Positions 1 through 64,000 of a stretch of DNA of 64,000 bases are shown piece by piece. Below the pieces are notes generated by a model. That model ran no database searches. It was not told the DNA's origin and saw nothing but the letters and a program-made list of their open reading frames with translations. The stretch comes from Voacanga thouarsii (taxonomy: Eukaryota > Streptophyta > Magnoliopsida > Gentianales > Apocynaceae), in NCBI GenBank assembly GCA_026120185.1, contig JANUWF010002008.1, positions 1,093,501-1,157,500 of the forward strand, written 5' to 3'. Position numbers and translations under genes: made by a program. Positions within the stretch are counted from its first letter, which is position 1, and each line of letters opens with the position of its first letter.

Positions 1-640
1 ATAAAAAAAAAATGCTATGTATTGAGTGAATAAGTTGATCGAGAGAGATAAAAATGCAATATCTCATTATAGGTCTCAAAGAGAGCTTATAAGATGGATG
101 ATTTTAAAGCATTAGCTTGTAAGCATAACTCAATAAGTCTAAAGCCTTTCCTATCTCCATATGAATATTCAAAATGATTTGATAAAGAAGAGATAGCAGA
201 CAAGTCATATGATAAGATACTTCCCCTTAATATTTGCTTATATGAACATTTTAAAATAAGAAGGAAAAGCAGAAATTAAGATTTGTTAGTCCAAAACATA
301 TGTCCAAAACAGTTTTGTAAGTATGTATAAAACGAGTCTTTTTCAAAAATGCATTTTGGATATAGGTTTTGGATGTCCAAAAAGTATGTTCTCAATTTAA
401 TATGACTTCTTAGAAGAACATTTGTTTGGATCAAGAAAATATGAGTCCAAAACTCCCCCTGACACAATGCACGAATTAATGGATTCTTTGGCTCTTTAAA
501 GAATGTTTTAAACAATTCATCTGACTGAAAATTTTGATTTTATCACAGAATCATGACTACATTTTGTCAGATTAGTCTCAAAGATACCTTTTTTATAAAG
601 AGAATACTTTTGGATAAAAATTGAGTAACCATAATTGAAA

Positions 641-842
641 ATCATAAATAGAAGTTTAGTCAGAAATTATTCCAACTTTTCAAGAAGAAAATTTTCAATC
701 ATTGTTCAATAATCATATCCAGAAAATCAATCAGTTTTTAGATCATAAACAGAAGTTTAGTCAGAAATTATTCTAACTTTTCAAGCAGAAAATTTTCAAT
801 CATTTGTTCAATAATCATATCCAGATATTCAACCAGTTTTCA
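641..842. repeat. 101-bp tandem duplication
   Basis: Two adjacent copies (641-741 and 742-842) start with ATCATAAAYAGAAGTTTAGT and share the AATAATCATATCCAGA segment near the end. They differ at a handful of bases. The repeat lies in the 3' noncoding region of the copia element, downstream of its purine tract. Confidence 0.85.
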
Positions 843-1080
843 GAATAGTATCATATCATCAGTTTATCAATAATCATATCTAATATCACAAGTTATTCAT
901 GTAGTACAGATCAATTCATATCAGTTCTCCTTATAACAGTTCATATCAGACATATCCTCATATAACAGTTCATATCAGTTGATCTTAAACCATATATCAG
1001 CCATATCCTAGTTATTTCCATATATCATCAGTCATTCATACAGTCAATCTCCATTTATCAGATATTCATACAGTCAATCT

Positions 1081-1094
1081 TTTTCTCCCCCTTT
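1081..1094 (-). promoter_or_regulatory. Candidate polypurine tract
   Basis: On the minus strand this reads AAAGGGGGAGAAAA, the form used to prime plus-strand DNA synthesis in many plant copia elements. Sireviruses often have several such tracts. The expected adjacent LTR start is not evident, so it may be an upstream tract rather than the primary one. Confidence 0.5.
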
Positions 1095-2134
1095 GTCATC
1101 AATAAAAAAGAAGTATATCAAGAAGAGAGTAGAAAATAATATGCAGAACATAGATAGATAGGAAAATTGTAAGGAATGTGCTAAAAATAAACAATTATCC
1201 CCAAGTAGCAACAATTATCCCAAAGCATAATCTAAAAATAGAAAAGTAAATTGTTCAAATTTTCAGAAAGTAAATTATTTGAGAGATGTCATTTGAAGAT
1301 CATTCTGCCCAACAGATCTGCCTAGGAGATATTAATGGTTTCAGCCTTCGAACTAGCATCCTCCTTAGAGTGTTGTCTTGCAATTCTGTTGGATTTTCTT
1401 TTTACCACAACATGCTTCTATCACTTGCCAGATGATTTTGGTTTAGGGGAAGCAGAAGTGGCTATTATTTCCTTGATTGGAGATGGTTTCTGAGCTGGTT
1501 CAGGAGTATTATATTTTTCTACAACAGGCATATCAAATTCTTCCTCCAAGACAGGTTCATCCTTTTCTTGAGCAGATAAGGTTGGGGAAGATACTGGTGC
1601 ATTAGTTTTAACAAACATTTCAACTGCAGATATTCTGTTTCTAAGACTATGAAGTTCAGAGCTAAGAATGTCTAATTTTACAGTTAAAGAGTTAATGGCA
1701 TCCAGTATACTCTCAAATAAGCCTGCGATCTTTCCCCTTTGCAGAAGATTTTGCCTGAGGAACATCATCAAATTTTCTTTTTGTTCCTGCACTAGGAACA
1801 GACTTTCGTTCTTCTTTGATTTTCATCAAATTTTCCCTTTCCTTTCCCACAGTATCTCTTAGTAGTTTCCATTCATTATTTACCCTCACATAACACATCC
1901 TTTCAAAAGAATCAAAGCTGTAAACATTTATCTTTGATGGATCACTAAGAGTAGAATTTAAATCAACCTGAAAATAACTAAACACTTTAGACAACAAATT
2001 TTCATAAAGTAAAGCTTTACTTGAAGTGTTCCTTGATTGCAACATCAATTTTGTAGCTAAAAACCTGAAGTTTATTTGCCTACCCTCTGCTAGGGCCAAC
2101 ATGATTACCATCTGCAGAATGCTTATGGAGGTCT

Positions 2135-3944
2135 TGTTGGGAAATATGCCCCGCTAGACTAGGTTTCTGATGTAAATATCGAATGTTTTATTAAAAAAAA
2201 TTTATTTTCAGAAATTGTTTATAAATTTACATTTTTATTTGTGTACAATTACGTTTGAAAAAGACCTATTGTATTTAAGTAAGTGGTTTATGTAAATGGT
2301 GGTCTTTCACAGTAAGGTATGGATCACGGGTTACTTAACATATAAACGTTTGTTCTTAACCAATTGATGATGATGGGAATTTCATCATGTCTAGGTTATT
2401 ATGTTATGAATTCTAAATAGGGAATGGCTTACCTTTAGCCAGTTAGTAGTCAACTCACTTCATGACATAAGCGTATTTCGAATACGTAAGACAGGACCTG
2501 CAGTAGTGGTTTTGTAAAGTACTATATAATAAAAACCTAGACTACTATTGCTACAGCGTGGACTAGTACTCTACGACTTGAGTATGAGTTAGTAGTCTGA
2601 CGAAACTCGAAGCATGTACTTTGATATGCCATAGTTGAGGTTCTATCGTATGGCCAATATACTTACATGTTGGGTATGTGTGACTAGTTAGTTAAGACAG
2701 ACTTGTACAAGATAGTTTCTATACTATATCGCCCCTTGTGGTTGTCTAAATGATCTAAATATTCAGGGTCCTGGGAAATGTGACTTGGATGTTTGCTTTA
2801 GGGTAGCTCCATTGAAAAATGGAAATAATCTAGGAAGTCATGGATCATTGGACTAGAAGCCTAAGGATGGTACATATCATTTAGAGAGGTATTAATATAT
2901 TTCTTCCTCTCTAATGTACGACGATATATAGAGGGGTATTTTAGTCATTTTACCTGTAGGTCGGAGACTTTGCTAACGCAACATTATCCTTGGAGTTAAT
3001 ATTTCTTTATGTTGATATTAGAAAATATTTAAAATATAAAATACAGCTATTTATATGGTAAGGGTATTTTGGTCATTTTAGTAGCTAAAGCGGTGTGACT
3101 TTTGGTCCCCAGTATAGACCGTAAGTCCTAATTATATATAGGCTAAGGAATTAGTTTTAAATTAAATTAAATTAAATTTATTTTTTTAAGTAGTCTGATT
3201 TAATTATTGGATTAGAATAAAATAAAGGTACATGGAGAGAGAAAATTAATTAAATTAGTTTGGTGGGTTAATTAATTTTTCAGGGCTTTGGCCCAGTTTG
3301 AATAATTAAAGATTGACCTGGGACTAAACTAATATAGGCTTGTTAATTAGACTAGTTTATTTGGGCTGAAAAATTAATTATTTATTAGGCCATTTATTTG
3401 GTTCTAAATAGAATAATTAATTTAATCCAAAAGGCTAAACTAAAAGTCCAATGGGCCAATTCAGTTTAACCTAGGGTTTTATTTAAGTTAAATAGGAGAA
3501 CAAAGACAGGGGATTGTTTTACAATATTGTTTTCACTACTTCTTCTCTGGTGAAAAAGAAAAACCGTGGTAGCCCCTCTTCTCTCTCGAAAATATTCTTT
3601 AGCCCTGTGAGTTGTTCACCAAATGGGATTAGGCAGGCCATATACTGGAAAACCAAGAGGTTGGCGTTCATATACATGTACAGACGGAGTAGGAGGCTTG
3701 CAAGAATCGCATCAGAGATTTCCACTAGCGCACCTACCCTAGTTCCATACATTCCAATCCAGCCGATTCTAAGAACAAAAAAAGGAGGTAAAAAATTTTT
3801 CGCCTCGGAGTCCTGCCAGACCGTGACCGGTGCCGATTGAGGCCTTCGGAACCGGCGTCGGCTCCGGTCTGCATTTTTCCTGTTCTTCAATTTTTCAATT
3901 TTTTGCTTCCGCTGCATGCTTTGCTTCCCCCTTTAAACCCTTCA
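2135..3944 (+). mobile_element. Copia-type solo LTR, TSD GGTCT
   Basis: An 1810-bp insertion starting TGTTGGGAAATATGCCC and ending CCCTTCA, flanked on both sides by GGTCT (2130-2134 and 3945-3949). The start is typical of plant Ty1/copia LTRs. No internal element domains are present, so it is a solo LTR left by LTR-LTR recombination. It includes a TTAAA microsatellite near 3155-3180 and a paired GGCGCC-type module at 3826-3862. Overlapping ORFs on both strands at 3514-3917 show no protein similarity that I recognise. Confidence 0.93.
3826..3862. repeat. Paired GGCGCC-type module (copia solo LTR)
   Basis: Cores GGTGCC (3829) and GGCGTC (3854) lie 25 bp apart. The spacer contains CCTTCGGA, as in the Athila LTR module at 12785-12821, although the two LTRs are otherwise unrelated. 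Confidence 0.75.
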
Positions 3945-4655
3945 GGTCTTATGTCCATAGCTTGGTACCACCATATGGTGCAGAATTCGTCCAACTCCAT
4001 TAAGCCACTTCGTGCTTTTGTCTCCAGAGTTTCCAAAGTTCTTCCCGCTAGTGAAGATTTTCTCAAAAAATTTCAGAACAAAAATATCATTTCCTTTAGG
4101 AAATTTATTCAACTCAAAGTACTGAATCCCAGCATCCATCACATCATATATCCTATTTAACAGTCGATGATCAAACTCAATGTCTGTACCTTTCACCCTC
4201 GACACATACTAACGAATCATGAATCCACCCTCAGTTTCTTCAAGTCTGTCTTTTCTTAAATTAGCATAAAATTCCCAGACAAGAGGAGTGAAGAATTTTT
4301 CATCAACAGACAGTAAACTACCCCATCCTATGCGATCAAACATATCCAGAACATTTGACAGATTTAGAAAAGCCGAAGGATTAGCACGGTAACCAGAGAT
4401 AACCGTCCTGTTCCTTGACACCCAATCATTATAATCAGTTTTGCATTTAGAGTAAATGAAGCAAGGTATCTGATTTTTAGAACTCATTTGTTCCAGAGAC
4501 GACTCAGAGGAATCGTAGTGAGATGCCGAGAAGTCCGGTTGAGGAGAAAGTTCTTTCTCTTTTGCCTTTCTTGAAACCGAACTCTTTTTCTTTATCTTCG
4601 GAGATGTTTTGTGTCCCTTCTTTAGTTTTGGAGCAGAAGATTTTGTCTTTGCCAT

Positions 4656-5091
4656 CAGTAAGATTAGGGCCTTTTTTTTTTGGACTGTCGGTTTTTGAAG
4701 AAGAAGAACACAAATAATTTTTGGAAAAGATGGTTACAAGGGTTTTGAGAGAAAAATTCGAGTACTTTGAATGTCTTTGAGTAATGTGAAATAAAGTGCA
4801 TTGAAAAGATAAGTTTTTCACAGAAGTTTAGAAGGACGCGCAAACTAATTTTTTTGAAATTCAAAATTTGGAATAAGGAAAGATATTAAAGAATGTTTTG
4901 GAACTTGACCCAATCCGAAATTATCATCCAAAATAGTGTTTTCCTGAGATGCATTTTGGATGTGAGATTTGGATTCAAATACTGTGTCCAAATCAGATGT
5001 TGGTACGTTTTGGATGCAAAACACTATTTCCAAAACCTTTTTCTTCACAGATCCTGCATAAAGAAGACTTATGCCAAATGGTTAGTTATCA
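4656..5091 (-). other. Spacer between pol and env-like gene
   Basis: No coding sequence recognised. The part 4890-5035 has seven TTTGGA/TCCAAA-type motifs, resembling clusters in the element's LTR and 3' noncoding region. It may carry promoter or splice signals for the third gene, but nothing definite is visible. Confidence 0.5.
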
Positions 5092-6550
5092 GATTCTTGT
5101 AATTCCCAAACCTCTTCTCAGATTGTTGAATCTTTCCTCAACTAGAGGTTTAGTGAAGATATCTGCAAGTTGTTCATCCATTGAAATATATTCAACACAC
5201 ACATCACTTTTGAGCAAATGATCTCGAATGAAATGATGTTTAACTTCTATATGCTTTGTCCTAGATTGTTGAATAGGATTTTTTTGTCAGATTGATAGCA
5301 CTTGTATTATCACACAATATGTGTACGCAATTGAAATTAAGATTAAAATCTAGCAATGTATTCTTCATCCACAAAATTTGAGCACAACAACTCCCGGCTG
5401 TAATTTATTCAGCCTCAATGGTGGATAAGGATACACATGCCTACTTTTTACTATGCCATGACACAAGAGAGTGTCCAAGAAATTGATAATGGCCACTAGT
5501 ACTTTTTCTTTCAACTTTACAACCTGCATAATCTGCATTAATGTATCTTATAAGATCAAATGTGTTAGTGTGAGGATACCATAATCTATAATCATATGTG
5601 CCAATTAGATATTGGAGTATATGTTTTACTGCACACAGATGTGATTCCTTTGGACTAGATTGAAAACGAGCACAAAGACATACCGAAAACATAATGTCTG
5701 GTTGGCTAGTAGTAAGATAGAGTAGACTTCTAATCATACCTCTATACTTATGTTCATCTACTTTCTTACCCTTTTCATCTTGATCAAGTTTTATAAAAGT
5801 ACTTATAGGTGTGCTAATTTCTTTTCCTTCATTCATTCCAAACCTTTTGAGTAACTCCTTGACATACTTAGCTTAATTTATAAAGATCCTATCCTTAGTT
5901 TGCTTAATTTGCAATCTAAGGAAGAAGTTTAGTTCTTCCATCATACTTATTTCGAATTCTTGCTGTATAGTTTTAGCAAACATCTTGTACAAAGAGTCGT
6001 TAGTAGCACCAAAAATGATATTATTAACATAGATTTGAACAATTAGTAAATCACCAAAATTATCGGATTTGATGAACAAGGTATTATCAATCAAGCCTCT
6101 AGAAAAACCTTTTGAAATCAAGAATCTACTAAGTCTTTTATACCAAGCTCTTGGAGCTTACTTTAATCCATAAAGAGCTTTTAAAAGTTTAAAAACGTGA
6201 TTTAGAAAGAGCTCATGAATAAAACCAGGAGGTTACTTAACATATATTTCCTCCCCAATAAAACCATTTAGAAATGCACTCTTAACATCCATTTGGTAGA
6301 GTATAAAATTTTTGAAGGATGCAAATGCAAACAGCATCCGTATGGATTCTAGTCTAGTAACAGGAGCGAATGTCTCATCATAATCAATACCTTCTTCTTG
6401 ATTTAAATCCTTGGGTGACTAATTTAGCTTCATTTCTAATCACAGCCCCATTTTCATCAAGTTTATTTCTAAACACCCATTTTGTACCAATAACAGGACA
6501 ATTAAGAGGTCTAGAAACAAGTTTCAAAACTTGATTTCTTTCAAATTGAT
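5092..6550 (-). pseudogene. Copia reverse transcriptase and RNase H (Sirevirus-like)
   Basis: The fingers region is heavily broken (6130-6550, many stops; fragments such as GTKWVFRNKLDENG remain). The palm segment at 5873-6121 has YVNN where copia RTs have the catalytic YVDD: both Asp codons are now Asn (GAT to AAT). RNase H follows at 5092-5836, with KSTSGHYQFLGHSLVSWHSKK-type motifs, a TAG in place of the usual Gln after SKK, LSTIEAEYI, and the terminal DIFTKPL motif near 5140. The first Asp of the RNase H DAD motif is also Asn (INADYAGC). This enzyme would have copied the RNA to DNA; this copy cannot. Confidence 0.88.
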
Positions 6551-7480
6551 TTAATTCTTCTTACATAGCAATAATCTAAAATTCATCATGCAATACAATA
6601 TCGATATAGCTAGGTTCAATATATGAAAGAAGAGCAAATTTGTCAATGAAATACCATCTAGTTTTAACTCCATAATTTGGATCCCCAATAATTTGTTCTT
6701 TTGGATGACCTGTTTTGTATTTCCAGTCTTTTGGCAATTGTCGATTTGTAGAATCTTTAGTTTGTTCTTTTCCTTGTTCAGCTTGTAACTCTTCAATTTC
6801 TTCTTCTTTTACATGAGTATCTAGCAGTGGAGCTTTGAGTTGCTCTAACTTGACTTCCTTTAAACTTCCTACATCATCGTCATCTCTTTTTGAAGCATAA
6901 ATGTTAGATTCATCAAACACAACATGCACGGATTCTTCCACACAAAAAGTTCTTTTGTTGTATACTCTATATGCCTTTTTGTTGGAAAAGTAACCAAGAA
7001 ATATGGCCTCATCGTACTTGCTATCAAATTTTTCAAGATTATCTCGGGTATTTAGGATAAAACATTTATATCCAAATACTTTAAAATAAGAGATAGATGG
7101 AGTTTTGTCAAACATAAATTCAAACGGAGTTTTTCTCAGAAACGGTCGTAGCATAACTCGGTTTATTATATGGCAAGCTGTATTAACAGCTTCCGTCCAA
7201 AAATATTTTGGAAGGATATTTTCATAAAGCATTGATCTAGCCATTTCTTGCAAAGTGCAATTTTTCCTTTCAACAACACCATTTTGTTGAGGGGTTTTTG
7301 TTGTTGAAAAATTGTGAAAGACTCCATTTTCATTATAAAAGTGAGTAAATTCACTGTTGCATAATTCTTTGCCATTATCACTTCTAATAGAAATTAGTTT
7401 GCATCTAATCGAGTTTTGGACGTGTTTAATAGTTTCAAAAATTCAGAAAAGGCTTCATTCGTTTGTCCAACAAAAAAAGT
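6551..7480 (-). pseudogene. Copia integrase, core and C-terminal part
   Basis: The DDE core second Asp (RSDNGKE, near 7375) and the Glu (VVERKN, near 7265) are recognisable, but the frame changes around 7170-7380. Downstream in frame (7253-6576) is the conserved copia C-terminal region: NTACHIINRVMLRP, then LEKFDSKYDEAIFLGYF and the VHVVFDES end. Integrase inserts the DNA copy into the chromosome. The N-terminal part lies at 7481-8185. Confidence 0.88.
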
Positions 7481-8185
7481 CTAAGTAAATCTAGAAAAAT
7501 CATCAACAAGTACATATGCATATTTCTTACCTCCAAGACTAGCAGTCCTCATAGGTCCAAATAAATCCATATGAATTAATTTGAGTGATTTTGAGGTACA
7601 AACCATTTTCTTTGGTTTAAAAGAGGTTTTGATTTGTTTCCCAAACTGACATACATCACAAATTTTGTATTTATCAAATTTCATTTTTGGCAGTCCCCTA
7701 ACAAGTTCTTTTGAAGACAATTTATTTAACAAATCAAAAGATACATGGCCTAATCTTCTATGCAAAAAATAACCATCGTTGTCATGTACGGATAGGCATC
7801 TAATACCATTAGCTACAAGGTTATTTAGATAAAACACATATACATTTCCCATACATTTGGCAATAAAGATTGTTTCAAGATTTGCACTGTCAAGTATAGA
7901 ACAAGAATCCTTTTCAAAGCTGACTTTGCAACCATTGTCACAAAGTTGGCTAATGCTAAGCAAGTTATATTTCAAATCATCAATAAGTAAAACTTGTTTT
8001 ATAATTGTTAAGAAACCTTTACCAATATTACCAATGCTGAGAATCTTTCCTTTCTTCTTGTCTCCAAATGTAACAAATCCTTCATTTGTGGTCTGAATAT
8101 CCTTTAACAAAGTTGCATTTCTAGTCATGTGTCTTGAACAATCGCTGTCCAAGAAACACTTGGTGAAGCTCAAAGACTGTGCCTA
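7481..8185 (-). pseudogene. Copia protease, GAG-pre-integrase and start of integrase
   Basis: An open stretch of about 230 codons. The aspartic protease signature reads LDSDCSRHMTR near 8115-8160, where the family has D-S-G and a final Gly; the Gly-to-Asp change alone should kill it. The integrase zinc finger is intact (HRRLGH, then CDVC near 7650-7760), followed by the first catalytic Asp in LIHMDLFGP near 7575. It ends FSRFT then TAG where the family has Trp, a TGG to TAG change. Confidence 0.88.
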
Positions 8186-8372
8186 TACATGAGAAGGGTG
8201 AATGATTTTTGATACCCACATTTTCTTGGGTCCATGAAGGTTAGTAACATTTCCTTTGATTTTTTAAAATGTAATTCCACCAGATTCCACTTTTCTTTTA
8301 ATAAGACATCTTGAAACTATGTCCTGATTTTTCACAATATATGTAAGCTTCGTGTATACTGTAAGATAAAAC

Positions 8373-8620
8373 AGTTTTAACCTATTGAGACTTGTTCTTT
8401 TGTTCAAAGTAGTTTTAACATATTGAGACCTGTTCTTTTGTTCTTATTCTCATGTTCATATCCTATGCCACTTCAATTTCCAGCATAAACAAATTTGGGC
8501 TTATAAATTTTGTCATTATCCTCATGTCTATATCCTAAGCCACTTCGATTTTCAGCATAAACAAATCTGGGCTTGTAAATTTTGTCCTTTTCCTCATGTC
8601 TATATCCTAAGCCATTCCAG
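8373..8620 (-). repeat. Tandem repeats within gag coding DNA
   Basis: A 72-bp unit (24 codons) is present about 2.2 times at 8461-8620. A second 38-bp repeat (8373 and 8411, AGTTTTAAC then ATTGAGAC) lies just downstream on the coding strand. The 72-bp period keeps the reading frame. Confidence 0.85.
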
Positions 8621-10140
8621 TTTCCAATTTGATGTTGAGTTTCCAGTAACTTTTCTAGATTACTTTTACTATTTGTGAATTTTTTAATACAATTGGTAAG
8701 ATCATTTACTCTATTTTTTATATCATTAAATGTGCTAACCATACCTTCAAGAATTTGAATTCTATCACACAAATTTTTATTTTCCAGAGATGCATATTAC
8801 AAAGCAGTCATGATCACATCTTTCTCAATGATAGCATACATATATGACTCAAGAGACATTTTGTTATCATTTAACAATACTTCGTTTTCTTCCATCAAAC
8901 ATTTAATCTTCAACTTCATTTCTTTATCCGTTTTTTTAATTCATGAAATATATCACTTAATAACTCATTTGGATCAACATGCTTTTCAGTCATAGATATA
9001 AGTGAATTAGGCATGTAATTAGATGTAGAAGAGTTTACCTCATTTTCCAAAGCCATGAAGCATATGTTGGCATTTTCTTCTTCAGAATCTCCATCTTCGG
9101 ACTCAGTTTCGTTTAAGTCCCAAGTTCCCATCAATCCTTTACCTTATTTGCCTTTAGATCTTTCTTTTTTTTAAATGTTCTTCCTTCCTTACCTTTTGCA
9201 ACAGGACAGTCAGCAATGAAGTGATCAGTGCTTTTACATTCATAACATTGAGGTTTGAATCTTGAAGTTTGTCATTTCTTTCTTATAAACTTCCTTCCTC
9301 TTTTGTAGTTTCTTTTGTTGAACATTCTTCTGAATTTTTTTGTTATCATCGCCAAATCATCATCGTCCATTTCCATGCCCTCACTACTTTCTGATAGGCT
9401 TATTTCTTCATCTTCATGTTCAACCTTCAATGCTATCCCTTTTTTACCTCTATTATGATCATCAGATTCATGAAATCTTTTAAGCTTCATCTCATGAGTT
9501 AGAAGAGATCCGATCAACTCTTCAGTAGGTAAGGATTTTAAATCCTTAGATTCTTCTACAACAAGAGTTTTAGGCTGGCAGCTTTTTGGTAAAGTATCTA
9601 AAATTTTTCAATTTTGTTCCCCAAGAGAATAAACCTTCTCGTAGGCTTTGAGACCATTTAAGATATTAGTGGATTTCGTGAACATATCAGTGATGCTTTC
9701 ATTTGGCTTCATTGTAAATAATTCATAGTCATGAATCAGAAGCCCCAGTTTTGATTCTTTGACTTGGTTTGTCCCCTCATGGGTGACTTCAAGTAATCTC
9801 CACATTTTCATGGGCTGAATCACAACCATTAACACGGTTGTATTCAGTCGCATCTAGTGTACAACATAAAATGTTCATAGCTTGAAAATTTAAAGTCATC
9901 TTGGCATTGTCTTCCATACTAAACTCATCATTCTGTTTAGGTAATTTTATGCCATCAATCATCTTTGACGGAATAAAAGGACCATTTTTTTTTTTTTATC
10001 AAACTCCATAACTCAAAGTTGATAGAACACACATAAATTTTCATTCTATTTTTTCAGAAAGTATAGTTGTTTCCATTGAATAAAGGAGGACGATTCGTTG
10101 AAGACCCTTCAACATATGGAAGAGAGGATGAGTTTGCCAT
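8461..10140 (-). pseudogene. Copia gag (Sirevirus-like)
   Basis: ATG at 10140 lies about 50 bp downstream of the primer site. The N-terminal part has the gag pattern PPLFNGNNYTFWK with Trp now TGA. A gag segment with KPNESITDMFTK lies near 9700, followed by acidic stretches (9272-9517, 8916-9134) and a CCHC zinc knuckle (CYECKSTDHFIADCP) near 9210-9250. The C-terminal part has 24-residue tandem repeats (GLGYRHE...KFVYAGN) at 8473-8610. Several stops and frameshifts break it. Gag would form the virus-like particle. Confidence 0.82.
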
Positions 10141-10186
10141 TAAGATCTTTTCTATAAGGTTGTTAAACCAAGAGTATGTAGACCAA

Positions 10187-10198
10187 GCTCTGATACCA
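10187..10198 (-). promoter_or_regulatory. Primer-binding site, initiator Met tRNA
   Basis: On the minus strand TGGTATCAGAGC, the standard plant copia primer site, two bases inside the LTR end at 10201. Confidence 0.93.
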
Positions 10199-10200
10199 AA

Positions 10201-11372
10201 TGAAAAACCTTAGGGGGTGAATAAGGTTTTTGGCAAACTAAAATTTTTTGAATCGTCTGATATGCAGAACAACAATAATCATCAAGATTCTTGAACCAGC
10301 TTTATGGTAACAAAGAAAGCTATCCAAGAACTCTTTGATATATATATTCAGATTCAGACTAGAAATGAAAATGCAATTCAGTAAGAAAAGAGATGAGACA
10401 CGGTATGTATAGTGGTTCGATCTTCCAATATCTACGTCCACTACCTTAAGTTCACACTTAAGGATTTTCGACCAGATTTCATTTACTCCACTTAATGAAA
10501 TCAAATAATACCACATACAAGAGAGGATCACCACACTAGGTTTTCCAAAACCTTTCAAACAAACAATCACAACAAGGTTCACCCCAATTGGGTTTTACAC
10601 CACAACCTTGTACTACAATAGAGATTGAAGATCAATAGAATAGTACAAGGATCGCTTATTTGAGTAGATATTCACTAAGATACAAAGCACAAATACTTTT
10701 ACCTTTGGCACAATATGAATTCACTTTGAAGCTTTTTTGATAAAAGGAGATTTTTGAAAACTTTTATCAATAGTGTTTCTTAGAAGAATGTTTCAAAAAT
10801 CTTATGTCTAATCTTGCTTAGAGGCTATTTATAGAGCCAAAAAGTGAAGTGCCAATGGCTATAAAAACGGCTATAATTTTCTATTAAAATTATCCGTATT
10901 TTAGACTCAGGTTTCGAACGACGATGCATCCAAAAGGTAAGTCCAAAATGGCACTATTTCAGGCAGAAACACAGTTTACAGGATTTTTGGACAAATCTTT
11001 TGGATCCAAACTATTTAATCCAAAATTCTGAGATTTTCAAAACTTTGAAATCTTCTCCTTTGTGTGCTTTAAGGTAAAGTCAATTGAATCAAAAGGTAAA
11101 GAGATATAAGAATTAATAGAAATACCTTGAAAACACTTCCTAATCTAAACTTCTTCTTATAAGGACTTCTTGATATGCAACTCCATATATTTTGATCTTC
11201 TTTTTTATCTTCTATACTTGAATTCAATCACGGAAGAGTTGCCAAACAATCATATTTGAATGCTTTAGAAGAATAGAGGTCAAACATGTCCTATTATAAT
11301 AGATTACACAAGTTAGTTCATATCAACATTTGTCATAAGTCAAAACATAGAAAAAAGCCCTTAGGGCTAACA
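10201..11372 (-). repeat. 5' LTR of the Sirevirus-like element
   Basis: On the minus strand it starts TGTTAGCCCTAAGGGC and ends TAAGGTTTTTCA, directly before the primer site; length 1172 bp. The outer boundary rests on the TG...CA rule only, because the partner LTR is outside the window. If correct, the TSD would be GTGCA (11373-11377). The stretch 10925-11025 has six TCCAAA/TTTGGA motifs. Confidence 0.65.
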
Positions 11373-11656
11373 GTGCAGTCTTGTTACAATATAGCTTGTC
11401 GATTTTGTTTTTATGTTACTTTTACAAGAAGAAGAAAAAGAAAAAGAAAAGTCCAAAATTGCTCTTTGTTGCTGCTAATTTTAATTAGGGAAAAAATGCT
11501 CTATAGTATCAAATTTGCTCTATGTTTTTAGTCTGCTTTTGGCAGATTTTGGTTTGCTTTTGGCAAATTTTCCAATCTAACTATGGAACTTTTAGACTTT
11601 TGTTATGAGTCGTGAAAAAATTTGCAAAATATTATGTGGTGGATTGTTTCTTCTTC
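11373..11656. other. Short flank between copia and Athila elements
   Basis: AT-rich, with an AAGAAG/AAAGAA-rich tract (11430-11450) and repeated TGCTTTTGGCA-like words near 11530-11570. I recognise no gene or element. It is the target in which the Athila element inserted at 11656. Confidence 0.5.
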
Positions 11657-12040
11657 TGATGTGTTCAGATTTGGGCATAAAAATCATACAAAAACTAAGC
11701 ACATGCCTAATCAAGTTTAAATTAAAATGTTGGACCTAAATCACACATATGAGCAAGCGTACTCATCATTACTGAGCATAGGGTTCAAACGAGTGTCGAT
11801 CCTCAAGGAACAAATAAACATTAATTACCCCTCTTTCATTGTTTAACCGACTCAACAAAGTGAAAATCAAATAAAAAGGAAAACTAAAAAGAAAATAAAA
11901 TAAAAATATGTGCATATTAAGGATGGAGAAGTATGCAACTCCAACCATTGATTAGACAACCATGATCTTCAAAAACTTAACCATTATCATAATCAATCAT
12001 TCTCTCGGCACCATGAAAGATTAAGGTAAATTAGCATCAC

Positions 12041-12325
12041 TTGGTCTGTCTCAACTAATTACTACCTTCTAGATAAATTAGCATCACTTGGTCTGTCTCA
12101 ATTAATTCATCCAAAAGATGCATTAAACACAATCCTTAATTAAGTTTACGTGGTCTGGCAAATTTAAAATATGAAATTAATCAATGAATCATTGGTCTGG
12201 AAAATATCAATTAACCTTTAATTATTCAATCCTCAGCAATTAACTTCTTTGGTCTAGTAAGTTAACAGCCAATGAATGCGAAAATTAATCAATTGCAACC
12301 ATCATCAACCTCTTTGGTCTAGCAA
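12041..12325. repeat. TTGGTCT motif array in Athila LTR
   Basis: GGTCT-containing words occur six times (about 12043, 12090, 12152, 12193, 12251, 12316), several as GGTCTAGCAAGTTAA or close variants. Most copies recur in the right-hand LTR (33740-33990) and, inverted, in the solo LTR at 56820-57060. Confidence 0.7.
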
Positions 12326-12784
12326 GTTAACAATAGAAACAACCAACTAATCTCGGAATATGCCCAAGTAATTAAATACCAAGAAGAACAGTCAATTAAT
12401 CAAAAAATCAAATAACTCCAAAAATCATGATTATCTAAAACAATGTCAAATTACAATAGAACAATTAAAACATCATTGTCAAGAAAAAGAAAACAAAGTA
12501 AAAGAAAGAACTCATAGACAAGCCTTCTTCTTCTTCATTCGAAAACCTTCTTGTACAACCCTCCTTGAACTTAAAGAATTCCTCCTTAGACTGAGTGATT
12601 TTCTATAATAATCAATGAATTCTCCCATTTTTCCTTGTAATTTTCATCTATTTATAGGCTTAAGAAGTGCCTAAACTCGTAGGTACAAAGTTCTTGGCCG
12701 AGTAGAAGTTGGAAGGTGCTAAAACTCTCCAGATTTCCAAAAACGCATTAAAAGATTGTAGCACCGCCTCAGGAACAGACCATA

Positions 12785-12821
12785 GCCGGCGCCGCCTTGG
12801 TCCTTCGGAGCCGGCGCCGCC
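12785..12821. repeat. Paired GGCGCC-type module
   Basis: Two perfect CCGGCGCCGC cores (GGCGCC at 12788 and 12813), 25 bp apart, with CCTTCGGA in the spacer. The partner in the other LTR (34445) has both cores decayed by one CpG change each. Confidence 0.9.
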
Positions 12822-12888
12822 TGTGTTCTGTTTCTCCACTCGTTTGCCGATTTTTTCTCCGAATTTTGCGAATACGTTCCAGACTGTA

Positions 12889-12924
12889 GCCGGCGCCGCC
12901 TCCAGCCTTACAGTCGGCGCCGGT
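12889..12924. repeat. Paired GGCGCC-type module
   Basis: Perfect GGCGCC cores at 12892 and 12916, 24 bp apart. Spacer GCCTCCAGCCTTACAGTC is close to the spacers at 32697 and 34660. Confidence 0.9.
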
Positions 12925-12990
12925 TAGGCTCTGTTCTACTCTGCTTCTCCAATTTTTCCATCGCTTTGAATTCCATGCATCCAGTGGACA

Positions 12991-13002
12991 GCCAGTGCCG
13001 CC
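12991..13002. repeat. Single remaining half of a GGCGCC-type module
   Basis: One decayed core (AGTGCC, 12994). The other LTR has a full pair at the same place (34651-34686); one core plus spacer is missing here. Confidence 0.7.
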
Positions 13003-13180
13003 TCTGCTCTGTTTCGCGATAGTTTTGCTTCGTTTTATCCAAAAACCTGAAATAATGACCAAAATACCTTTCCAATGGTAAAATCTCAAATATAAAAGAA
13101 TATGACTAGTTATTGCCCAAAATGTATTACAAAAGAGTCTCAAATAAGTACGCAAAATATAATCAAATTAGCCTCTATCA

Positions 13181-13195
13181 TGTTCCCCCACACTT
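13181..13195 (-). promoter_or_regulatory. Athila polypurine tract
   Basis: On the minus strand AAGTGTGGGGGAACA, immediately upstream of the 3' LTR. This is the usual Athila-like form and confirms the element's orientation and LTR border. Confidence 0.9.
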
Positions 13196-14880
13196 AGCTC
13201 TTTGCTTGTCCTCAAGCAAAGCATAAAAAATAAGTAGAAAAAACACAAGGTCTTACTCACATCACTCAATCAATTCCCAAAACATATCTTTAATGCTTTC
13301 TTTACTTATGAACATAAAACATATGATACTAAATCTTTCACAACCAATGCAAAACTTGTGTAGTGATAAATGACTTAGTAGAACCATCACAATACTTCAC
13401 AATATTCTCAAACCATTAGAAAGAAGTTAGTTCAAAAAGAATATGCATTCTATATACTTACCTTTCATACACTCTCTCCACTAATCCGAGACATATCATG
13501 ATTCCACTTAGATCAAGTAGGATTTTTAAGCTTGTAATGTAAAGCTAAAGGTTTGTAATGCGGCTTAGCAAACGAAGGATATATGAACATCAAAAGTCAA
13601 AGAAAAACTGAGAGTAAGCAAGAAAAGGGTAACCAAAATAAACCTATAATTCCCAACTCTTCTTGCTCTCCTATTCCAAGAACCAATCAAACCATAACCT
13701 TATATACCAACCCTTACGCATTTCAAGCAAATCCTGCATTGCTCTTTCTTTTCATCAATTCTTTTCCTCACAAGATCAATCAATTTTCCAGCAATGGTAG
13801 CAAGTATCTTATATGAACTTACTTTTACAGCTCACTCACCATCCTTTTTGTGATTTTTTCCCTCTTTTTGTCTTCAATTCTCTTTCAATTCTTTCTTCTT
13901 TTACTCATTTTTTTTCTTTTTCTGCTGTTGTTCTTTTCTTTTTCATTTACTTTCCTTTCTAGCAGCTTGTTGTTTTCTCTCTTCACTCGTTTCTTTTCTT
14001 CTTTCTCATCTTTTTTTTTTCAGCTTGCATTCTTTTCTTTCTCAATCTTTCAACTTCTTCCTTTCATTCCACTTCCTCTCTTTTCCCAGCTCCAATTGTA
14101 ATTAATCCATGACTGAAAGTAACAAGTCATGATCTCTCTCCCTGTGTTGTTCTCAACATATATACACTTTCATCCTTAAAGAGCATAAAGATTTAGAAAC
14201 TATACAAACTCTCAGCACAAGTAATGGACCAAATATCGTGACGGGTTGTAAAGAAAGAAATTACCAATTTAAGCTCAAAATAGGCACTAGAGATAATATA
14301 GCACAAGGTAGGCTTGAAAAGCTCAAACTATCCAAAGAAGGCTTATTACCGTCATACTTAAGTTAAATTATGAATGTCTTTCTTATTTCACCTCGAGATG
14401 TATTCAAGTAAGTTCTAGAATGCTCCAATCATTTTAGAGAAAAAAAAAACAGGTTTAAGAATAATGCAAAGCATTTGATCAAGAACTACTTTGTCCACGT
14501 GAGTGCAAAAAGTCATGTATAAGCCATAAATGATCTAGAACATATGCTCTATAATTCATCATAAAGACATGCACTAAAAATACGGCTTGAAATCTCCAGA
14601 AAATTAGAAAATTTCTCTGAAAATTTTTGAAAATTTTTGTTAATTTTGTTCCCAAGAAAGCTTCTCCCAAGAAAGCTAAAGAGTATGTAGAAGACTTGTC
14701 AATCAAACCACTCCCCCACACTTAAATTAGACATTGTCCTCAATGGCCAAATAAATAGAACCAAAACAATCTATACCAAGGGACCAAAAAGATAAAGGAG
14801 AAGAGATAAGAAAAACAAACTTTCATTAATCGTGTTGTACAAGAACTGAATGCTTGAAGAGGGAGGCATCATCAAAATAC
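13196..14880 (-). other. Athila 3' region without a gene
   Basis: The stretch between integrase and the purine tract, where some Athila elements carry an env-like gene. I see no such gene. It includes a long stretch (13845-14090) that is almost pure pyrimidine on the plus strand (purine on the element's coding strand). The ORF there translates to Phe/Leu/Ser only and is low complexity. Confidence 0.6.
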
Positions 14881-16340
14881 CTATGTGGAGTCATCAAAGA
14901 GCATGCCCACCTGTTCGGGATGTGGAAGACTGCCACCCGCATAACGTTTCACCCGATGGCTATTAACTTTGAAAGTTCCCTGAGTGGGGTGAGTAAGGTT
15001 TAGGGTGCCAAAAGGGCTGATCTTACTTACTGTGAATGGTCCCAACCACTGAGATTTCAACTTTTCGGGAAAAAGCCGTAAACGAGAATTGAATAATAGG
15101 ACTTGATCGCCTATTGAAAAGTCATGTGGTCTAGTAATATGCTTGTCGTGCCAGGATTTCACTTTTTCTTTGTACCGGAGTGACGTATCATAGGCATCAT
15201 TTCGCAATTCCTCCAAGGCTATGAGTTGAAGTAACCGGGACTTCCCAACTGACTCAAGATTAAGATTGACCAATTTTATTGCCCAATAAGCCTTGTGTTC
15301 AATTTCAACTGGTAGTTGACATGATTTACCATATACTAACCGAAACGGAGTCGTGCCAATTGGTGTCTTAAAGGCTATTCGATATGCCCAAAGGGTATCA
15401 TCTAGTTTTAAGCTCCAATCCTTCCTAGTGTGGTTGACCGTTTTTTCCAAAATTCGTTTGAGTTCTCTATTAACCACCTCAACCTGCCCACTTATTTGAG
15501 GGTGATACGGGGTGGCCAACCTATGGTGCACACCTAGGTATGTGAGGACTTTTTTCATTTGTGCATTGCAAAAATGAGTTCCCCTATCACTAATTAAGAC
15601 CTTAGGCACACCAAATCGAGTGAAAAGTTTTTTTAGAAATTTGACCACCACCATTGCATCATTAGTGGGTAAGGCTTGGGCTTCTACCCATTTAGAGACA
15701 TAATCCACTGCCACCAAGATATATTTATTCCCTAAAGAACTAGGAAAAGGTCCCATGAAGTCTATGCCCCAACAGTCCAATACTTCACACGCTTGGAAAA
15801 TTTGTAATGGTATCTCATTAGATTTAGAAAGGTTACCTGTACGTTGACACCTATCACAACTTTGGACAAACCTACAGGCATCTTTAAATAATATAGGCTA
15901 ATAGAATCCGGCGTCTAGCACCTTTCGTGCAGTGTTGTTGGCTTGGTGATGTCCTCCAGCAAGTCCTTCATTACAATGTCGAAGAATATCTTCCCCTTCC
16001 CTAGAATCCACACACCTCCAAACGATTTGGTCCGCACAGCACTTAAACAAATATAGGTCATCCCAAAAGTAATACCATACATCAGAGAGGAATCTCTTCT
16101 TTTGATGCATCGTGAGGTCTTTTGGCATAATTCCTGCAGCCAAGTAGATAGCAAAGTCGGCAAACCATGGTGTGGTTGGGATCTCACCTTCTATGAGCAA
16201 AAGTTGCTCGTCCGGAAAAGCGTCATCAATGTCTTCTTCTAGCAAGGATTCCAGTTGTGGCTTATCCAATCTTGATAGATGATCTGCAGTCAAGTTTTCT
16301 ACCCCCTTTTTATCTCTGATCTCCAAATCAAATTCCTACA
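14881..16340 (-). pseudogene. Athila integrase
   Basis: The upstream part (16326-15898) joins RNase H (ending TADHLSRL) to the integrase zinc-finger region (HCNEGLAGGHH) and ends GFY then TAG, where Trp is usual. The zinc-finger cysteines follow at about 15850 (CDRCQ). The core (15780-14881, about 299 codons without a stop) has the DDE residues: [17 protein letters not shown] and QVEVVNREL. It ends with the gypsy C-terminal module ([24 protein letters not shown]). Integrase joins the DNA copy to the chromosome. Apart from the TAG this is one of the best preserved regions of the window. Confidence 0.93.
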
Positions 16341-17997
16341 ATAATAGAACTCATCTTATCAATCTTGGTTTGGAATCATGTTTGGTTAATAGGTATTTCA
16401 GGGCTGAATGGTCCGTATATACAATGACTTTGGACAAAATAAGATAAGAGCGGAATTTATCAAAGGCAAACACTATGGCCAACAATTCTTTCTCTGTTGT
16501 TGTGTAATTTTCCTGTGCATCCGTTAGAGTCTTGCTGGCATAGTATATCGGTTGGAAGTGCTTGTTCCGTCTTTGTTCCAATACTGCACCAACTGCAAAG
16601 TCACTTGCATCACACATTAGTTTAAAGGGAAGATACCAATCCAGGGCAATTAGAATGGATGAATTAATCAATTTCTCTTTAAGTATGGTAAAAGTGTTGA
16701 GACATTTATCATCAAAATTAAATTCAGCATCATTTTCAAGTAAAGAAGTAAGAGGTTTCGAAATTTTTGAGAAGTCGAAGATAAACCGCCTGTAGAAACC
16801 TGCGTGACCAAGAAAGCTCTGTATAGCTTTTACCGAAGTAGGAGGAGGTAGCTTCTCGATTACTTCAATTTTTGCTCTATCGACCTCAATACCCTTTTTT
16901 GAAATTTTGTGCCCTAATACAATACCTTCTTTTACCATAAAGTGGCACTTTTTCCAGTTAAGTATGAGGTTAGTCTCTTCATATCTTGCGAGCACCTTCT
17001 CAAGGTTAGATAAGCACAGATCAAATGAGTCACTAAAAACTGAGAAATCATCCATAAATACCTCCATGATATCCCCCACGAGTCCTTCAAATATAGCTGT
17101 CATGCATCTTTGGAATGTTCCGGGGCCATTGCAAAGGCCAAATGGCATCCTACGATATGCAAAAGTACCATATGGACATGTGAAAGTAGTCTTTTCTTGG
17201 TCCTCCAAAGCTATGGGAATTTGCAAGTAGCCTGAGAATCCATCTAAGAAACAATAATACTCGTGTCCGGCTAACCTTTCCAACATTTGGTCAATAAAAG
17301 GAAGAGGGAAGTGATCTTTTCTAGTGGCTTTGTTTAACATCCTATAATTTATGCAAAATCTCCACCCCGTGACCAATCTCATAGGGACTAATTCACTTTT
17401 ATTGTTGGGGCTCACCGTCATTCCTTCCTTCTTTAGTACCACTTGAGTAGGACTTACCTAAGTGCTATTTGAAATAGGGTAAATGATGCCAGAATCTAAG
17501 AGCTTAACCACCTCACCTTTTACCACTTCACTCATATGTGGGTTCAACTTGCGTTGGGGTTGCACTACGGGTTTTGCATTTTCTTCCATTAAGATCTTGT
17601 GTATGCAAAAAGATGGATTAATGCCTTTAATATCAGTGATCTTCCAAGCTATCACTCTTTTATATTTTTCCAACATGCTTACCAGTTTGGTCTTTTGTTC
17701 TGACTTGAGATTTTTGGCAATGATGATAGGTAACTTACGATCTTTAGCCAAGAACACATATTCCAAATGCTTGGGCAGGTCCTTTAAGTCCACTTCGAGA
17801 GGATCGTCTATAGATGATTTTATTCTCCCCAAACTGCGTTTTTCTATGTCCAAATTCTGCATCCCATCCTTGTTATGAGATTCCTCCGGATATGCCATTG
17901 ATGTTTCCATTAATTCCTCCTCAATAGATTCCTGCATTAACTCAAAAATTGATTTGTCAAGAATATCAACTCTTAGACACAAATCATCAAAAGTCAT
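16341..17997 (-). pseudogene. Athila reverse transcriptase and RNase H
   Basis: RT begins in the 17997-17458 stretch (linker, then VVKLLDSGIIYPISNST), interrupted by TAG where Trp is usual (TGG to TAG, near 17456). It then runs 363 codons without a stop (17442-16351). The catalytic EVFMDDFSVF is intact (near residue 130), as are the RNase H motifs (CDASDFAVGAVL, TTTEKELLAIVFA, YTDHSALKYLL). Two stops follow near 16337-16348 at a Trp and a Gln position before the frame resumes as EFDLEIRDKK. Copies element RNA into DNA. Confidence 0.94.
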
Positions 17998-18000
17998 AGG

Positions 18001-18462
18001 TTATTGCATGCTCTTATGGATTTGAATTATGACTTCCTCATCCCTAACCCTTAGTGTTAATCTCTCCCTATAGACGTCAATTAATGCTTCTGCTGTAGCT
18101 AAGAAGGGCCTACCTAAGATTAAGGGGACTTTAGAATCTTCGTCCATGTCAAGAATGACAAAATCCACAGGAAATACGAATTTATCAACTTTTACCAACA
18201 CATCTTCAATGATGCCCCTAGGGTATTTGATAGAGCGATCCGTGAGTTGAATACTCATCCTAGTGGGCTATGGTTCTCCTAGGCCTAGCCTTTTAAATAT
18301 TTTATATGGTAGTAAATTAATACTAGCACCTAGGTCAGCTAGTGCATTACAGACATGAAGAGTGCCAATAAGACATGAGATAGAGAAACTCCCTGGATCT
18401 TTTGCTTTATGGGGCAAACATGAGTTGTCCTACAAGATGGCTGAGCATTCTTCGTTGAGGAC
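18001..18462 (-). pseudogene. Athila protease, part downstream of the Tekay insertion
   Basis: The aspartic protease core reads ALADLGASINLLPY (near 18340), the D-L-G-A variant usual in Athila, followed by GLGEP, a TAG, then PTRMSIQLTDRS and the LILGRPFLAT motif (near 18120). The N-terminal piece of the same protein is on the far side of the Tekay element (32458-32540). Ends at the TSD AGGAC. Confidence 0.9.
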
Positions 18463-20672
18463 TGTAACACCCCGCTACCTAGGCCCGCTAGGGCCGGGGA
18501 TGTCGCCCCGTCCAAAGGACCAGGGGTCTTTATAACTAGGTCACAAAAATGAAATAGCGGAATATAAATGATACTTGAACTTAAAATTTATTACATCCCA
18601 AAATAAATATCAATCCAAGAATAAATCCCAAAATACCAAAAAAATAAATCCGTAATAAAAATTTATCCACTCTTATCTCCCCAAAATATTACACAAAAAT
18701 AAATCATCAGAAAATCTTCCAAAGCAGGCATAATCTAGCTACTCATCCCCACAGCAGGATCGACCTGAAATCATGGTAAAACGGCGATGAGACAAAAATC
18801 TCAGTAAGTCCGTGTGTGCTTTGGGTGTTCAGTGAAATCAGTTCGTGGATGCAAAGTATAAAATCTTTACAAAAGAATTGCCGGCAAGCAATAAACATTA
18901 GTCAAAAGCAAGAGTGGTGTTTTGGCTTTTCCAAGCATACATAATCAATAAAATCAACCACTCGAAATAAATGATTATGGGTTACCACACGTCGGGCCCC
19001 ATAACCGGTTAAAATGCCGACACTTTGTGCAAACTGATAACAGGTAGGTGATCGGCCTACCGGGCAAGATACTCCTCATTTTCTATACCCAACAACAACC
19101 GGGTGTTCGTTCCAGCAAAACACAGTCACTTGACTGAAATAAAACAAACTGCTATCTCGGACCGGCACGATCTACTGGACTGACATCTCATCCGGGAAGG
19201 ACTCACCCCTTAGAGGTGGCCACCTACTGAGAGACTTACCCTAACCCTTCAAAGACTAACCCTAGCAGTCCACCCTTATTGAGTACTCAACGTAACGTAT
19301 CCCACTTGAGAAAAATGAACAAAACACAGTTCCACTTGAACATGGCAATTAAAGGTTTCTAAAATCTTTGTCAAAAATAGCTTTAGAAAGAGTTTTGAGT
19401 TTGAGTAAATCTGCCTATTAATTTTCAAATGAATCATTTATTGGAACTAAAACAGGAGACAACCCTCAATTACCTTTACAAAAATGAGTGTCCATGCACT
19501 CTACATTTGGCTTGTCATAACTTAACACTTTTCATCTATCAGGTTTTATACAGGAGCTTACCTGATCCTCGCTCACACAATAAGTCTCTAACAGCTGACC
19601 TAACCCCGCATAGCAAAAACAAACCACAATCAATCTCAAGCCACAATCCACTTCCTCAATTTTAAATTAACTCCACTCACTACTATCATGATCCTAGTGC
19701 CTCAAGCTTTAAGGCCAAACAACAAGTAAATAGGTTTGTAAGCTAAGGGTAATTTGATATTTAAAATAATTATTGTTTTGGGAGATAAGTACTAATAAGT
19801 TAAAGGTTTAAATATTGCTAAGAAAGTTTAGAGTTTATTTGGTGAAGAGTCTTAGGTGGTTTTTAGGAAAAATAATGATTTATTAATAATTTAGTTGTTA
19901 GAAAATAATTGATAACCAAAGTTAGTTGAAAATGAATTTTAATGAGTCTTGCTTGAAAAATAATAAATAAGTTTTAATAGGCTTTGATTAAAAGATAATA
20001 ATTAAATTTACAATAATAAGTATTTTACTAATTATGATTATTTCCATAAAAGGCTTTAGTTGTTTCATTACTTTATATAATATCTATATATTTTATTTTT
20101 AGTAAGAGCTATTATTTATTTGACTAAAATATCCTTAATATATATATATATATATAATATTCCAAGTCTACCCTTCCTAGGGTTTTTTTTCGAAATTACT
20201 AGCCAAAAATCATAATATTAAATATTTTATTTGAAGAAATAAAATTTAGCTTCGGGACAACTAGGTCATGATCATATTTCCATGGCTATTCACAATCATG
20301 AACATATACAATCCTTCAATTCATCAAATCATCCAAATCATGCATACAAGCATAGATCTAAATTTATCAAGACATGATCTAACCTCTACTAGCATAAATA
20401 TGATCATGGCTTCAATAATCCAACATGAATATAAATCCTATTCACCAAAGGTGACATAATCTCTAGCATACTTCACCACAAATACTACCTATGACATGGT
20501 AACATGCATCAAACCTCAAATCATCATACAATCAACTAGGATAATCCTTCCATGCATAAATCCCATCTCCTTCACAATCATACATATATTCATGCTTCAA
20601 TCTCAATAATACATACTCAAATCCTATTACAATCCACATTCTCTCATCATCCTAGAGACATGAATCTAGAGT

Positions 20673-20824
20673 TTAAAAGAAAGATTGAAGGGACTTACTC
20701 GGTTGATAAATACCTTGAAGGAGTTTAGAATGGATCTCAACTCCTAGAAGCCTAAAATCGTCCAAGGAAGGTGGAGGGAGCATGGCCATGGAAGAAGAAG
20801 CCATCCGGCCAAAAGAGAGAGTTT

Positions 20825-20859
<35 letters not shown>

Positions 20860-20867
20860 ATTAGCAT
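20673..20867 (-). CDS. Small ORF in Tekay LTR, copy 1
   Basis: A 64-codon ORF whose first part is just the translated CT tract (LSLSLS). The C-terminal half (GRMASSSMAMLPPPSLDDF, then LLGVEIHSKLLQGIYQPSK) recurs with few changes in the ORFs at 30342 and 62174, and all three end at the same FF stop position. The protein family is unknown and it may not be translated. Confidence 0.3.
20826..20858. repeat. GA/CT microsatellite in Tekay LTR, copy 1
   Basis: About 16 GA units (CT on the element strand), directly upstream of the small ORF's conserved Met and downstream of a TATA-like stretch. Confidence 0.95.
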
Positions 20868-22486
20868 GTTTAGTCATATATATTTTCACTAGAGATCAAA
20901 ATTGGAGAAGGTGAAGTTGTTAGAACAAACCTACCTTGAAGGTGTTCTTGAACCTTCACAGAATTTTCTGGTTTTGATCCGAACTAGCGAGTTGGTTTGT
21001 GGAGTTTGATGTTAAGAATGGTGTTGGTGGACTCACGGCAATGAGTAGGTCGAATCTGGAGATTTTAGAGAAGGTGTGATGTGGTTTGGAGGTGTATTAG
21101 GTGAAAGGAAAAAGTAGGTGTTCTTGGTGTTTTGTGTGTGTTCTTGAAGGTTGAAGGAATTTGAGAGAATTTGATTTGCAGCTGCCGAAATTCTGTGAGA
21201 ACTAGGGCTGCCGAATTTTCTGTAGGGTTTAGGAAGATGGTTCTCTGATTTGGAAGGGAAAAGGAAAGGCTAGTTGTTAAAATCCTTAAAGAATATTTTT
21301 AGAAAGCAAATTTGGAAACTAAATATCCTAGAATATCTTGATTATTGGAGAGCTTTGGAAGTCTGCCATGGCCGACTGTTTTGAGCAGAATTTCGGTGGG
21401 ATGAAAGCTGGTTCAAGGTAGCTTATGGTGGCCGAAAACAAGGTGTATAATGGTGGAGGAAAAGTCTGGTTATTTGAGGGATATATTATGGAAGGTTGCT
21501 AAACTATGGTGGCTGGAAATTTGGTAATCAATTAAGCATGATTGCAGGGATTTGTTGGAGAGATTTTCGGACAGTCGTGTCTGAATTTCGTGCAGAAGCT
21601 TAAGGGGAATAATGGAGCTCAGTTACTGGAGGCTTAAGGGAAGTTTATACAGAACAAGGATGGTGTTTCAGTTGGAAGAGAATTAGGAAACAAAGCTGGA
21701 CAGTGGACTGCACAGAATTTTCGCTGAGCTGAAATTTCTGGACAGTTTTTCGGCTGCCATTTTCCAGCCAACTTGCAGAGTGTTTGAGGGTGAATTTTAG
21801 GGGCTTTCAAGGCTGGTTTCTAGCCTTCTTCATGGAGGAAAAACATGGCTAAGGTGCTGAACAAAATCTGGAAGAAAACAGCTTGGTTTTGGACTCTCAA
21901 AGTTGCGATTTGTACTGAAATTTTTCCTGGTTTCGCTCCATCTTTGGGCAGTCCGAAAATGGCTAAGAAATTCAAGTTGTAAGCTGATCCAAAAGATCAT
22001 TTTTCTGGAAACATTTGGGAGGGAATGTTAGCTAAGAATATCGACACCTTGAAGGCACAATGAGTTGGAAAATTTCAGCTCATTCCAAGAAGGAAGATGG
22101 ACCTAGCTAGAGTGAATTTTTAGCAAGTTCACTAGAGGGTTTTATCCTCTTGAAATCTCCTACAACTCTTCCACATTTTCAGACCATAAGAAGTCTTTCA
22201 CTAAGACATTTTGATCCTACAAAGCCACAGCACTTTACTGAAATTTCTGGAAAGAAAATGGCTAGAACAACTTGATCAAACTAAAGAGTTGAGAAATAAG
22301 GAAAATCAAAGATCAAGGAAAAATGAATTCCTCTTAGGAAATTCGAGTAGGGCAAAGGAGTAGAATGAAGATACTCCTAACGTGTCCCTCTTAGGACAAC
22401 ATCACTACCCTACTCTAAGCAAATAAAGCTGAAATTATTACTTCCCAAGCAAAAACAAAATTTAACCAAGCTAAAGCTCCTATGAT

Positions 22487-22537
22487 GGAATTTGAACTCA
22501 AGACCTCAAGAATTAATTTCCAAAGCTCTAACCACTA
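22487..22537 (-). promoter_or_regulatory. tRNA-like A and B boxes in Tekay LTR, copy 1
   Basis: On the minus strand TAGTGGTTAGAGC (A-box-like, 22525-22537) precedes GAGTTCAAATTCC (B-box-like, 22487-22499) with the spacing of a tRNA gene's internal promoter. The B box has an extra T compared with GGTTCAANTCC. Confidence 0.5.
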
Positions 22538-22797
22538 CACCACAACAACTCTTGTTCTTATTTTCCCTAAAAAAAAAACATTTTCTATTCAATCCTCAAG
22601 CTATCTTCCTATTTTCACCTCAAGCAGAAATTACCATTTTGCCCTTCTCACTCAATACTCACCAACAAGCCTCTAAGACAATAAAACTCAAATCCAAAGC
22701 ATAGAAAATCATTTAAAAATATATTTAAACATGCAATAAATTATGATATGCATCCCAACCCCCTTACTCTAAGGTTGGTTTTGACTGGGGTCTCACA

Positions 22798-22811
22798 TCT
22801 TCCCTTCCTTA
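22798..22811 (-). promoter_or_regulatory. Tekay polypurine tract
   Basis: On the minus strand AAGGAAGGGAAGA directly abuts the 3' LTR start at 22797. Confidence 0.9.
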
Positions 22812-22852
22812 GAGGAATTTCGCCCCGTAATTCAAGCATACCTCTATTGCAA

Positions 22853-24410
22853 CTAGAGGTACTTCCGTTTAACCCACTCTTTTGACTCCCATGTGGCTTC
22901 CTGCGTGCCATGGTGCTCCCACTGAATCTTAACCATCGGTATCTGTTTGCTCCGGAGTGTCTTGACATTGCAGTCCAATATTCGCACAGGCTTCTCCACA
23001 TAGGTTAGGTCTGGCTGCAACACCAATGGTTCATCATTCAATACATGACCGGGATCCGCATTATACTTCTTCAATTGTGACACATGAAACACATCATGGA
23101 TTCCCGTCAACCCATCTGGCAGGTCCAATCGGTAAGCTACCGGTCCGATCCTTTTCTTAATCGGAAACGGTCCCAAATATCTCGGATTCAATTTTCAGCC
23201 CTTCGGATGCTCCAAAATTCCTCTGTTTGGCGTCAACTTCAAAAACACGCTATCCCCGACTTGAAATTCTAATTCTCTTCGCCAGTTGTCCGCATAGCTC
23301 TTTTGCCTACTCCGTGCTGCCTTTAACCTTTCCCTGATCAATTTCACTTTATCCAACATTTATTGGACACATACTTCCCCGGTTTTGCTCACATGACCAT
23401 CTTCGGACCAACTCCAATACAACGGCACCTGACATTTACGCCCATACAAAGCCTCATACGGTGCCATCCCGATCGAAGCTTGGTAGCTGCTGTTATACGA
23501 TAATTCTGCATACGGTACACACTTTATCCATTTATCTCCGAAGTCCAAAACACAGGCTCTCAGCATATCTTCCAATATCTGTATCACCCTCTCTGACTGC
23601 CCATCGGTCTGCGGATGCGCCGTCGTAATGAATTTCATATTCGACCCCATTGCATCCTGAAACTTTCCCCAGAAATGAGACGTAAACCTCGGGTCTCGAT
23701 CTGACGCTATGCTTGAAGGCACTCCATGTAGTCGAACGATCTCTCGAACATAAGTCTGAGCCAACTTCTCCATCGTGTTCCTCACATTCACCGGTATGAA
23801 ATAGGCCGACTTAGTTAGTCGATCCGCCACTACCCATATGGCGTCCTTTTGAGTCTTTGACATGGGAAGTCCAGTGACAAAATCCATGGTCACCTCCTCC
23901 CACTTCCATTCCAGTACTAGCAAAGGCTGCAATAGTCCTGCTGACTTCTTATGCTCCGCTTTAACTTTTTGGCAGGTGAGACAGGTTGATACATACTTGA
24001 CCACATCTCGCTTCAGTCCGGGCCACCAATAAGCTCTCTTCAAATCCTGATACATCTTGACCACCCTTGCTCTTATGCATCTCCTCCAAAATTCTGTCCT
24101 TCAATTGCTGCTCTCCGGGCACATACAATCGATCTCTGAAATGAAATACTCCCGCCTCATCTTGACGGAATTCACTGCCTGGCCGCTTAAGCTCTTTATC
24201 CTTGAAAAGTTGAAACTCGGCGTTGCTTTGCTGAGCTTCCACGATTTCCTTCCTCAGATCCAGCACCAACCTCAAATTGCTAATGATAATTCCTCTGTCT
24301 CGCACTTCCACCCTTCTGTCCAACACATCCTGGACCGCTTGCATTTCCTACACCTTCAGTCTGGCCATTCCAACTTTTCTGCTCAAGGCGTCTGCCACAA
24401 CGTTGGCCCG
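22853..24410 (-). pseudogene. Tekay integrase with C-terminal chromodomain
   Basis: The N-terminal zinc-finger region is split by a frameshift near 24050 (EEMHKSK in one frame, the CLTCQKVKAEH cysteines in the next). The core keeps DDE residues: TMDFVTGLP, SIASDRDPRF and QTDGQSERVIQILE. A TAA-type stop near 23358 breaks the linker; the GPFPIKKRIGPVAYRL module and the HDVFHVSQLKKY motif follow. The end (about 23000-22853) is a chromodomain (VKIQWEHHGTQEATWE), which in chromoviruses guides insertion to marked chromatin. Confidence 0.93.
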
Positions 24411-25305
24411 GGATGGTAGTTGATCGGGCAACGGTATTCTTCTAAGAACTCAATCCACCTTCGCTGCCTCAAGTTCAAATCTTGCTGAGTGAATATATAC
24501 TTCAGACTCTTATGGTCGGTGAACACCTCATATTCGGCTCTATACTAGTAGTGTCGCCATTTCTTTAGGGCGAACACTATAGCTGCCAACTCCAAATCAT
24601 GAGTAGGGTAGTTCATTTCATGAGGTCTTAGCTTCCGAGATGCATAAGTAATCACCTTCCTGTCTTGCATCAGCATCGCTTCTAGTCCTTCTTTCGAAGC
24701 ATCGGTATACAGTGCGTAAGGTTTGCCTTCTTCCGGTAGACTCAATACCGGTGCTGTCATCAATCTTTTCTTCAATTCTTGGAAACTTTTCTCGCATTTT
24801 TCGTTCCACACAAATGGAACATCCTTTCTCAACAGACGGGTCATTGGTGATGCGAGCGTCGAAAATCCTTGATAAACCTTCGGTAATATCCAGCCAATCC
24901 CAAGAAACTCCGGATCTCGATAATATTCTCCAACTGCTTCCAGTCTAATACCGCTTCAACCTTTGCCGGATCTACCTTGATTCCCTCCTTGGTCACCACA
25001 TGGCCAAGGAATGCCACACTGTCTAGCCAGAATTCGTACTTGCTGAACTTGGCGTACAGCTTGTGCCCCCGCAATTTCTCCAATACGAGCTTCAGATGCT
25101 TTGCATGCTCCTCTGGACTCTTGGAGTAAATCAAAATGTCTTCGATGAAGACTACCACGACCTTGTCCAGATAAGGTCAAAATACTCGGTGCATCAGGTC
25201 CATGAATACTACTGGAGCATTAGTCACCCCGAACGGCATCACCACGAACTCGTAGTGTCCATATGTGGTGTTAAAGGCTGTCTTGGGAATATCATTTTCT
25301 CTTAT
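24411..25305 (-). pseudogene. Tekay reverse transcriptase C-terminal half and RNase H
   Basis: Continues the RT. The stop near 25303 (YYQV then TAG, usual Q/R) and the TGA near 25160 (RVF stop PYLD; CGA to TGA) are consistent with C-to-T. The active site reads FIED at 25140-25150 where FIDD is usual, so the second catalytic Asp pair is altered (Asp to Glu). A frameshift near 24855 separates it from the 24844-24545 stretch with [11 protein letters not shown] and RNase H ([30 protein letters not shown]). A TAG at about 24543 and a frameshift near 24405 close the region. Confidence 0.92.
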
Positions 25306-26460
25306 CTACACCTGGTAGTACCCTTGCCTCAGATCCAACTTAGAGTAGCAACTGGATCCTTGTAACTGGTCGAACAGCTCGTCAATCAACGGTAAGGGAT
25401 ACTTGTTCTTGATCGTTAAATTGTTCAAACCCCGGTAGTCAATGTATAGCACAGGCGCTCCCCAAGGCGACGTGCTAGGTCTGATATAACATTGACTCAC
25501 TAACTCCTCCAACTGCTCTTTCAACTCTTTCAACTCTACCGATGCCATCCGGTACAGAGTCCACGATACTGGTTCCACTCCTAGAACTAAGTCAATGGTG
25601 AATTCCACTTCTCGGCTAGGAAGTAGAGAATCAAGTTCTGCAGGAAACACATCAGGGAAATCCCTTACTACTTCAGTGTCCTCCAAAGTGCACTGGTCCT
25701 TCGGCTTGTTTATCACGTAAGCCAGGTACCCTTGACACCCTTGCTTCAATAATTTCCGGGCTTTAGCCCCCGCAATCAAGTACTTACATTCTCTCACCCT
25801 CTTGCCATTAAATTCCAATACATCACAACCCGGTCTGATGAACTGGACTGTCTTATTTTTACAGTCTACCCTAGCCCCATGTTTGGCTAACCAGTCCATC
25901 CCCAAAATCAAGTCATAATTCTCAAGGTCTAACACTATTAAATCCCCCTCCAAACTTTCTTTCCCCACATTAACTTTACACTCTTTTACATACCGATCCG
26001 CTTGCACCGTTTTCCCCAAAGGTGTGCTTACCTCTAAAATAAAAGGTAGCTCCATTCCATCCCAACCCAAATGACATGCACACAACTTGTTTATATAGGA
26101 ATGGATAGAGTCAGGATCAATCAAAGCATTAATGAAACGTCCTTGAATAGTAAATGTACCTTCTACCACCGCTGCATCGGCCCTAACTTCCTCTCTATTG
26201 AGAACGAATACCTTGGCCTTCACTTGCGGCTTCGGTGCTCCACTCCCGGATACTCCCGCGGGGTTGGCTCGGTTAGGCCCCGGGTTCTGAGCCGGGTTTC
26301 CTTGCCCGACATGGTGCAATTTGGGGCAGGCACTCCTCAGGTGGTTTGGGTCACCACAGTGATAGCACTTTCTTTCTCCACCCTTGGACCAACAATTCCT
26401 CTCGGTGTGGCCTTTCTTTCCACTACTGCCTGCATGATGGGAGATTCGGGGCAGGTCCAC
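25306..26460 (-). pseudogene. Tekay zinc knuckle, protease and N-terminal reverse transcriptase
   Basis: 384 codons without a stop. A CCHC knuckle ([15 protein letters not shown]) lies at residues 33-47, the gag end. The protease site reads [11 protein letters not shown] (near residue 115) where the family has LFDSGASHSFI, so the D-S-G triad is lost. [15 protein letters not shown] (near 190) is the protease end. RT starts with the linker and has [11 protein letters not shown] and [11 protein letters not shown] at its end. Confidence 0.93.
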
Positions 26461-27346
26461 CTAATGCTGTCCGGGCTTGCTTCCCCTGGATTTGCCATTG
26501 GTGATTGGCAGGGCGCTTGTGGGGTTGCGGTCTCAGAAAGTGACCCTACGGCTGTCTCAGCGACTAGAAGGGTTTTGCCACCATCCTGCTGCGATCCTCA
26601 TGTTCCATTCGCGTAGCTGCGTTTACAGCCCCCGAATAGGTTGTCGGTGGAGCAGGTGCCAATGCTCTCCGCAATTCCGGTCTCAGCCCTTTGACGAATT
26701 GCCTCGTCCTGTTCTGTTCTGTGTCCACCAACCGCTTGCAGTGTTTGGACAACTGAGTGAACCGGGCTGCGTACTGGGCTACCGACATGCTTCCCTACCT
26801 CAGATTTTGGAACTCGTCCTCTCGCTTCTCCACAATCCACTGTGGGATGTATTCAGCCCTGAAGGCTTCAACGAAGTTGGACCATGTCCATTCCTACTCG
26901 TCCATCTCCCAGTCATCTTGGACCCGCTGCCACTATGCCCGAGTTGGTCCTCTCAATCGGAAAGTTGCAAACTTAACCATCCACTCCTCGGTGTACTGGA
27001 GCGTCGCGAATATGTCCTCCAACTGCTCAACCCACTACTCTGCCTTCTGATCTTGTTCTGCTTCGCCCAGGAAGACGGGCGGCTGAAACTTCAAGAACCT
27101 CTCTAAGGCCTCATCCTCACCCCAAGGGTTCCGTCGCTCGGTCATTGACTCCAAATTCTTGGCCATCTTGCTGAATGTCTGGCCCATGGTCACATCAACT
27201 GGAACTTCAGACCTCGATCCCATATTTTGACTGTTCCCTTCACCCCGGTCGGGTGCTTGCATCTGGGCTGTTTCCACTTCCGGTGCCACTTGATCGGCCT
27301 CCGGAACTCTTCCACATGCTGAAGCTGCACGGTGCTTGGGTGCCAT
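26461..27346 (-). pseudogene. Tekay gag
   Basis: I choose ATG 27346 (MAPKHRAASACG) rather than the upstream Met at 27391. The retrotransposon gag domain is recognisable (FLKFQPPVFLGEAEQDQ, then WVEQLEDIF; SVAQYAARFTQLSKHC). Four stops interrupt it, near 27036, 26940, 26918 and 26792; each stands where Gln or Trp is expected and each is TAG. Gag would make the particle shell. It leads in another frame to the zinc knuckle at 26364. Confidence 0.88.
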
Positions 27347-27607
27347 TCTAAACCACACCCTAAATGATAAGTGTATGCATGTAAGGTTCAAATCATTTTA
27401 GTTGTACTTGCATGCACTGTCAAATAGATGTAAATGGAAAGCGGATGTAATTTTAGCTAAGGAATAGATTTGAAATCTTGATAGAAAGAAGAATTAAAAA
27501 TCCTTGACATAAAAGTTCTCGAAAAACAATAAACAAATAACATCCAAATCAAAAGAACTCCTAGTCCTCTAATCCTCATTAGAACCCCCATCATCAGCCT
27601 CATACAA

Positions 27608-28033
27608 CTATCCCCCAGAGTTCTTGGAGAAATCTACCCCAACCCCACTAGCAAATCCTTCCACTAGCTCCTTCTCAGGGCGCCTAGAACTCTCCCCGGG
27701 CTCAACTCGGCTGGAAGAAGAGAGGAAAGAAGGCCTAGGTGGAGACTCATAGTCTATCTCCCCCAGGTCATCACTATCTGCTGCTAAGTCCATCTCGGGA
27801 ATAGGAGGGTGGGGTTTAGGCTCCACTATCATCACCTCATCCTCACTGTCAGAGCTTATGTCTATCACTGGAATTGGGGGTAGCTCAATGATCTGGACCT
27901 CATCATCACTGCTATCCTCCATAGGGATAACTGGTAGAGGGGCAGGTTGGGGAACTGGAAGGTCCTCCGGGTCTAGAAAGATAGGCAGGTGTCACGGCTG
28001 CCCTTTCCTCGCAGTTCTAAGCAGTCTAACCAT
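27608..28033 (-). pseudogene. Small pre-gag ORF with SUMO-interaction-like motifs
   Basis: The ORF lies between primer site and gag. ATG 28033 starts a short basic segment (MVRLLRTARKGQP), then one TGA (likely former Trp or Arg), and the frame continues to 27608. An in-frame ATG at 27922 gives 104 codons without a stop. The open part is very acidic and has three hydrophobic-acidic motifs in a row: DDEVQIIEL, PVIDISSDSEDE and EVMIVE. These match SUMO-interacting motif patterns (V/I-x-V/I-V/I beside Asp/Glu/Ser). A Pro/Ser/Arg-rich tail follows. I do not recognise the family. Position suggests an accessory protein, but translation is unproven. Confidence 0.5.
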
Positions 28034-28117
28034 CCTACAACATCAACAAGTTAGGTTAGATAAAGATTTAGACTTAAAGAATTAGTACAAATATTATCAA
28101 TAATTGCCTAAACCTAT

Positions 28118-28129
28118 GCTCTGATACCA
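28118..28129 (-). promoter_or_regulatory. Tekay primer-binding site, initiator Met tRNA
   Basis: On the minus strand TGGTATCAGAGC, two bases inside the 5' LTR (which ends at 28132). Confidence 0.95.
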
Positions 28130-30341
28130 CTTGTAACACCCCACTACCTAGGCCCGTCCAAAGGTCGGGGATGTCGCCCCGTCCAAAGGACAAGGGGTCT
28201 TTATAACTAGGTCACAAAAATGAAATAGTGGAATATAAATGATACTTGAACTAAAAATTTATTACATCCCAAAATAAATATCAATCCAAGAATAAACCCA
28301 AAATACCAAAAAAACAAATCCGTAATAAAAATTTATCCACTCTCATCTCCCCAAAACATTACACAAAAATAAATCATCAAAAAATCATCCAAAGCAGGCA
28401 TAATCTAGCTACTCATCCCCACAGCAGGATCGACCTGAAATCATGGTAAAACGGTGATGGGACAAAAGTCTCAGGAAGTCCGTGTGTGCTTTGGGTGTTC
28501 AGTGAAATCAGTTCGTGGATGCAAAGTATAAAATCTTTACAAAAGAATTGCCGGCAAGCAATAAACATTAGTCAAAAGCAAGAGTGGTGTTTTGGCTTTT
28601 TCAAGCATACATAATCAATAAAATCAACCACTCGAAATAAATGATTATAGGTTACCACACGACGGGCCCCATAAACGGTCAGAATGCCGACACTTTGTGC
28701 AAACTGACAACAGGTAGGTGATCGGCCTACCGGGCAAGATACTCCTCATTTTCTATACCCAACAACAACCGGGTGTTCATTCCGGCAAAACACAGTCACT
28801 TGACTGAAATAAAACAAACTGCTAGCTCGGACCGGAACAACCTACTGGACTGACATCTCATCCGGGAAGGACTCACCCCTTAGAGGTGGCCACCTACTGA
28901 GAGACTTACCCTAACCCTTCAAAGACTAGCCCTAGCAGTCCACCCTTATTGAGTACTCAACGTAACGTATCCCACTTGAGAAAAATGAACAAAACACAGT
29001 TCCACTTGAACATGGCAATTAAGGGTTTCCAAAATCTTTGTCAAAAATAGCTTTAGAAAGAGTTTTGAGTTTGAGTAAATCTGCCTATTAATTTTCAAAT
29101 GAATCATTTATCGGAACTAAAACAGGAGACAACCCTCAATTGCCTTTACAAAAATGAGTGTCCATGCACTCTACATTTGGCTTGCCATAATTTAACACTT
29201 TTCATCTATCAGGTTTTATGCAGGAGCTTACCTGAACCTCGCTCACACAATAAGTCTCTAACAGCTGACCTAACCCCGCATAGCAAAAACAAACCACAAT
29301 CAATCTCAAGCCACAATCCACTTCCTCAATTTTAAATTAACTCCACTCACTACTATCATGATCCTAGTGCCTCAAGCTTTAAGGCCAAACAACAAGTAAA
29401 TAGGTTTGTAAGCTAAGGGTAATTTGATATTTAAAATAATTACTGTTCTGGGAGATAAGTACTAATAAGTTAAAGGTTTAAATATTGCTAAGAAAGTTTA
29501 GAGTTTATTTGGTGAAGAGTCTTAGGTGGTTTTTAGGAAAAATAATGATTTATTAATAATTTAGTTGTTAGAAAATAATTGATAACCAAAGTTAGTTGAA
29601 CATGAATTTTAATGAGTCTTGCTTGAAAAATAATAAATAAGTTTTTAATAGGCTTTGATTAAAAGATAATAATTAAATTTACAATAATAAGTCTTTTACT
29701 AATTATGATTATTTCCATAAAAGGCTTCAGTTGTTTCATTACTTTATATAATGTCTATATATTTTATTTTTAGTAAGAGCTATTATTTATTTGACTAAAA
29801 TATCCTTAATATATATATATATATATTCCAAGTCTACCCTTCCTAGGGTTTTTTTGGAAATTACTAGCAAAAAAAAAATCATAATATTAAATATTTTATT
29901 TGAAGAAATAAAATTCAGCTTCGGGACAACTAGATCATGATTATATTTCCATGGCTATTCACAATCATGAACATATACAACCCTTCAATTCATCAAATCA
30001 TCCAAATCATGCATACAAGCATAGATCTAAATTTATCAAGATATGATCTAACCTCTACAAGCATAAATATGATCATGGCTTCAATAATCCAACATGAATA
30101 TAAATCCTATTCACCAAAGGTGACATAATCTCTAGCATACTTCACCACAAATACTACCTATGACATGGTAACATGCATCAAACCTCAAATCATCATACAA
30201 TCAACCAGGATAATCCTTCCATGCATAAATCCCATCTCCTTCACAATCATACATATATTTATGCTTCAATCTCAACAATACATACTCAAATCCTATTACA
30301 ATCCACCTTCTATCATCATCCTAGAGACATGAATCTAGAGT

Positions 30342-30477
30342 TTAAAAGAAATATTGAAGGGACTTACTCGGTTGATGAATACCTTGAAGGAGTTTAGATT
30401 GGATCTCAACTCCTAGATGCCTAAAATCGTCCAAGGAAGGTGGAGAGAGCATGGCCATGGAAGAAGAAGCCATCCGG

Positions 30478-30515
<38 letters not shown>

Positions 30516-30545
30516 ATTAGCATGTTTAGTCATATATATTTTCAC
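30342..30545 (-). CDS. Small ORF in Tekay LTR, copy 2
   Basis: 67 codons; the C-terminal half matches copy 1 (GRMASSSMAMLSPPSLDDF, then HLGVEIQSKLLQGIHQPSK). The GA tract length differs between copies but the frame into the conserved part is kept. Unknown family; translation uncertain. Confidence 0.3.
30480..30514. repeat. GA/CT microsatellite in Tekay LTR, copy 2
   Basis: About 17 GA units at the same LTR position as 20826-20858. Confidence 0.95.
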
Positions 30546-32142
30546 TAGAGATCAAAATTGGGGAAGATGAAGTTGTTAGAACAAACCTACCTTGAAGGTG
30601 TTCTTGAACCTTCACAGAATTTTCTGGTTTTGATCCGAACTAGCGAGTTGGTTTGTGGAGTTTGATGTTAAGAATGGTGTTGGTGGACTCACGATAGTGA
30701 GTAGGTCGAATCTGGAGATTTTAGAGATGGTTTGAAGTGGTTTGGAGGGGTATTAGGTGAAAGGAAGAAGTAGGTGTTCTTGGTGTATTGTGTGTGTTCT
30801 TGAAGGTTGAAGGAATTTGAGAGAATTTGATTTGCAGCTGCCAAAATTCTGTGAGAACTAGGGCTGCCGAATTTTCTATAGGGTTTAGGAAGATGGTTCT
30901 CTAATTTGGAAGGGAAAAGGAAAGGCTAGTTGTTAAAATCCTTGAAGAATATTTTTAGGAAGCAAATTTGGAAACTAAATATCCTAGAATATCTTGATTA
31001 TTGGAGAGCTTTGGAAGTCTGCCATGGCCGACTGTTTTGAGCAGAATTTCGGTGGGATGAAAGCTGGTTCAAGGTAGCTTATGGTGGCCGAAAACAAGGT
31101 GCATAATGGTGGAGGAAAAGTCTGGTTATTTGAGGGATATATTATGAAAGGTTGCTAAACTATGGTGGCTGAAAATTTGGTAATCAATCAAGCATGATTG
31201 TAGGGATTTGTTGGAGAGATTTTCGGACAGTCATGTCTGAATTTCGTGCAGAAGCTTAAGGGGAATAATGGACCTCAGTTACTGGAGGTTTAAGGAAAGT
31301 TTATACAGAACAAGGATGGTGTTTCAGTTGGAAGAGAATTAGGAAACAAAGCTGGACAGTGGACTGCACAAAATTCTCGCTAAGCTGAAATTTCTGGACA
31401 GTTTTTTGGCTGCCATTTTCCAGCCAACTTGCAGAGAGTTTAAAGGTGAATTTTAGGGGCTTTCAAGGCTGGTTTCCAGCCTTCTTCATGGAGGAAAAAC
31501 ATGGCTAAGGTGCTGAACAAAATCTGGAAGAAAACAGCTTGGTTTTGGACTCTCAAAGTTGCAATTTGTACAAGAATTTTTCCTGGTTTCGCTCCATCTT
31601 TGGGCAGTCCGAAAATGGCCAAGAAATTCAAGTTGTAAGCTAATCCAAAAGACCATATTTCTGGCAGCATTTGGGAGGGAATGTTAGCTAAGAATCTCTA
31701 CACCTTGTAGGCACAATAAGCTGGAAAATTTCAGCTCATTCCAAGAAGGAAGATGAACCTAGCTAGAGTGAATTTTTAGCAAGTTCACTAGAGGGTTTTA
31801 TCCTCTTGGAATCTCCTACAACTCTTCCACATTTTTAGACCATAAGAAGTCTTTCAATAAGGCATTTTGATCCTACAAAGGCATAGTACTTTACTGAAAT
31901 TTTTGGAAAGAAAATGGTTAGAACAACTTGATCAAACTAAAGAGTTGAGAAATAAGGAAAATCAAAGATCAAGGAAAAATGAATTCCTCTTAGGAAATTC
32001 GAGTAGGGCAAAGGAGTAGAATGAAGATACTCCTAACATGTCTCTCTTAGGACAACATCACTACCCTACTCTAAGCAAATAAAGCCGAAATTATTACTTC
32101 CCAAGCAAAAATAAAATTTAACCAAGCTAAAGCTCCTATGAT

Positions 32143-32193
32143 GGAATTTGAACCCAAGACCTCAAGAATTAATTTCCAAAGCTCTAATCACTA
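32143..32193 (-). promoter_or_regulatory. tRNA-like A and B boxes in Tekay LTR, copy 2
   Basis: On the minus strand TAGTGATTAGAGC (32181-32193) and GGGTTCAAATTCC (32143-32155). The B box is closer to consensus than in copy 1; the A box has one change. Confidence 0.5.
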
Positions 32194-32687
32194 CACCACA
32201 ACAACTCTTATTCTTATTTTCCCTAAAAAAAAATATTTTCTATTCAATCCTCAAGCAATCTTCCTATTTTCACCTCAAGCAGAAATTACCATTTTGCCCT
32301 TCTCACTCAATACTCACCAACAAGCCTCCAAGACAATAAAACTCAAATCCAAAGCATAGAAAATCATTTAAAAATATATTTAAACATGCAATAAATTAAT
32401 ATATGAATCCCAACCCCCTTACTCTAAGGTTGGTTTTAACTGGGGTCTCACAAGGACTACTGTAGACAATTCTTCCAGTTGCTTTTTGTTGACAAGTATA
32501 CTTTTGAGGAACTTGGCATATTTGGGCATGTGGATTAAAGCTTCACTGAGGGGAATATTTTATGTTTAGTTGTTTAAATACCTCTAGGAATTTGTTGAAC
32601 TGGGCATCCTTTCGGGCCTTGTGCAGACGAGTAGGGTATGGTATGTTAGGCTGAAAGGTAGGTTTTTCGGGAGGTAGACATGGGATA

Positions 32688-32723
32688 GCCGGTGCCGATT
32701 CCAGGCTTCCAGCCGGCGCCGGT
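32688..32723. repeat. Paired GGCGCC-type module in Athila gag coding DNA
   Basis: Cores GGTGCC (32691) and GGCGCC (32715), 24 bp apart, spacer GATTCCAGGCTTCCAGCC. In the gag frame it encodes Ala/Pro-rich residues (EPAPAGSLESAPA). Confidence 0.9.
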
Positions 32724-32760
32724 TCCATTATGTGTTGCAAGGTTTCGGTGTTGATGGACA

Positions 32761-32796
32761 TCCGGCACCGGTTCTCTTCTTCCAGACGGCACCAAC
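32761..32796. repeat. Second paired GGCGCC-type module in Athila gag
   Basis: Cores GGCACC at 32764 and 32788, 24 bp apart, spacer GGTTCTCTTCTTCCAGAC. In the gag frame it encodes CRLEEENRCR. Confidence 0.85.
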
Positions 32797-33339
32797 CCTT
32801 ATCTGTTGTACTATCTGGCAATTCTTTTCCACTTCGCAATGTGATAGCAGATGCTTCCATACTGGCTAATGGTGTGAATTCATGAGATTTTATTACCATA
32901 TCCATCAAAAACCAAATTTGTTGTTCCATGTTGCGGATCTTTGCTTCAAATTTTTCGAAGGTGGAATCAATTTCTTGGAAACGCTTCGTGACATGCCCTA
33001 CGAATTTACCAACTAAGGTTTCAAGCTCTATTGATTCTGGCGCTGTGAGTGTTCCCTCCGAGGCATAATGGAAGTGATGCTCCCTGTTGGACCTTCTTAG
33101 ATCCCAATTCACCATGTCTCCTAAATAAGGAGATAAGTTAGATAGGAGAATTACAAAAATACACAGTTAGTTTAAAAGACGTAGTTCAAGTTGGTTAGGT
33201 TAGTTTGGTTATAAGGTCATACAAGAATACACGAAATACAAAAGATAGCACCGTTTTGCAGCAAGAACAAACATACATATTTACATATTTACATATTTAC
33301 ATGGTTAAATCAACAAAGTCTAGGCTTTTATGCTATTGT

Positions 33340-33356
33340 TCCCCGGCAACGGCGCA
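33340..33356 (-). promoter_or_regulatory. Athila primer-binding site, Asp tRNA type
   Basis: On the minus strand TGCGCCGTTGCCGGGGA, one base from TGGCGCCGTTGCCGGGGA, the complement of the plant tRNA-Asp 3' end used by Athila-like elements. It lies 7 bases inside the 5' LTR. Confidence 0.9.
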
Positions 33357-34444
33357 AAAAACTTGATGCGTTTAGATTTGGGCATAAAAATCATACAAAA
33401 ACTAAGCACATGCCGAATCAAGTTTAAATTAAAACGTTGGACCCAAATCACACATATGAGCAAGCATACTCATCATTACTGAGCATAGGGTTCAAACGAG
33501 TGTCGATCCTCAAGGAACAAGTAAACATTAATTACCCCTCTTTCATTGTTTAACCGACTCAACAAAGTGAAAATCAAATAAAAAGGAAAACTAAAAAGAA
33601 AATAAAATAAAAATATGTACATGTCAAGGATGGAGAAGTATGCAACTTAAACCATTGATTAGACAACCATGATCTTCAAGAACTTAACCATTATCATAAT
33701 CAATCATTCTCTCGGCACCATGAAAGATTAAGGTAAATTAGCATCACTTAGTCTGTCTCAACTAATTCATCCAAAAGATGCATTAAACACAATCCTTAAT
33801 TAAATTTCCATGGTCTAGCAAATTTAAAGCATGAAATTAATCAATGAATCCTTGGTCTGACAAACATCAATTAACCTTTAATTATTCAATTCTCAACAAT
33901 TAACTTCTTTGGTCTAGCAAGTTAACAGCCAATGAATGCGAAAATTAATCAATTGCAACCATCATCAACCTCTTTGGTCTAGCAAGTTAACAATAGAAAC
34001 AACCAACTAATCTCGGAATATGCCTAAGTAATTAAATACCAAGAAGAACAGTCAATTAATCAAAAAATCAAACAACTCCAAGAATCATGATTATCTAAAA
34101 TAATGTCAAATTACAATAGAAAAATTAAAACATCATTGTTAAGAAAAATAAAACAAAATAAAAGAAAGAACTCATAGACAAGCCTCCTTCTTTTTCCTTT
34201 GAAAACCTTCTTGTACAACCCTCCTTGAACTTGAAGAATTCCTCCTTAGACTGAGTGATTTTCTATGATGATCAATGAATTCTCCCATTTTTCCTTGTGT
34301 TTTTCATCTATTTATAGGCTTAAGAAGTGCCTAAACTCATAGGTACAAAGTTCTTGGCCGAATAGAAGTTGGAAGATGCTAAAACTCCCCAGATTTCAAA
34401 AAATGCATCAAAAGATTGCAGCACCGCCTCAGGAACAGACCACA

Positions 34445-34481
34445 GCCGGTGCCGCCTTGGTCCTTCGAAGCCGGCACCGCC
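34445..34481. repeat. Paired GGCGCC-type module
   Basis: Cores GGTGCC (34448) and GGCACC (34473), 25 bp apart; allelic to 12785-12821, each core having lost one CpG. Confidence 0.9.
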
Positions 34482-34548
34482 TGTGTTCTATTTCTCCACT
34501 CATTTGCCAATTTTTTCTCCGAATTTTGCGCATACGTTCCAGACTGCA

Positions 34549-34584
34549 ACCGGCGCCGCCTCCAGCCTTACAGCCGGCGCTAGT
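34549..34584. repeat. Paired GGCGCC-type module
   Basis: Cores GGCGCC (34552) and GGCGCT (34576), 24 bp apart; allelic to 12889-12924. Confidence 0.9.
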
Positions 34585-34650
34585 TAGGCTCTGTTCTACT
34601 CTGCTTCTCTAATTTTTCCATTGCTTTGAAGTCCGTGCATCCAGTGTACA

Positions 34651-34686
34651 GTCGGCGCCGGTTCTAGGCTTCCAGCTGGCGCCGCC
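34651..34686. repeat. Paired GGCGCC-type module
   Basis: Perfect cores at 34654 and 34678, 24 bp apart, spacer GGTTCTAGGCTTCCAGCT. The left LTR keeps only one half of this module. Confidence 0.9.
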
Positions 34687-34869
34687 TCTGCTCTGTTTCG
34701 TGACGGTTTTGCTTCGTTTTACCCAAAAATCTGAAATAATGACCAAAATACCTTTCCAAGGGTAAAATATCAAATATGAAAGAATATGACTAGTTATTGC
34801 CCAAAATGTATTACAAAAGAGCCTCAAATAACTACGCAAAATATAACCAAATTAGCCCCTATCATCTTC

Positions 34870-35473
34870 TTTATTGTTGTAGTTTTTATTTCTTTTGTGG
34901 AATGTGGTTAAAATCACAAGACTCTGATATCATATGAGATTTTGATAAAAAGTGTGGATTTCATATAAAAAATGAGTCTAAATACTCATTGTCAATTTAG
35001 AATATCTATTTTTGATCTAATTATGATGGGGGCCAAGTAGTTGATTTAAGATATTGCCAGACTTATAAGTTGCATTCTCAGGCTTACCGATATGAAGTGT
35101 AACAAATAGTATCAAAATAGGTAACGAATTAGAAGTGTGGGACCATAGAAAGCATAGGAATCATGTACTACATCATACGTAATCTAATCCTACATAAGAT
35201 TTTGATAGAAAGTCTCAATAATATATAATGAAAAGCTTAGTATCCATTATTAATTTGAAATTTTCATTTGATCCAATAAGGATAGTGGTCAAACAGTTGA
35301 CTTTGAGTGTTATTAGACCTATGAGGCGTGTTCTTAGTCACAGAAGCATAGGACATGGCAACAAGAGAATAAGAAAACTCTAATATTAATTTTATCTATT
35401 TTTTTATAATTTTATTTTATGTGACTTAATTGCTAAAAGTACATACTTATTCTTTAGAGGATGACTTAACTAC
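34870..35473. other. Unclassified flank, possible old copia LTR remnant
   Basis: AT-rich with two diverged copies of a segment around AGATTTTGATARAAAGT (34945 and 35207). CTCTGATATCATATGAG at 34922 resembles a decayed initiator-Met primer site next to an LTR end on the minus strand. No protein remains are seen. The call is weak. Confidence 0.3.
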
Positions 35474-35760
35474 AACTACAAAAAAAAAAAGTGACTTTTG
35501 ACAATGCTTTTATTTGCAACTAGCAAAATCTATGGTGAAAACTTGATTTTTACCACAATTTTGAATTCCGTAGCATATAAACTTTTTTTTGTAACACTTC
35601 ATTTTGTCATGGCTATATTTCTATAGGTAAAAGTTACTTTTATCACAGATTAAAAAATTTTGTGGGTAAAAATAATTTTTTACCACAGAAATTTGAAATT
35701 GTGGATAAATAAATTTTATTAACCACAGTTTTACTAAACTATAGAAAAAGCACATTTTTC
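35474..35760 (+). repeat. CACTA 5' terminus and subterminal motifs
   Basis: AACTACAAAAAAAAAA near 35475 looks like a mutated CACTACAA terminus. It is followed by several ACCACA/ATCACAG motifs near TTTTT and their inverse (GGTAAAA): about 35550, 35620, 35640, 35663, 35679 and 35723. Such subterminal arrays bind the TNPA-type protein in En/Spm elements. Confidence 0.55.
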
Positions 35761-35919
35761 TTATTTTTATCAAATATTTAAAAATGTCAACATCAAATAG
35801 AAGTTTTCATTAAATACCATGGTTTAGGTAATTTTATATATTCAAGTGGTTGTGTGCTCAAATCTTGATATTACTATTTTATTAATTTTTATATAGTTTT
35901 TTGGACCAACTACCTATTT

Positions 35920-37465
35920 TTTTAAAAATATTTTTCTAGATATTATGCTAGATTATGTACTAAAATATATCTGATTAACTTTAAATTTTGGCATTACACT
36001 TTTCTTAATAATTTTAACAAATATAATGGTTGGATCCGTAATTTGATATGCCTATCTTTATAAATGCGTTAGACTTTGGATATTTTTCTAGATATTATTC
36101 TAGATTATGGCCAAAATATATCCGATTACCTTCAAATTTTGTCATAACATTTTTCTTAGCAATTTTAACAAATCTAACCATTCAATTATTAATTTGATAT
36201 GCCTATCTTTGTAAATGCGTTAGGTTTTAGATATTTTTTTAGATATTATGCTTGATTATGTACAAAAAAAATATCCGTTTACCTTCAAATTTTGTCATAA
36301 CATGTTTCTTAGTAATTTGAACAAATCTGACAGTTGGATCATTAATTTGACATGCCTATCTTTGTAAATGCGTTGAGATTTGGATATTTTTCTAGATATT
36401 ATAGTAGATTAAGTGCCAAAATATATATGATTATCTTCAAATTTTGTCATAACACTTTTTTTAGTGATCTAAACAAATCAACAGTTAGATCATTAATTGG
36501 ACACGCCTATCTTTGTAAATGCGTTAAGTTTTGGACATTTTTTTTTAGATATTATGCTAGATTATGTACGAAAAAATATCCATTTACCTTCAAATTTTGT
36601 CATAAAACTTTTCTTAGCAATTTTAACAAATCTAACGGTTGGATCATTAATTTGATACGCCTATATTTGTAAATGTGTTAGGATTTGGATATTTTTCTAG
36701 ATATTATGTTAGATTAAGTGCCAAAATATATCCGATTACCTTCAAATTTTGTCATAACACTTTTCTTTGTGATTTAAACAAATTTCATGGTAATTTGATA
36801 TATATATCTTTATAAATGTGTTAGGTTTTTATATTTTTCTAGATATTATGCTAGATTATGTACCAAAATATATCCAATTACCTTTAAATTTTGTCATACC
36901 AGTTTTCTTAGTAATTTTAATAAATCTAATGGTTGGATCGTTAATTTGATATGCCTATCTTTGTAAATGTGTAAGGTTTTGGATATGTTTTAGATATTAT
37001 GCTAGATTATATACCAAAATATATCTGATTACCTTCAAATTTGTTCATAACACTTTTCTTAGTGATTTTAACAAATCTAATGGTTGAATCATTAATTTGA
37101 TATGTCTATCTTTGTATATGTTTTAGGTTTTTTATTTTTTTTAGATATTATGCTAGATTATGTACCAAAATATATCTGATTACCTTCAAATTTTGTCATA
37201 ACACTTTTCTTAGTGATTTTTACAAATCTAACAGTTGAATCGTTAATTTGATTTGCCTATCTTTATAAATGCGTTAGGTTTTTTATATTTTTCTAGATAT
37301 TATGCTAAATTATGTGCCAAAATATATCTAATTACCTTCAAATTTTGTCATAATACTTTTCTTAGAAACTTTAACAAATTTAACGGTTGAATTATTAATT
37401 TGATATGCTTATCTTTGTAAATACGTTAGTTTTGGATATTTTTCTAGATATTATGCTAGATTATG
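35920..37465 (+). repeat. Tandem array, about 10 copies of a 152-bp unit
   Basis: The word TAGATATTAT recurs at 35937, 36089, 36240, 36393, 36546, 36698, 36840, 36991, 37142, 37294 and 37445, that is every 151-153 bp apart from one 142-bp unit. Units share CCTTCAAATTTTGTCATAAC and TGCCTATCTTTGTAAATGCG. It is very AT-rich, noncoding, and lies between the CACTA terminus and the transposase gene. Confidence 0.95.
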
Positions 37466-39865
37466 GAAGGAGAAGGGGAGAAAGATCTACATTTTAGTTA
37501 TATGACTACAGTAAAAGATAAATATTGTTTAGCTCATTGATATATTGTCATATTATTTAATTAAATATAAAAAGTTATATTTTTCAACAATTATTGTGTT
37601 AATTTTTTTTTTTTTTTGATAGTATAAGATTCCTTTATGAATTTTTTAAATATAAATTAGATACTTTGTTTATTTAAGTCTATTTTATTATTCTCACCAT
37701 TTTTTACTTTTTTCTTAATGAAAAATAATTCTCTTTTTTTTTTACCGAATTTTGGAGGACAAAAAATATATAAGGTCTTTGATTTAATATAAGGTTTATT
37801 AGTTTTTTTTTATATTATGATTTTAGATGCTCAAAAACATAGTTAATATTTAGAATTGATAGTATTTAGGAGATCTATTAATTAAACTTTACAACTATTA
37901 GTTTAAATTTTTTTAGAAGAAAAAATTAATTAAATTCGATAATGCTAAGAAATTAAGAATATGAAATTAATTAGATATCTTTGCAAAAAATTTTAAAAAT
38001 TTCTTAAGTAATGTGAAATTTTATTTTATAATAAAAATAGGGTAAAAATACCATCCGAAATTGGGATGACTTTATTTTCCTTGCTGCATTTTCCTTACGC
38101 ACGCCTGTGCAACCTTTCCAACAACACTCATTCCCGCCAACAGCTGAACCCTTACTGCCAATCTCTCAAAAATATGCTCATCTCTAACCAAATCAGGCGT
38201 CAACCTTCTACTTGGGTGGTTTGAAAAGTTCTTTTGCTCTTTCTTATTGAAGGTAAGTTCTTCCATCTTTCAACAATTTGTCTACATTTTCGAAGAGGTA
38301 AACAAATGTGTGGTTTGCAGTATCAAGCTTAGCACTAAGATTTTTTAGGTACCCATCTCTATTTTTTGTCTGGGTGTTGTTAAAAAGTTAAAATTGCCAC
38401 TAGAATCGACAATGTGGGTCTTGATTATGGCCTGAAAATGCACCTATTACATTTACCGATTCTCATTTGTTCTTGTTATTTGGGTCTTGATGAATGTCTG
38501 GTTCATGGACTTGACTTGAGGGACCTTCTTCATCATCTAGTTTCTATTAAGACATTCTATTATATATGTTGTTTGAAATGGCCCCTTCAATGAGTTTAGG
38601 GTTCTGTAGGTAAACTGTCACAGACTATGATTTTGTGAACTGATTGATCTTGTGCGAAGGAATCTGGGTTCATTGTTGTTTGTCTTACTGATCTTCAAAA
38701 TTGGTTTTTTTTTTTTTTTTTGCAGTTTAGAAATGTTTCAATACATTGTGCATTGTTATGAATGCTAAGGTCTCCTTTTTTTCTGTTATTATGCTATGTA
38801 AGTTTATGTTTCAACTTTGTTTGAAAGCATGTATTCTGAATTAGATGCCATTTTCTTAGATTATTAAAAATGGGTTTTGTCAATGCTTACACTTTAAAGT
38901 ATGAACTCTTTCTTTATTGTAGGTGCATTTTATTTCGTGTAATTAGAGAAGGGGTAAATATATGTAAAAGATGTTAAGAGGTGAAGTTCATAAAAGATAA
39001 CCGAAATTATTTTTGATTTGAAGTTCTTTTTATAATGTCTTTTGGTGTCTTGCACTTCTTCTACGGTAAAATCTATATCACATTGTAATGACTTTGGTTG
39101 ATCACAGTAGTCTTGGTACTTTATTATGTTTCATTTTATTTTTCTTTTTGTGTAGCATTTGTTTAATATCTCCCTTTCTATTGCCTTTGACCAGTGTTGG
39201 TAGGATTATGGGTGGATATAGTTAAATGCATCAATACACTAAGAAAGGGCTTCTACCTTATAGTTAGTAAAAGTGTATGTAACATAGCGGTAATGATGCC
39301 TTCCCTTAAAAATAATATTGTATATGTCAATATTACTTATATGAGTTGTGCTCTTCTAAGGGATTATTACCTTTAGTGTTCTTATTCTTCTTCTTCTTTT
39401 TTTTTTTTTTTAGGAAGTTGATAAACAAAGAGAACTTAAAGCTTTAAATCGTTGGGCACAACTACTTGCAAAGGTATTCCTCTCCTTTACATGGTTTAGT
39501 TGCTGCTGAAAACTGTGTTATTAACTATTTTATTTTGTGGCAAGTGAAGATTTTTAATTGCAGAATATAGTTTAGAATGAATTTGTTAGGTAGCTTCAAT
39601 AGTTAGGATTTAATTGGGAATGTTTTTTTGCATTTGCATGCTCTATGGATCTTGTTCATAATAGAAGGTGGACAATTTGTAATTCAACTTGAATTAGTAA
39701 CTAGAATTGAATGTCTTCCTTGAATTAAATTGATTTGAAATTAGTTGGATTTTTTTTTTTAAGTTTATGAAGTAAAAACCTTTACCTCTGAAGCTGTTTA
39801 TGTGCATCATGATTTGTAGTTTATGAGTCTCATATACTATAATTTTTTTTTTTTAATTTATCAAG
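37466..39865 (+). other. CACTA 5' region, probably transposase leader and introns
   Basis: AT-rich without long ORFs. A strong 5' splice site (AAG/GTAAGT at 38252/38253) ends a C-rich exon-like stretch (38080-38252). A 60-bp exon-like piece at 39414-39473 has a T-rich acceptor and a GT donor and is open in one frame (EVDKQRELKALNRWAQLLAK). These may be 5' exons of the transposase transcript or a captured gene piece. Confidence 0.4.
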
Positions 39866-42800
39866 GGATTCGGGTCAACATAGATAGGGGTTGGATGTAT
39901 TCAAAACAAAGGACTTCAGATGAGTATATAGGGAAGGTTGGTGAATTCTTAGTATTTGCATACCAGTTCAATGACGAACATTCACTGATATACTGTCCTT
40001 GTAAGGAATGTATGAATCGTTTCTTTTTGTCAAAGGATATTGTGAAAGCTCACCTAGTTATTCATGGTTTTATGAATAACTAAACCCTTTGGAGTTTTCA
40101 TGGGGAAACCGATGTGGATACAATAGTTAGGGATGAGGGAGAAAGCTCTTTCAATTTGGTCACTCAAGATAATATGGTTCATGAAGCATCTGGGGTTCCA
40201 AATATAGGTAATGTGGAAACATCTGACATTGATCAATCAAATGGGCCTAATAAACAAATTAGGGATGTCTTGAAACTTCTGGAAGATGCTGAATGTGAAT
40301 TGTATCCACGATGTGATAAATTCACAAAACTTTCATTTATTGTGAACTTGTTACACTTGAAAGTTATTGGTGGTTGAACAGATTCAAGTTTTACAATGTT
40401 GATTGATTTATTTAATGATGCATTTCCCAAAGGTGTATAGCTTCTCAAATCATTCTACGAAGCAAAAAAGATTACTGAAGATTTTGGATTCACTAATATG
40501 ACGTATTATGCATCTCTTAACAATTGTATGTTGTTTAGAAATAAGGACAAAGATCTTGACTGTTGTAAAATTTGTAATGTTGCACGATATAAAGTTAAAG
40601 GCAAGAAAGCAATTAAGCAGATGAGATATTTTCTGTTGAAGCCAAGGCTTCAGAAATGCTTTATGTCATCAAAAACTGCGTCTTTAATGAAGTGGCATCA
40701 TGAGGATAGAACCCAAGATGGCATACAATGACATCCAGCTGATTCTCAAGCTTGGAAACATTTTAATGATAAGAATCCATCATTTGCATCTAATAGTCAC
40801 AATATAAGACTTGGGCGTGCATCAAATGGCTTTAATCCTTTTAGATCATTGTCTGTTGCTCACAACACATGGCCTGTTGTTCTTATTCCATATAATTTGC
40901 CACAAGAATTGTGTATGAAGCAATCTTTCTTTATTCTTTCCATACTCATAAATGGTCCTAAAGGTCCTGGACAAAAGATTGACATTTATTTGCAGCCACT
41001 CATTGAGGAACTTCAAGATTTATGGAACAATGGAGTAGAAACCTATGATGCATCAACTAATAGCATGTTCCAATTACATGCAGCTTTGTTATGGACAATC
41101 GATGACTTTCCAGCGTATTTAATGTTATCTGGTTGGAGTACTAAGGGAGAGTTTACTTGTCCTATTTGTCAACATAAAACACGATCCTTTTGGACATTCT
41201 AGAAAGTTTTGCTACACTGGTCATTATCATTTTTTACCTACAAATCATAGATTTTATAGGGACAAGGTATCTTTTGATGGCACAAGAGAGTATGATTTAA
41301 AACAAGATCGAATGTCTAGTTTTAGAATTGAGCAACAACTCCGAAGTGTTCTTACAAAATACAAGGTGGATGATTTGAGAAAAACGAAAAAGAGGTGAAG
41401 TTAAAGCATCTAGAGATTGCAAGTGGAAGAAAAAAAGCATCTTTTTAGGAGTTACCTTATTGGAAGGATAATATATGTCCTCATAATCTTGATGTGATGC
41501 ATATTGAGAAGAATTTCTATGATAATATTAGGGGTACCATATTCAATGTTCAAGGAAAAACTAGTGACACCTTAAATTCTAGGCGTGACTTAGAGATAAT
41601 GAAAATCCGAACATCAATGCATCCTCAAACCGAGAATGGTAGAACATCTATAATGTTTGCGTGTCACACCTTAAGTAAGGAGGAAAAATAGGTATTCTGT
41701 AAGGTGTTAAAGGGAGTAAAGGTTCCAGACGGCTATGCAGTTAACATTTCTAAGTGTGTTAATTTGCAACAAAGAAGTATATCAGGGCTGAAAAGCCATG
41801 ACTATCACATACTTATGTAACAATTTCTTCCCCTTGCTATTCGTGGAGTTTTTCCAAAGAATATTACAACGCCTTTAATTGAGTTGAGTAGCTTCTCTAG
41901 ACAGTTGTGTTCCAAGACTGATTACATGAAGAATTTGGAATATATTCAAGATAGAATTACTCTTATTCTTTGTCATCTTGAGAAAATATTCCCTCTATTC
42001 TTTTTCAAAGTTATGGAACATTTGCCTATACATTTAGTTGATGATGTAGTATTGGATGGTCATGTTCAATATAGATGGATGTACCCTATTGAGAGGTTTG
42101 GATTGGCTTACCTTCAATGTTGTTATTAATTTCAAATTTATGATTAGTAGCCTCATTTGTCACAACTACGTGTAGGTATTTGCTTACATTGAAGAGATAT
42201 ATTCGTAATCGTGCTCATCCAAAAGCATCAATTGCAAATGGGTACATGATGCAAAAGTACATGAATTTTTGTTCCAGATACTTGAATGATGTGGAAAACA
42301 AAACAAATCGTTGTTCAAGGAACGGTGGCAATTTAGATAATATTGGTCACGTTGTGGGAAAGAGCAAGCATGTAAGATTTGATAGAATAACATGGGAACA
42401 AGCCCATAGATATGTCCTCATGAATACACCCGTTGTAAAGTCATTTATGGAGTAAATGGAAGTGTATTTAAGTATAAGGCTTGAGGCACTAATTGGCATT
42501 TGAAATCTCACATTATCACCATTATTTGACAGCATACATATCTCACAACTCAAAAGTGTGATGCCACGTACCAGTGATCATTATATCCAGAACCTTCACA
42601 GTGAACAATTTCAAGGATGGTTTAAAACCTATGTAAGTAAAAAACTTAGTTGGAAATTGAAAATAATATTAATATCTTTTGAATTGTATTATATTTCAAC
42701 TTATTCATATGGTATATGCAGGCTCAAGATCAGAGAACGAAATATAATGCTATGTTTGATGAAGAAATAAATGTATTGGTTGATGGTCCAAATCTTGATG

Positions 42801-43380
42801 GGAGATGCTTTAAGTGATATATTGTCAATGGATATCATTTTTGGACAAAAAATTCTGAGATTTGCAACACTACTCAAAATAGTGGTGTTGTGGTCAAGGC
42901 TGCAACACTTAGTTTTGCTAGTAGAAAAGATAGGAATCCAATTATGGGGATGTAACTTATTATAGGATTTTGACAGATATTCTTAAGTTGATTTATAATA
43001 CCCAATTTAAGTTCATCCTTTTTAGGTGTGATTGGGTTGAAAATCACCGAGGAGTAAAGGAGGACATGTTTAAATTTACTTCGGTGAACTTCAATCATTT
43101 GATGTACAACGACAACGTCCCAGCAAATGAACCTTTCATACTAGCATTTTAAGCAGAACAAGTGTGCTATGTGCCAGACCCTTTTGAACCAGATAGGGTA
43201 GTTGTGATAAAAATGACTCCAAGAGATAAATTTGATACGAATTTGCATATGTCTGAAGCTGAGTCGTGTTCCTCACAATACCTTGATGACATTGTTGCAA
43301 TTCAGGAAGAGGATAACGTTTGGGTTCGACAAGGCTCAGAAACAATGGCAATTGATGAAATTGCTTCACATGAAGAATGA
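39866..43380 (+). pseudogene. TNP2-type CACTA transposase
   Basis: Domains in order: a transposase-associated N-terminal domain (RGWMYSKQRTSDEYI, CPCKECMN, 39866-40080); the Transposase_21 catalytic region (about 40490-41700: CCKICNVARYK, FNPFRSLSVAHNTWPVVLI, LQPLIEELQDLWNNGVETYD, WTIDDFPAYLMLSGWSTKG, CPICQHKT); a DUF4218-like region (41820-42270: VFPKNITTPLIELSSF, MYPIERFG); and a DUF4216-like region (42880-43130: FKFILFRCDWV). ASDGFNPF, whose Asp is thought to be catalytic, reads ASNGFNPF. Many stops and frameshifts. The first exon probably starts at the acceptor near 39865. It would cut and move the element. Confidence 0.88.
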
Positions 43381-44643
43381 TATAGAAATAGAAAGTGCTG
43401 GTTAAGAAGAATAGGGCCAATAGTTTTAGTTGTGACTGGACTATCCATTAGTTTTACTTTATTTTTTGTTGTGTTTTGTCTTTCTGAACACATTTGAATA
43501 TCCACTATGTGAATTCTTAAATTATCACTTTTGTAATGTTCACTATGTGAAGATATATTACAAATGTTCACTATCTTACATTGTCACTTTTGGAATGTCA
43601 ATTCTCAATTTTCTTGTTGTCTTTCTGCATTCTCCGAACATCATTTAATTTTGTTTGTTGATCTTAGCCTCTATTTTCAACTCCTCCTTAATGGTACGAT
43701 ACTAATTTCTTGTTTTTCTTCATATATTATATAGGTGAATATGTCAAAGAGAAAGACTCGAGGTGTGACAATGTTGGAAAAACCATCACAGGAAAAGTTG
43801 TCTACTAAAACTGACACAGCAAGAGATAGTAACTGCCCAAGAAGCAGCTTACACATTGAAGCACAGTTCGAAAAGTATCCAACACAACAGTCACTTGTGC
43901 CACGATGCCCTACAACAAGATCACATGCAAGGTAGTTCTAATCCATCAGCACCTCCTCCAGCTATTACTGGTCCACCTAATTTTGTTGGAGTTATATCAA
44001 CCAGAAGAAATACTTATATTGCGCCTCCAATTCAGAAATGCAAAATAGTAGCTTCTTCTAGTCCTTCAACGTTTGTTGTTCCATCTAATTTGCCCACAAT
44101 GGCTGCTACTTCTGCATCAGTCAAGGTGAATGTTGCAAATGATGATCTGACATTAGCTGCTACTTCTAACACATAAGGGGTAGATATCACCCATAGCATA
44201 CATAGTCATGATGGTTCTCAAGCTGATGATGCAAGCACTTTTGATCCTTTTGCAGGCCCACCTGAAGAAGTTGATGTATGTGGTCAGTTTGGAAATAACA
44301 TGTTAGATACAACAACGATGGATTCACAGCCAACTAATGAAGCAAGTACATCTTAAATTTTTTATCATGGAAGCACTAAAATTATACTCAATTGTTGATG
44401 AACTATTCTCTTGAAGTTAATGGAGGTTGAATTAGTATTTATAGGAATTGAAGGAAAATAATCGGCCCATTTTTTGGGATATATGATAGGTCTTTTTATC
44501 CTAAGTGTTTGTTTATGTAGATGCCCTTTGAGGGTAAACTTTTGTGTACTGAGGGCTTTAAACTTTTGTGTGCTTAATGGATTAAGTCCATTGAAGTTTT
44601 TGGGGATTATCTCAGCTATTAATATCTTTGTAAATGTGCCTTT

Positions 44644-46369
44644 TGTTAGTGTTGTGCCCTAGAGGCAATCACTTGTACATTATATTAATAGCTTTTTATT
44701 TTAATAAAAGACATTATTTATCTTACAGTTTCTTTTGTTTACTATAAGTAATATAACTGTTCGATAAAGTTCCTAGTGCAACACTGTGTTAAGGAAATCA
44801 TGATAGATATCATGATATGAGATTCCTACTACACTGGATGGTGTTAGTACTTAAATAGTCCATAGTCATAGTATTAATGAGATAGGACATCATTAATGCG
44901 TTAAGACTAGTATGTGTTAGACTTCTTGATTTGATCAGGCGGTAGTTCTCATAACCGTGAGTATTGAGATAATCAAAGTTAACACATGGATGCTTGTTAA
45001 TGGAACAAGTTCATTGGATGACCTAGCTTTGAGATAATCACATGGATAACTATTTAGTGCCAGTGATATAATCTCAATATAGCAAACGTACAAGTATCCT
45101 TAGACTTGAGATCTCCAAGGTACTTTGTTTGCTGAGCCTTGTACTTTGATTCCAATCTCTGGAGCTCGATCGAGGGCCGCCTATGGGATGGATATTGGGT
45201 ACATGGTGAGGTAAACGAAAATAGTTGAGAGGGTCAATAAAGGATTCACCATTCCTAATAGTAGGGGTGAATATCTCACGACCACTTGTAGGAATTACTA
45301 CTCGAAAGTCCTTGGCCAAGGCAATTGTGTATTGGAAACAGTTCCAATTGATACACATCTAGAGTAATGGGTTCCTGGTACAAGTACTATTGTATTCGAG
45401 CCAGAATTAATTCTAGAGGGAGTCGGCACTAATTCCGTACTCCAAACCGAATGAGATATTGTATGGTAAAAGGAGTTGATTGCATTAAAGTTTGTTATTG
45501 AAGGGTTCATGTCAAGCTACTTAACTTCCTGGACTCTTGGGTGGTCATGATGTGTTGCTAGATACCGCTCATGATCTGGGAATATGGGTTTATTAATTGA
45601 TGAATTAATAAACCAATCCTGATTAGAATTAATAGGATTAATTCTAATTAATTATAGATTATTAATCTCAAAGACGTTTGGATTAATTCATGTTCGCTAC
45701 CAATTGACTGGGAAACCTAATAGGTCACACACAGTAGAGGATTATATACTCAAGATGTTATTTGATAACATAGTGGGGTTGATTGCGAGAAAGAGAAGTT
45801 GTTGTGGACAAATTATAATTAGTTATAATTTATGGTCCAAATTATAATTATGAGAACTTAATGTGCCCAATTACAATTAGGGAATTCTAATGGGATTAGA
45901 ATCCCCTATTTTTTGGCAAGGGAATTTCATGTATATTGGAGAATATACACAAAAACCTCGAGCTGAAATTGGACACAAAAACCCTAGAGCAAGATACACG
46001 AAATCAGCCTCTTATTCTCTCTCTCTCGTTTTCTTCTTGAAAGAAAAACCTAGCCGCCATTTTTTTTTCTGCTAGCACAGAAATTTTGGTTCTTGAGTAT
46101 TCCTTTGTGTGGATTACTATTAGAGATAATCACACTCTGTGATTATAATGGGTAAACGTTCAACTCACGTGGAGGTTGATCACGAGGATTGCTGGATTGC
46201 ACCTCAACTTGAAGAAGAAATTTTTGTTCTTCGGACGATCACGCAAAGGTAAAAGTTGTTACCTTTACCGTCATTATGTCTTGTTTTCCACACATAGATG
46301 GGTCCTGGGATGGTATCTCGTTTTATTTTCTGCTGCGCCATACAGGATACGAGCCTGAGATACCCAACA
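44644..46369 (+). repeat. Copia 5' LTR
   Basis: 1726 bp from TGTTAGTGTTGTGCCC to GATACCCAACA, next to the primer site. Same length as its partner. Confidence 0.96.
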
Positions 46370-46370
46370 G

Positions 46371-46383
46371 TGGTATCAGAGCC
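46371..46383 (+). promoter_or_regulatory. Copia primer-binding site, initiator Met tRNA
   Basis: TGGTATCAGAGCC one base after the LTR end. Confidence 0.96.
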
Positions 46384-48167
46384 ATGCTATATGTGGTCTA
46401 CGGACATTGTTTTGGCATGAAAAATTGTTTTCATGTTTGTCTTTGTTTGCTGTGAAAATCATTTTCACTCGAGTCGAAATCGTTTCGATCTTTATGAGTT
46501 GGGTCCGTAGCACAATATGATTGTGTTATAGTCACCGAGTACTTCGAAAAGATGCTTTCTTTGGAGCTGAAAAATTTCTGCAGAAAATGTTTTCTTGCAA
46601 CATGGATGTTGCTCTCCATTTCATCTTAATTTTCCATTTTGATTTTGTTTAAACTAACAAATTGGTTGTTATTTATAGCTTCAAAACAGAAAATAGAGCT
46701 GAGAATTGTTCTTACTGAAAACTTGCAGAAGAAGAAAGCACTAGAAATTGTTTTTGCAATTTTTTTAAAAATCGCCGCCATTGTTGTATAACACAGGCGG
46801 CGCCGACTCTAGCCTCCAAGCCTGTGCCAATTCCATTCTATTCTCGATGTCCAAAAATCATTTTTGGAAGAAAAAAATTTTTGGAAACCAGAATAGCGCT
46901 GGTTCTACTCTATTTGCGACTTCCAGCTATTTAAAAAAAAAAATCGGAACTGAATTTTGAAAGGGTAAAACCTCATTTGATGAGAGACGAGAGCCGAAAG
47001 CATTTTCTCAAAATTAGTTTTGAGACAATCAATTTTGTTCTTCAAAATAATAATTTTGAAAATTTAAAATTGATGTATTATCTAAAATGGTGATTCTAGA
47101 ATTTGTTTTATTTTTCCAAAATAGTGATTTTGGAATAATAAAAGTATATGTTTATTTTGTTTAAGCATTGCCAATGGCATGGTGGATGGTTATGGACTAA
47201 AACCAATTATATCTGTTCATGCATTTTACAGTTTTGGATTTTATGAAATAGGACCTGCGTGTCCTGCCTTCTCTAGAATTCTTGTGTAATTCTCTTCTCA
47301 TCTAACTCCCCTCGAATGTAACTTGAGGTTTTCTCTCTTTAGGAAATTATGTAATTAGCTTACATAGGTTAGATATGAGTAGAATTATTTTATTCTGGAG
47401 ATGGCAACCAAAACAAGGCGAGGAGGTAAGACCTTCTACTTAAATTATGCATGAATACATAGGGTTAACTATATTAATTTCTTTTATGACTCAAAGAAAT
47501 TAATTTAGGATAAAGTCCATAACCATACCACGTAATCGCTTTATTACCATGATTATCAATTTTGTGATTATTGATTATTATGCATGTCATTCAACGAAAT
47601 CACTAAAAGGAACAAATCCCTCAATTAATATTAAACCTAATTCCTTCCGTTAATATAGTAAGAACGAGAGTCCTTTTTCAAGACCAAGTTGTTGGGCAAA
47701 CCTAAGCCTACTTGACATTGGGCATGTTCAAGCTATGGAATTAAATTCCTTTGGAATTAAATTCCTGATTAATGGATCGGGTTTAACTAAATTCTTTATC
47801 CCGATTGAGCAAACTCAAGCATAAAGAAATCTAGAGGAAAAGTTGGAGTAGCCCAAAAGGCTTTAAGATTAAAAGTTGTTAATCACCCAATGATCTGGTA
47901 GTTACATACGATGTAATTGGTATTGGATACCTACCAATGAACTCAAGGGTGGCTTGTTGGGCAAACCTAATGTTATTCTTGAGGAATTTGGATACCGGTC
48001 CACTAGAAAAGCTTCCAACGAGCTTTCCCGAATCAGTAGTGGGGGCTATTGGTTTGATTACAATAGTGGAGTAAAAATGCGTTTAATTAAAGTCCTAATT
48101 ATTTGCATATCATGTGTCTATACAAGTAGCTAATGCTCTCTATCTTTACATCTAGGTCACTTGCATC
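46384..48167 (+). other. Long 5' leader of the copia element
   Basis: About 1.8 kb without an ORF of note. It holds a paired GGCGCC-type module (46796-46831) and a repeated TTGTTGGGCAAACCTAA (47689, 47957). The length is unusual compared with typical copia leaders. Confidence 0.65.
46796..46831. repeat. Paired GGCGCC-type module in copia leader
   Basis: Cores GGCGCC (46799) and TGTGCC (46823), 24 bp apart. Spacer GACTCTAGCCTCCAAGCC is a near match to the Athila gag module spacer at 32697, and TTCCATT follows both. Confidence 0.85.
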
Positions 48168-48922
48168 ATGTCAACGAACTTGAACTTACGTAGCATTTTG
48201 GAAACTAACAAGTTAACCGAATCAAACTATCTCGACTGGTATAGAAATTTGAGAATCATTCTCAAATCGAAAAAGTTGCTCTACGTGCTAGATGCTCCTA
48301 TTCCACCACCACCAGCCCAAGATGCTCATACTAATGAGCATGCTATCCACAAGAGGCACAAGGAGAATAGCGATACAACATCATGTATTATGCTAGCATC
48401 CATGACTCCTGAGTTGTAAAAATAGCACGAGCATATGGATGCTCAATCTATCATTTTACATCTTCGAGAGTTGTTTGATGCCCAAGCCAGAATTGAGAGA
48501 TATGAGATCTCGAAGCAACTATTTCGTTGTAAAATGGCAAAGGGTTCTTCTGTGGCCACTCATGGGCTGAAGATGCTGGGCTTGATAGAGAAGCTTGGAT
48601 CTCTCGGGTTTACAATGGACCATGACTTAAGTGTTGACTTAATTCTTCAGTCTTTGCCTAATAGTTTCTCACAATTTGTGATTAACTATCAGATGAATAA
48701 GACTGAGTCCACTATCCCTGAGTTGATCAATCTTCTCAAAACTACGGAGTCCTCCATGAAGAGGGTTCTAATGCCGTTTTAATGGTAGAATCTTTCTCTT
48801 CTAAGAAGAAAGTTCAAAAGAAGGCTCCCATGAAGCCCAATGGTGGTGTGAACAAGAATGACGCAGCTGCCAAGGGCCCATGCCATCATTGTGGAAAGAT
48901 GGGCCACTAGAGGCACAACTGC
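48168..48922 (+). pseudogene. Copia gag
   Basis: ATG 48168 (MSTNLNLRSILETNKLT, then NYLDWYRNLRIIL), the UBN2-type gag. Two stops close together (near 48418 and 48424) replace Gln (CAA to TAA, CAG to TAG). A frameshift lies near 48770-48780. The zinc knuckle CHHCGKMGH-x-RHNC at about 48884-48922 has TAG for Trp and is cut at its last Cys codon by the solo LTR; the linker (AYLETIKDKKQKEK) resumes at 50373. Confidence 0.9.
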
Positions 48923-50367
48923 TGTTGGGGATATGCCCTAGAGTCAATTTGTACTTATACAATTGTCATTATGTATTATATAATAATATGAGGCTTTCCT
49001 TTCCATGAATAGTGAGTTTTGTTTTGTTGGTCATCAAGTACGTGACTTGATAGTAAAACCCTACAATGAATACAATGACTATTCTAAAGTCTGTCTCGAT
49101 CGATTATTATTATTGGAATAATAATAAATTAAGATTAGTATGTTTGTGACTTGATGGCTATGTTTTACTGGCCATGGATATTTGTGATATCGAGTCAAGA
49201 CATAAATAAATGTTAGACAACATTGTATTGGACATGACCCACTGTGAGAGTACTTCATGGAATATGTCATAAGTACTTTCTAGCCATAATAATATTGAAA
49301 GTCCTTCTACCTAAATTTATCATAGTTTCTTACTTGATAAATTCTATATTTTGACATTGTCTAAAGTTGTCTTTAACTAGATAATAAATTAGACTACTGT
49401 TGGATATAAAATAAATCAAGGAGAGGAATATGATTGATTGTGAAGGAATTTGTCCCTCTCAATTATGGGAGAGATATCCATGGGCCCCTTGATAAGTTAG
49501 ACTGTTAAAAATGCATGGCCGTGCTCAAATATATCAATCTAAGATATTGATATCATTTGTTTGAATAGTCTACTATGAAATCAAGAAATAATTGATTAAG
49601 CTTAATAAGGATGACATGCTCCGTGCCTTATGCTTAATCTGGATATCGTGTGACAAAGGGACTAAATATAAAATTATGGTTTGGTTCAAAGAGATCACCG
49701 ATCTTCATTTAACCTGGATAGTTATAATGTTTTGCTAGAAACCGCTTATAACTTGTGGGCCATTTAAATACGATTTAGGCACGCTGCCAGTGTTAAATGA
49801 ACCTATATGGTCACACAATAAGCGAACTTGTTAGGTTATTTTTCTGGTGACCAAGTTCGATGAATACGGATGATATCCAGATTATAAGAATCGACTCGGT
49901 AAAATAATTAGTTAAATTACCGAGATAATGGCGGAATCTTATCATATCAGTTTTAATTTAATTTGAATTTAAATTAGAATATGATAAGATATGATTAGGG
50001 TTGGACTCTAAGAGGTTCGAGGGTTTTTTTAAGAAAACCCTAGCCGTCTTTCGATAGTCCAATTTTTCGGTTGAGAACATTCGTGCCATTCTCTACCGAG
50101 AGAAAAAAACCTCGCAAACCCTAGGCGCTAGCACTCCCCGGGTATCGAGTGAGTTCGCGGTGTGTATCCGTAGAGGACGTTCGCATACTGCAAGATCTCG
50201 GTGATTGTTCGGTCGAACGTACAACAGTACGCAACCGTAATCGAAGGATTTCGATTACAGACAACCGGAGGTAACTCTTAAAGCTTAGATCTTCTTAATC
50301 GTTTACTTGGGTCCTCGGGAGGGATTCGTAGATGTTTTCCGCGTTTAGGAGTCCACGAATCCCAACA
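48923..50367 (+). mobile_element. Copia-type solo LTR, TSD ACTGC
   Basis: 1445 bp from TGTTGGGGATATGCCC to ACGAATCCCAACA, flanked by ACTGC (48918-48922 and 50368-50372). Perfect 6-bp inverted ends TGTTGG/CCAACA. It belongs to a different family from the host element, which has TGTTAGTGTTG ends. Confidence 0.95.
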
Positions 50368-50372
50368 ACTGC

Positions 50373-52714
50373 AAAGCCTACTTGGAGACCATCAAGGACA
50401 AGAAGCAGAAGGAGAAGCTTACAAGCACTTCTACTTCTTCTCCAGGTATGTTTATGATTGAGATAAATACTGCCTTTAGAATGAGATATGGGTATTAGAT
50501 ACCGGATGTGGATCTCATTTGTGCAATAACTTGCAGGGAGTAAAGAGCAGTAGAAGGCTAGAGAAAGGCGGCGTGGACCTACGTACTGCAAATGGGGCAA
50601 AGGTTGCTGCATTTGCTGTGGGGACATACGAGCTGAACCTGCCTTCGGGGTTGATTCTAGAACTGGAAAACTATTATTATGTACCAGTTTTAATGAAAAA
50701 TATTATCTCAATTGTGTGTTTATACTTATGTGGATTTCATTTAATATTTAAGAATAAATGTTGTTCTTTTTCATTAAATGATATTCATTATGGTTCAGCA
50801 ACTTTGGTTAATGATTTATATGTTCTAGACTTGGACAATCTAATTCTCAATATAAACAATAAGAAACCTAAAATAGATAACTCTAACACCTCTTACTTAT
50901 GGCATTATTGTTTGGGCCATGTAAACGAAAATCGTGTTTCTAAGTTACACAAGCTTGGTGACTTAGGGTCATTTGATTATGAATCATATGGCATATGCGA
51001 GTCTTGTTTACTAGGCAAAATGACTAAAACTCCTTTTCCAGGAAAAGGAGAATGGGCCAAGGAGTTATTAGAACTCATACATTCTGATGTATGTAGCTCA
51101 ATGTCAATACAAGCAAGAGGATGTTATAACTATTTCATAACATTTATCGATGATTTCTCACGATATGGGTATTTATATTTAATGAAATACAAATCTGAGG
51201 CCTTTGAAATGTTCAAAGACTTCAAGAATGAAATAGAGAAACAACTTGGTAAAAGTATTAAGACTCTAAGATCTGATCGAGGAGGAGAATATTTGAGTCA
51301 AGAGTTTCTGAGTTATCTTAAAGATAATGGGATATTATCTCAATGGACTCCACCACATACACCTCAACATAATGGTGTATCTGAGAGAAGGAATCGAACC
51401 CTTCTAGACATGGTATGGACCATGATGGCTTCTGTAGACCTACCAAAATCATTTTGGGGGCATGCACTAGAAACTTCTGTTTATATATTGAACAGAGTTC
51501 TGACAAAATCGGTTGATACTACCCCATTTGAGATGTTCTTTAGTAAAATACCAAAGTTATCTTACTTGCGAGTATAGAATTGTCCTGCCTTTGTTAAAAG
51601 GCCACAATCAGACAAACTTGATAGTAAGTCTGACAAGTGTTTGTTTGTGGGGAATCCAAAAGAATCTTTTGGATATTACTTCTATCAACCCTTCGAAAAC
51701 AAATTGTTTGTTTCGAAGCATGCCGTCTTCTTAGAGAAGGAGCACATGCTCAAGGGGGACAGTGGGAGTAAGATTGAACTTAGTGAAGTTCATGAAGATC
51801 AAACAAACGAGGATCAACCATCTAACCCCACATCTATTGAGAGAATAGATGAACCTTCTAATACACAAGAACCTCGTAGATCTAGTAGGATACGTATAGC
51901 ACCTGAGAGATATGGATTTCTCATTAGTGACCATAATGACGTATTGCTCATAGATGAAGATAAGCCTATTGCCTACAAGGATGTTCTGAATAGTTCAGAA
52001 TCTGACAAATGGCTTGAGGCTATGAAGTCAGAGTTGGATTCCATGTACGACAACCAAGTATGGACTTTGGTTGATCCACCCAAAGGAATTAAACCTATTG
52101 GGTGCAAGTGGGTTTTCAAGAAGAAAACGGACATGGATGGTAACTTAGTTACCTATAAAGCACTACTAGTGGTGAAGGGTTATCGTCAACAATATGGTAT
52201 TGACTATGATGAAACCTTCTCGCCAATAGCCATATTGAAATCCATCAGGATACTCCTAGCCATTGCTGCTCATTATGATTATGAGATTTGGCAAATGGAT
52301 GTGAAAACAGCTTTCCTAAATGAAAATCTGACTGAGGAAGTGTATATGACACAACCTGAGGATTTCATATCCAGTGATGGCATAAAGGTGTGTAAGCTGC
52401 AAAGGTCTATTTATGGACTTAAGCAAGCTTCTAGGAGTTGGAATATCCGTTTTGATGAACCAATCAAAGAGTTTGGTTTTATTCAAACTATGGATGAGCC
52501 TTGTGTATACAAAAAGGTTAGTGGCAGTGCAATCGTTTTCTTATTGCTTTATGTAGATGACATATTGCTAATAGAAAACGATATACCTGTCTTGCAAACG
52601 GTTAAAGTTTGGTTGTCCAAACAATTCTCCATGAAAGACTTTGGTGAAGCAACCTATATTCTTGGAATAAGGATCTATAGAGATAGATCCAAAAGGTTAC
52701 TTGGTCTTTCATAG
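50373..52714 (+). pseudogene. Copia protease, integrase and reverse transcriptase
   Basis: The protease keeps VLDTGCGSHLCNN (near 50490-50525) after a frameshift. From 50519 one frame runs to 52714 with a single stop at 51575-51577 (SYLRV then TAG; Trp expected). Integrase has the zinc finger (HYCLGH, CESC), and the DDE residues in IHSDVCSS, RSDRGGEY and VSERRNRT. RT has KWVFKKKTDMDGN, QMDVKTAFLNENL, IYGLKQASRSWN and an intact LLYVDDILL (52554). The stop at 52712 stands at a Gln (CAG to TAG). One of the best preserved polymerases of the window. Confidence 0.95.
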
Positions 52715-53534
52715 TCTACATACATAGATAAAGTGCTAAAGAGGTTTAGCAGGGATCAATCCAAAAAGGGATTCTTGCCCATGTCACATGGTGTAAGCCT
52801 TTCAAAGTTGATGTCTCCCAATACACAAATTGAAAGGGATCACATGAGTAAGATTCCATATGCCTCGGCAGTTGGATCTATCATGTATGCTATGATATGT
52901 ACTAGGCCCGATGTATCTTGTGCTCTCAGTTTGACGAGAAGATACCAATCCGACCCTGATGAGGGTCATTAGGTGGCTGTAAAGAACATCCTTAAGTACT
53001 TACAAAGACTAAAGACATGTTCTTAGTATATGGAGAAGGTGATTTGAAAATAAACGGGTATACTGATGCCAGTTTTCAATTTGATAAAGATGATTTCAAA
53101 TCACAATCCGACTACGTGTTAACGTTGTACGGAGAGGCAATAAGTTGGAAAAGTTCCAAACAAGTTACTATTGCTGACTCTATGTCAGAAGCTGAGTACA
53201 TAGCTACTTCTGAAGCAGCTAAGGAGGTTGTTTGGATCAAGAAGTTCGTGTCGGAACTAGGTGTGGTTCCTAGTGTTATTGGTCTAATAACTTTGTATTG
53301 TGACAACAACGGAGCCATTGCACAAGCAAAGGAGCCGCGGTCTCACCAACGATCCAAACACGTATTGCGACGTTATCATATGATCGGGAGATCATAGATA
53401 GGAATGATGTAAAAATAGAGAGAGTTCCCACGGATGAGAACATAGCTGACCCGTTTACGAAAGTACTATCCCAGAAGAAACATGATTGTCATGTTGAGTC
53501 ATTTGGTATTAGAAACATAAATAATTGGCTCTAG
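52715..53534 (+). pseudogene. Copia RNase H and pol C-terminus
   Basis: Continues in frame (YIDKVLKRFSRDQSKKG, YASAVGSIMYAMICTRPDV). A stop at 52970 replaces Trp (TGG to TAG). Frameshifts near 53005 and 53385. RNase H motifs: INGYTDASFQ, SMSEAEYIATSEAAKE, CDNNGAIAQAKEP. The end has ENIADPFTKVL and NNWL then TAG at 53532. RNase H removes template RNA during copying. Confidence 0.92.
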
Positions 53535-53548
53535 TGCAAGTGGAAGTT
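53534..53548 (+). promoter_or_regulatory. Copia polypurine tract
   Basis: GTGCAAGTGGAAGTT abuts the 3' LTR and overlaps the pol stop codon. Confidence 0.85.
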
Positions 53549-55274
53549 TGTTAGTGTTGTGCCCTAGAGGCAATCACTTGTACATTGTATATGATACTTT
53601 TTATTTTAATAAAAGGCATTATTTATCTTACAGTTTCTTTTGTTTACTTTAAGTAACATAACTGTTCGATAAAGTTCCTAGTGCAACACTGTGTTAAGGA
53701 AATCATGATAGATATCATGATATGAGATTCCTACTACACTGGATGGTGTTAGTACTTAAATAGTTCATAGTCATAGTATTAATGAGATAGAACATCATTA
53801 ATGCGTTAAGACTAGTATATATTAGACTTCCTGATTTGATCAGGCAGTGGTTCTTATAACCGTGAGTATTGAGATACTCAAAGTTAACACATGGATGCTT
53901 GTTAATGGAACAAGTTCATTGGATGACCTAGCTTTGAGATAATCACATGGATAACTATTTAGTGCCAGTGATATAATCTCAATATAGCAAACGTGCAAAT
54001 ATCCTTAGACTTGAGATTTCCAAGGTACTTTGTTTGTTGAGCCTTGTACATTAATTCCAATCTCTGGAGCTCAATCGAGGGCCGCCTATAGGATAGATAT
54101 TGGATACATGGTGAGGTAAATGAAAGTAGTTGAGAGGGTCAATAAAAGATTCACCATTCCTAATAGTAGGGGCGAATATCTCACGGCCACTTGTAGGAAT
54201 TACTACTTGAAAGTCCTTGGCCAAGGCAATTGTGTATTGGAAACAGTTCCAATTGATACACATCTAGAGTAGTGGGTTCCTAGTACAAGTACTATTGTAT
54301 TCGAGCCAGAATTAATTCTAGAGGGAGTCGGCACTAATTCCGTACTCCAAACCGAATGAGATATTGTATGGTGAAAGGAGTTGATTGCACTGAAGTTTGT
54401 TATTGAAGGGTTCATGTCAAGCCACTTGAATTCTTGGACTCTTGGGTGGTCATGATGTGTTGCTAAATACCGCTAATGATATGAGAATATGGGTTTATTA
54501 ATTGATGAATTAATAAACCAATCATGATTAGAATTAATAGGATTAATTCTAATTAATTATGGATTATTAATCTCAAAGAAGTTTGGATTAATTCATGTTC
54601 GCTACCAATTGACTGGGAAACCTAATAGGTCACACACAGTAGAGGATTATATACTCAAGATGTTATTTGATAACATAGTGGGGTTGATTGCGAGAAAGAG
54701 AAGTTGTTGTGGACAAATTATAATTAATTATAATTTATGGTCCAAATTATAATTATGAGAACTTGATGTTCCCAATTACAATTAGGAAATTCTAATGGGA
54801 TTAGAATCCCCGTTTTTTGTAAGGGAATTTCGTGTATATTGAAGAATATACACACGAAAGACCTGAGCTGAAATTGGACACAAAAACCCTAGAGCAAGAT
54901 ACACGAAATCAGCCTCTTATTCTCTCTCTCTCGTTTTCTTCTTGAAAGAAAACCCTAGCCACCATTTTTTTTTCTGCTAGCACAGAAATTTTGGTGCTTG
55001 AGTATTTCTCTGTGTGGATTACTATTAGAGACAATCACACTCTATGATTATAGTGGGTAGACGTTCAACTCACGTGGAGGTTGATCACGAGGATTGCTGG
55101 ATCGCGTCTCAACTTGAAGAAGAAAATTTTGTTCTTCGGACGATCACGCAAAGGTAAAAGCTGTTACCTTTACCCTCATTATGTCTTGTTTTCCACACAT
55201 AGATGGGTCTTGGGATGGTATCTTGTTTTATTTTCCGCTGCGCCGTATAAGATACGAGCCTGAGATACCCAACA
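53549..55274 (+). repeat. Copia 3' LTR
   Basis: 1726 bp, partner of 44644-46369; followed by TSD CCTTT. Confidence 0.96.
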
Positions 55275-55279
55275 CCTTT

Positions 55280-55646
55280 TCTGTTTGAGGTTATCTACGG
55301 ATTATTTTTTGTTTAGTTTGTGTAAAGGAACTTTGTCGGGGTTGGATAAAGGGATTTCTGGATCCAATATGAAGCAAGGAAGTACCAATGTGAAGTTGGG
55401 ACTTAAACTATCTGGTTTGGCAGATTTTGCAGGGGGGAGGGGGCTCACTAATTTTCTTGGTTGCAATTGTTCTATTTTGCAACTACGGAATAGTTAATAT
55501 TTCTAATGGTTTTATTTTTTGCATTTAATTTGTTCAGTAATTTTGAGGAAAATTCGTATTGGCAAAATGTATGCACTATGGAGGGAATGAAGTTTGATTA
55601 TAACTTGCTCACTTTTTGTTCTTCTTTCAACATAGTTTTAAGCTCT
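55280..55646 (+). other. CACTA segment between the copia element and the solo LTR
   Basis: No domain recognised; probably intron of the TNP1-like gene. A short ORF (55285-55497) shows nothing I recognise. Confidence 0.4.
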
Positions 55647-57488
55647 TGATAGGGGTTAAAATAGTCATATATTTCCTAGTTATTTGATGCTAAATTAAGA
55701 CACTTTTTATACAATAATTAGTCATATTGCTTCATATTTGATATTTTCCTTAAAAAAATGCTTTTCTATAATTTTATGCGAAAATAAGTGAAATTTAAAA
55801 TTAATTGTATTATTTTCCAGCACAAGACCAGCACCAGCCTAGGAAGGGGAGTCGGTGCCGATCTTCCACTGGAAAAGAAAAGAACAAAGAAAAGCGTAGA
55901 GAATTGAATGAAACAGGGGAACAATTGAAATTGAAAGTCGGTGGCTTAGTTCATGGCTCACTTGAGCCGACCGCAAGAAGAAAGAATTGATTTTGGTAGG
56001 ACCTAGACAATGCAAAGCAAAGTCAACAATTACGGTAGCAGCATGAAAAAGGAAGCAGCTTGAGGATTTCGATTGGCTGGGTGGCTGAGCAAGAAGACAA
56101 AAGGAAGAAGAGGAAATCAACTGCAGCAATTCGGTGGCTTACTTGAGCCAACGAAACAAAAGGAATGTGTCTCAATTGAGCCGACACTACAGAGAGAAAG
56201 ATTTTCGGTGGCTTCAAGCAAATTTCGCATGGCTCAATTGGAAACCAAATCAAACAAATCCAATTTTACATCAATTGAAGTTCTCCAGCACAAAACGACA
56301 AAGTCAAAATTGAAGTCCAATTGATTTCCAATTTCAAAAGTCAAAGGCAGTGGATTCTTTTCCTTAGTTTTATTTAGTTTTTATTTAGACTTTTTATTAC
56401 TCCTTTTTGGTTTTGGATTATTTTTAGGTAATTACTTCTTCTTTACTGAGGATGCTTTTAGGAACTTTGTGAGCCTATAAATAAAGGCCAATTTACCCTA
56501 GGAAAGGAGGGTGCACAATGTAGAGACTTAGATATATTTTGGAGTGCATCACCAATATTTTCTCGAGAGAAATAAATTAAGGAGGATTGTGTAAGAGGGT
56601 CTACGAAGGAAGAAAAATGAGGCTTATCTATGAGTGCTTTCTTTTACTTTGTTTTCTTTTTCTTGAACAATGATGTATTAATTGTTTTATTATAATTTGA
56701 CATTGTTTTAAGTATTCATAATTTTTAGAGTTATTTAATCTTTTGATTAATTGATTGTTCTTCTTGGTATTTAATTTCTTATGCTTATTACGAGATTAAT
56801 TGGTTGTCTCTTTTCATTAACTTACTAGACCAAAGGGGTTGATGGTGGTTTCAATTTATTAATTTCATATTTGATTGGCGATTAACTTACTAGACCAAGG
56901 GGGTTAATTGTTGAGAACTGAGTAATTAATGGTTAATTGATGTCTGCTAGACTAAGGATTCATTGATTAATTTCATGCTTTAAATTTGCCAGACCAAGGA
57001 AATTTAATAAAGGACTGTGTTTAATGCGTCTGTTGGGTGAATTAGTTGAGACAGACTAAGTGATACTAATTTAGCTAGAGGATAGTGATTTCATGGATTG
57101 ACCAAAGAAGTGAATCTATCTTAATCCTTCATGATGCTAAGAGAATAATTAGTTAGGATAATGATTGAATACTTTAAGATCATGTTTGTAAAAACAATGG
57201 TTTAAATTACATAATTCTCCATCCTTAACATGTATATATTCTTTTACTTTCTTTTATTTTATTTTTCCTTTTATTTCTTTTTCACTTTATGGAGTCGGTT
57301 AAACAATGAAAGAAAAGTGATTAATGCATACTTGTTCTTGGAGGATTGACACTCGTTTGAACCCTATGCTCTGTTAATGATGAGAACGCTTGCTCATATG
57401 TATAATTTGGGATTAACGTTTTAATTTAAACTTGATTGGGAATGTTCTTATTTTTATATGATTTTTATACCCAAATCCAAACATATCA
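55647..57488 (+). mobile_element. Athila-type solo LTR, TSD GCTCT
   Basis: 1842 bp from TGATAGGGGTTAAAATAG to CCAAACATATCA, flanked by GCTCT (55642-55646 and 57489-57493). It is related to the inverted Athila LTRs at 11657-13180 and 33364-34864, including the TTGGTCT array (inverted) and the stretch with ACACTCGTTTGAACCCTATG. It carries a longer 5' half (56000-56500) with repeated TCAATTGAGCC-like words that the other copies lack. Confidence 0.93.
55827..55862. repeat. Paired GGCGCC-type module
   Basis: Cores AGCACC (55830) and GGTGCC (55854), 24 bp apart, in inverse orientation to the modules at 12889 and 32688; both cores have decayed CpGs. Confidence 0.75.
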
Positions 57489-57493
57489 GCTCT

Positions 57494-58997
57494 GCTATTA
57501 GCCTTTTGATTTAATAGATCTTCAAGATATATTGATGGCAGTGCTTTGTAGCTTGAATTCATTCTTTTTTTGAAATAAAAATTACTATCCTATTTTAGTT
57601 TAACTCAAATATCTAGGCCTACATTTTTAGATAAAAATTTGTGTTTATCAGGTAAAAGATTTGTGTTTATTTTATGAAAACCTATTTATCTCGATCAGAA
57701 GAGGAATAGCCAGCACATTTCTTTCTATGATTAGGACACCAATCTATGGCAAAGATTTATATTTGCTTACATTGCCTCTATTGACTTAAATGAATCTGAA
57801 CTATGTTATCATTGGGATTGGTGGAGCAGTTTGACTTGAACATACTAATTTGATAAAAGGATCAATTATATATTTATCTGAAAAGCATAATAGCATACCA
57901 CATTTTGGCACCATTCTGGTTTGCAGTCATTTAGAAATTATATTTCCTCATTTTTCATAAGACACTACTCACAAGTGTTGGCAGGAACATACTGCTTTAT
58001 TGATTTTTTTTGCCCCATTTCTTTTTCTATGCCATGCATACTGGAAATTTCTGGCAATTGAATGGAAAATTGAGAAATACGTGCAATGACAGAAAGAGTT
58101 GGTAGGAACATGTTGAGAATCTCAAAATTTTTTGGTGCATATAATACTGCCAATGAAAATCATATAAAAGTACAGAAGTATTGTCCTAAGATGGCAACTT
58201 CAATGTTTAAGGGCTTAGTGATTGCTTTATTTTTCTTAAATATCTGCTTTCTATTTTCTGTTTTCTGAAATGGAACAAACTTAAATATCTATTTTATGGT
58301 TCTTACATCCAGATTCTTCTAAGCATTTATGGACTTTTACCCATTTCTGTTTGTTCCATTTCTTGTTAGAGTTGATATAACTTAACCTATGACGCATATG
58401 TTATTGAATTTTCACTGAAGGGATTTATAAGGCGGTGACAAATACTACTTTAGTTGTAGTCTTTTCCTTTATTTTCTGGACTATAAAGTCTTCCATAATC
58501 CACACATATCACATACAAAACATCAAATGATTGATGCTCTGCTCTATCCTAAAATTGCTGGCTTGGTTCTTCTATTTTTTAGGCCCAAATTGTCCTCTTT
58601 CATCATCATTCTGCACTACAGCTTGTGGAACTAAAATTTAGATACATAGAATAATCTTACTTAAGGATAAAATGGGCAACTACATAATGCCACAGTACAA
58701 TATCTGTCCTGAAATTTGCACATTCTTGCTGGCACATGGCCTTTTTTGGTTCATTCTCGGCTTAAGTGAGAGATATGTTATGTTCTGCAAAAATCCTTTA
58801 CTTGAACATACTAATTTGATAAAGGGATCAGTACCCCTAGCCTAAATACTGGAATTTCTTACAACCTATTTAAACACTACTTTATGATTCCAAATGTCAT
58901 ATATACTTCTCATGCATCCATTCACCGGCATTGCACTACACTTAGCTGGTGGTTCAAATTTAATACTAATGATTTCTATTTTTTTTTTCTTTCCTAG
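57494..58997 (+). other. CACTA segment, probably TNP1 intron
   Basis: AT-rich, no domain recognised. A direct repeat (TTGAACATACTAATTTGATA followed by AAGG) occurs at about 57837 and 58802. It ends at a T-rich acceptor before the exon at 58998. Confidence 0.45.
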
Positions 58998-59890
58998 GAA
59001 AGAACATGGGAATAATGCAAAGAAAAAGGAAAGGGGTCCTTCAAAGCCCATAAATCTTGCAGAAGGAAAAACTATTTTGGTTGCATTTAATGAACTTATG
59101 TAGCCAATTAGACCTACAAGACCAATCTTCATGACCTATCTTGGTAATGTTGCTCGTAACAGTATATGGCTACCCCTTACTTATGAGACATGGAGAGATA
59201 TTCCAGAAGATATATTAGATCGTGATTGGGTAGATATTCAAGTACATTACTAGTAGATAGAACTTTGGCTCATTTTATCTCAATTTTTTGTCATGGTTGT
59301 TATTCTATTAAACTAAGTATATTCTTAACTTTTTCTTCATTTGTCTCTCTTTTTTTTTTTTTTTTTTTTGAAATGAAGTCAAAGAGCATCGTCCCTCCTG
59401 CATATAGGATTAATTGCATGAAGTCACTTGATGAAAAATGGAGATCATGGAAAAGCCAGTTAAAGAAGAACCATTTTATCAACAAAACCAAAGAGGAGGC
59501 TTTAGCCACTGTTCCCTCAAGGGTTGAGCCTAAGCAGTGGAAAGTACTGGTTGATTATTAGAGTTTGGAGCGAGTGCAAGTACTAGTTCATTCCAAATCA
59601 AATCTTAATTGGATTTCTGTAGTTCTCCATTAATAAACTTCATTTTTTAGTCAAGATAGAATGTTTTTTATCTCAATTTATACTAATATGATGAAAATGA
59701 CTGTGAGTTATTGATAGAGACTAAATTAGTCATATTTTTCCTAGTTATTTGAGGCTATTTTGTGATACATTCTGTTCAATAACTAGTCATATTCCTTCAT
59801 ATTTGAGATTTTATCTTTGGAAAAGTATTTTGTTAATTATTTTAGATTTTAGGGGTAAAACAAAGCAAAAACATCGCAAAATAGAACATA

Positions 59891-59926
59891 AGCGGCGCCA
59901 GCCAGGGCAGAGGAACCGGCGCTGGC
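59891..59926. repeat. Paired GGCGCC-type module
   Basis: Cores GGCGCC (59894) and GGCGCT (59918), 24 bp apart. The spacer, read on the minus strand, is GGTTCCTCTGCCCTGGCT. Confidence 0.9.
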
Positions 59927-60071
59927 TACACATTGTTGACATGCATTTCAAGACGACAAAAAGTTGTTGAAATAGGACCGAAATAAAACCAAACCGACGA
60001 CGGCTGTATTCTGGACAACATTGTGCTAAAATCAAGGAAAAATCGATGAACAATGGAAGAAACAGAACACA

Positions 60072-60107
60072 ACCGGTGCTGGCTCCAGTAGCCAAGGCGG
60101 CGCCCGC
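60072..60107. repeat. Paired GGCGCC-type module
   Basis: Cores GGTGCT (60075) and GGCGCC (60099), 24 bp apart, spacer GGCTCCAGTAGCCAAGGC; orientation opposite to the module at 59891. Confidence 0.85.
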
Positions 60108-60453
60108 TGTGCCCTGAGGATAAGACGAAATCTTGATTTTTCTACGTTGTTTTTGGTAATCTTTGGAATTTTAGTATCCTCCTACTTCTACTTTGTGAAA
60201 CCCCAGCCAAAACCAACCTTAGAGTAAGGGGGTTGGGATGCATATCATATTTTATTTTATGGTTAAATATATTCTCATATGAATTTTTATGTGTTCTGAA
60301 TTCGAGTTTTATTGTCTTGAAGTCTTGTTGGTGAGTATTGTGTGAGAGGGGCAAAATGGTAATTTTTGCCCGGGGTGAAAATAGGGAGATAGCCTGTGGA
60401 TTGAATAGAAAATAATTTTTCTAGTAGAAGTAGCAACAAGAGTTGTTATGGTT

Positions 60454-60503
60454 TAGTGGTTAGAGCTTTGGAATAGATTACTGAGGTCTAGGGTTCAAAT
60501 TCC
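60454..60503 (+). promoter_or_regulatory. tRNA-like A and B boxes in Tekay LTR, copy 3
   Basis: TAGTGGTTAGAGC (60454-60466) and GGGTTCAAATTCC (60491-60503), 24 bp between them. Best preserved of the three copies. Confidence 0.55.
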
Positions 60504-62099
60504 ATCATGGAAGCTTTAGCTTGATTAAATTTTATTTTTGCTTGGGAAGGATTGGTTTCGGCCTTAAGGGCCTAGATCAAGGTGGTGATAATGTCCTAGG
60601 AGAGACATGTCAGGAGAATTCTCATTTCACTCTTTACTCTACTCGAAATTCTTGAAGGGAAATTCATTATTCCTTGATCTTTAATTTTTCTCAATGCTCA
60701 ACTCATTAGTTTGATCAAGATGTTCTAGCCTTTTTCTTTCTAGAAAATTCAGTAGAGTGCTGAGACCTTTTAGGATCAAAATGTCTTGGTGAAAGACTTC
60801 TTATGGTCTGAAAAATATGGAAGAGTTGTGAGGAATTCCAAGAGGAAAAATCCCCCTAGTGAGCTTGCTGAAATTTTCCTCTAGCTTAGTTCATCTTTCT
60901 TCATAGAATGAGCTGGAATTTTCCAGCTTGTTGTACCTTCAAAGGGTCGAAATTTTCAGCTAACATTCCCTCCCAAATGCTACCATAAAAATGGTCTTTA
61001 GGATCAGTTTGAAACCTGAAAGTTTTTGTCCAATTTCGGACTGCTCAAGCTGGAGCAAAACAGGAAAAATTCCTGTATGAAAATCAACTTTGAGAGCTCC
61101 AAACTAAGCTGTTTTCTCCCAGATTTTGTGCAGTACCTTAGCCATGTTTTTCCTCCATAAAGAAGGCTGGAAACCAGCCTTGAATACCCCTGAAATCCCC
61201 TTCAAAACTCGCTGCAAAATGGCTCTAACTAGCAGACGAAAATCTGCCAAAAAAATCACTGTGCAGCGAAAATTCTGTGCAGATTTTCGTCCAACTTGTT
61301 TCCTACCTCTCTTCCAGCCAAAACACCAACCTTAATCTGTCAAAACCTTCCTTAAACCTCCATCAACAGAGCTCCATTGGTCCCCTTGAACTTCTGCACG
61401 AAATTCCATTAATGGCTGTCCAAAAATCCCTCAACCAAATCCCTGCAATTTAGTTTGATTACTTTCCAAAATTTCAGCCATCTTGTTTAACAACTTTCCA
61501 TAAAATTTTGCCCAATTGATCAGACATCTTCTCCACCATTGTGCACCTTAGTTTCGGCCATCACAAGCCTCCTTTAACCAGCCTTAATTCCCTAGAAGAG
61601 CTGCACAATCCAGTCGGCTATAGGAGACTTCAAGCTGTCCAAACAAATCAAGATATTCTTAAGATATTTACTTTCCAAATTCACTTTCTAAAAATATTCT
61701 ACCAAGATTGTAACAACTAACCTTTCCTTTTCCCTCTCAAATCAGAGAAACATCCTCCTAAACCCTACAGAATTTTGGCAGCCTCATTCCACAGAAAATT
61801 CAGCAGCCACAACAACCATTCCTCTCGATTTTTCTTCAGCCATCAAGAACACACACTACACCAAGAACACCTACTTCTTCTCTACACCTAATACCCCTCC
61901 AAACCATCTCAAACCCTCATGAAAATCTCCAGATTGAGTCTACTCATTGCTGTGAATCCATCAACATCAATATTAACATCAAACTCCTCCAAACATCTTG
62001 CTACTTCGGATCAAAGCAGAAATTTCTGGACAAGAACATCTTCAAGGTAAAATCACTCTATCAACATCAACCTCTTCAACTTGATCTCTAATGAAAACC

Positions 62100-62109
62100 T
62101 ATATAAATA
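62100..62109 (+). promoter_or_regulatory. Candidate TATA box of Tekay LTR
   Basis: TATATAAATA, about 30 bp upstream of a long CT tract. A TATA followed by a pyrimidine patch is a common plant promoter layout, so transcription may start in or near the CT tract. Confidence 0.5.
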
Positions 62110-62136
62110 AGTATACTAATGATCTCTTCTTCTTCT

Positions 62137-62139
<3 letters not shown>

Positions 62140-62173
<34 letters not shown>
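62140..62173. repeat. CT microsatellite in Tekay LTR, copy 3
   Basis: About 17 CT units, preceded by CTT repeats, ending directly at an ATG. Confidence 0.95.
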
Positions 62174-62175
<2 letters not shown>

Positions 62176-62332
62176 GGCCAAAATTTCCTCCCTTGGCCGA
62201 ATGGTCTCTTTTTCCATGACCATGCTTTCGCCACCTTTCTTGAACAAGATTAGCCATCTAGGAGTTGAGATCTTCTCTAAACTCCTTCAAGTCATTCATC
62301 AACCAAGTAAATCCCTTCAACCTTTCTTTTAA
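62174..62332 (+). CDS. Small ORF in Tekay LTR, copy 3
   Basis: 52 codons starting right after the CT tract (MAKISSLGRMVSFSMTML, then LGVEIFSKLLQVIHQPSK). It ends at the same stop position as the copies at 20673 and 30342 in spite of many base changes, with no frame-breaking indel. Confidence 0.35.
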
Positions 62333-63784
62333 ACTCTAGATTCATGTCTCTAGGATGATGATGATAGTAGTTGGATGGCGATAGGATTTAAGTATATATA
62401 TATATTATTGAGATTGACGCATGAATGTATGTATGAATATGAAGGAGATGGGATTTATGCATGGATGGATTATCTTGGTCGATTGTATGTTGATTTGAGA
62501 TTTAATGCATGTCTCCATGTCATGGTAGTATTTGTGATGAAGTATGCTAGAGATTATGTCACCTTTGGTGAATAGGATTTATATTCATGTCAGATTATTG
62601 AAGCCATGATCTTATTTATGCTAGTAGGGGTTAGATCATGTTTTGATAAATTGAGATCTATGCTTGTATGCATGATTTGGATGATTTGATGAATTGAAGG
62701 ATTGTATATGTTCATGATTGTGGTTAGCTATAGGAATATGATCATGATCTAGTTGTCCCTAAGCTAAATTTTATTTCATTAATAAAATATCTAGTAATAT
62801 GATTTTTCTAGTAAAATTTTGAAAACCATAGGAAAATGTGGATTTGGTCTTTTATATAAAATAGTGATATTCTAGTCAAATAAATAATAGTTTTTGCTGG
62901 AAAAATATATATATATTATTTAAAATGATAAAATTAATTAAAGCCTTTTATGAAAATAATTATAATTAATAAAATATTTATTACTAAAAATTTAATTATT
63001 ATCTTTTAATCAAAACCCATTAAGGATTTGCTTATTATTTTTCAAGCAAGACTCATTAAATTTATTTTCAACAAATTTTAGCTATCAATTATTTTCTAAC
63101 AACTAAATTATTAATAAATCATTATTTTACCTAATACTACCTTGGACCCTTTTTCAAATAAACCATAATTTATTTTTAGCAAGATTTAAACCTTCAACTT
63201 TTTGTACCTATTACTCAAACTCTAGTTATTCTAATATCAAACTAGATTTATTTTATAAACCCTTTTATTTATTATTGAGTCTCAAAGCTTGGGACACTAG
63301 GGATATGACTGTAGTAAGTTGAGTTAGTTTTATTTGAGAAAGTGAGTCTTTGGCTTGAGTTTTATTTCTATTCTCATTTCAGACAAATAAATTATTTGTA
63401 AATCAAGGGGCGGTTTTACTCAAAACCTAAAATTCTTTCTAAAACCAGTTTTGCCCCAAACTTTGGAAATCCTTAATTGCCATTTTCAAGTGGAACTGTG
63501 TTTTGTTCATTTTCTTCCCAAGTGGGATATGTTACGTTGAGTACTCAATGGGGGTAGGCTGGTAGTACTAGTTTTGAATATAAAAGTGAGTCTTCTGGCA
63601 GGAGGCCACCTCTAGAAGATAAGTTCAACTTAGAGAAACGTCAGTACTACTTAGTCAGGCCGGTCCGAGCTAGCAGTTTGTTTTATTTCAGTCAAGTGAC
63701 TGTGTTTTGCCGGAATGGACACCCGGTTGTTGTTTGGGTATAGAGAAGGAGGAGTATCTTGCCCAGTAGACCGATCACCTACCT

Positions 63785-64000
63785 TTTGTCAGTCTGCACA
63801 AAGTGTTAGGCATTCTAACCGGTTATGGGGCCCAACGTGTGGTAACCCATAATCCTTTCTTTCGAGTGGTTGATCTTATAAATTATGTACGGCTAGATAA
63901 GCCAAAACGCCACTCTTGTTTTTGAACATCATTCATTATTTTCCAGTATTTCTTTTGTCAGTCTGTACAAAGTGTGGCATTCTAACCATTGTATGGTTAT
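63785..64000 (+). repeat. Partial tandem duplication at the end of the Tekay LTR
   Basis: TTTTGTCAGTCTGCACAAAG (63785) recurs with one change near 63954, and both are followed by GGCATTCTAACC. The second unit is cut by the window end. The other two Tekay LTRs show a single copy (19010-19040, 28680-28710). Confidence 0.7.

Follow-up and report, generated by a model that had tools for sequence, protein, structure and literature searches.

The window analysed here is a stretch of 64,000 nucleotides from contig JANUWF010002008.1 of Voacanga thouarsii, in which positions are counted from the first letter, and the retrotransposon features that concern this work are the following.

33364..34864, minus strand: 5' LTR of Athila-like element A, 90% identical to its 3' LTR
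11657..13180, minus strand: 3' LTR of Athila-like element A
34308..34318, minus strand: TATA box CCTATAAATAG in the 5' LTR of A
32543..33166, minus strand: gag-like ORF of A, an open frame with two modules inside
55647..57488, plus strand: Athila-like LTR B
59712..60193, plus strand: Athila-like LTR C, interrupted by a gypsy LTR inserted at 60194
44644..55274, plus strand: structurally complete copia element whose leader contains a module; its LTRs share 95% identity and CCTTT stands at either side
3519..8182, minus strand: remnant of a copia pol, then open pieces that match Transposase_32 weakly; contains the site at 3829

Element A is read as being of the gypsy type from its RVT_1, RT_RNaseH and rve domains. 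The sequence TCTTC flanks the outer side of both of its LTRs, and the TATA word CCTATAAATAG recurs in the 3' LTR at 12648-12658. The ORF at 32543..33166, which has no Pfam match, is presumed to be gag, and the naming of elements in the window as Athila, Tekay-like or Sirevirus-like, together with the reading of the primer sites, is likewise an assumption, in part taken over from the earlier note.

Core pairs and the dyad around them

The earlier note described twelve sites at which two GGCGCC-type cores stand 24 or 25 bp apart, and all twelve pairs were found at those coordinates and spacings. If pairs are counted as cores with at most one mismatch from GGCGCC lying 24 or 25 bp apart, the window contains 11, whereas 200 local dinucleotide shuffles average 0.19 and never exceed 2; this is far beyond chance. 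Nine of the counted pairs are noted sites, and the remaining two, at 12791 and 46774, are GCCGCC words that overlap or adjoin noted sites; the noted sites at 46799, 55830 and 60075 fall outside the 11 because one core of each has two mismatches. Two exact GGCGCC cores are present at only three of the twelve sites. The cores were also said to lie usually inside CCGGCGCCGG, but this word occurs once in the window, which contains eight exact copies of CGGCGCCG. The reported occurrence of the pairs in both orientations stands, and is to be expected because the LTRs lie on both strands and the pattern has dyad symmetry.

The outward extension of the pairs to CAGA...TCTG had been overlooked. Each core pair is the centre of a dyad of 54 or 55 bp formed by two inverted half-sites, CAGA-N4-ARCCGGCGCCGRYT (a consensus drawn from 24 halves), with a spacer of 10-11 bp between them; the sites at 34448, 12788 and 3829 constitute a 25-bp subtype. 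A palindromic CGG-CCG box is present, as seen in the CGGCGCCG core and in the half-site consensus, and there are four such boxes in the gag-like ORF of A. The longer perfect symmetry of Sirevirus boxes, taken as CGG-CCG with arms of at least 5, does not characterise the modules: the window has two exact cases, of which only one falls within a module, and shuffles gave a mean of 0.66 and a maximum of 3. The top-scoring dyad is 12776..12830 (70.9), and identity over the whole module among 12788, 12892 and 34654 is 70-73%.

Modules within and outside the Athila-like LTRs

The modules found in the Athila-like LTRs, none of which is assigned a strand (.), are listed here by element.

34642..34695 (.): module 1, 5' LTR of A
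34540..34593 (.): module 2, 5' LTR of A
34436..34490 (.): module 3 (25-bp subtype), 5' LTR of A
12982..13011 (.): module 1, 3' LTR of A, with one core left after a 24-bp loss (alignment gap)
12880..12933 (.): module 2, 3' LTR of A
12776..12830 (.): module 3 (25-bp subtype), 3' LTR of A
55818..55871 (.): decayed module of LTR B, where no other was found, at the place of module 1
59882..59935 (.): module 1, LTR C
59992..60013 (.): half module in LTR C at the place of module 2 (score 21.3 at 59996; alignment)
60063..60116 (.): module 3, LTR C

Eight of the twelve noted sites lie in these LTRs, where alignment places them at three homologous positions, and most of the sites are therefore inherited. 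The first 140 bp of the LTRs can be aligned at 68-94% identity, so the claim that the carriers have no other visible similarity fails for these eight sites. Inheritance from one LTR ancestor, which the note had named as the outcome that would undo its proposal, accounts for the eight; the other four lie outside these LTRs. Module 1 starts at base 170-172 in all four LTRs. The collapsed copy in the 3' LTR of A retains half-site scores of 28.7 and 28.1 at 12994, and module 3 of LTR C is 79% identical to the module at 12788, with the opposite orientation in the window and the same orientation in the LTR.

The arrays of element A span bases 170-429 of the 5' LTR and 170-405 of the 3' LTR and end 118 bp upstream of the TATA box, while the single module of LTR B lies about 600 bp upstream of its TATA word. 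The observed/expected CpG ratio, by which alone likeness to a CpG island was judged, is 0.99 and 1.05 in the arrays of A compared to 0.42 and 0.47 in the remainder of the same LTRs; it is 1.02 in C and 0.40 in B. Tandem duplication of a whole 103-bp LTR unit is not supported, the best of six comparisons between inter-module stretches giving p 0.08.

The four noted sites that lie outside the LTRs are the following.

32679..32732 (.): module within A's gag-like ORF, with a spacer 9/10 identical to that of LTR module 1
32752..32805 (.): the weaker of the two modules of that ORF, in another codon phase (score 23.9, shuffle maximum 21.8)
3817..3871 (.): module 3' of a copia pol, of the 25-bp subtype; its flanks resemble an Athila-like U3
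46787..46840 (.): module in the 5' leader of the copia element, found by profile and borderline for non-core letters

The sharing of the module across families is supported by a scoring profile trained on the Athila-like LTR sites only, which gives these four sites 49.3, 44.6, 37.3 and 23.9 bits, in each case above the best of 500 shuffles (21.8). One of them, at 3829, had been placed in a copia solo LTR, for which no support was found: it lies 3' of a copia pol, in open frame beside weak Transposase_32 pieces. The two modules in the gag-like ORF stand in different codon phases, so what is shared is DNA and not peptide, and a peptide explanation of these sites is ruled out.

The letters outside the cores were compared with those of six of the eight LTR modules, the near-duplicates 34448 (of 12788) and 34552 (of 12892) being omitted from this test and from that of the flanks; the p values for spacer and N4 letters are per site for the four sites, and refer to the best of the six modules in both orientations. 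The spacer and N4 letters of 3829 match module 3, the 25-bp spacing being common to both (p 0.005), and those of 32691 and 32764 match module 1 (p 0.003 and 0.004), the spacer of 32764 by itself giving p 0.068. The corresponding values for 46799 are p 0.056 for spacer and N4 letters and p 0.078 for the spacer alone, so that its tie to the LTR modules depends on the half-site profile and is borderline. The flanks of 3829 match module 3 of LTR C in an anchored test, with a score of 38 compared to a maximum of 34 in 60 shuffles, and more weakly in unanchored tests (p 0.035 and 0.13). No relation to the flanks of the six LTR modules was detected for 32691 and 32764 (p 0.22 and 0.15), nor was flank homology found for 46799 (p 0.70).

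Origin, function and rival explanations

The reading that we favour, and to which we would give an even chance, is that the dyad is a cis-module of an Athila-like Ty3/gypsy lineage and a putative protein site; up to three copies of it make up a CpG-rich array in upstream LTR sequence, shortly ahead of the TATA box. The structure of the dyad, its position, its CpG content, its recurrence beyond chance and the common spacer letters are observed; binding and regulation are inferred. The modules would most likely be DNA sites for a putative sequence-specific protein, which may drive transcription or protect the promoter from silencing. The copies in the gag-like ORF and the copia 3' region would derive from LTR modules by copying, and the copy in the copia leader less surely so; retrotransposon recombination, template switching and repair are candidate routes.

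The same recurrence could result from convergence, if one DNA-binding protein encoded by the host or an element (for example a VANC-like anti-silencing protein) had favoured one paired site in several families separately. This is fairly unlikely, even though half-sites can be made out in both LTR B and LTR C despite spacers unlike those of A, VANC proteins are described in the available part of one report as binding short motifs that accumulate as tandem repeats (PMC5735166), and Sireviruses of very low sequence homology have nearly identical repeated motifs (PMC2829016). A binding site alone requires no shared letters outside the cores, yet three of the four outside sites match a particular LTR module; for these three, copying fits the sequences better than convergence, since the sharing extends to letters between and beside the cores. 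Of the options left by the earlier note, a mobile or copied micro-module or else a paired binding site, copying is thus the better fit at three of the four outside sites, and a mobile element is not supported. That the module is a micro-element or fold-back inserting by itself is very improbable indeed: its inverted ends CAGA/TCTG and its occurrence in an ORF, a leader and LTRs would suit such an element, but no target duplication is visible by eye in the flanks inspected, module 1 stands at one fixed place in four LTRs, eight of the twelve sites reduce to three inherited positions, and 3829 was apparently copied together with its flanks.

Descent without function, in which an old LTR segment and fragments of it carried into other elements persist, is unlikely. 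It is consistent with the three homologous positions of the eight LTR sites and with the differences between the two LTRs of A, of which 13 of the 14 inside modules are transitions, as in post-insertion decay, and 26 of the 34 in the remaining aligned sequence. Against it, identity between A and C is higher in the modules (68-72% in module 1, 75-80% in module 3) than in the stretches between them (41-60%); the LTR start (83-86%) exceeds the modules in conservation, and the flank adjoining module 1 (79%) equals them. LTR B, moreover, retains the module in place despite an unrelated adjoining flank (36-41%). A hairpin in the transcript, with a role in packaging, dimerisation or as a small-RNA source, is decidedly improbable. 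Every location could belong to a transcript, three of ten strands fold with z of -6.7, -4.1 and -3.1, and a small-RNA excess at palindrome clusters of maize Sireviruses is mentioned in the available part of PMC10760457, citing Bousios 2016. However, z is above -2 in five of the ten strands, for which 8 of the 12 modules were used, and in a small sample of 10 modules, from which 34448 and 34552 were excluded as redundant, the two arms of a module show no clear excess of pairing over swapped arms (whole arm p 0.25, core 0.90, N4 0.07, CAGA 0.21). These two results disfavour a hairpin as the main function, and the lack of covariation between the arms favours a DNA site over an RNA hairpin. There was no match to Rfam families at gathering scores, and ARAGORN, run with the bacterial code, found no tRNA genes.

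Known systems and significance

The earlier statement that no named feature resembles the module was too strong, because the palindromic repeated motifs (RM) of Sireviruses are a close analogue in kind and position and the closest known system. These CGG-CCG boxes lie in the upper LTR half upstream of the TATA box, form CpG islands, and are present in at least eight copies, commonly with more than 85% identity within an element; they were termed Sirevirus-specific from comparison among Ty1/copia elements (Bousios et al. 2010; PMC2829016). The upper LTR of A likewise carries palindromic CGG-CCG boxes in CpG-rich sequence upstream of its TATA box. The modules differ in that they lie mainly in Athila-like Ty3/gypsy LTRs, the main carrier A not being a Sirevirus, in that their boxes are paired in inverted orientation, a fixed distance apart and with CAGA arms on the outside, in their number (5-6 boxes per LTR of A), and in the copies in the gag-like ORF and the copia leader.

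Other systems are more distant. The palindrome CACCGGACNNNGTCCGGTG, known from maize Copia elements and from Helitrons too, is similarly GC-rich and common to unrelated superfamilies, but it has other letters, and the available part of the report describes no pair at fixed spacing (PMC10760457). The QuinCent segment of einkorn gypsy and copia families is also an LTR segment with cryptic inverted symmetry, and its authors propose acquisition by the gypsy family, a homologue being present in a copia LTR; it is about 162 bp long and tied to nucleosome placement, whereas the present module is a 55-bp CpG-rich dyad (PMC11302176). The VANC targets of VANDAL transposons are likewise short motifs multiplied in non-coding parts, but they belong to other transposons, have other motifs (such as YAGTATTAY) and are bound by the element's own VANC protein, a kind of protein that was not identified in the present case (PMC5735166). 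The available portions of the literature, searched with the motif letters included, yielded no report of the dyad module in a retrotransposon. Searches for relatives were made in non-plant collections, and their negatives therefore say little: none of 49 candidate relatives of the gag-like ORF reached E 0.001, none of 12 stretches matching reverse transcriptase patterns confirmed in viral contigs, and no exact match to the dyad, with one pattern each in viral and prokaryote contigs.

Palindromic CpG-rich boxes before a promoter are known for Sireviruses, where they figure in discussion of the conflict between element and host. The present findings suggest that families of plant jumping genes may have acquired a regulatory switch from one another by copying. 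A rather doubtful extension is that a transferable 55-bp promoter module has passed among the Athila-like gypsy elements of this plant and two or more of its copia families, with one putative DNA-binding protein serving all of them, so that the families would share a control or anti-silencing switch through copying. The outcome is a defined 55-bp sequence for binding, methylation and reporter work, and, if the reading is true, the paired Athila-like design and its copia copies would make this promoter design more general and able to spread between families.

Core pairs and the longer dyad

The earlier note had listed twelve sites at which paired GGCGCC-type cores lie 24 or 25 bp apart, and all twelve pairs were confirmed in position and spacing, although both cores are exact at only 3 of the 12 and three listed sites have one core with two mismatches. 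When cores with at most one mismatch to GGCGCC are counted, the window contains 11 pairs at 24 or 25 bp, of which 9 are listed sites and 2 involve GCCGCC words; such pairs are commoner than in shuffled sequence, where 200 shuffles keeping local dinucleotides average 0.19 and never exceed 2. If one LTR of element A, an Athila-like element, is left out, 8 pairs remain (5 at 24, 3 at 25). The core context that had been described as usual, CCGGCGCCGG, occurs only once in the window.

The alignment of the 24 half-sites retains the core pair but places it within a unit longer than the one first proposed. Each half-site consists of CAGA, four variable bases (N4) and ARCCGGCGCCGRYT, and two half-sites face each other across a spacer of 10-11 bp, producing a module of 54 or 55 bp in total. 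The bases of CAGA are retained in 19, 23, 19 and 17 of the 24 halves respectively; in the core, the C at position 5 is kept in all 24, and the final T in 22.

Module arrays in Athila-like LTRs

LTRs and an altered module
11657-13180 and 33364-34864, minus strand: LTRs of element A, 90% identical
55647-57488, plus strand: LTR B, a further Athila-like LTR
59712-60193, plus strand: LTR C, a further Athila-like LTR
12982-13011: module 1 in the 3' LTR of element A, 24 bp lost, one core kept

Element A, which has TCTTC on the outer side of both LTRs, is read as gypsy type from the Pfam domains RVT_1, RT_RNaseH and rve between them; its Athila name and the gag assignment of its module-bearing ORF are our assumptions or come from the earlier note. 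A second gypsy-type element, with LTRs of 4.3 kb and AGGAC on both sides, is nested inside it.

Module 1 starts at base 170-172 in all four LTRs (A 5', A 3', B and C). Modules 2 and 3 come next in A, their counterparts in LTR C are half a module and a module respectively, and no module other than module 1 was found in LTR B. Of the 12 sites, 8 are thus repeats of the same three positions within the LTR. The 24-bp loss at 12982-13011 is as expected from recombination between the two cores of a module. The arrays in element A stop 118 bp upstream of the TATA word CCTATAAATAG, and in LTR B the TATA word lies about 600 bp past the module. The CpG ratio is 0.99 and 1.05 in the arrays of A, compared with 0.42 and 0.47 in the remainder of those LTRs. 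LTR C reaches 1.02, and the LTR B module has a ratio of 0.40.

LTR C is interrupted at 60194-63958, starting 77 bp past a module, by another LTR of the nested gypsy-type family, the third in the window and about 80% identical. Separately, an AT-rich tandem array at 35928-37465, about 1 kb past element A, repeats a 151-bp unit about 10 times (an alternative scoring gives a 305-bp unit 5 times) and may be a satellite.

Copying or convergence outside the LTRs

Sites 32691 and 32764 lie in the gag-like ORF of element A, 3829 lies 3' of a copia pol, and 46799 lies in the leader (about 1.8 kb) of another copia element, whose primer site presumably resembles a methionine tRNA site.

44644-55274: copia element with site 46799 in its leader, LTRs 95% identical, CCTTT on both sides

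The open pieces 3' of the other copia pol (3519-4733) are possibly an env-like gene. Two successive pieces weakly match Transposase_32 (Pfam) over successive profile parts, 2-31 and 37-108, with E values of 0.0095 and 0.007, both matches being below the curated cut-off; no Transposase_32 match was found in the module-bearing piece or in its part past the module.

When a profile is built from LTR sites alone and applied to the four outside sites, it scores 49.3 at 3829, 44.6 at 32691, 37.3 at 46799 and 23.9 at 32764. The LTR sites themselves score 44.6-70.9, so 3829 and 32691 reach the bottom of that range or lie just inside it, and 46799 and 32764 fall short of it. In 500 shuffles the top score is 21.8 if the spacing may be anything from 18 to 31, and 17.5 if it must be 24 or 25.

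If the site had been selected by a protein alone, agreement of the spacer and N4 letters would not be required, yet these letters agree with an LTR module at three of the four outside sites (p values for the best of six LTR modules in either orientation, uncorrected for the four sites). Site 3829 matches module 3 (p 0.005), both being of the 25-bp kind, and 32691 matches module 1 (p 0.003), sharing 9 of 10 spacer letters, a level reached by 0 of 3000 shuffles. Site 32764 also matches module 1 (p 0.004; spacer alone 0.068), and for 46799 the p value is 0.056. The flanks adjoining 3829 lengthen its match, with a score of 38 where the highest of 60 shuffles is 34; its unanchored flank tests are weak (p 0.035 and 0.13); the flanks of 32691, 32764 and 46799 do not extend the match (p 0.22, 0.15 and 0.70). 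Taken together, the shared letters and the flank tests make it likely that 3829 and the gag-ORF sites were copied from an LTR; 46799, in the copia leader, may have been copied too.

Putative function and known counterparts

Better pairing within than between modules was not found among 10 of the 12: own arms pair at 16.4/22 and swapped arms at 16.1/22 (p 0.25), with p 0.90 for the core and 0.07 for N4. RNA folding of ten strands, taken from 8 of the 12 modules, gives z below -3 for three, between -2 and -3 for two (both strands of 3829) and above -2 for five. When LTR A is compared with LTR C, identity is higher in modules 1 and 3 (68-80%) than in the inter-module stretches (41-60%), but the modules are no more alike than the flank adjoining module 1 (79%); the LTR start, at 83-86%, exceeds them, and the stretch past module 3 is at 63%. 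The pairing, folding and conservation results fit a putative DNA site near a promoter, and stop short of establishing any function.

The repeated motifs described by Bousios et al. are palindromes built on a CGG-CCG core, which lie in the upper LTR directly before the TATA box and form CpG islands, with additional copies upstream of env (PMC2829016). The present modules resemble these in position, core and CpG richness, but differ in the main-carrier lineage and in being arranged as pairs. Nor do they share the longer perfect symmetry described there, of which the window has 2 cases against a shuffle mean of 0.66. VANC motifs are described in PMC5735166. A maize motif is reported in both Copia and Helitron elements (PMC10760457), and a gypsy LTR segment, proposed to have been acquired, has a homologue in a copia LTR (PMC11302176); both cases are precedents for sharing across superfamilies.
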